A DNA stretch of 20,847 nt, taken from IMG/VR virus record IMGVR_UViG_3300030116_005518, positions 1 to 20,847 of that record; one strand, given 5' to 3'. The stretch comes from a virus. Position numbers and translations under genes: made by a program. Positions 1-20,847 of the stretch are shown here, in pieces (positions within the stretch are counted from its first letter, which is position 1; the number at the start of each line of letters is the position of its first letter). Under the pieces are notes generated by a model. The model was not told the origin of the DNA. It saw only the letters and a list, made by a program, of their open reading frames with translations, and did not search any database.

Positions 1-562
1 CTACGCCGCTATTAATTTCTGTACCTGTTATTTCATTATGAGCATGTGCATATGCGCAAAGCTGTAAAAAATAATCTTGAATCCATTCTTCTTTTTTTGG
101 TTTATTAGTTTGTTTAAAATCAATAATATGCGGCTTGCCTTTATATACACCTACAATATCTGTTGTACCTGCGTATTGGTCTTTATAATATAACTGGACT
201 TCTGATCCCCATACTTCATCTACATGACATAAACCTTCTTCAATTATAACTTCAGCCATGCTTATAGCTTGTGTAGTTCTTGGATTATAATCAACTTTAT
301 ATTTCTCATCTAGAATATAACATTCTAAATAATTATGCATCTTTGTACCAATGCTGGCAGCTTCATCTCTAATACGTTTAGCTTCTTCTTGACCTACTCT
401 ATTAGCCCACTCATTAAGATATTTCATATCTTTAGTTTTGCTTAAAATAGATGTTACAGATGGAACAGAATTACCTTCAGGAGTTTTATATAATCTTATA
501 TCAGCGGAATCATCATCCCGAACAATTTCAGGATAAGAATATTTATCAAGGATAAGCTCCAT
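1..562 (-). CDS. PD-(D/E)XK nuclease, C-terminus cut by window edge
   Basis: Translating the minus strand from the ATG at 562 gives an open frame of at least 187 codons running off the left edge. The core of a RecB/Cas4-type PD-(D/E)XK nuclease is visible: helix motif GTKMHNYLE near residues 72-80, E121, metal-binding D135 in GTTDIVG, the IIDFK motif at 146-150 (D148, K150), and the QLCAYA helix at 167-172. Phage members of this family degrade or process DNA ends in recombination and replication. It lies 21 nt downstream of the acetyltransferase gene and could be read with it. A TATAAT hexamer sits 6 nt before its ATG, so it may also have its own promoter. The family is clear; the exact role is inferred. 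Confidence 0.8.
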   Translation of the reverse strand, partial: MELILDKYSYPEIVRDDDSADIRLYKTPEGNSVPSVTSILSKTKDMKYLNEWANRVGQEEAKRIRDEAASIGTKMHNYLECYILDEKYKVDYNPRTTQAISMAEVIIEEGLCHVDEVWGSEVQLYYKDQYAGTTDIVGVYKGKPHIIDFKQTNKPKKEEWIQDYFLQLCAYAHAHNEITGTEINSGV

Positions 563-568
563 CAAACT

Positions 569-574
569 ATTATA
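569..574 (-). promoter_or_regulatory. possible -10 box of nuclease gene
   Basis: On the minus strand TATAAT is followed by 6 nt and then the ATG at 562, the same geometry as the early promoters at the right end. A TTCCT lies 16 nt upstream, as in the early spacers, but no good -35 hexamer is present. It could be a middle promoter or chance in AT-rich DNA. Confidence 0.35.
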
Positions 575-583
575 GATACATTT

Positions 584-1057
584 CTAGGAAGATCTACGTT
601 TACGTTTATGTATTTTTAATATCTGGTTAAAAAAATCTTCTGTGCTTTTATATCTTCGATGTAAAGATTTCCATACTCGTTGAGCATCTCCAGAAGCATC
701 ATGAAAATAAGTAGCAATTGATCCAAGGTGATGTAAAGCTGTTTCATACAAAAGGTTTCCGTAACCCTTTTTACGAAATGGTTCATCTAAATCTGCATAG
801 CGAACAATATTATATAATTTACCATCAACCTTTTTATTAGCTTCAATAGTTAAGACTCCAACAACCTCATTAAAGCCTTTGGCAGGAGTATCTATGAATT
901 TAAGATTATAAGAAATATCGCGTGCTTTATCTTTCTTTTTACCTTTATAAGGATCTTCAACAACAATCGTAAGAAGATTCTCATGATTGCGTGGAGCACG
1001 TTTACGGCAGGATTGTCGAACAACGGGTACCATACTACAATACGGTACTGGTATCAT
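584..1057 (-). CDS. GNAT-family acetyltransferase
   Basis: This 157-aa protein has the acetyl-CoA binding signature of GNAT enzymes at residues 94-104 (FRKKGYGNLLY), preceded by beta strands (VVGVLTIE, IVRYADL) and followed by the DASGDAQRVWKSLHRRY segment, which fits the C-terminal GNAT fold. GNAT enzymes move an acetyl group from acetyl-CoA to an amine; the substrate cannot be told here. The ATG at 1057 lies one base after the TAA of the S74 fibre gene, so translation is probably coupled, and no Shine-Dalgarno site is seen. A second in-frame ATG is at residue 9. The C-terminus is strongly basic (KIHKRKRRSS). Confidence 0.72.
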   Translation of the reverse strand: MIPVPYCSMVPVVRQSCRKRAPRNHENLLTIVVEDPYKGKKKDKARDISYNLKFIDTPAKGFNEVVGVLTIEANKKVDGKLYNIVRYADLDEPFRKKGYGNLLYETALHHLGSIATYFHDASGDAQRVWKSLHRRYKSTEDFFNQILKIHKRKRRSS

Positions 1058-1058
1058 A

Positions 1059-2150
1059 TTAATCAGTTAGTTTTTTCTTTAACTCATCAATCTGTTTTTG
1101 CTGATCTTTAACAGCTTCAATGAGCAAAGGTATAATTTTTTCATACTTAACAGCCTTATAACCCGTGTCACGGGTTGTAACGGCTAATGGTAAAACTTCT
1201 TCTATCTCTTGAGCAATAACACCATAATCAACACCCTTAAGATGGTCAGGTGCATCTTCAGCCCACTCAAATGTAACTCCATTAATTGATTGTACTTTAT
1301 TAATTGGGTCTGATATAACAACTATGTTATTCTTTAACTGTTTATCAGAAGTAGAAAAGGCAGTGATATCACCTGATGCTTGAATTGTACCATTTGCGCT
1401 GACTGCTACGTTTGAAGAGCCACCTGTATCTACAGTAAGCTTAGACGCAGCTGATGGTGTATTAGAACCAATAGCTACTACATTAAGAGACTTATCTACA
1501 AATAGTGTATTACTATCAACATTTAGATCAGTTGATGAATCTTGTATTTGATTATATGTACTGTTCCAGTTAGCGCTATTAGCTTTAAGTTCAGTTTGGG
1601 TACTATAGTAGCTAGTATTCCAGCTAGCACTACTAGCTGCAACTTCTGATAAATTATTCAAAAGAGATGCACTGTTAGATGCAATATAGTTCCATGTATT
1701 ACTGCTTGCTCTAGTTTGTTCTAAACCATGGGTGTTTGCACCAAAGCCTGCAAATACAACTCCATTTGCTGATATATCACCAGCAACAGTCAACTCTTCT
1801 CCAGGGTTAACCTCCCCTATACCAACTTTATTATACCCACCTCCACCAGGAGTTAGATGAATAATATTTCCACCAGGTGCCGTCCATTTACTGCCTTGTG
1901 TCCATGTTCCACTATTGCCAACAATAGTTGAACGCAGACCTAAAATATCAGTAATCTCTCGTGCACCTAAGTTAGCGCTTAATTCAGGAGTAGTAATAGC
2001 AACAAAAGCTCCACTAAGATAAAAGTCCCCCATGAACTCTTGTCCTGGACCGGCAATAGGATCACGTGCAGAATCATAATAACCAGGCGTCGGTAAAGTA
2101 TGATGATTTTTACCGTGCCACTTACTATGAAATCTTACATTATCTGACAT
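1059..2150 (-). CDS. tail fibre with C-terminal S74 chaperone
   Basis: This is a 363-aa fibre or spike protein. Residues 265-363 form an intramolecular chaperone of endosialidase (Peptidase_S74) domain: STSDKQLKNNI with S268 and K273 in the spacing of the known Ser/Lys cleavage dyad, then the VDYGVIAQEIEEVLP motif, and a C-terminal coiled coil (residues about 345-361). In this family the domain folds the fibre trimer and then cleaves itself off. Residues 150-215 contain repeated SxxWN..Y elements typical of trimeric stalks. The gene is the first after a late promoter whose octamer ends 6 nt before the ATG. It is likely a receptor-binding or baseplate-attached fibre. Confidence 0.85.
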   Translation of the reverse strand: MSDNVRFHSKWHGKNHHTLPTPGYYDSARDPIAGPGQEFMGDFYLSGAFVAITTPELSANLGAREITDILGLRSTIVGNSGTWTQGSKWTAPGGNIIHLTPGGGGYNKVGIGEVNPGEELTVAGDISANGVVFAGFGANTHGLEQTRASSNTWNYIASNSASLLNNLSEVAASSASWNTSYYSTQTELKANSANWNSTYNQIQDSSTDLNVDSNTLFVDKSLNVVAIGSNTPSAASKLTVDTGGSSNVAVSANGTIQASGDITAFSTSDKQLKNNIVVISDPINKVQSINGVTFEWAEDAPDHLKGVDYGVIAQEIEEVLPLAVTTRDTGYKAVKYEKIIPLLIEAVKDQQKQIDELKKKLTD

Positions 2151-2156
2151 ATAAAA

Positions 2157-2164
2157 TATTTATC
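2157..2164 (-). promoter_or_regulatory. T4-type late promoter, GATAAATA
   Basis: The minus-strand octamer GATAAATA differs from T4 TATAAATA at one base. Six nucleotides separate it from the ATG at 2150, so transcription should begin at or next to the start codon. Confidence 0.75.
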
Positions 2165-2168
2165 CTTT

Positions 2169-3953
2169 TTAGCTCAATTCCACTGTTTGTTCGGGCAATG
2201 GGTATTTATTTGTTGCAGTTGTTTGTAATATACCTGCTATTTCAAGCTGCAAATCACAAATTTTCTTTATACATCTGTTAACAACATCAGCAATACATGG
2301 CTCATTAATACCAACAAAATAATTATTATCTGCTGATAAATTAAGAATATGAGTTTCAAATTCTTGTAGATATTGTATATCTGTTAATTGTAACTGACCA
2401 TTTGCTTGATATGTACCTGTTACTTTAGAATGAATATGATCATTAAAAATCATATGATTATATAATAGTTTATATAATGCTTTATTGACCATATAAGAAG
2501 AAATATATTCATCTTTTTCTACATGCACACTAGATAAATCAAAAGTTTGAGTTTTATATAAATCATATACTAAAGTTTTGTAATTAGTTTTTTCATATGG
2601 CTCAATGAATATTTTACCTACTGGTGCATTCGTAACAGGTGGTTCATAAGTAGCAGTAGTTTCTGAACCAAGGAATAATGTTTCTCTGTCTCCGATACCA
2701 GACGCAACGTCAAAGAATGAAAAAGCTTCAGAACCAGAAACAGCAGCCATATTTAAAATATTGTTTGTTTTATATGTACCTATAGATTTATCTGGTCTTG
2801 ATACAAACTTTTTATAGAGGTTAGTTTCAGTTAAAACATAAAAAATGTTATTATTAATTTCTGAGAAAATAATATTTTTAAAAGTTTCGCCTGATACTCT
2901 GTCTGAAAAAGTTAAAGTGTTTAAAAATTGTCCTGATGAATTATATGTTGTCATTTCTCCATCTCGAGAAAGAAGATAAATATCTCCTGAGCCGTGATGT
3001 ACATTAATATCAATATATGTGTCACCGGATAAAGACTTAAATTGATTAGCAATAATTTTGCTTTCTTTCCAATTTAAATTTTTATCAAATATTTTATATC
3101 CACTTAACGCAGGATCTAAAACATAAACATTATCCTCTTTATCAAGAGCAATCTTTTTGGCTGATTTAAATTTAGAATTAATAACTTTAGATGATGTTTC
3201 ACCACCAACAGATACTTCCAAAAATCTACTAATACCAGACAAAGCTGAGCCGTGTGTTAATACACTTTCTACATTTAGCTTGTGAATTAAATTATTATCT
3301 AAGACAAATAGTTTACCATCTTTAGTTGCTTCTACATCTAAAATATTAGTAAATGAAAGATCAGTAACTGTTTCTAAGGTTGTTATACCAGAACCTCCAA
3401 ACCTTTCTACAGGGTCTCTTCCTGCAGTTATGTAAGGAGCTGTACTTGTATGTTCTACTTCTAAAGCTAATAATGTAGTACCATTTTTAACTGGTACAAA
3501 ACCAACAAATCGTGTACCATCAGTATCCTGTACAAAAGCTGCATCTGTAAATCCAGAAAGTACAGTACCATTTGATGCAGCAACATTTGTTACAGCTTTA
3601 GTGTTTGTAGGAGGTGATAAAAATTTAAATCCATTAACTGTAGTTTCTGTACCAATAGCTCCTTCCCAAACTCCATCAAGAGGCATATCATTAATGGCTA
3701 GTTTAGATTGTGCATTAAGATAGAGAAAATTATCATGTAATAAATCTAATTTACTATTAAAGGTTTCTTGTGTGATAAATGTATCATATTCAAAACGTAC
3801 CTGGTCGTAGTTATTTGGTAAAATAATTTGATCAGTTATATATCTGTCTAAATTAAATTTTTCTGCTACTTGATTATCAATATTAGTGCCTGATAATACT
3901 GCTACATCTGGAGCAGCATCTAAAACAGTTCTTTTTGTTAAATCAGTATTCAT
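2169..3953 (-). CDS. structural protein with NHL-like beta-propeller
   Basis: This 594-aa protein is not matched to a named gene. Residues about 195-420 contain repeated blade-like units (GKLFVLDNN..IHKLN, DNVYVLDP..YKIFDKN, GDIYLLSRDGEMTTYNSSG, NNIFYVLTETNLYKKF) typical of NHL/YVTN beta-propellers. The N-terminus (1-110) includes a helical region. The C-terminus (about 455-594) is helix-rich with the segment YLQEFETHILNLSADNNYF. The TAA of the 1221-aa gene overlaps this ATG, and a GGAGG lies 9 nt upstream inside that gene's glycine codons. Co-expression and shared propeller units suggest that the two proteins form one virion structure, perhaps a long fibre or baseplate appendage. That role is inferred. 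Confidence 0.7.
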   Translation of the reverse strand: MNTDLTKRTVLDAAPDVAVLSGTNIDNQVAEKFNLDRYITDQIILPNNYDQVRFEYDTFITQETFNSKLDLLHDNFLYLNAQSKLAINDMPLDGVWEGAIGTETTVNGFKFLSPPTNTKAVTNVAASNGTVLSGFTDAAFVQDTDGTRFVGFVPVKNGTTLLALEVEHTSTAPYITAGRDPVERFGGSGITTLETVTDLSFTNILDVEATKDGKLFVLDNNLIHKLNVESVLTHGSALSGISRFLEVSVGGETSSKVINSKFKSAKKIALDKEDNVYVLDPALSGYKIFDKNLNWKESKIIANQFKSLSGDTYIDINVHHGSGDIYLLSRDGEMTTYNSSGQFLNTLTFSDRVSGETFKNIIFSEINNNIFYVLTETNLYKKFVSRPDKSIGTYKTNNILNMAAVSGSEAFSFFDVASGIGDRETLFLGSETTATYEPPVTNAPVGKIFIEPYEKTNYKTLVYDLYKTQTFDLSSVHVEKDEYISSYMVNKALYKLLYNHMIFNDHIHSKVTGTYQANGQLQLTDIQYLQEFETHILNLSADNNYFVGINEPCIADVVNRCIKKICDLQLEIAGILQTTATNKYPLPEQTVELS

Positions 3954-6900
3954 TAGTAACTTCCTCCGCCTCCTCCGCCTGTTGATGAGCTTGTAGTACC
4001 AGTATCACTCTCTGTTGTAAGATTAATAGTTTCAACTGCAGTTTCTCTACCAGTTAATGTTAATGTATTAACAGTAACACCATCCCAATCTACTTTATTT
4101 AATTTAGTATAAGCAGGAGATATATTTCCAAGATGTTCAATAACCTTATCAACTATTTTACTCTTAAGTGATTCATCTGTTATATTTGAACCACGTACAT
4201 CAATATTATAGAACTCACTCTTTCTACCTGGTACTTTAAATTTAAACGTACGTTCAATCTCATCTATGTAATTTCTATTACCTATAGCCATATCAAACTT
4301 AACTGGCTCAATATTAGTAAGACATCTATAATGAGATTTTAATTCATAATATTGTAAATTTTTGCTGTATAATTTTATATTTGTCAGCTCAACGCCTGCA
4401 ATTTTATGAAAGGAAGGTTGCTTAGTATATTTGTCTAATAAAATATTATGTATATAAGGTGTTGTACCTACAACTAAATTACTATTAAAGACAGGCAAGA
4501 ACGAGAATTTTGTACCACCTAAGCTTATAGTTTGTTGTTCTAATGAATCTACATACAGTTTATAACTTCCTTGTTCAGCGTTAAATGAAATATGGAAGTT
4601 ATGTCTACTATTATCTAAACCAGATGTTGAGAATGTCAATGTATGAGCAGAATAAGCTGCAGTTGCTGTTGATGTATTATACTCATTAACAACACCTATT
4701 TTAAATTTAAGATCATTAGCATCATTACGTCTAAAGCGACGAGCTGTTTCATACCCATTGAACGACTTAACACCTGATAGAGAATCCAAACCGTCAGTCT
4801 GTCCGAGACTATAAACATCTTCTACAGTATCTATAACATTACCAGTATCAAGATTAAGCTTAATAAAGTTACCGCCACCTGATACTTCATTAAATACAAC
4901 AGCATATCCATTATAACCTGTATTGTCAAACTCATAAACAAAGTCAATATTTCTACTATTAAATCCAGAAGGTGTACCTGTTAGAGAGCTAGTAAATAAA
5001 ACATTTCTATCTTTATCTATTTTAGCAACTTTTTGCTCTCCATATAATACCCAAACATTATTACTGTTATCAACATTTACTCCGACTATAGGCTCTTCAC
5101 TAGAGAGCGCTCTAACTACTGTTAGGCTTGATGCACTCATCGCTCTGTCGTATGTCCATATATTATTGTTAGCAATAAACCAAGGATCACCGTCATTATC
5201 AACAGCAAAGTTATTGTTAATAGCACTTATACCTGCTACTGTAGTTTTATAGTCAACTGCGACTACAATTGGATTAGTACCAAATAATGGATGAGAAGAA
5301 ACATTAGGTGCTGCTATTCTTAAACCAGATAGAGCACCACCTCTCATAGTATTGTTATTGCTCTCGTAAAGATTAACTTTAATTACTTCACCGAGATAAT
5401 TATCATCTTGATTTTTAAGATCATACTTAACAACATTAGCTTCAGCTCGAGAATTAAAATCTGTATTAACAGCAGCGTTAGCTGTACTTAATGTACAAAT
5501 ATAGATATTATGTTCATCAATATCCATATCAGATGGTAAACAACCAGTAGCTATTCTTGAGCTTAAATCAATTTTATTTTTTATTACTCCATCGTGATCA
5601 TATTCATATATAACCCATTGATCATCTAAAATATAATAACCGCTAGTTGATGGATTCTTTTTAAATAGCCTAATGTTTTTACCTAGAGTGTGAGTATCAA
5701 GTTTAACGTAATCAGTATTATACGCTTCAACGTTTGTATTCTTAGGAATTAAAAAGGTAGGTGTAACTACTTCTTCATTAAAAACTCCAAAACCATTATC
5801 AATATAATTACCTAATATTTGATGACCGAAAGGTTTAGTCCAATCATCACATTTCATCCAGAAGTTAAGATCAAAAGAGCCTTTATTGTCTACATTTTTT
5901 ATAACTCCATATTCATTGCTATTAAACTCATAACTGTTATCTAAAGGCTGGTCTAATAATGATCCTGAAGCATCTTTATATTCTTCAATACCATCTACGA
6001 TAAGTTTATAGCTACATTTATCAATTATTGTTTTAGAATCATTATTACCGATATGGTGATATGCATATGCCGTACCAGCTTCAAAAACTAAATTACTTCT
6101 TACATCAAATACACTAAAATCTTTTGCAGATAGATAAACTACAAATGAACTCCAATCATCAATAATTTGTACTAAATCAGATGTTAATGCAGCAGTCTTA
6201 GTTAAAAAGCTAGGATTGTAATAACGATCAACCCATACAGATGTACCATTAATATCTCCATTACCTGATAACCAAGAACAAACCCAACTATCATCTGTTT
6301 GAGGCATTAGATTATTTTTATAATCTTCTGTTCTTTTAAGAAAAACTTTATCACTAGTTGCAGGTCTATCTCCTGCTATAGCTCCAGCATCAACAAATTT
6401 AGAATCATGTATACTTAAACGTATATAAGGACTAAATGTATAAGGTATGTGAAAGTATGTTAGCTTATCTGGATGAAAAGATACTTCTTTTGTTCCTGTA
6501 TTATAGCCAGCAAATACATTATGTGTACCTAATTCTTGATTTGTACCGGTATGAAGCTTTGTATATTTTCTGTGAGTAACTATGTCCTCATTAAAGATAT
6601 TATTTTTAGAACCTTTACCTTCTGCATTAAGCTGATTCTTTAATGGAAGAATATCAACATCATAATTATTAGCAGTTATATTATTAAATGTTGTTGTTAT
6701 TATTTTATTATTCTTAAGATCATCAATTGTTTTGCCTAATGCTTTATCAAGTGAGTAATTATTAATACCAGATACATAGCTTGTCCATGTATCATTTAAT
6801 GATAAGGTTGTTGGTGCATAGGACGTTTTACGCAATTCAAAAACAGTATTGTCATTTAAAATGGTCTCATTAGTTGCTGTTCCAGTTGCTATAGCACCTG

Positions 6901-7618
6901 ATAGCTGAGATAGTTTTAATGTATGTAATGCACCGCTATTTTTTCCTGCTGACAATATCCATGTCGTTGATGCATTTCGCATATGTCCAGATAACGTCTT
7001 AAAGAAAGAAATATAACCTGAACCTTCGTCATAAAGATAGTTAAAAATTTGTGTATCTCTATCTTGAGTGGTTGCTACATTACCATCTGATGCACTAACT
7101 GGCAAGACGATTGCGTCTTCAGCAGCTGTTAACATAGACCAGTCTGTACTAACGCCTACGTCTGCTACTGTAAAATATTTTAATGTAGAATTATTTGAGT
7201 TATAATCATATTGACGAATTGCACATTGCTGTTCATCTATTAAGATAACTTCAAAAAGAGAATTAGCATCTAATGTTGTACTTGTTCCTGATAATTGTAA
7301 TATATCTCTATTAGTACCAGCACCATGTAGATATTTGTTTTGATCACGTAATTTTAAAGTTGTAACAATATACTTAGGATATGTTGACTTATTTGTATTA
7401 ACAGTTAATCCGAGATCATTTGTTGTAAAGTCCGTGAGGAAAAACTTATTATAATTATTTGTTGTAGTATCTTCAGCAGCTGAAAGAATATTATTTGATA
7501 TTAATGTTAATAGTCCCTCAGTAAAGTCAGTAGTTTTATCAATAGAGACAAATTCATCATGCGCATATGAAGCACTTAAAGCTTTTGTATTGTCAGTATT
7601 GAAAGGAAATACATCCAT
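3953..7618 (-). CDS. large fibre/structural protein, LamG plus beta-propeller
   Basis: At 1221 aa this is the largest protein in the window. Residues about 578-614 (GSFDLNFWMKCDDW...ILGNYIDNGFGVF) resemble the first strands of a LamG/ConA-like jellyroll. Residues about 965-1097 (HNFHISFNAEQGSYKLYVD..., then VELTNIKLYSKNLQYYELKSHY) resemble its remaining strands. Between them, residues about 660-935 carry propeller-like repeats (DDQWVIYEYDHDG, GDPWFIANNNIWTYDR, NNVWVLYGEQKVAKIDKD). The protein ends in Ser/Thr-rich sequence and six glycines. It starts a late operon directly behind a perfect TATAAATA. By size and context it is likely an adhesin-like fibre or baseplate protein; LamG-type folds often bind glycans. 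The domain calls come from pattern reading. Confidence 0.7.
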   Translation of the reverse strand: MDVFPFNTDNTKALSASYAHDEFVSIDKTTDFTEGLLTLISNNILSAAEDTTTNNYNKFFLTDFTTNDLGLTVNTNKSTYPKYIVTTLKLRDQNKYLHGAGTNRDILQLSGTSTTLDANSLFEVILIDEQQCAIRQYDYNSNNSTLKYFTVADVGVSTDWSMLTAAEDAIVLPVSASDGNVATTQDRDTQIFNYLYDEGSGYISFFKTLSGHMRNASTTWILSAGKNSGALHTLKLSQLSGAIATGTATNETILNDNTVFELRKTSYAPTTLSLNDTWTSYVSGINNYSLDKALGKTIDDLKNNKIITTTFNNITANNYDVDILPLKNQLNAEGKGSKNNIFNEDIVTHRKYTKLHTGTNQELGTHNVFAGYNTGTKEVSFHPDKLTYFHIPYTFSPYIRLSIHDSKFVDAGAIAGDRPATSDKVFLKRTEDYKNNLMPQTDDSWVCSWLSGNGDINGTSVWVDRYYNPSFLTKTAALTSDLVQIIDDWSSFVVYLSAKDFSVFDVRSNLVFEAGTAYAYHHIGNNDSKTIIDKCSYKLIVDGIEEYKDASGSLLDQPLDNSYEFNSNEYGVIKNVDNKGSFDLNFWMKCDDWTKPFGHQILGNYIDNGFGVFNEEVVTPTFLIPKNTNVEAYNTDYVKLDTHTLGKNIRLFKKNPSTSGYYILDDQWVIYEYDHDGVIKNKIDLSSRIATGCLPSDMDIDEHNIYICTLSTANAAVNTDFNSRAEANVVKYDLKNQDDNYLGEVIKVNLYESNNNTMRGGALSGLRIAAPNVSSHPLFGTNPIVVAVDYKTTVAGISAINNNFAVDNDGDPWFIANNNIWTYDRAMSASSLTVVRALSSEEPIVGVNVDNSNNVWVLYGEQKVAKIDKDRNVLFTSSLTGTPSGFNSRNIDFVYEFDNTGYNGYAVVFNEVSGGGNFIKLNLDTGNVIDTVEDVYSLGQTDGLDSLSGVKSFNGYETARRFRRNDANDLKFKIGVVNEYNTSTATAAYSAHTLTFSTSGLDNSRHNFHISFNAEQGSYKLYVDSLEQQTISLGGTKFSFLPVFNSNLVVGTTPYIHNILLDKYTKQPSFHKIAGVELTNIKLYSKNLQYYELKSHYRCLTNIEPVKFDMAIGNRNYIDEIERTFKFKVPGRKSEFYNIDVRGSNITDESLKSKIVDKVIEHLGNISPAYTKLNKVDWDGVTVNTLTLTGRETAVETINLTTESDTGTTSSSTGGGGGGSY
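3963..3967 (-). promoter_or_regulatory. Shine-Dalgarno site inside glycine codons
   Basis: Minus-strand GGAGG, 9 nt before the ATG at 3953, is formed by the GGC/GGA codons of the C-terminal glycine run of the upstream 1221-aa protein. It supports the start at 3953. Confidence 0.75.
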
Positions 7619-7625
7619 CTAAGAA

Positions 7626-7633
7626 TATTTATA
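7626..7633 (-). promoter_or_regulatory. T4-type late promoter, TATAAATA
   Basis: Perfect T4 late octamer on the minus strand, 7 nt before the ATG at 7618, driving the 1221-aa and 594-aa genes. Confidence 0.85.
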
Positions 7634-7662
7634 GGAAGATCCACATTAAGACAATCAATTTA

Positions 7663-8547
7663 TTAAGGTCCGGTAGATACAATTTGCGTTGCTGTAAATG
7701 TACCAGCTGCTATCTCCATAATTATAAACATACTTTCACCATCAAAACGTTCATCATTATTAGAGGTGCTTACACAACGATTTAAATGAAATGTATTTGC
7801 TGATGTATCTACATTCCGTATAGTAGGATGATATGTAACAGGTGTACCTTTACTTGCACCAGGTGCATCTATATGTATTAAATATTGTTCTTCATTAGTA
7901 GTATCAGCATTAGCATCATAATTAGCTTTAAACATATAATGGGCTCGAGAAGTGCCACCTCCCAGTGGGTTATGATCTAATCTATCAATATATGTTGGAC
8001 TACTATAATCTGTACCTGTATCTCGTCTAAAACCAAAACCAAATCTATGATTACTAGCTTCATGGTTTATTTTTGGTAATAGCAAAAATACAGAATTATC
8101 AGCCTTGGGTGTTATTGAAGCTGATAAAGCAGATAATGAATGTATAGCATCATCTTCAAAAGATATTGTCATATGCTCATTTGTTCTAAAGTATATTGTC
8201 TGCAATACAGATCCTACAACTGAGTTTTCAAAATCAGCAACTTCAATTGTATCAACATCTGCACTAACAGCTGATAACTGAGTCAATACATTAACACTAT
8301 TAAGTTTAAGATTCTGATCTACTCCATTATATAAAGCAGCTGTTAAGGTTTTTAATTCTGTTTTATTCTGTGCAATATCATCTGCATGAGCAGAAATAGT
8401 TGTATTAAATGTAGCGTTATCTAATGGAATAAGAACGTTACCAAAATCAATCTTCTGTGTACCGTTAGGTGTATCTATAATGAAAAAATCCCCACTGTTG
8501 ACTTCTTCAACTTCATTCAAATTTGATATGGATGTATTGTTAGCCAT
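7663..8547 (-). CDS. short tail-fibre paralogue A
   Basis: This 294-aa protein shares an N-terminal module with the gene upstream of it (MANN-TSI-NL--VE---GDF----NGT--IDF, residues 1-37). It has a coiled middle (about 45-85) and a C-terminal beta domain with the pattern SALSASITPKADNSVF and a late MEIAAG, as in the other fibre paralogues here. An extra tail (TFTATQIVSTGP) follows. The ATG lies one base after the TAA of the preceding gene, with AGGA just upstream, so translation is coupled. It is probably a receptor-binding tip or minor fibre; the N-terminal module probably docks both proteins to the same partner. Confidence 0.65.
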   Translation of the reverse strand: MANNTSISNLNEVEEVNSGDFFIIDTPNGTQKIDFGNVLIPLDNATFNTTISAHADDIAQNKTELKTLTAALYNGVDQNLKLNSVNVLTQLSAVSADVDTIEVADFENSVVGSVLQTIYFRTNEHMTISFEDDAIHSLSALSASITPKADNSVFLLLPKINHEASNHRFGFGFRRDTGTDYSSPTYIDRLDHNPLGGGTSRAHYMFKANYDANADTTNEEQYLIHIDAPGASKGTPVTYHPTIRNVDTSANTFHLNRCVSTSNNDERFDGESMFIIMEIAAGTFTATQIVSTGP

Positions 8548-8548
8548 G

Positions 8549-9289
8549 TTATCCTGTTATAATTTCCATAACTGTATATGTCGATACCGCAACTGAACTA
8601 TCCATATTATTAGAATCACTGTGAGTATGTGATCTGTTAATATGGATGTCATTTCCACTATGATTAGCAAAAGCAATACCATATGTTTGCTCATCAGTTG
8701 AACCAGGATGATCAATACAAGTAAATGAAACAAGATTACTATCAGCCGCACTATTAACAGTATCTCTAAATGTAACTCCTGGTCTATTGCTTAGATCATC
8801 AGCTTCTATAAAACGATCAAAATTATTTTTAACAATAAGAAATCCGTTGGTTGCTTCTGCCGCGCAGCTATGATGAACACAAACATTTATATGTATAACG
8901 CTATTAGTTTTAGTAGGTGTAATTGCAGCACTTAAACCTTCAATTACGGAAAATGTTGTTTCATTAGATGTAACAGAGAAAGTATCTCTTTTTACTGTGC
9001 TGACAACTTGATTAATTCCCTTTTTAATATCTGCACTAATAGTAGCTACATCTGTTTTTATTGGATTTATAGAACCACTAACAGAATCAATAGATGAACT
9101 TAATCCAGTTATATCTGTTTGCAATCCAGATATTTGAAATCCGTGAGTTGTATTATTATCTCCTAATACAAAATCTTCAAAATCAATAATGCTTGTACCA
9201 TTATCAGCTTCAACAAGAAGAAAGTCACCAGCTTTTATCTCCTCAACTTGAGGTAAATTCTTAATACTAGTATTTTTGTTATCAGCCAT
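8549..9289 (-). CDS. short tail-fibre paralogue B
   Basis: This 246-aa protein has the same N-terminal docking-like module as its neighbour (TSIKNLPQVEEIKAGDFLLV, NGTSIIDF), a helical linker (about 50-95) and a C-terminal domain with SAAITPTKTNSVIHI and the end TYTVMEIITG. The same C-terminal pattern occurs in the plus-strand fibres at 14390-15555. The ATG directly follows two tandem ATAAATA motifs, so this is the first gene of a late operon with paralogue A. A receptor-binding role is inferred. Confidence 0.65.
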   Translation of the reverse strand: MADNKNTSIKNLPQVEEIKAGDFLLVEADNGTSIIDFEDFVLGDNNTTHGFQISGLQTDITGLSSSIDSVSGSINPIKTDVATISADIKKGINQVVSTVKRDTFSVTSNETTFSVIEGLSAAITPTKTNSVIHINVCVHHSCAAEATNGFLIVKNNFDRFIEADDLSNRPGVTFRDTVNSAADSNLVSFTCIDHPGSTDEQTYGIAFANHSGNDIHINRSHTHSDSNNMDSSVAVSTYTVMEIITG

Positions 9290-9304
9290 TATTTATTATT
9301 TATC
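9290..9304 (-). promoter_or_regulatory. tandem late promoter motifs
   Basis: Two ATAAATA copies lie back to back on the minus strand (9297-9303 and 9290-9296). The distal one is 7 nt from the ATG at 9289, the usual spacing here, and includes the TAA stop of the upstream lectin-like gene. The proximal copy touches the ATG and is probably not used as a promoter. Confidence 0.7.
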
Positions 9305-10073
9305 CTGCTGGAGTAGGACTTACAACAGTAAGGGCTGTAAGACTATCTAATATTGTTGTTGCATTAGCGTCATCAACTGTATCACCATAAACACTAAAGT
9401 TCTTAACCCAGCAATTACTTGCTGTTTTACCAGTTGCGAATGACATACCGACATTAAACGTATCAGGTATAGAAGGTACAGAATTATATACTGCATTAGC
9501 TAATGTTGCAGTAGGTTCTAAAACTTGTTCTAAATATGTCTGATAATCACCATTACCATCTTTAATCTCCACTTTAAGAAGCTTACCTTCATTTAAGAGT
9601 CTAACTCTACAACGTTTATACTCAATATCATCTAAACTAGTTAAAGTTTGATGTAATGTTACCGGTGAAGAGAAAGTAGAAAGATTAGGTGTACGAGTAA
9701 TAACAGACCATTTTAAGTCAGCACCACTACGTAAAGTTATAGAATTAGGTTCCGCAATAGATAACCCTTCTGTTGCTGATAATGCAGTTCCATCCCATGC
9801 ACTTAAAGCTCCAGTTTTATAATTTTTGATAGTACCGAACTCTCCACCAATGTCAAACCCAACACCACACCATGCACCTCTTATTCCATTAAATGCTCCA
9901 GATAAATTAAATGTTCTTACACCTACATCACCAACATAGTTTGTATAGCCTAAACTAGTACTCGGACCTGCTGGGGTGAACTTAAAACGGCTATCCCAAA
10001 AGAACACACTAAAACCTTCTGCAGGTGCAGCAGTAGGCAGTGTAGTTAATAAAGGTGTTAGTGATACAGCCAT
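9300..10073 (-). CDS. lectin-like (ConA-type jellyroll) structural protein
   Basis: This 257-aa protein is beta-rich. The stretch AFNGIRGAWCGVGFDIGGEF (about residues 60-79) resembles the GxGxGFDxxGxF core of L-type lectin/ConA-like folds, and later strands (CRVRLLNEGKLLKVEI, FNVGMSFATGKTASNCWVKNFSVYG) fit the rest of such a domain. It has no signal peptide or membrane helix. It follows its own late promoter and lies upstream of the short fibre genes. A glycan-binding virion protein is plausible but unproven. Confidence 0.6.
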   Translation of the reverse strand: MAVSLTPLLTTLPTAAPAEGFSVFFWDSRFKFTPAGPSTSLGYTNYVGDVGVRTFNLSGAFNGIRGAWCGVGFDIGGEFGTIKNYKTGALSAWDGTALSATEGLSIAEPNSITLRSGADLKWSVITRTPNLSTFSSPVTLHQTLTSLDDIEYKRCRVRLLNEGKLLKVEIKDGNGDYQTYLEQVLEPTATLANAVYNSVPSIPDTFNVGMSFATGKTASNCWVKNFSVYGDTVDDANATTILDSLTALTVVSPTPAG

Positions 10074-10079
10074 TTAAAA

Positions 10080-10087
10080 TATTTATG
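10080..10087 (-). promoter_or_regulatory. T4-type late promoter, CATAAATA
   Basis: The minus-strand octamer lies 6 nt before the ATG at 10073. Confidence 0.75.
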
Positions 10088-10108
10088 GCTTAGGCAAGAT
10101 AATGAAAC

Positions 10109-10525
10109 TTAATTAGGTTTTTGTGGAACTCGCGTACCGTCTGGGTAAACTGCTTCACCAGTCTTAGGATCTATTTCGAATGGTTCCGGTCCAGGTACGT
10201 TTAATGTTCCATCTGGTTTAACTAACGTATCTACACTACCAGTTACAGTATCCTCAATCCCAACTAATTTCATAGCTTTTTCACGAGCTGTTGGAGATAG
10301 AGCCATTATAGCAGCAATTGAAATGCCTAGAGCAGCAGCTGTCTTGGCTAGAGGAGACATTTCTTTCTTTTCTTCTTCCTCTTCATCTTCTTTAAGAGGT
10401 TTTCTTTTACCTGTATAATATTCTCTAAAAGAAGGTCTTTTTAAGACATAACCACCAGCTCCACTTATACCACCTTTAGATGGAGGTGAACCAGCTTGTC
10501 CTATATTTGTTCTTGGTAACTTCAT
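10109..10525 (-). CDS. small protein with one membrane-like helix
   Basis: This 138-aa protein is not recognised. A charged stretch (KRKPLKEDEEEEEKKE) precedes one hydrophobic helix (about residues 57-81, LAKTAAALGISIAAIMAL). The C-terminus is proline-rich with VKPDGTLNVPGPEPF, which resembles LKPDGKVD in the frameshift extension two genes upstream. It overlaps the 150-aa gene by 4 nt (ATGA), with GGAG 6 nt before the ATG. It is probably a virion or head-associated protein by position. Confidence 0.6.
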   Translation of the reverse strand: MKLPRTNIGQAGSPPSKGGISGAGGYVLKRPSFREYYTGKRKPLKEDEEEEEKKEMSPLAKTAAALGISIAAIMALSPTAREKAMKLVGIEDTVTGSVDTLVKPDGTLNVPGPEPFEIDPKTGEAVYPDGTRVPQKPN

Positions 10526-10974
10526 TTTTTCTCCATCTCTTTACGTCTCTTTAAATAATCCTGAAATCTTTTATCTCTAGCAGCATCCATTTCTTGGCGC
10601 CTTTTAAGATAGTCTTGCTGTATTTTACCTAACTTTGGTGCAATTGGTGGGCCTACTTTAAATCCTGGTATATCTTTTAAAAGCGGATCTTTAGCCGGAT
10701 CATATGCTGGCGTTAAACCTCCTACATTACGTGGTGGTTGATTAGTAGATGTAGGAGCTGTAGGAGCTACAGGAGGTTGATTAGTAGACATAGGTGCTAC
10801 AGGAGGTTGATTAGTACCTGTTATGTTAGCTTTAGGAAACATTTTCTGTACATCTGCAGCAGGTATAATTTTTGTAGGTACCTTATTTGTTATACCTTTA
10901 ACAACATTAGTAACAGCATCAGCCTCATTAAGACTCTCTAAGATAGAATTAGCTAATGTGTCAAACTTGTTCAT
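10522..10974 (-). CDS. small protein with proline-rich repeats
   Basis: This 150-aa protein is not recognised. It begins MNKFDTLANSILESLNEADA, an amphipathic N-terminus similar to LNKFDVAYENVMSKL in the gene before it. Two or three copies of STNQPPVAP/STNQPPRNV follow (about residues 62-84), then a charged helical tail with repeated YLKRR.EM units. LNE at 15-17 fits the LxE/IxE consensus cut by T4-type prohead proteases, so it could be a processed internal head protein; that is inference. The ATG directly follows the TAA of the frameshift extension. Confidence 0.6.
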   Translation of the reverse strand: MNKFDTLANSILESLNEADAVTNVVKGITNKVPTKIIPAADVQKMFPKANITGTNQPPVAPMSTNQPPVAPTAPTSTNQPPRNVGGLTPAYDPAKDPLLKDIPGFKVGPPIAPKLGKIQQDYLKRRQEMDAARDKRFQDYLKRRKEMEKK

Positions 10975-11133
10975 TTAATTATCTCTAAGTTTGTCGCGAA
11001 CTTTGTTTAGTGTATCAGTCGCGGCTTTTACTTTATCCATATCTACCTTACCATCTGGTTTTAAAAATGGATTTGGTTTAGGTTTTATTGTATCTGTTGT
11101 TTGTACTGGCAGTTCAGAGTCTACTTTTTTTTT
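10975..11133 (-). CDS. candidate -1 frameshift extension
   Basis: The zero frame of the 187-aa gene ends ATA AAA AAA AAG TAG. In the -1 frame the sequence stays open for 49 more codons, starting VDSELPVQTTDT, through KPKPNPFLKPDGKVD, to a helical end and a TAA touching the next gene's ATG. A AAA AAG is the slippery heptamer of the E. coli dnaX type and occurs right before the stop; GAAGG upstream could act as an internal stimulator. The product would be about 236 aa. Alternatives are an indel in the nine-A run or a separate 20-aa peptide from the ATG in VDMDKV. Confidence 0.6.
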   Translation of the reverse strand, partial: KKKVDSELPVQTTDTIKPKPNPFLKPDGKVDMDKVKAATDTLNKVRDKLRDN

Positions 11134-11684
11134 ATATAAGCCTTCGCGTCAAATTTCTCTGGATCAAACGAAGATGGAGAAGCACCAGACACTTCATCAG
11201 GATTTGGAGGCAGTGCAGCGCCTGGATTAATAGCTCTACCGGCGTCTACTGCCTTCTTACCAACAAAATCTTTAATATCACCGCCTAGTTTTTTCATTCC
11301 ACCACCAAAACTACCAGCTTCTTTAGCCGCGCCACCTAACTTATATATACCATAGCCTGCGCCTGCTAGTGCTGCTAGCTTAGCTGCTTTACCAGCTAGG
11401 TCTCCTGCTTTAGCGAAGAAACCCTTTTCTTTGTGCTCATCTTCACTTAGCGGTACGTAAAGTTTAGACATGACGTTCTCGTAAGCAACATCAAATTTGT
11501 TTAATTGTCTAGTTTCTTCTTTCATTTTTAAATCTTCTTCTTTTTCTTTTTTTGCTTTTTTCTGGGCTTTATGTTGAGCGTATGCACCTTTAACAGCTCC
11601 AACTGCTCCGGCTCCGAGCTGAGCTAATTGAGCTACTGCACCTACAGTAGCTTCATTATTAATATTATTTATATTTTGGCTCAT
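11121..11684 (-). CDS. Ala/Gly/Lys-rich protein, frameshift donor
   Basis: This 187-aa protein is not recognised. It has an Ala/Gly-rich hydrophobic N-terminus (about 14-34), a very basic helix (about 37-58), LNKFDVAYENVMSKLYVPLSE (61-81), a second hydrophobic Ala/Gly stretch (about 97-120) and a proline-rich tail ending in KKK. LSE fits the T4-type prohead protease cleavage consensus. Basic, alanine-rich composition suits an internal head or scaffold-like protein, but this is inference. It may be extended by -1 frameshifting at its end. It diverges from the signal peptidase gene. Confidence 0.6.
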   Translation of the reverse strand: MSQNINNINNEATVGAVAQLAQLGAGAVGAVKGAYAQHKAQKKAKKEKEEDLKMKEETRQLNKFDVAYENVMSKLYVPLSEDEHKEKGFFAKAGDLAGKAAKLAALAGAGYGIYKLGGAAKEAGSFGGGMKKLGGDIKDFVGKKAVDAGRAINPGAALPPNPDEVSGASPSSFDPEKFDAKAYIKKK

Positions 11685-11690
11685 AAAATC

Positions 11691-11704
11691 TATAAGTATT
11701 TAAT
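11691..11704. promoter_or_regulatory. overlapping divergent late-like promoters
   Basis: On the plus strand TATAAGTA (11691-11698) lies 11 nt before the signal peptidase ATG. On the minus strand ATTAAATA (11697-11704) lies 12 nt before the ATG at 11684. Both are one or two bases from TATAAATA, overlap each other, and are farther from their starts than the other late motifs. Confidence 0.45.
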
Positions 11705-11709
11705 CGAAA

Positions 11710-12240
11710 ATGGAATTTAATTTTAAACCTTTACTTTTTAGTAAGTGTTCTATATCTATACTTTTGAGATTATCTATTTTTATGATAGGTGTTTTAGCAC
11801 TATCATATAATACATTTAGGATATTCAAAACAGATGGAAATTCGATGAGCGAAACCTATCATCATGGAGAAAATCTTTTAGTTAATACTCGAGCTTATAA
11901 AGATGAAGATCCAAAAAGATATGATGTTGTTTTAATAGTTGATATAGATAGATTTCTTTTAGGGGATGATTTTATGGTTAAGCGAATAATAGCATTACCT
12001 GGAGAAACTGTTGAGCTTAAAGATGGTATATTTTATGTTAACGGTGAGGTACGTACAGATGATATTTGGAATCATACAATTATAGGGCATTATAATTATA
12101 CAACTGGAGAACTAGAACCAGATCAACCACTTAAATTTAAACTTTTACCAAATGAATATTTTGTTATGGGGGATAACCGTATTGATACATGGTACGGTTG
12201 TGTAGATATTTCAGCTATACTCGGAAAAGTAATTAACTAG
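11710..12240 (+). CDS. phage signal peptidase I (S26)
   Basis: This 176-aa membrane protease belongs to the leader peptidase family, which removes signal peptides on the periplasmic side of the inner membrane. One N-terminal membrane helix (about 14-35) is followed by GNSM with catalytic S45, RYDVVLI (70-76), FMVKRIIALPGETVEL with catalytic K91, and GDNR at 154-157. After GDNR the usual SxDSR segment is missing (the sequence runs IDTWYGCVDIS), so box E is shortened, but the Ser/Lys dyad is intact. It stands alone on the plus strand between minus-strand virion genes. Its substrate is unknown; host envelope proteins or phage lysis or virion proteins are possible. Confidence 0.88.
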   Translation: MEFNFKPLLFSKCSISILLRLSIFMIGVLALSYNTFRIFKTDGNSMSETYHHGENLLVNTRAYKDEDPKRYDVVLIVDIDRFLLGDDFMVKRIIALPGETVELKDGIFYVNGEVRTDDIWNHTIIGHYNYTTGELEPDQPLKFKLLPNEYFVMGDNRIDTWYGCVDISAILGKVIN

Positions 12241-12466
12241 ATAACATTTCTAAAACATGCTGCTTAATTTTTGCATGCTCGATACCTGTGTCATCATTAA
12301 TAACTTGAACATAAACATCTAATGCATCTTTTAAGTTGCGGTAAGCAGCTGGCGTATCTAAAATAGCTTCATGTATTCTAGCATCAACATCACTTTCGTG
12401 CGCTATAGTAGTAGGCTGGTTACCATAGTACGCTTCTAAGATAGTCTTGTTGTCGAAATTATTCAC
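12233..12466 (-). CDS. small unknown late protein, GTG start
   Basis: This 77-aa acidic, helical protein (MNNFDNKTILEAYYG..., ending KQHVLEMLSS) is not recognised. The N-terminus resembles the MNKFD and LNKFD segments of the 150- and 187-aa proteins. A GTG start is chosen because a perfect TATAAATA lies 6 nt upstream. The end overlaps the end of the convergent signal peptidase gene by 8 nt. Confidence 0.65.
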   Translation of the reverse strand: MNNFDNKTILEAYYGNQPTTIAHESDVDARIHEAILDTPAAYRNLKDALDVYVQVINDDTGIEHAKIKQHVLEMLSS

Positions 12467-12472
12467 TATAAC

Positions 12473-12492
12473 TATTTATACCCGAATAAATA
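12473..12492. promoter_or_regulatory. divergent pair of late promoters
   Basis: Minus-strand TATAAATA (12473-12480) is 6 nt from the GTG at 12466. Plus-strand AATAAATA (12485-12492) is 7 nt from the ATG at 12500. The octamers are separated by only 4 bp (cccg), giving a near-palindromic divergent control site. Confidence 0.8.
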
Positions 12493-12499
12493 ATTTTAC

Positions 12500-12664
12500 A
12501 TGCCTTATAAGACAAGAAAAGTAGGTAATAAGACTTGCGTATATAAAAAGCGTGGAGGTAAAAAGATAGGATGTACTTCAGGACCTGTTAAAAAATATCT
12601 AGGTGCATTATATGCCAACGAATCTGCTTTTCCTTCTTTTAAAAAGTTTTATAATATTGGTTAG
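12500..12664 (+). CDS. small basic protein, 54 aa
   Basis: The protein starts MPYKTRKVGNKTCVYKKRGG and ends KKFYNIG. It is rich in Lys and Arg and has two cysteines (KTCVYKK, KIGCTSG) around a GGKK turn, then the helical segment GPVKKYLGALYANE. Small basic proteins of this general pattern recur in marine phages, mostly without an assigned role. The start is supported by AATAAATA 7 nt upstream. The stop overlaps the stop of the convergent spanin-like gene. Confidence 0.75.
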   Translation: MPYKTRKVGNKTCVYKKRGGKKIGCTSGPVKKYLGALYANESAFPSFKKFYNIG

Positions 12665-12966
12665 ATGGAAAGTTTACTTACTGTTGCTTCATATTTCTTT
12701 TTAAAATACAAAGCTTCTGCTTGTCTTAGTTCTATTTCTTTAATAGCTTTTTTCATTACTTCTGTCTGAGCACCAAGTATAACTCTAAAGTTATTATTTT
12801 CCATTTTAACTTTCTTAATCTCATCCAGACGTTTGCCTATTTCTTCTTTATATGCTTTATTAATGTTATTAACTTCAACAACTTTATGCTGTTGTATAAT
12901 CATGCCTGATACAACACCTAGAGAAAAAAGGAGCGCTACTATTAAAATATAACCTTTATCTTTCAT
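12661..12966 (-). CDS. small membrane coiled-coil protein, spanin-like
   Basis: The start is placed at the ATG at 12966 (101 aa) because ATAAATA lies 5 nt upstream; a longer frame from a TTG would run through the promoter. The N-terminus MKDKG is followed by one membrane helix (residues about 5-25, ILIVALLFSLGVVSGMII) and then about 75 residues of charged helix with coiled-coil character (YKEEIGKRLDEIKKVKMENN, MKKAIKEIELRQAEALYFKKKYEA). This is the shape of an inner-membrane spanin, which helps disrupt the envelope at lysis, but the sequence is not diagnostic. No endolysin or holin is visible next to it. Confidence 0.65.
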   Translation of the reverse strand: MKDKGYILIVALLFSLGVVSGMIIQQHKVVEVNNINKAYKEEIGKRLDEIKKVKMENNNFRVILGAQTEVMKKAIKEIELRQAEALYFKKKYEATVSKLSI

Positions 12967-12971
12967 ATTAT

Positions 12972-12988
12972 TATTTATTGTGTAAATA
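12972..12988. promoter_or_regulatory. divergent pair of late promoters
   Basis: Minus-strand AATAAATA (12972-12979) is 5 nt from the ATG at 12966. Plus-strand TGTAAATA (12981-12988) is 5 nt from the ATG at 12994. The octamers are one base apart. Confidence 0.75.
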
Positions 12989-12993
12989 TCGAT

Positions 12994-13191
12994 ATGAAAG
13001 AGCAGCTTCAAATCAAAGGTTGTGATTTAGAAGTTAGATATAGTGAGTCTGGTTTCTGGCAGGAAGATTTGATAGTGTTTTTTAACCCGCCAAAAGATAA
13101 AGATAAAGTACACATTATAGAATATCTTTACGAGGAAGGCTTTATATTAGATCCGAGAACACCTATTCGGATATTAGATCTTGAAGCATAA
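12994..13191 (+). CDS. small unknown late protein, 65 aa
   Basis: This acidic mixed alpha/beta protein (MKEQLQIKGCDLEVRYSES..., IIEYLYEEGFILDPRTPIRI) is not recognised. It starts 5 nt after a late octamer. Its TAA stop lies inside the octamer of the next gene. It precedes the plus-strand fibre cluster. Confidence 0.65.
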   Translation: MKEQLQIKGCDLEVRYSESGFWQEDLIVFFNPPKDKDKVHIIEYLYEEGFILDPRTPIRILDLEA

Positions 13192-13194
13192 ATA
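13187..13194 (+). promoter_or_regulatory. T4-type late promoter, CATAAATA
   Basis: The octamer lies 5 nt before the ATG at 13200 and contains the TAA stop of the upstream gene. It should drive the run 13200-13918. Confidence 0.8.
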
Positions 13195-13199
13195 TTTAC

Positions 13200-13433
13200 A
13201 TGTCAGTTAAGAAGACCCTAGACGGTGTAGTTACTACTGTTAATGCAAATAGTGGTTCTTGGTCTGGTGGTGGTGGTATAGATTCAACAGACATAATTAA
13301 ACAAGCTCCAAATGCATTAGCAGAAGATGTAACTATAACAAGTAACTATAATGCATTTGCGATCGGACCTTTAACTATTAATGATGGTGTAACTGTTACA
13401 GTTAGTGCAAGTGCAGTATTCAAGGTATTATGA
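13200..13433 (+). CDS. small structural/fibre-associated protein, 77 aa
   Basis: After the N-terminal part (MSVKKTLDGVVTTVNANSGS) comes a glycine run (SGGGGI) and a C-terminal beta module NYNAFAIGPLTINDGVTVTV-ASAVFKVL. Such GPLTI-DGVTVTV ends are common in phage tail and fibre proteins as a repeated beta-hairpin unit. It overlaps the next gene by 4 nt (ATGA). It is probably a fibre-attached or virion protein. Confidence 0.65.
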   Translation: MSVKKTLDGVVTTVNANSGSWSGGGGIDSTDIIKQAPNALAEDVTITSNYNAFAIGPLTINDGVTVTVSASAVFKVL

Positions 13434-13918
13434 GTCAACTTAATACAAATATAATTAAAGGAGTTCAAGATAACGATGATGTCGTTATCAAAACAAATAA
13501 TACTACTCGTGTAACATTTGCATCTGGTGGTGATACTCTTGTTACAGCTCTAAGTGCTCCTTCTGTTAGTGCTGTTAATACTTGTAAGGCGTGGGTTAAT
13601 TTTAATGGTCAAAGTACACCAGCGATAAGAACTAGTTATAATGTATCAAGCATTTCTGATGAAGGTACTGGTAGTTATATTATTATTTTTACCCAACCTA
13701 TGACAGATGCTAATTATGTTATTGCTGGTCACAACTCATCTGAAAATTCTACTAGCGGTTCAACTGTGATGAGAGGCTCAAACGGGTTTCATAGTGTAAA
13801 TCCGCAAGCTAGCGGTGCACATATAGTTTGTGCCTATGGGTCTAAGTTTGCTGGTGGTAACTCTGATGGTGCAGCGAATGACGTCTCTATATGTGCTGTA
13901 TCTATATTTGGTAATTAA
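13430..13918 (+). CDS. tail-fibre protein with KAWVNFNG domain
   Basis: This 162-aa protein has an N-terminal coiled or beta region and then, from about residue 53, the pattern KAWVNFNG-STPAIRTSYNVSSI-DEGTGSYIIIFTQPM-DANYV, a domain widespread in marine phage fibre tips. The C-terminal 50 residues (SGSTVMRGSNGF... to VSICAVSIFGN) complete a beta fold. The ATG overlaps the previous stop, and AAGG lies a few bases upstream. The 126-aa protein at 15903 carries a diverged copy of this domain. Receptor recognition is inferred. Confidence 0.75.
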   Translation: MSQLNTNIIKGVQDNDDVVIKTNNTTRVTFASGGDTLVTALSAPSVSAVNTCKAWVNFNGQSTPAIRTSYNVSSISDEGTGSYIIIFTQPMTDANYVIAGHNSSENSTSGSTVMRGSNGFHSVNPQASGAHIVCAYGSKFAGGNSDGAANDVSICAVSIFGN

Positions 13919-13924
13919 TAAATA
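13917..13924 (+). promoter_or_regulatory. T4-type late promoter, AATAAATA
   Basis: The octamer overlaps the TAA that ends the fibre gene and lies 5 nt before the ATG at 13930. It should drive the four-gene run 13930-15555. Confidence 0.8.
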
Positions 13925-13929
13925 ATTTT

Positions 13930-14196
13930 ATGAGCATAGAAGTAAACATGACAAAAGCGAAGGATATCTGGAAAGATAAATGGCGCGCCGTGCGTAAGGA
14001 AAAGCTTGAAGCTCTAGATGTTGACTTTATGAGAGCTGTTGAAGCAAGTGATTCTGACAAACAGAGTGAAGTTGCAACTAAGAAGCAAGAGCTTAGAGAT
14101 GTAACAGACACAGATCTTTCTAATGTATCAACACCAGATAACCTAAAACAAATATGGCCTACATGCTTAGGTGATAAACCAGAGGAGCTTAAATGA
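13930..14196 (+). CDS. tail-fibre assembly chaperone-like protein, 88 aa
   Basis: The order of motifs, KDIWKDKWRAVRKEKLEALDVDF near residues 11-33, a central acidic helix, then KKQELRDVTDTDLSNVSTPDNLKQIWP, matches the W..R..R...LD..........RQ.LRD layout of small phage tail or fibre assembly chaperones. Such proteins help fibres fold and attach and are usually not in the virion. It overlaps the next gene by 4 nt and leads an operon of fibre genes. The family call is by pattern. Confidence 0.6.
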   Translation: MSIEVNMTKAKDIWKDKWRAVRKEKLEALDVDFMRAVEASDSDKQSEVATKKQELRDVTDTDLSNVSTPDNLKQIWPTCLGDKPEELK

Positions 14197-14393
14197 GTGA
14201 TCTAGTAAACAAAAGAGTAATCTTTCCGAATGCAGAAGGTGGTGTATCGGTTCTAATACCAGCACCTAATTGCGGTCTTACATTAGAGCAAATTATTGCT
14301 AAAGATGTACCAGGTGATACATATCAGATTGTTGATAAGTCTGAAATACCATCTGACCGTACTTTCCGTAATGCATGGGAATATAAAGAGTGA
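14193..14393 (+). CDS. small fibre-cluster protein, 66 aa
   Basis: The protein has GGVSVLIPAPNCGLTLEQI, then KDVPGDTYQIVDKSEIPSDR-FRNAWEYK. The IVD-SEIPSDRTFRNAW pattern recurs at the ends of phage tail-fibre assembly or fibre-linked proteins. GAGGAG lies just before the ATG, which overlaps the preceding stop. It may act with the preceding chaperone-like protein. Confidence 0.65.
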   Translation: MSDLVNKRVIFPNAEGGVSVLIPAPNCGLTLEQIIAKDVPGDTYQIVDKSEIPSDRTFRNAWEYKE

Positions 14394-14986
14394 GTAGAAT
14401 TGTTCTAGTAAATCAGTCTTCTACACCAGATGATGCTGGTAGTGGAAATGCGCAGCTATTTGTTGAAGGTAATAAAGTATACAAACAAGTAGGTACTGAT
14501 AGTGCACAAGAATTAACTCGTGGTCTAGTATTACAAGTAAAACAAACCACTTTCACGGACACCTGGACATCGTCAACTGAAACGTTTGTTAATAGTCCCT
14601 TGTCTGCTGTAATTACACCATCATCTACTAGTAGTAAAATATTAGTAAAATGTAGTATGATGCTATTCAGTACATATGTTGGACCACCGATTCGAATTGC
14701 ACGTAAGATAACTGGAGGAAGCCAGACATATCCGATTGTCTCGGATCATTCTACTTATGAGCAAGCTGCTACTATGTGGGCATCTCCTTATGCCGCTTCT
14801 AACTATCACGCAACTAGTACAAACTATAATTATCTTGACTCTCCGTCTACTACTAGCGAGATAGAATATAATATACAGACTCTAGGTCCAAATGGAAATG
14901 CGGGATATATAAACAAAACGACAAACACAAACAACTATTCTTTTTACGGTACTAGCGAAATAACATTAATGGAGATAGCAGGATGA
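14390..14986 (+). CDS. short tail-fibre paralogue C, GTG start
   Basis: This 198-aa protein starts with GTG, overlapping the previous stop by 4 nt. It has an N-terminal docking-like segment (SRIVLVNQSSTPDDAGSGNA, VEGNKVYKQVG), then GLVLQVKQT and a C-terminal beta domain with SAVITPSSTSSKILV and the end EITLMEIAG. The SA-ITPSSTSSKI and MEIAG marks are shared with the 190-aa gene that follows and, more weakly, with the two minus-strand paralogues. It is probably a receptor-binding fibre tip. Confidence 0.7.
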   Translation: MSRIVLVNQSSTPDDAGSGNAQLFVEGNKVYKQVGTDSAQELTRGLVLQVKQTTFTDTWTSSTETFVNSPLSAVITPSSTSSKILVKCSMMLFSTYVGPPIRIARKITGGSQTYPIVSDHSTYEQAATMWASPYAASNYHATSTNYNYLDSPSTTSEIEYNIQTLGPNGNAGYINKTTNTNNYSFYGTSEITLMEIAG

Positions 14987-15555
14987 GTAAAATAATTGTC
15001 AATCAGATTGAGTCATCAGACGGTACTACTGATGTTTTAAACTCATTAAGTGCTGTTAATGTAGCTGGAGCTGGTATGGGTCAGGTATTACAAGTAGCAT
15101 CTACATTCTCTAATACTCATGCAAGTGTTGCTAGTGTAACTCTTACTGATACAGGAGTTTCTGTAAGTATAACTCCATCAAGTACATCGAGTAAAATATT
15201 TTTAACAGTTGATGCTTTTATGGGTTCAAGTAACACTGATAGTAATGGAGGCTTAGCAATTTACAGATCAGCTCCAGGTGGCTCAGCAGGTTACGTAGGT
15301 GTAGGTGATAACGGTAGTAATAATAATCAAACACAAGTTGGAGGTGCTGTGTATGTTAAAGATTCAAAAGGTCAAAATGTAGGGTTAAGTTTTTTAGATA
15401 CTCCAAATACTACTGACCAATGTACATATAAACTTTATTTTAATAGCAGATCAGGAAGCTACACAACATATTTGAACAGGACTCATAGTAATAGTAATAA
15501 TAATTACATGTACGTAGGTGGTACAACAATTACAGCTATGGAGATAGCAGGCTAG
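14983..15555 (+). CDS. short tail-fibre paralogue D
   Basis: This 190-aa protein begins MSKIIVNQIESSDGTTDVLN, different from its upstream paralogue, and continues with GMGQVLQVAST, SVSITPSSTSSKIFLTVDA and a final TTITAMEIAG. YLNRTHSNSNNN resembles INRSHTHSDSNN in the minus-strand 246-aa paralogue. It overlaps the previous gene by 4 nt, with GGAG 8 nt before the ATG. Its TAG stop shares CTAG with the stop of the convergent gene. Confidence 0.7.
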   Translation: MSKIIVNQIESSDGTTDVLNSLSAVNVAGAGMGQVLQVASTFSNTHASVASVTLTDTGVSVSITPSSTSSKIFLTVDAFMGSSNTDSNGGLAIYRSAPGGSAGYVGVGDNGSNNNQTQVGGAVYVKDSKGQNVGLSFLDTPNTTDQCTYKLYFNSRSGSYTTYLNRTHSNSNNNYMYVGGTTITAMEIAG

Positions 15556-15833
15556 TTCTTAAGTTCTTTATTCTCTTTAATTAGATCCTGTATAACAGCT
15601 TGAAGTATATTCTTTTCTTTAATATCTGATTCTATTTGTTCAGCTTGTATCTCTGATATCTCTTTCCAATCAGATATCTCACTCTTTAATTCATCTATCT
15701 TTTCTTCTAAGTCACTTGTATCAGGTACATCTTCTGTTTTATTACCTGCTGCATAACCTGAGATAAATGAAACACCGGCTAGTAGAGTACAGATTAAGAC
15801 GTATTGAACCATCTTTGAATCTTTTGCTTCCAT
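15552..15833 (-). CDS. second small membrane coiled-coil protein, spanin-like
   Basis: The start is set at the ATG at 15833 (93 aa), 5 nt after ATAAATA; an upstream in-frame start would cross that promoter and the structured repeat. MEAKDSK is followed by a membrane helix (about 9-29, VQYVLICTLLAGVSFISGYAAG) and then a long acidic coiled coil (about 40-93) with heptad-like spacing. It resembles the 101-aa protein at 12661 in design but not in sequence. A spanin or other envelope role is possible. It lies antisense within the plus-strand fibre cluster. Confidence 0.65.
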   Translation of the reverse strand: MEAKDSKMVQYVLICTLLAGVSFISGYAAGNKTEDVPDTSDLEEKIDELKSEISDWKEISEIQAEQIESDIKEKNILQAVIQDLIKENKELKN

Positions 15834-15838
15834 ACACT

Positions 15839-15846
15839 TATTTATT
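15839..15846 (-). promoter_or_regulatory. T4-type late promoter, AATAAATA
   Basis: The minus-strand octamer lies 5 nt before the ATG at 15833 and abuts structured repeat copy 1. Confidence 0.75.
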
Positions 15847-15847
15847 C

Positions 15848-15887
15848 GGCCGCATTGCGTAAAATAGCTGCAAGCTAAGGCGGTCCA
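15848..15887 (+). repeat. structured repeat, copy 1
   Basis: The hairpin TAGCT-GCA-AGCTA (15865-15877) is preceded by TGCGT and followed by AAGGCGGTCC. An outer pairing GGCCGC with GCGGTC is possible in this copy. The copy fills the gap between two divergent late promoters. Compared with copies 2 and 3, one stem pair has changed from C-G to T-A. Confidence 0.75.
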
Positions 15888-15888
15888 T

Positions 15889-15896
15889 AATAAATA
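15889..15896 (+). promoter_or_regulatory. T4-type late promoter, AATAAATA
   Basis: The octamer lies 6 nt before the ATG at 15903. Confidence 0.8.
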
Positions 15897-15902
15897 GTTT
15901 AA

Positions 15903-16283
15903 ATGGGAGTTTTTGATACTACACAAGCTAACTGGGGTAGAGCCGCTAATATTAGCGGAACAGCTAAAGTATGGGCAGCATGGGAACAAATAGGTACACA
16001 AGCTTTAAGGGGTAGTTATGGTGTATCTGGTATTGTTGATGAAGGTGTTGGACGTACAACAGTTAACTTTACAACTAATTTTAACAGTCAAGGTGGGTGG
16101 TGTGCTACAGGAGCTTCAAACTTTTACGGATCAAATACCATATCTGCTAGCACGGCAAAATTTGCTACAGTATTTCAAACATGTAGTAGTATATATATCT
16201 ACTGTAATGATGGTGGTACAAACATTGATTCGCATTGGGTTAATTTTGCTGGGTTCGGTCCAAACGATGATCCTATATCATAA
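15903..16283 (+). CDS. fibre-tip protein, diverged KAWVNFNG-like domain
   Basis: This 126-aa protein begins MGVFDTTQANWGRAANIS. It carries KVWAAWEQIGTQALRGSYGVSGIVDEGVGRTTVNFTTNF with small breaks, which aligns by eye with KAWVNFNG..AIRTSYNVSSISDEGTGSYIIIFTQ in the 162-aa protein. The middle (CATGASNFYG, FATVFQTCSSIYIYC) is beta-rich. It is a single gene behind its own late promoter and is followed within about 10 nt by structured repeat copy 2. It is probably a minor fibre or adhesin tip. Confidence 0.65.
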   Translation: MGVFDTTQANWGRAANISGTAKVWAAWEQIGTQALRGSYGVSGIVDEGVGRTTVNFTTNFNSQGGWCATGASNFYGSNTISASTAKFATVFQTCSSIYIYCNDGGTNIDSHWVNFAGFGPNDDPIS

Positions 16284-16292
16284 TTGTCTAAA

Positions 16293-16333
16293 CGGCGCGG
16301 TATGCGTGTATAGCCGCAGGCTAAGACGGTCCC
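16293..16333 (+). repeat. structured repeat, copy 2
   Basis: The hairpin TAGCC-GCA-GGCTA (16311-16323) is preceded by ATGCGT and followed by AAGACGGTCCC. It begins 9 nt after the stop of the fibre-tip gene. No T-run follows, so it is not an ordinary intrinsic terminator. Confidence 0.75.
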
Positions 16334-16389
16334 ATTACTTTTCTCAATATCTAATTAACTTTTATCAATATCACTTTCCGGGATATCAG

Positions 16390-16397
16390 AGTAAGTA
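16390..16397 (+). promoter_or_regulatory. variant late promoter, AGTAAGTA
   Basis: This weak match to TATAAATA lies 5 nt before the ATG at 16403, the same position as the clear promoters. Confidence 0.5.
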
Positions 16398-16402
16398 ATT
16401 AC

Positions 16403-16519
16403 ATGATAGCAGGAATAATGGAGTTTATAGCAGTTATAGGATTTATAATACTTTGCTTTATACATCTAATCATTAACTTATTAACCGGACAAGACGGCCC
16501 TTTATTACCCTTCTGGTAG
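16403..16519 (+). CDS. tiny membrane protein, 38 aa
   Basis: The protein starts MIAGIMEFIAVIGFIILCFI and ends NLLTGQDGPLLPFW. It is one hydrophobic helix (about residues 3-27) with a short polar tail. It is supported by a late-like octamer at the usual spacing and lies between two structured repeats, with copy 3 starting at its stop codon. A holin-like or membrane accessory role is conceivable, but nothing specific is seen. Confidence 0.55.
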   Translation: MIAGIMEFIAVIGFIILCFIHLIINLLTGQDGPLLPFW

Positions 16520-16559
16520 GCGGCCCATGCGTGAGTAGCCGTAGGCTAAGGCGGTTCCC
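16519..16559 (+). repeat. structured repeat, copy 3
   Basis: The hairpin TAGCC-GTA-GGCTA (16536-16548) is preceded by ATGCGT and followed by AAGGCGGTTCCC. It begins at the last base of the 38-aa gene's stop codon and lies 30 nt upstream of the next late promoter. Confidence 0.75.
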
Positions 16560-16588
16560 AAGGTTCTTAAGATATCCCCGGTAGATAG

Positions 16589-16596
16589 AATAAATA
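16589..16596 (+). promoter_or_regulatory. T4-type late promoter, AATAAATA
   Basis: The octamer lies 5 nt before the ATG at 16602. Confidence 0.8.
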
Positions 16597-16601
16597 GTTA
16601 C

Positions 16602-17081
16602 ATGGACAAGAAATTTTCAGGTAATCAATGGTTTACAGTTAATACTGATACGAAGCCAGTATATAACGACTACGTAGAACAGAATAACTCAGAATTATTC
16701 GATAAACAGCCTATAGAAGAGCTTAGCGAAGATCCTGAAGCTTTAGAAGCTAGATTCATTCAGATGATAGAAGATCTAGAGCCAGCACGTGATGTCCGTG
16801 AAGCATATATGGATTGCATTGACGGAGGATGTGATCCTGCTAGATTAGCTATGATTCTGGATAAAGCAATAGAAAATGAAAACTTACATCCACACGAAGC
16901 TTATTATATAATGACTGGTACTAATCCAGGTAAAGAAGATAATTTTGATATTAAAAATGTAATGGGTAGTAAACCACGTATGGGTAAAGCACAACCAGAA
17001 CCTGTTAATTATGATAAGGAATATGGTGTGTCAGGCTATTATCTAGATAACGATGGTAGAGATATCAGAGATAGAGACTAA
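16602..17081 (+). CDS. acidic unknown late protein, 159 aa
   Basis: The protein is not recognised. It is acidic and mainly helical in the middle (EDPEALEARFIQMIEDL, ARLAMILDKAIENENLHPHEAYYIM, about residues 43-105), with a disordered N-terminus and a tail rich in Asp, Arg and Tyr (YYLDNDGRDIRDRD). It has no membrane helix or signal peptide. It is the last plus-strand late gene and is followed by an intrinsic terminator. The start is fixed by the late promoter. Confidence 0.7.
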   Translation: MDKKFSGNQWFTVNTDTKPVYNDYVEQNNSELFDKQPIEELSEDPEALEARFIQMIEDLEPARDVREAYMDCIDGGCDPARLAMILDKAIENENLHPHEAYYIMTGTNPGKEDNFDIKNVMGSKPRMGKAQPEPVNYDKEYGVSGYYLDNDGRDIRDRD

Positions 17082-17121
17082 ATTGTCCTAGATTAACCCT
17101 TCACTACGTTCAGGCGCAATT

Positions 17122-17154
17122 ACCGGGAGTTATACCAATAGCTTCCGGTTTTTT
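17122..17154 (+). terminator. intrinsic terminator of plus-strand late genes
   Basis: The stem ACCGGGAG/CTTCCGGT (one G-T pair) with a 12-nt loop is followed by six T. It lies 40 nt after the stop of the 159-aa gene. Confidence 0.8.
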
Positions 17155-17312
17155 CCTAAAAAAATTTTTTCCGGAAACCCATATATAAGAAATACTAGGA
17201 AATTGCGAAAAAATATTGGCATGCACCTTCTGAAACCGAAAACCCGGTTTCGTATATCAGACAAATTTTCGTACTTAAGGTTCTAAGAGCGGGGTGGTTC
17301 TAGAAAGTACAG
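17155..17312. other. convergent intergenic zone
   Basis: No gene is seen. The zone holds an A/T block (seven A then six T near 17158-17170), a 7-bp hairpin GAAACCG/CGGTTTC (17232-17251) extendable with CTGA/TCAG, and AT-rich sequence between. It separates plus-strand late from minus-strand early transcription. An origin or regulatory role cannot be shown from this sequence. Confidence 0.5.
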
Positions 17313-17350
17313 GGGCTGTCTAGAGCAAACCACTCAACTCTAGACAGCCC
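17313..17350 (-). terminator. 13-bp hairpin after RadA-like gene
   Basis: A perfect inverted repeat, GGGCTGTCTAGAG with CTCTAGACAGCCC and a 12-nt loop, starts 12 nt downstream of the RadA-like stop. On the minus strand it is followed by CCTGTACTTTC rather than a T-run. It may end or protect the early mRNA; a protein-binding site is another reading. Confidence 0.6.
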
Positions 17351-17362
17351 GCTGTATCTATC

Positions 17363-18274
17363 TTAGCCTACCTTAGTATAAACTGCCTTCACTCCGCGAC
17401 CGACCTTATCTAACTTACCGGTAATAGTCAGCTCACGTAAGATGAAACTAGCACGTTGAGCATCTTCGATCTTAGTAAGAGCATCTTGAAGCGTAATAGA
17501 GTTCTTATCGAGCTGCATAATCATATCCATCTCAGCTTGCTTACGATTAACCTTACCAGTATGAGCTTTACCTTCATCGGCGGGCTTCTCGTAATCGAAG
17601 TCGTAACCAGTCCCGGTAAGTAAGAGCGTACACTCACCAGTAGGTCCGAACCTATTCTTCAGGGTGAACATATTAACGTGCTGATCGGGCTGACCTTCAA
17701 CGAACTCACGAAGGAGTTGAATATTAAAGTCTACCGAGTGAATCACGGACGTATTACCTTTATACTGACCAGACTTAGTCAAGTGAAGTACAATGCAGAT
17801 CGTACACTCGTTCTTCTTAGCCGCTTTAACGAGCTCTTGAATAGAGAACATCTCATGACGGCGACTACTAGTATCGCTATGCTTAGACTCTAGAGCTTGG
17901 AACGAGTCAACAACCAGCATATCGAAGTCCTTAGTGAACTTAACGATCTCTTCAGTACGAGTCTCGTTACAGATCTCTACCTCATCGACACCAATACGTT
18001 TACAAGTATTAGCGAGCTGCTCAACAGCCTCTTCGCCACTGATATAACCGACCTTATAGTTCTGCTTTGCGAGGCCTTCCATGATCTGAAGGAGCATAGT
18101 CGTCTTACCAGAGCCGGCACTACCGGTCAAACAACCTACCGAACCGGGCAAGAAGCCGCCGCCGAGGTTATCGTCGATACGAGCGATACCAGTTTGAAGT
18201 CTGCGATTAAAGATCTCCGGGATAACTACATCCTGGGCTTTCGTGAATTTGGTTTTCGTAATACTAAGGTTCAT
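17363..18274 (-). CDS. RadA-like RecA-fold ATPase
   Basis: This 303-aa protein has a RecA-type core: Walker A GSAGSGKTT (51-59), YISGEEA (77-83), Walker B DMLVVD (118-123), HLTKSGQYKGNTSVIHSVD (164-182) and KNRFGPTGE (206-214). The KNRFG and TK.G...G...H.VD motifs identify the RadA/Sms family, which drives branch migration in recombination. The usual N-terminal zinc finger and C-terminal Lon-like domain are absent. Instead residues about 240-303 look like a small winged helix. It is the last gene of the early region, has its own promoter and is followed by a hairpin. Codons use more C and G than in the late genes. It probably acts in phage DNA recombination or replication. Confidence 0.85.
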   Translation of the reverse strand: MNLSITKTKFTKAQDVVIPEIFNRRLQTGIARIDDNLGGGFLPGSVGCLTGSAGSGKTTMLLQIMEGLAKQNYKVGYISGEEAVEQLANTCKRIGVDEVEICNETRTEEIVKFTKDFDMLVVDSFQALESKHSDTSSRRHEMFSIQELVKAAKKNECTICIVLHLTKSGQYKGNTSVIHSVDFNIQLLREFVEGQPDQHVNMFTLKNRFGPTGECTLLLTGTGYDFDYEKPADEGKAHTGKVNRKQAEMDMIMQLDKNSITLQDALTKIEDAQRASFILRELTITGKLDKVGRGVKAVYTKVG

Positions 18275-18292
18275 AACTTAACTGACTGAAAT

Positions 18293-18321
18293 ATTGTAGT
18301 GGTTTTTCGGAGGAACTGCAA
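18293..18321 (-). promoter_or_regulatory. early sigma70-type promoter of RadA-like gene
   Basis: TTGCAG, a 17-nt spacer beginning TTCCTCCGAA, then TACAAT, which is 18 nt from the ATG at 18274. The -35 lies 2 nt after the stop of the 50-aa gene. Confidence 0.8.
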
Positions 18322-18323
18322 GC

Positions 18324-18476
18324 TTAGTCTTCGAACTTCTTGAAGTTATCCGCTACGATCTGACAAAGATCATCTACATTAAGATTAGTAAGCTCATACT
18401 CTCTATCCAATAACGGATCCATATAAGTCATAATGTCTTGTTGGATTTGTTCACTGACTTCGTTCTTATTCATCAT
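18324..18476 (-). CDS. small acidic early protein, 50 aa
   Basis: The protein starts MMNKNEVSEQIQQDIMTYMD and ends LCQIVADNFKKFED. It is helical and acidic and is not recognised. Two ATGs in tandem (18476 and 18473) are possible starts; the first is 6 nt after the -10 box, predicting a leaderless mRNA. Its last codons and stop (GAAGACTAA) plus the following promoter nearly repeat those of the 61-aa gene. Confidence 0.65.
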   Translation of the reverse strand: MMNKNEVSEQIQQDIMTYMDPLLDREYELTNLNVDDLCQIVADNFKKFED

Positions 18477-18482
18477 ACAACT

Positions 18483-18511
18483 ATTATGCATTCGGATTGG
18501 AGGAACTTCAA
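18483..18511 (-). promoter_or_regulatory. early sigma70-type promoter
   Basis: TTGAAG, 17-nt spacer beginning TTCCTCC, then CATAAT; six nt separate the -10 from the ATG at 18476. The -35 is 2 nt after the preceding stop. Confidence 0.8.
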
Positions 18512-18513
18512 GC

Positions 18514-18699
18514 TTAGTCTTCTAGGAGAATCTTACGGATCTTCAGACGATACTCGAGAGTCGCATCATCCAGCTTATCCTTCTGAAATTCGTTCAGTTT
18601 AGGTGCGAGCGTCCAATACATATCTTCTAGACGGTCTCTGACCAATTGCATTTGTTCGTCTCGGCAGTCGTGCATCATTCGTTCTTTCTTATCTAACAT
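18514..18699 (-). CDS. small charged helical early protein, 61 aa
   Basis: The protein starts MLDKKERMMHDCRDEQMQLV and ends KIRKILLED. It is almost wholly helical with many charged residues; no family is recognised. The ATG lies 6 nt after the TATACT -10 box. Its C-terminal codons and stop repeat those of the 50-aa gene. Confidence 0.7.
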   Translation of the reverse strand: MLDKKERMMHDCRDEQMQLVRDRLEDMYWTLAPKLNEFQKDKLDDATLEYRLKIRKILLED

Positions 18700-18705
18700 A
18701 CAAAT

Positions 18706-18734
18706 AGTATAGGATTTATTCGGAGGAACCTCAA
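18706..18734 (-). promoter_or_regulatory. early sigma70-type promoter
   Basis: TTGAGG, 17-nt spacer beginning TTCCTCCGAAT, TATACT, then 6 nt to the ATG at 18699. The -35 is 4 nt after the stop of the 45-aa gene. Confidence 0.85.
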
Positions 18735-18738
18735 GCTT

Positions 18739-18876
18739 TTACCACCACATTCTTGTTTCGTCGTCTGGTTCGATGATCTTAGTCTCATCTTCTTGGTCAT
18801 ATTGGTACCCCACCTCAGGTACCTCCAACGGTCCAAATAGCTTTTCAGCAAGTATTTTAATATCGTATTGATTCAT
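18739..18876 (-). CDS. small acidic early protein, 45 aa
   Basis: The protein starts MNQYDIKILAEKLFGPLEVP and ends with acidic sequence and TRMWW. It is not recognised. A strong Shine-Dalgarno (AGGGGG) lies 6 nt before the ATG, unlike the promoter-proximal genes, which fits an internal operon gene behind the 35-aa membrane protein. Confidence 0.65.
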   Translation of the reverse strand: MNQYDIKILAEKLFGPLEVPEVGYQYDQEDETKIIEPDDETRMWW

Positions 18877-18896
18877 TTAGCCCCCTGTGATATTTT

Positions 18897-19004
18897 TTAG
18901 AACAACATTAAGCCAATTGCATATCCGCCAATGAACGTTCCTAATATAATTACAAATGCAGCTATGGTTAGCAAGGTTATAATATTAATAAATGTATCTT
19001 TCAT
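18897..19004 (-). CDS. tiny membrane protein, 35 aa
   Basis: The protein starts MKDTFINIITLLTIAAFVII and ends FIGGYAIGLMLF. Nearly all of it is one hydrophobic helix. It begins 11 nt after the stop of the 65-aa gene and is followed 20 nt later by the 45-aa gene, suggesting one operon of three. The function is unknown. Confidence 0.6.
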   Translation of the reverse strand: MKDTFINIITLLTIAAFVIILGTFIGGYAIGLMLF

Positions 19005-19015
19005 ATTTCTATATA

Positions 19016-19213
19016 TTATTTGTCCGCGTATGGATGATTTGGATCACCATCTGGATCCCACCCGTCAAATACGTCTTGTTCAATTCCTTCTAGAATCAAT
19101 TCGACAACTGCGCCAGAACTCATATGAGGATTCCGCTTCATCGCGTTTTCTGCCAATTTCCGGATATTGAGAACAACATCCACATTAAGGTTTGCGTATT
19201 CGGTAGTGGTCAT
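19016..19213 (-). CDS. small unknown early protein, 65 aa
   Basis: The N-terminal half is helical (TTTEYANLNVDVVLNIRKLAENAM by segments); the C-terminus is acidic with DGWDPDGDPNHPYADK. It is not recognised. It is the first gene after the best-matching early promoter, with a leader of about 15 nt containing no clear Shine-Dalgarno. Confidence 0.7.
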   Translation of the reverse strand: MTTTEYANLNVDVVLNIRKLAENAMKRNPHMSSGAVVELILEGIEQDVFDGWDPDGDPNHPYADK

Positions 19214-19234
19214 ATCGTTATTTTCTATACAAGT

Positions 19235-19263
19235 ATTATACGGGGAATTCGGAGGAACCTCAA
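19235..19263 (-). promoter_or_regulatory. early sigma70-type promoter, consensus -10
   Basis: TTGAGG, 17-nt spacer beginning TTCCTCCGAATT, TATAAT. The ATG is 21 nt downstream at 19213. The -35 is 2 nt after the preceding stop. Confidence 0.85.
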
Positions 19264-19265
19264 GC

Positions 19266-19454
19266 TTAATAATTATGAACTGCGGGCCCTATTTCGTGAT
19301 CTAGATGCTTATGGGCAATGGAATAAGAGCGCTCTGGGTATGGGATAACCTCAACATAACCCTCCTCGAATTTACCAATGACCATATAGTCAGCTCCATC
19401 ATAGGAGACTGCATCTCCGATTTCTAATTTGTCGATCTCTTTCTTACTTAACAT
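19266..19454 (-). CDS. small SH3-like early protein, 62 aa
   Basis: Residues 12-39 (IGDAVSYDGADYMVIGKFEE..YVEVIPY) look like the strands of a small SH3/Tudor-type barrel; a His-rich tail follows (AHKHLDHEIGPAVH). The ATG is 6 nt after the CATAAT -10 box. Small barrels often bind nucleic acid or protein, but no function can be assigned. Confidence 0.7.
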   Translation of the reverse strand: MLSKKEIDKLEIGDAVSYDGADYMVIGKFEEGYVEVIPYPERSYSIAHKHLDHEIGPAVHNY

Positions 19455-19460
19455 GCTTCT

Positions 19461-19489
19461 ATTATGTATTCGGATTGGAGGAACCTCAA
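19461..19489 (-). promoter_or_regulatory. early sigma70-type promoter
   Basis: TTGAGG, 17-nt spacer beginning TTCCTCCAATCCGAAT, CATAAT, then 6 nt to the ATG at 19454. The -35 is 1 nt after the stop of the 70-aa gene. Confidence 0.85.
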
Positions 19490-19490
19490 G

Positions 19491-19703
19491 CTAAAACTGG
19501 AATTCATCCCAGCCAATAGTATTCTCAATATCTTCTGAGAACTCTTCAATAGTTAAAAGCTTACCTTTTATCTTACATTCCTCTATATAGAGCTCTAATA
19601 CTTGTTGGGTTGTATCATTCATACCATTTATTTCTTTTTTAAATTCAGGCCAGGGTTCATTATCTAAAGGTCCTAAGCCTGATTGTCCTTCCATATCTAA
19701 CAT
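19491..19703 (-). CDS. small acidic early protein, 70 aa
   Basis: The start is the ATG at 19703, 6 nt after a -10 box; a longer frame would read through the promoter. MLDMEGQSGLGPLDNEPWPE is followed by a helical acidic body (EINGMNDTTQQVLELYIEEC by parts, TIEEFSEDIEN) and ends GWDEFQF. It is not recognised. Very acidic small early proteins sometimes bind host enzymes, but this is only a possibility. Confidence 0.7.
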   Translation of the reverse strand: MLDMEGQSGLGPLDNEPWPEFKKEINGMNDTTQQVLELYIEECKIKGKLLTIEEFSEDIENTIGWDEFQF

Positions 19704-19709
19704 ACAACT

Positions 19710-19738
19710 ATTATGGATCCGAATAGGGGGAACTGCAA
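19710..19738 (-). promoter_or_regulatory. early sigma70-type promoter
   Basis: TTGCAG, 17-nt spacer beginning TTCCCCC, CATAAT, then 6 nt to the ATG at 19703. Confidence 0.8.
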
Positions 19739-19862
19739 GTCCAAATATAGGCTGGTCATTCCCCCGGAATTTCACTATACTATATGGGTAGTCAGAAGAC
19801 TAACGTGAATGAGACCATGGGTCTGGGGAGAACTCTTTATAGGCCCGGAAACTCCCCCGAGT
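19739..19862 (-). ncRNA. candidate structured leader or small RNA
   Basis: This would be transcribed from the promoter at 19868-19896. No convincing gene is seen. Possible hairpins in order are ACTC/GAGT at the 5' end, an alternative GGGGAG/CTCCCC, AGACC/GGTCT (loop CAT), TAGTC/GACTA, and ATTCC/GGAAT (19758-19770). It has no T-run terminator, so it may be a leader that runs into the 70-aa gene. Confidence 0.4.
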
Positions 19863-19867
19863 ACCTT

Positions 19868-19896
19868 ATTATAGGAACTTTTCCCGGGCCCGTCAA
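19868..19896 (-). promoter_or_regulatory. strong sigma70-type promoter
   Basis: TTGACG, a 17-nt spacer unlike the conserved early one, and a consensus TATAAT. It is the best overall match to the sigma70 consensus here. Predicted transcription starts near 19861. Confidence 0.75.
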
Positions 19897-19911
19897 GCCT
19901 ATACTATCTAG

Positions 19912-19928
19912 CAGATCCTACAGATCTG
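19912..19928. repeat. 6-bp inverted repeat
   Basis: CAGATC and GATCTG flank a 5-nt loop, between the 24-aa frame and the promoter at 19868. No T-run follows. Confidence 0.4.
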
Positions 19929-19940
19929 AATGAACTATTC

Positions 19941-20015
19941 TCAGCCCCCGCCAGCTGAATAGTAAAGTATGTATATCATGGCTAATGCTACTATCAGAAA
20001 TATCAGCAAAAACAT
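19941..20015 (-). CDS. possible tiny membrane peptide, 24 aa
   Basis: MFLLIFLIVALAMIYILYYS plus AGGG is one hydrophobic helix. The ATG lies right after the CCTCCTTTT that ends the structured RNA, and there is no Shine-Dalgarno. It resembles the other tiny membrane proteins here, so it could be expressed from that RNA by readthrough, but it may also be a chance frame. Confidence 0.35.
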   Translation of the reverse strand: MFLLIFLIVALAMIYILYYSAGGG

Positions 20016-20061
20016 AAAAGGAGGACTGGCCTTACGGGGTCTGATTGTGCGTAAGACCAGT
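20016..20061 (-). terminator. terminator-like hairpin
   Basis: ACTGGTCTTACG pairs with CGTAAGGCCAGT over 12 bp with one G-U, around a 13-nt loop, followed by CCTCCTTTT. The pair is a G-U wobble only in minus-strand RNA (C-A in the plus strand), supporting minus-strand transcription. Confidence 0.65.
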
Positions 20062-20131
20062 CTAGTTGTTTGTTCTAGACCCAGGAGGCGCCTTTATGGC
20101 TGCTTACTCCTCACTCCCTTACTCAAGGGAC
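20016..20131 (-). ncRNA. candidate structured RNA, about 115 nt
   Basis: The RNA is predicted to start near 20131 from the promoter at 20138-20165. Four stem-loops follow: UCCCUU/AAGGGA with a GAGU loop at the 5' end; AGGAG/CUCCU enclosing GC and GCC/GGC with an AUAAA loop; GUCUAG/CUAGAC; and the terminator-like 12-bp stem. Almost every base is in or between stems and no good gene lies within. It may be a phage small RNA or a long attenuator leader of the 24-aa frame. Family membership cannot be judged by eye. Confidence 0.55.
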
Positions 20132-20137
20132 AATATT

Positions 20138-20165
20138 ATTATACATTATCTCCCAGGAACTGCAA
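20138..20165 (-). promoter_or_regulatory. sigma70-type promoter of structured RNA
   Basis: TTGCAG, 16-nt spacer beginning TTCCT, TATAAT. The -35 directly follows the stop codon of the 37-aa gene. Confidence 0.75.
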
Positions 20166-20279
20166 CTACCAATTGAATAGTTCGCACACTCCCCACATAA
20201 TGACAAATAACCAGAAGAGACCTACTAAGACCTCGTCGATCTTATCCTCTGTCTTGATACCGTACTTAGTTAGCTTCAT
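20166..20279 (-). CDS. tiny membrane protein, 37 aa
   Basis: The protein starts MKLTKYGIKTEDKIDEVLVG, followed by a helix rich in Trp and Phe (LFWLFVIMWGV) and CELFNW. It has a polar helical N-terminus and one membrane span. It overlaps the end of the preceding 56-aa membrane protein by 14 nt in another frame, with AAGG near the ATG. The pair is probably co-translated. The function is unknown. Confidence 0.6.
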   Translation of the reverse strand: MKLTKYGIKTEDKIDEVLVGLFWLFVIMWGVCELFNW

Positions 20280-20436
20280 TAGTTGCCTTGATAGAATCAG
20301 ACCAAATCCAGAGAGTAACTCCCCCGCAGAGATACAGAGTATCACCCGGTAACTCGTAACCTAACACAGCTGCCACGCAGGCTGTATTAATAAGCGCAAA
20401 CCCAGCGCCATGCATTATCATCTTCAATTTATTCAT
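20266..20436 (-). CDS. small two-helix membrane protein, 56 aa
   Basis: The start is the ATG at 20436, 7 nt after TATAAT; a longer frame would include the promoter. MNKLKMIMHGAGFALINTAC begins a first hydrophobic helix (about 8-26), then a GYELPGDT turn and a second helix (LYLCGGVTLWIW, about 32-45), ending KATNEAN. It is not recognised. Its position in the early region suggests a membrane-targeted host-takeover role, which is inference. Confidence 0.65.
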   Translation of the reverse strand: MNKLKMIMHGAGFALINTACVAAVLGYELPGDTLYLCGGVTLWIWSDSIKATNEAN

Positions 20437-20443
20437 TACATAT

Positions 20444-20472
20444 ATTATACGTGTATTCCTGAGGCACTGCAA
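20444..20472 (-). promoter_or_regulatory. early sigma70-type promoter
   Basis: TTGCAG, 17-nt spacer, TATAAT, then 7 nt to the ATG at 20436. Confidence 0.85.
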
Positions 20473-20484
20473 GTATTATTTTTA

Positions 20485-20563
20485 CCCGGTTATATTACTC
20501 ATACCGTTCGCTCCCCCGCGGGTTCTCAGATTTAACCGGGGATATATCTCCGAGATAAATCTG
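20485..20563 (-). other. possible pseudoknot RNA element
   Basis: On the minus strand CAGATTTA (20556-20563) pairs with TAAATCTG (20527-20534), and CCCGGTTA (20533-20540) pairs with TAACCGGG (20485-20492). The order 1-2-1'-2' is that of an H-type pseudoknot or of two competing hairpins, since the arms share two bases. It lies between the 45-aa membrane gene and the next early promoter. Confidence 0.45.
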
Positions 20564-20574
20564 TGCCTAGTTCG

Positions 20575-20712
20575 TTAGAGTATAGTATGGGCTAGATATA
20601 TAACAATACCAGTTAGTAGGTATATAATAAAGAAGACACAATACGCGATATTTCTAGGTCCGTCTTTACCCTTAAACAACTCCTCTAACCTGATTAACCA
20701 TTCAGGCTTCAT
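20575..20712 (-). CDS. small membrane protein, 45 aa
   Basis: The protein starts MKPEWLIRLEELFKGKDGPR, then a membrane helix (about 22-41, IAYCVFFIIYLLTGIVIYLA) and HTIL. AAGAAGG lies immediately before the ATG. It overlaps the end of the preceding gene by 11 nt, so translation is probably coupled. It is not recognised. Confidence 0.65.
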   Translation of the reverse strand: MKPEWLIRLEELFKGKDGPRNIAYCVFFIIYLLTGIVIYLAHTIL

Positions 20713-20847
20713 CCTTCTTATCTATCGGACCCTTATTAGTGTCGTCGGCGTTACTAAGGTTCTCATAATAGTAAGGTTTAATAGCTGTACACTTAGGTTC
20801 TTTTGGAATACATCCAGTTAAGTAAGCTTCTTCTTCTGGCGTTAATT
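20702..20847 (-). CDS. unknown protein, C-terminal 47 aa only
   Basis: The N-terminus lies beyond the right edge. The visible part reads LTPEEEAYLTGCIPKEPKCT, then AIKPYYYENLSNADD, ending GPIDKKDEA. It has two cysteines (residues 12 and 19 of the visible part) and a polar tail. No family is recognised. Frame choice rests on the clean open frame to the edge and the coupling with the 45-aa gene. Confidence 0.6.
   Translation of the reverse strand, partial: LTPEEEAYLTGCIPKEPKCTAIKPYYYENLSNADDTNKGPIDKKDEA

Follow-up and report, generated by a model that had tools for sequence, protein, structure and literature searches.

Late promoter octamers and early promoters adjoining start codons suggest leaderless mRNAs in an uncultured T4-like phage and related aquatic phages

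The textbook picture of late transcription in T4 is one of mRNAs with leaders and Shine-Dalgarno (SD) sites. Can the same type of promoter also serve genes whose start codons follow it almost immediately? The question is raised by a fragment of an uncultured T4-like phage, positions 1-20,847 of the IMG/VR record IMGVR_UViG_3300030116_005518, which was analyzed over its whole length and is referred to below as the window.

Late octamers at the start codons of the window

A sequence-only reading of the window had listed 14 octamer-start pairs, proposed a strict fusion of late promoters with start codons, and taken it to suggest leaderless translation of first genes. A position check recovered all 14 pairs with the spacing it had reported (Table 1). 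The TATAAATA-like octamer that characterizes T4-type late promoters is present at these sites, 12 of which contain ATAAATA, while two carry the variants TGTAAATA and AGTAAGTA. Altogether, ATAAATA occurs 17 times in the window; 12 copies end 5-7 nt upstream of a start codon (11 ATG, 1 GTG), and the remaining five lie within ORFs or adjoin another copy. ATG is the start codon at 13 of the 14 late sites, the other being GTG, and at all five listed early sites. The octamer at 2157..2164 is identical in the 99% identical record L102. At ATG 9289 (-), a second octamer, AATAAATA, immediately adjoins the start codon.

Table 1. Predicted promoter elements of the window and their distances to start codons
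Element	Sequence	Positions	Strand	Distance to start codon	Remark
Late octamer	GATAAATA	2157..2164	-	6 nt before ATG 2150	S74 tail-fibre gene 1059-2150
Late octamer	TATAAATA	7626..7633	-	7 nt before ATG 7618	
Late octamer	GATAAATA	9297..9304	-	7 nt before ATG 9289	
Late octamer	CATAAATA	10080..10087	-	6 nt before ATG 10073	
Late octamer	TATAAATA	12473..12480	-	6 nt before GTG 12466	
Late octamer	AATAAATA	12485..12492	+	7 nt before ATG 12500	
Late octamer	AATAAATA	12972..12979	-	5 nt before ATG 12966	
Variant octamer	TGTAAATA	12981..12988	+	5 nt before ATG 12994	
Late octamer	CATAAATA	13187..13194	+	5 nt before ATG 13200	overlaps preceding gene's stop codon
Late octamer	AATAAATA	13917..13924	+	5 nt before ATG 13930	overlaps preceding gene's stop codon
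Late octamer	AATAAATA	15839..15846	-	5 nt before ATG 15833	
Late octamer	AATAAATA	15889..15896	+	6 nt before ATG 15903	
Variant octamer	AGTAAGTA	16390..16397	+	5 nt before ATG 16403	38-aa ORF; weakest site
Late octamer	AATAAATA	16589..16596	+	5 nt before ATG 16602	
Early, sigma70-like	TTGCAG-17-TACAAT	18293..18321	-	18 nt before ATG 18274	exception; ATPase gene
Early, sigma70-like	TTGAAG-17-CATAAT	18483..18511	-	6 nt before ATG 18476	
Early	TTGAGG-17-TATACT	18706..18734	-	6 nt before ATG 18699	
Early	TTGAGG-17-TATAAT	19235..19263	-		in-frame ATA at predicted +1; first ATG (19213) 15 nt beyond ATA
Early	TTGAGG-17-CATAAT	19461..19489	-	6 nt before ATG 19454	
Early	TTGCAG-17-CATAAT	19710..19738	-	6 nt before ATG 19703	
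Early	TTGCAG-17-TATAAT	20444..20472	-	7 nt before ATG 20436	

In an AT-rich phage such a pattern might arise by chance, and the total number of octamers is indeed not above that expectation: ATAAATA was found 17 times in the whole window versus 16.3 times in shuffled sequences, and, with one mismatch allowed, 102 octamer matches were seen versus 94. Their positioning, however, far exceeds chance and recurs in independent contigs. At 5-7 nt before ATG, 11 copies of ATAAATA stand against 0.89 +/- 1.0 expected, and none of 300 Markov shuffles had more than 4. When every 7-mer located 5-7 nt upstream of the first ATGs of ORFs of at least 40 aa was counted without bias, ATAAATA came out on top (11 seen, 0.06 expected). 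The non-random feature is the position of the octamer relative to the starts, not its frequency. The shuffles, the unbiased count and the spacing in gp55-bearing contigs (see below) rule out chance from AT-richness, to which we assign a vanishingly small probability.

Predicted transcription starts and early promoters

In T4 late promoters, the octamer spans positions -13 to -6 (PMC2988020), and the T4 late +1, the sixth base after the octamer, was used to predict leaders here. With this geometry, a spacing of 5 nt would place +1 on the A of the ATG, and spacings of 5-7 nt predict late leaders of 0, 1 or 2 nt, those of 1-2 nt being near-leaderless. The strict fusion that had been proposed holds insofar as the placement is beyond chance, but not as a single distance. 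In the window and in the 59-kb relative G013 the spacing is 5-7 nt, and in the relative G001 it also reaches 8-10 nt, so that +1 is not invariably the A of the ATG.

The sixth base after the octamer is an A at 12 of the 14 late sites of the window, which is compatible with +1 at this base but suggestive only; at near-start sites of gp55-bearing contigs, A occupies the predicted +1 in 43 of 44 cases. Leadered late promoters also have A at the sixth base (T4, 17 of 26; Mosig, 15 of 22; Melnitz, 15 of 18; S-CRM01, 18 of 20), so that this A independently indicates where transcription starts. At a 5-nt spacing the octamer itself fills -13 to -6, that is, the position of an SD motif. The lack of an upstream SD motif that marks leaderless mRNAs is indeed observed: SD-like strings occur at only 2 of 21 near-start sites (window and G013), whereas leadered late starts have SD motifs in 23 of 26 cases in T4, and leadered late promoters in 17 of 18 in Melnitz and 5 of 5 in HTVC008M.

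The near-start placement had been described as a trait of late genes. The late sites were confirmed, but the trait extends to early genes: five sigma70-like early promoters of the window end 6-7 nt upstream of an ATG. In the window and in G013, where 24 of 42 sigma70-like promoter matches lie exactly 6 nt before an ATG, the 6-nt spacing would again put +1 on the A of the ATG.

From the observed sequences, spacings, placement statistics and the comparative spike described below, we infer promoter activity, the exact +1, leaderless translation and a gp55 in the phage. It is very probable that leaderless or near-leaderless mRNAs are made from T4-type late and host-type early promoters at most promoter-proximal genes. 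The octamers would be late promoters read by the host RNA polymerase with a gp55-like late sigma factor, and late transcription would begin at the first gene's start codon, either on its A or 1-2 nt upstream; host-type early promoters would be placed likewise (-10 hexamer, 6 nt, ATG). The GTG start at 12466, the early promoter with ATA at its predicted +1 and the early promoter at 18 nt from its ATG count against this reading. Translation of these early and late genes would be initiated without an SD, probably via direct recognition of the 5'-terminal AUG, while downstream operon genes would rely on SD sites and stop/start overlaps. The latter had been noted before, and at most downstream genes a start/stop overlap or an SD-like site is indeed present (3953, 8547, 10525, 14193, 14983).

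Alternatively, late promoters with scattered starts could be combined with translation mainly from upstream read-through RNAs via termination-reinitiation. The octamers at 13187 and 13917, which overlap upstream stop codons in tightly packed gene runs, would fit, as would spacings of 5-7 nt with no single value. However, the divergent first genes (12466-/12500+ and 12966-/12994+) have no adjacent same-strand upstream gene for coupling, and a read-through RNA would likewise lack an SD at these starts. We consider this alternative quite unlikely.

Spacing in relatives and other T4-like phages

The sequence-only reading had named a scattered octamer-to-start distance in relatives as contrary evidence. 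In 80 gp55-bearing IMG/VR contigs, the distance instead has a sharp mode at 5 nt (44 of 94 sites), with two sites at 6 nt and none at 4 nt. Over all loci, the late sites comprise 79 distinct N-termini among 87, and T is found at -1 in 71. Early promoters in the gp55-bearing contigs peak at 6 nt (38, with 6 at 5 nt and 9 at 7 nt); the same scan of early-promoter spacing gave no 6-nt spike in T4 and S-PM2. The leaderless reading thus gains support from the A at the sixth base, the 5-nt mode and the early 6-nt spacing.

A different explanation would be that the AT-rich octamer serves translation and is not a promoter, acting as an unstructured or S1-binding enhancer or as a Bacteroidota-type A-rich context, with transcripts starting farther upstream. 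AT-rich sequence directly upstream of start codons can aid initiation without an SD. The signal peptidase gene, used as a host pointer, was uninformative, its best matches being 37-40% identical, from Firmicutes and others. Yet the same octamer lies 18-30 nt upstream in T4, where an SD is present, and in cyanophages; other AT-rich 7-mers show no comparable 5-nt spike in gp55-bearing contigs; and a second motif, TTG-17-TATAAT, has its own fixed 6-nt spacing. Two motifs with different fixed spacings are expected from promoters with different offsets, not from one translation signal, and this explanation is very unlikely.

As to the spread of the promoter-start layout among T4-like phages, it recurs in G013, with late octamers 5-7 nt before the start in 11 of 18 cases, and in the gp55-bearing contigs. 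In contrast, T4, S-PM2, P-SSM4 and S-CRM01 mostly have longer octamer-to-start distances of about 18-30 nt, and the pelagiphage isolates HTVC008M and Mosig are mixed, with the near-start layout at some genes (nine octamer sites at 5 nt in HTVC008M, for instance at 6268, 19444, 31120 and 49748) and leadered promoters at others. Judged by sequence, the layout is common to many related aquatic phages, not to all T4-like phages. In G001, the ATG of the 9289 homologue is preceded by ACTAAATA at 6 nt, and that of the 10073 homologue (38% aa identity) by GATAAATA at 10 nt.

The gene for gp55 is present in HTVC008M and in the 80 contigs; it was also looked for in the window, G001, G003 and G013, all of them fragments, and did not turn up. 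HTVC008M is annotated with a late sigma factor, a sliding clamp and a putative late transcription factor, and encodes bS21. A T4-type (gp23-type) major head protein is present in G001 and G013; the window, itself a fragment, lacks it. For the proteins of genes 9300-10073, 16602-17081 and 17363-18274 of the window, a look-up in IMG/VR yielded either no relative or just the 99% identical record L086/L102; a DNA search against named phages gave no match, Rfam and tRNA scans found nothing, and the three short repeats that precede late promoters folded no better than shuffles.

Known leaderless systems and implications

T4-type late promoters (TATAAATA; gp55/gp33/gp45) and the cyanophage NATAAATA resemble the window in the octamer and in favouring A at the predicted +1, and differ in the distance to the start. 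The lambda cI mRNA is leaderless with a 5'-terminal AUG, but it represents a single gene, compared with most promoter-proximal genes predicted here. The promoters of the Thermus thermophilus phage phiYS40 are host sigmaA -10-like, whereas the window has a T4-type late octamer and includes early genes; leaders are predicted here and were measured in phiYS40. According to PMC3594737, citing Sevostyanova 2007, its middle and late transcripts are leaderless, which on that account makes leaderless mRNAs the usual mode for one phage gene class, as predicted for the window. Bacterial TA-led leaderless genes (PMC3160421) and Deinococcus-Thermus ORFs adjoined by a -10 motif (PMC12340547) also carry a -10 element, which lies about 12 nt ahead of their start codons; however, they involve only host sigma in cellular genomes, while in the window each of two promoter types has a spacing that suits it. 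In the open-access literature, we found no report of leaderless mRNAs from T4-type late promoters or in both temporal classes.

The textbook promoter type thus appears to be used without a leader, together with early promoters, in aquatic relatives including SAR11 phages. Late-promoter prediction failed in pelagimyophages (PMC7029224), for which the near-start layout offers an explanation. For such phages, a rule for calling starts and promoters would be that octamer plus 5 nt, or TATAAT plus 6 nt, equals ATG. A lineage of T4-like aquatic phages may even have come to express most promoter-proximal genes of both temporal classes leaderlessly and perhaps retune the host ribosome to prefer 5'-terminal AUG messages, a tentative and rather doubtful idea suggested by HTVC008M, which has the layout at some genes and also encodes bS21. 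How ribosomes are captured on first genes without a ribosome-binding site, and any role of phage bS21 therein, become testable questions; HTVC008M, Mosig and the host HTCC1062 are cultured, so the layout can be tested now.

Late octamers and start codons

The sequence-only reading had listed 14 sites in the window at which a T4-type late-promoter octamer is fused to a start codon, and had predicted leaderless late mRNAs from them. All 14 are present, and both reading of the sequence and measurement by script place the end of the octamer 5, 6 or 7 nt before the start codon in every case. The core ATAAATA is found at 12 of the 14 sites; variant octamers are given in the table. Altogether, there are 17 copies of ATAAATA in the window compared with 16.3 expected, and therefore the motif is not over-represented; it is the placement that departs from expectation. 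Eleven copies lie 5–7 nt upstream of an ATG, compared with 0.9 in shuffled sequences (maximum 4). When every 7-mer at this position was counted, with none picked in advance, ATAAATA ranked first in the window (11 observed vs 0.06 expected). It also ranked first before the starts of G013, a related contig of about 59 kb (10 vs 0.10), and of 80 IMG/VR contigs carrying the late sigma factor gene gp55 (41 vs 0.98). For T4, the top 7-mers in this count are Shine-Dalgarno sequences.

Features of the window by coordinate
Feature	Position	Strand	Remarks
S26 signal peptidase gene	11710–12240		divergent from 11684; no fused octamer
Variant octamer TGTAAATA	before start 12994
Variant octamer AGTAAGTA	before start 16403		weakest of the 14 sites
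Intergenic repeat TAGCNGNAGGCTAAGRCGGT	15865–15884, 16311–16330, 16536–16555		each a short way upstream of a late-promoter gene
Strong hairpin, then T-run	17122–17155		between convergent late and early blocks
Second, very stable hairpin	17307–17354		z −4.7; between the same blocks
Conserved block GTTCCTCC after −35 box, shared by the early promoters in this range	18293–20472	minus	CTTGAGGTTCCTCC
Early promoters	before ATG 18476, 18699, 19454, 19703	minus	6 nt between −10 box and ATG (script)
Early promoter	before ATG 20436	minus	−10 box ends 7 nt before ATG (script)
Early promoter, exception	before ATG 18274	minus	spacing 18 nt
Early promoter, exception	19263–19235		in-frame ATA at expected +1; ATG (19213) 15 nt downstream

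Predicted RNA starts and initiation at first genes

The late octamer of T4 occupies positions −13 to −6 (PMC2988020), and therefore +1 is the sixth base 3′ of it. By this reckoning, a 5 nt spacer should place +1 on the A of the ATG, and spacers of 6 or 7 nt should leave leaders of 1 or 2 nt. The sixth base is A at 12 of the 14 window sites, regardless of the spacer. It is frequently A in leadered late promoters as well, where the start codon cannot affect its identity (T4, 17/26; the pelagiphage Mosig, 15/22; the isolates Melnitz, 15/18, and S-CRM01, 18/20). In the predicted leaderless class of the gp55 contigs, it is A in 43 of 44 cases, with T just before it in 41. Thus, the +1 deduced from leadered promoters coincides with the start-codon A in fused ones.

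The proposed fusion was borne out for the late sites, but is not restricted to them. In the right-hand part of the window, small genes on the minus strand have TTGAGG-17-TATAAT-like promoters, most with a −10 box ending 6–7 nt before the ATG, a distance at which sigma70 geometry would put +1 on, or adjoining, its A. The ATA at the 19263–19235 promoter is either a non-standard start, an altered start codon, or part of a short leader without Shine-Dalgarno sequence. Scanning viral contigs with the conserved early promoter retrieved G013 (IMG/VR contig 3300002408_002157, L095), in which 24 of 42 sigma70-like matches are exactly 6 nt from an ATG and 11 of 18 octamers are 5–7 nt from one. The two promoter classes have different offsets to +1 and the start codon as common end point, which is our strongest argument that the RNA start itself, rather than a sequence preference beside the start codon, is likely being positioned. 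The GTTCCTCC block, which G013 has too, resembles an operator or the site of an extra factor, beyond sigma70 contacts.

In the proposed mechanism, the octamer would be recognized by the host's RNA polymerase in complex with a gp55-like sigma, and transcription would start on the A of the AUG or 1–2 nt earlier; at early promoters, host sigma70 polymerase would likewise start 6–7 nt past the −10 box. A Shine-Dalgarno sequence would have no room on such mRNAs, and even in read-through RNA the octamer would occupy its place, so that first genes would have to initiate without Shine-Dalgarno pairing, most likely by ribosome binding to the 5′-terminal AUG. Most later genes of each operon have Shine-Dalgarno-like sites or stop/start overlaps, in agreement with the earlier description of downstream genes. 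The sequence features in this scheme were observed directly; the activity of the promoters, their +1 and the way translation begins are inferred.

Predicted fused promoters among T4-like phages

Around 80 IMG/VR gp55 genes, the octamer-to-start distance peaks at exactly 5 nt (44 of 94, with none at 4 nt and two at 6 nt), and six control AT-rich 7-mers gave no comparable peak at 5 nt. A usable octamer is present at 49 gp55 loci; a 5 nt site occurs at 33 of these and a leadered one at 21; over all loci listed in the comparison, the 87 sites at 5 nt precede 79 different N-termini. The isolates differ in the number of octamers at 5 nt: 9/20 in the pelagiphage HTVC008M, 7/37 in Mosig, 3/26 in Melnitz, 2/31 in P-SSM4, one each in S-PM2 and S-CRM01, and none in T4. 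In the last four, the majority of distances are 18–30 nt. Leadered late starts carry Shine-Dalgarno-like strings (T4, 23/26; Melnitz, 17/18; Mosig, 16/22; HTVC008M, 5/5). These uneven counts and leadered starts suggest that the fused layout is a mode used to a varying degree among T4-like aquatic phages. The window and G013 have it at most promoters, with a slightly looser spacing (5–7 nt). The relative G001 has the exonuclease in common with the window (67% aa identity), as well as a homologue of gene 9300–10073 (38%). Its spacing is 6–10 nt, and octamer-like sequences are kept 10 and 6 nt upstream of the two homologous starts.

The lambda cI mRNA is leaderless. Middle and late transcripts of phiYS40 are usually leaderless (PMC3594737). 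Minus-10 boxes directly beside ORFs have been described from a number of bacterial phyla (PMC3160421, PMC12340547), and late promoters from T4-like cyanophages (PMC2984593). The open-access papers searched contained no account of leaderless T4-type late mRNAs. Late-promoter prediction is reported to have failed for pelagimyophages (PMC7029224); fused promoters, overlooked by methods that expect a leader, may be partly responsible. The layout can be tested now, as pelagiphages having it are in culture.

Gene content and intergenic elements

Among the products encoded by the window are a tail-fibre protein that carries an S74 chaperone domain, a PD-(D/E)XK exonuclease whose family occurs in T4-like phages, a KaiC/DnaB-type ATPase and a signal peptidase, the last being an S26 gene carried by a tailed phage. 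T4 hallmark genes are absent from the window; G001 and G013 have the T4-type major head protein. gp55 was not found in the window, G001 or G013, all of which are fragments.

The hairpins between the convergent blocks are probably back-to-back terminators, and the GC content shifts from 34% to 41% near them. The TAGCNGNAGGCTAAGRCGGT repeat may mark the borders of gene cassettes or serve in their shuffling; folding of its three copies was not above that of shuffles. Two very small predicted membrane proteins (<40 aa), outside the 40-aa ORF list, are encoded at 18902–19004 (minus) and 16403–16519. G013, with its leaderless-type promoters, carries a nicotinamide phosphoribosyltransferase gene (L121:15491–17032), and HTVC008M, which uses fused late promoters, encodes ribosomal protein bS21 (L090:41228–41431).

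Follow-up and report, generated by a model that had tools for sequence, protein, structure and literature searches.

A virus genome fragment (IMG/VR record IMGVR_UViG_3300030116_005518; the whole 20,847-nt stretch analysed is called the window here) carries a chain of small genes preceded by closely similar promoter segments, and the same arrangement recurs in other virus records. We consider it probable that these segments are early promoters read by the host RNA polymerase, that they produce leaderless mRNAs and that they head modular gene cassettes in a clade of uncultured T4-like phages. Early timing, sigma-70 use, the exact +1, leaderless translation and recombination at the promoters are all features that we infer from the DNA sequence.

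A chain of promoter–gene cassettes

The original prediction described seven promoters on the minus strand with a 17-nt spacer, and pattern scans for TTG-N3, the spacer and a −10 box recovered a site at every place claimed. The sites are named below by the first base of the −35 (18321, 18511, 18734, 19263, 19489, 19738 and 20472). Predicted features are as follows, with spacer length in nucleotides between the −35 and −10 boxes.

17363..18274, minus: RadA/KaiC-like ATPase, 303 aa, downstream of promoter 18321
18293..18321, minus: promoter TTGCAG-17-TACAAT, spacer start TTCCTCC, 5′ of the radA-like gene
18324..18476, minus: cassette gene encoding 50 aa, without family match
18483..18511, minus: promoter TTGAAG-17-CATAAT, −10 end 6 nt from the ATG at 18476
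18514..18699, minus: cassette gene encoding 61 aa, without family match
18706..18734, minus: promoter TTGAGG-17-TATACT, −10 end 6 nt from the ATG at 18699
19016..19213, minus: gene behind promoter 19263, encoding 65 aa, without family match
19235..19263, minus: promoter TTGAGG-17-TATAAT, 21 nt from the ATG at 19213
19266..19454, minus: cassette gene encoding 62 aa, without family match
19461..19489, minus: promoter TTGAGG-17-CATAAT, −10 end 6 nt from the ATG at 19454
19491..19703, minus: cassette gene encoding 70 aa, without family match
19710..19738, minus: promoter TTGCAG-17-CATAAT, spacer start TTCCCCC, −10 end 6 nt from the ATG at 19703
20138..20165, minus: eighth, weaker site, TTGCAG-16-TATAAT, spacer start TTCCTGG, TAG stop immediately 5′; a possible structured RNA comes next
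20266..20436, minus: cassette gene encoding 56 aa, without a convincing family match
20444..20472, minus: promoter TTGCAG-17-TATAAT, spacer start TGCCTCA, −10 end 7 nt from the ATG at 20436

The spacers begin as had been described, with TTCCTCC at five sites, TTCCCCC at 19738 and TGCCTCA at 20472. A TTG −35, a spacer of 16–18 nt and a TATAAT-like −10 place the sites among sigma-70-type promoters; the sigma specificity of the host may differ. The −35 had also been said to follow a stop codon by 0–4 nt in six cases. This holds for five of the seven promoters (2, 2, 4, 2 and 1 nt for 18321, 18511, 18734, 19263 and 19489, respectively), and the sixth case (0 nt) turned out to be the eighth site at 20165, which has a 16-nt spacer and lies outside the seven. 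Promoters 19738 and 20472 have no stop codon directly ahead.

A generic sigma-70 scan of the window gave no excess (35 found, 35.5 expected), so a bare −35/−10 pair means little, as would be expected if the sites resembled one another by chance in a T/C-rich region. The extended motif behaves differently: TTGNNGTTCCNCC is present in six of the seven window sites, is absent from the reversed control and never arose in 300 second-order Markov simulations, and with up to two mismatches it occurs 26 times in the window against 7.8 expected. The empty reversed and simulated controls already refute chance similarity, which we regard as vanishingly improbable. Among 119 stretches examined, only the window's own loci showed a repeated full motif; from a set of 28 loci, two in which the motif recurs (L133 and L153) were retained and 26 were dropped by inspection.

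Conservation in uncultured virus records

The outcome named in advance as refuting the prediction, a spacer conserved nowhere outside the window, was looked for and is not what we found: TTGNNGTTCC-N14-AYAMT has 60 matches in 19 of 22 virus records and none in the reversed control. For the leaderless form, TTG-N20-YAYAMT-N4-GTATG, the count is 142 in 22 uncultured records versus two in 14 cultured phages. Patterns containing GTATG were used to find most of the relatives, and this biases the counts toward the leaderless form; the strict GTATG form is absent from records G001 and G025, and three pairs of records are near-duplicates (G004/G005, G003/G018 and G006/G015).

Searches outside these records yielded little. 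The early region had no nucleotide match in cultured phages, cassette DNA gave weak matches only (best E value among the matches listed, 0.06) and a first protein search of viral contigs was unproductive. Across 84,980 bacterial and archaeal species, a strict leaderless form of the motif was hit only twice, at one site in a Treponema MAG and one in Flavonifractor, and both were taken as chance. A T4-like terminase is encoded in 5 of 19 records, with 31–39% identity to cultured T4-like phages among the matches listed. The window, a fragment without a terminase, is linked to this group only through its RadA-like gene, the motif and a late box.

The −10 box predicts leaderless mRNAs

The −10 had been placed 6–7 nt before the ATG of five genes, and our measurements agree: the distance is 6 nt at 18476, 18699, 19454 and 19703 (four of the seven window sites counted) and 7 nt at 20436. 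The two remaining gaps are longer, 21 nt for promoter 19263 and 18 nt for promoter 18321, which is therefore not leaderless with respect to the radA-like ATG. Among 143 sites that combine a TTG, a nearby TTCC and a −10, an ATG opening a reading frame of at least 25 codons lies at exactly 6 nt in 109, whereas the reversed control contains two sites and none with an ATG at 6 nt. In records G000, G001 and G002, for which the finding pattern contained no ATG, the proportion is 18 of 28. Even with no −35 required, TAYAMT-N6-ATG followed by an open reading frame occurs 111 times versus 6 times in reversed sequence. Because the −10 usually ends 6 nt ahead of the ATG, the predicted +1 is the A of the ATG, and the start codon is probably where the cassette messages begin. 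Taken together, the conservation of this arrangement in other virus records strongly supports both the promoter–gene cassettes and the prediction of leaderless mRNAs.

A common module ahead of unrelated genes

The genes in the cassettes are mostly unrelated, and what they have in common is the promoter, the start and the first codons. The 155 cassettes sort into 86 families, of which 56 have a single member, and homologous pairs within a record number only six. Codon 3 is AAT in 91 cases and AAC in none, and codon 5 is AAC in 53 and AAT in 3, against a background of 387 AAT to 303 AAC. The upstream stop codon frequently lies inside or just ahead of the −35; 101 of 155 cassettes have an ORF stop no more than 12 nt from the −35, versus 244 of 1,550 random positions. 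Gene order varies from record to record, and identical gene families adjoin different neighbours, as family f00 does across the nine records shown. The promoter-plus-first-codons module shared by unrelated genes, the differing gene order and a slightly closer likeness of cassettes within a record than between records lend indirect support to the proposal that cassettes recombine.

If identical cassettes were recently copied, by gene conversion or by duplication, this might by itself account for the likeness, leaving the spacer functionless. Consistent with copying, promoter 19489 is nearly identical to 18511 although the genes behind them are unrelated, and promoter segments are slightly more alike within a record than between records (spacer identity 0.466 versus 0.427; 0 of 200 permutations). 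Between-record identity, however, almost equals within-record identity, and the RadA-like ATPase provides a further comparison. Its homologues lie behind the same promoter type in records G001, G003, G006, G010, G015 and G018 (a set that includes the near-duplicate pairs G003/G018 and G006/G015) and, at 34–55% protein identity, several lineages keep the GTTCC element in position while the other spacer bases have diverged. This retention argues for function and not only copying, and we consider copying as the sole cause very unlikely.

What may read the spacer element

The conserved spacer had been taken to suggest either recombination, indirectly supported as above, or a second recognition factor, for which the evidence is divided. 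In T4, MotA/AsiA middle promoters combine a conserved element near −30 with a −10. On this model, a phage-coded protein or host activator would bind GTTCC and make the cassettes activated early or middle promoters. GTTCC (−30 to −26) and TCC (−17 to −15) are prominent in 75 sites in which TTCC was fixed by the pattern, TTCC also appears when left free, and GTTCC is conserved among several RadA homologues. In the main form, 13 bp separate TTCC from the −10, and the spacing of the MotA box is close to 13 bp. MotA promoters are not known to keep the −35 TTG, whereas it is retained in 57 of 61 sites selected for TTCC. Moreover, the position of TTCC with respect to the −35 shifts by 1 nt (among 152 sites, 63 have offset 0, 55 have +1 and 3 have −1, and 31 lack TTCC). 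MotA_activ (PF09114) was found in 0 of 14 uncultured records, which may be fragments, with T4 scoring positive; a search for MotCF, run with no positive control, also found none, and neither did searches for a sigma-70 region 4 homologue as part of a phage sigma factor. The sequence itself differs from the T4 MotA box, TGCTTtA (PMC9004378). A second factor of this kind is, in our judgement, possible but unlikely.

A narrower form of our explanation would keep ordinary main-sigma promoters and attribute the spacer bias to contacts made by an unusual host sigma factor or polymerase, that is, an extended −35 and an extended −10 with no role in exchange. The near-constant presence of TTG and a good −10, the placement of the second TCC mainly at a fixed −17 distance relative to the −10 and the failure to find a phage sigma factor agree with such contacts. 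Set against them, the strict leaderless motif is nearly absent from the cellular species searched, with a pattern that would miss leadered host promoters, and the shared first codons and differing gene neighbours would go unexplained; as a full account we find it possible but doubtful. Pairing of CCTCC as an anti-Shine–Dalgarno sequence was rejected, as relatives have TTCCTTT, TTCCAAT or TTTCCCC instead.

Relation to known phage and host promoters

PeSLs are mobile regulatory cassettes of T4-type phages made of a promoter and a stem–loop (Arbiol 2010; Comeau 2014; as presented in PMC4503421). As that account has it, an early promoter is repeated among small, variable genes and is thought to mediate their shuffling, which resembles the arrangement here. 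By contrast, terminator-like hairpins are rare upstream of our promoters (5 of 146 versus 3 of 146 random stretches), the promoter-joined stem–loop that marks a PeSL was not found as a general feature, and the promoter abuts or overlaps both the stop codon and the start codon, with the gene predicted to be leaderless. The folding of 45-nt stretches upstream of the promoters is slightly more stable than that of random stretches (−6.9 versus −5.2 kcal/mol) and a minority of sites have strong hairpins, so some sites may carry a stem–loop element. An Rfam search of the window found no known RNA family. The cassettes appear akin to T4 PeSLs yet distinct, a variant of a known phage habit.

In Deinococcus–Thermus, the −10 region adjoins the ORF and expression is leaderless, as reported in PMC12340547; in both cases the −10 placement makes the mRNA begin at the start codon, here as a prediction. 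The pattern described there is a host one based on the −10, whereas the cassettes are in phages and have, in addition, a −35 and a conserved element in the spacer. Boxes like the T4-type late promoter TATAAAT(A) (PMC9004378) also occur in these phages, often 5–7 nt ahead of an ATG, and form a promoter class separate from the cassettes. Literature searches that paired early promoters or T4-like phages with leaderless expression listed no paper whose title or displayed abstract sets out the arrangement.

A proposed role in gene exchange

In the reading that we favour, each promoter would fit tightly between one small gene's stop codon and the next gene's ATG. Most likely the host RNA polymerase, carrying its main sigma factor, would read it as infection begins. 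Transcription from the A of the start codon would yield mRNAs that are leaderless or have 1–2 extra bases and are translated without a Shine–Dalgarno sequence. Selection on promoter and start function would keep the composite of stop codon, GCTTGNNGTTCC, −10, ATG and first four codons which, because it is identical ahead of many unrelated genes, could also act as a homology patch for the gain, loss and reshuffling of small genes. A more sweeping version, which we think quite unlikely as a whole, would have this clade express all its genes from leaderless mRNAs, the early ones by way of a stop/−35/−10/AUG/first-codons module with a dedicated factor reading GTTCC and the late ones by way of T4-type late boxes 5–7 nt before the AUG; the module, with its nucleotide-conserved first codons (AUG AAA AAU AAG AAC), would serve as both translation signal and exchange unit.

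If the favoured reading is correct, a phage lineage would have fused its promoter, start codon and site of gene exchange into a single short module, and its hosts would be predicted to translate leaderless mRNA well. Small early genes of T4-like phages are often directed against the host, and the module would explain how such genes without known function could be acquired and expressed at once. Its pattern may also be used to search for such phages, and it would supply annotation start sites that models based on ribosome-binding sites would miss.

Extended promoters in the window

Reading the minus strand of window 17000-20847, we recovered all seven promoters of the original prediction at their predicted places between 18293 and 20472, each with a 17-nt spacer, together with an eighth at 20165 (-) with a spacer of 16 nt. 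A plain sigma-70 scan of window 10000-20847 gave no excess (35 found versus 35.5 expected), so only the extended motif counts as evidence. TTGNNGTTCCNCC occurs six times in the window, always on the minus strand, with none in the reversed control, and the full motif appeared in 0 of 300 simulated windows.

Two stretches behind promoters are without a clear ORF:
19868-19896 (-), near-consensus promoter TTGACG-17-TATAAT (11/12); the stretch that it precedes has an ordinary fold (z -0.95)
20005-20138 (-), behind the promoter at 20165; a possible small RNA that folds better than shuffles (z -2.43, 4/200) into a long hairpin followed by a T-rich end, with no match in Rfam

Recurrence in other virus records

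Scanning the DNA of viral contigs with TTGNNGTTCCTCC plus a -10 gave 28 loci; the motif recurs in two of these, the relatives L153 and L133, the remaining 26 being discarded by inspection. The RadA-like ATPase has a homologue in L153 (55% identity), placed immediately after a promoter of this kind. With any bases allowed after GTTCC but GTATG required, another pattern gave 22 loci, of which several belong to records of 59-218 kb. TTGNNGTTCC-N14-AYAMT had 60 matches in 19 of 22 records (reversed control 0), the other three being relatives picked up by the RadA-like protein only; the 19 include near-copies and are not 19 independent phages, and 16 of them were located by a pattern already containing the motif. 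The window and the uncultured records G001 and G002 were selected without ATG as a criterion.

Anatomy of the motif

A scan of 431,735 bases gave 80 sites (none in the reversed control), of which 75, from 19 records, are distinct. Beyond TTG, TTCC and the -10, which the scan pattern fixed, these 75 conserve GC before TTG, G at -30 and TCC at -17 to -15, and around the start GT before ATG, ATG at +1 and then AAA AAT AAG AAC. With the -35 left free, TAYAMT-N6-ATG followed by an open frame was found 111 times versus 6 in reversed sequence, and TTG and TTCC reappeared at their places. The distance from -10 to ATG is 6 nt at 109 of 143 sites, and at 18 of 28 in three records whose finding pattern had no ATG. 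Among 152 sites, TTCC directly follows the -35 hexamer in 63, lies one base later in 55 or earlier in 3, and is absent in 31; the second TCC keeps a mainly constant distance to the -10.

In a promoter sub-class, a common leader (CATAATAGAAGAGTAGAATAA, then a CAA-rich stretch) replaces the ATG at 6 nt:
L169, 3726
L202, 4444 and 6504
L203, 12221

The simplest reading is that host holoenzyme would recognize an extended -35/spacer element and begin transcription on the start codon itself; both the start sites and the expression timing of the cassettes are predictions from sequence. Recognition by a second factor is possible, although homologues of MotA and sigma region 4 were not found in the uncultured records, which are possibly fragments; such a search would also miss an unrelated factor.

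Cassette genes and probable selection on the promoter

We collected 155 promoter-ORF units (nine from record G005 are repeated in G004), which fall into 86 protein families, 56 of them singletons, with six homologous pairs whose two members share a record. Asn is encoded at codon 3 by AAT (91, versus 0 AAC) and at codon 5 by AAC (53, versus 3 AAT), whereas AAT:AAC deeper inside the genes is 387:303, indicating that bases, and not amino acids alone, are kept. In 101/155 units an ORF stop is located no more than 12 nt from the -35, versus 244/1550 random places; most commonly it ends two bases before TTG (32) or 4 bases into the -35 (25). Gene families common to several records adjoin different neighbours from record to record, and promoter segments from one record resemble each other slightly more than those from different records.

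We also compared the upstream regions of 12 RadA-like homologues, whose proteins are 34-55% identical to that of the window. Both the TTCC element and the -10 are in register in the window, G001, G003, G006, G015, G018 and G010, among which G003/G018 and G006/G015 are near-duplicates; G010 has TTT where the others have TTG. G005 has TTG and GTTCC with an unclear -10. The element is absent in G008, L171, L172 and L173, and L171 nevertheless has a -10 located 6 nt before ATG. That these few bases persist upstream of genes that have diverged speaks for selection.

Late-type boxes and the phage group

Across 15 uncultured records, WTAAATA boxes 5-7 nt before ATG were in excess (306 versus 98 reversed). 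Eight cultured phages pooled showed little excess (54 versus 43 reversed); singly, HTVC008M had 16 versus 5 and RHph_I1_18 8 versus 1. In the window, T4-type late-like ATAAATA boxes at this distance precede ORFs of 54-1221 codons:
ATGs 12500, 13200, 13930, 15903, 16602 (+)
ATGs 12966, 10073, 9289, 7618, 2150 (-)

This spacing suggests that late genes may be leaderless as well. With the first ATG taken as start, a crude rule, 28 of 204 large ORFs have Shine-Dalgarno-like bases ahead of them, close to the random rate (108/1000); in the window alone, 5 of 14 do.

The leaderless pattern had 142 matches in 22 uncultured records, 17 of them with a match; cultured phages gave two matches in eight and none in six more. 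A search of 16 uncultured records at E < 1e-60 found the RadA-like gene in G005, G008, G010 and G018, plus G000 and G001; eight cultured phages gave no match. A T4-like large terminase is present in 5 of 19 records, with all cultured relatives below 60% identity (31-39% among the matches listed). The window also carries a Signal peptidase I-like gene at 11710-12240 (+; Peptidase_S26, E 1.5e-22).

Relation to known systems

Among known systems, the PeSL of T4-like phages (PMC4503421) comes nearest; there, as here, early-type promoters are repeated between small variable genes. Most cassettes here lack the stem-loop behind the PeSL name and are therefore not classed as PeSLs. A very strong hairpin of about -25 kcal/mol, resembling the PeSL stem-loop, stands immediately upstream of a few promoters:
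L210, near 7371
L169, near 3232
L209, near 8517
L203, near 12948

In bacteria, leaderless expression from a -10 adjoining the ORF is already known (PMC12340547). The novelty here lies in the joint module, together with its spread through a group of uncultured phages.
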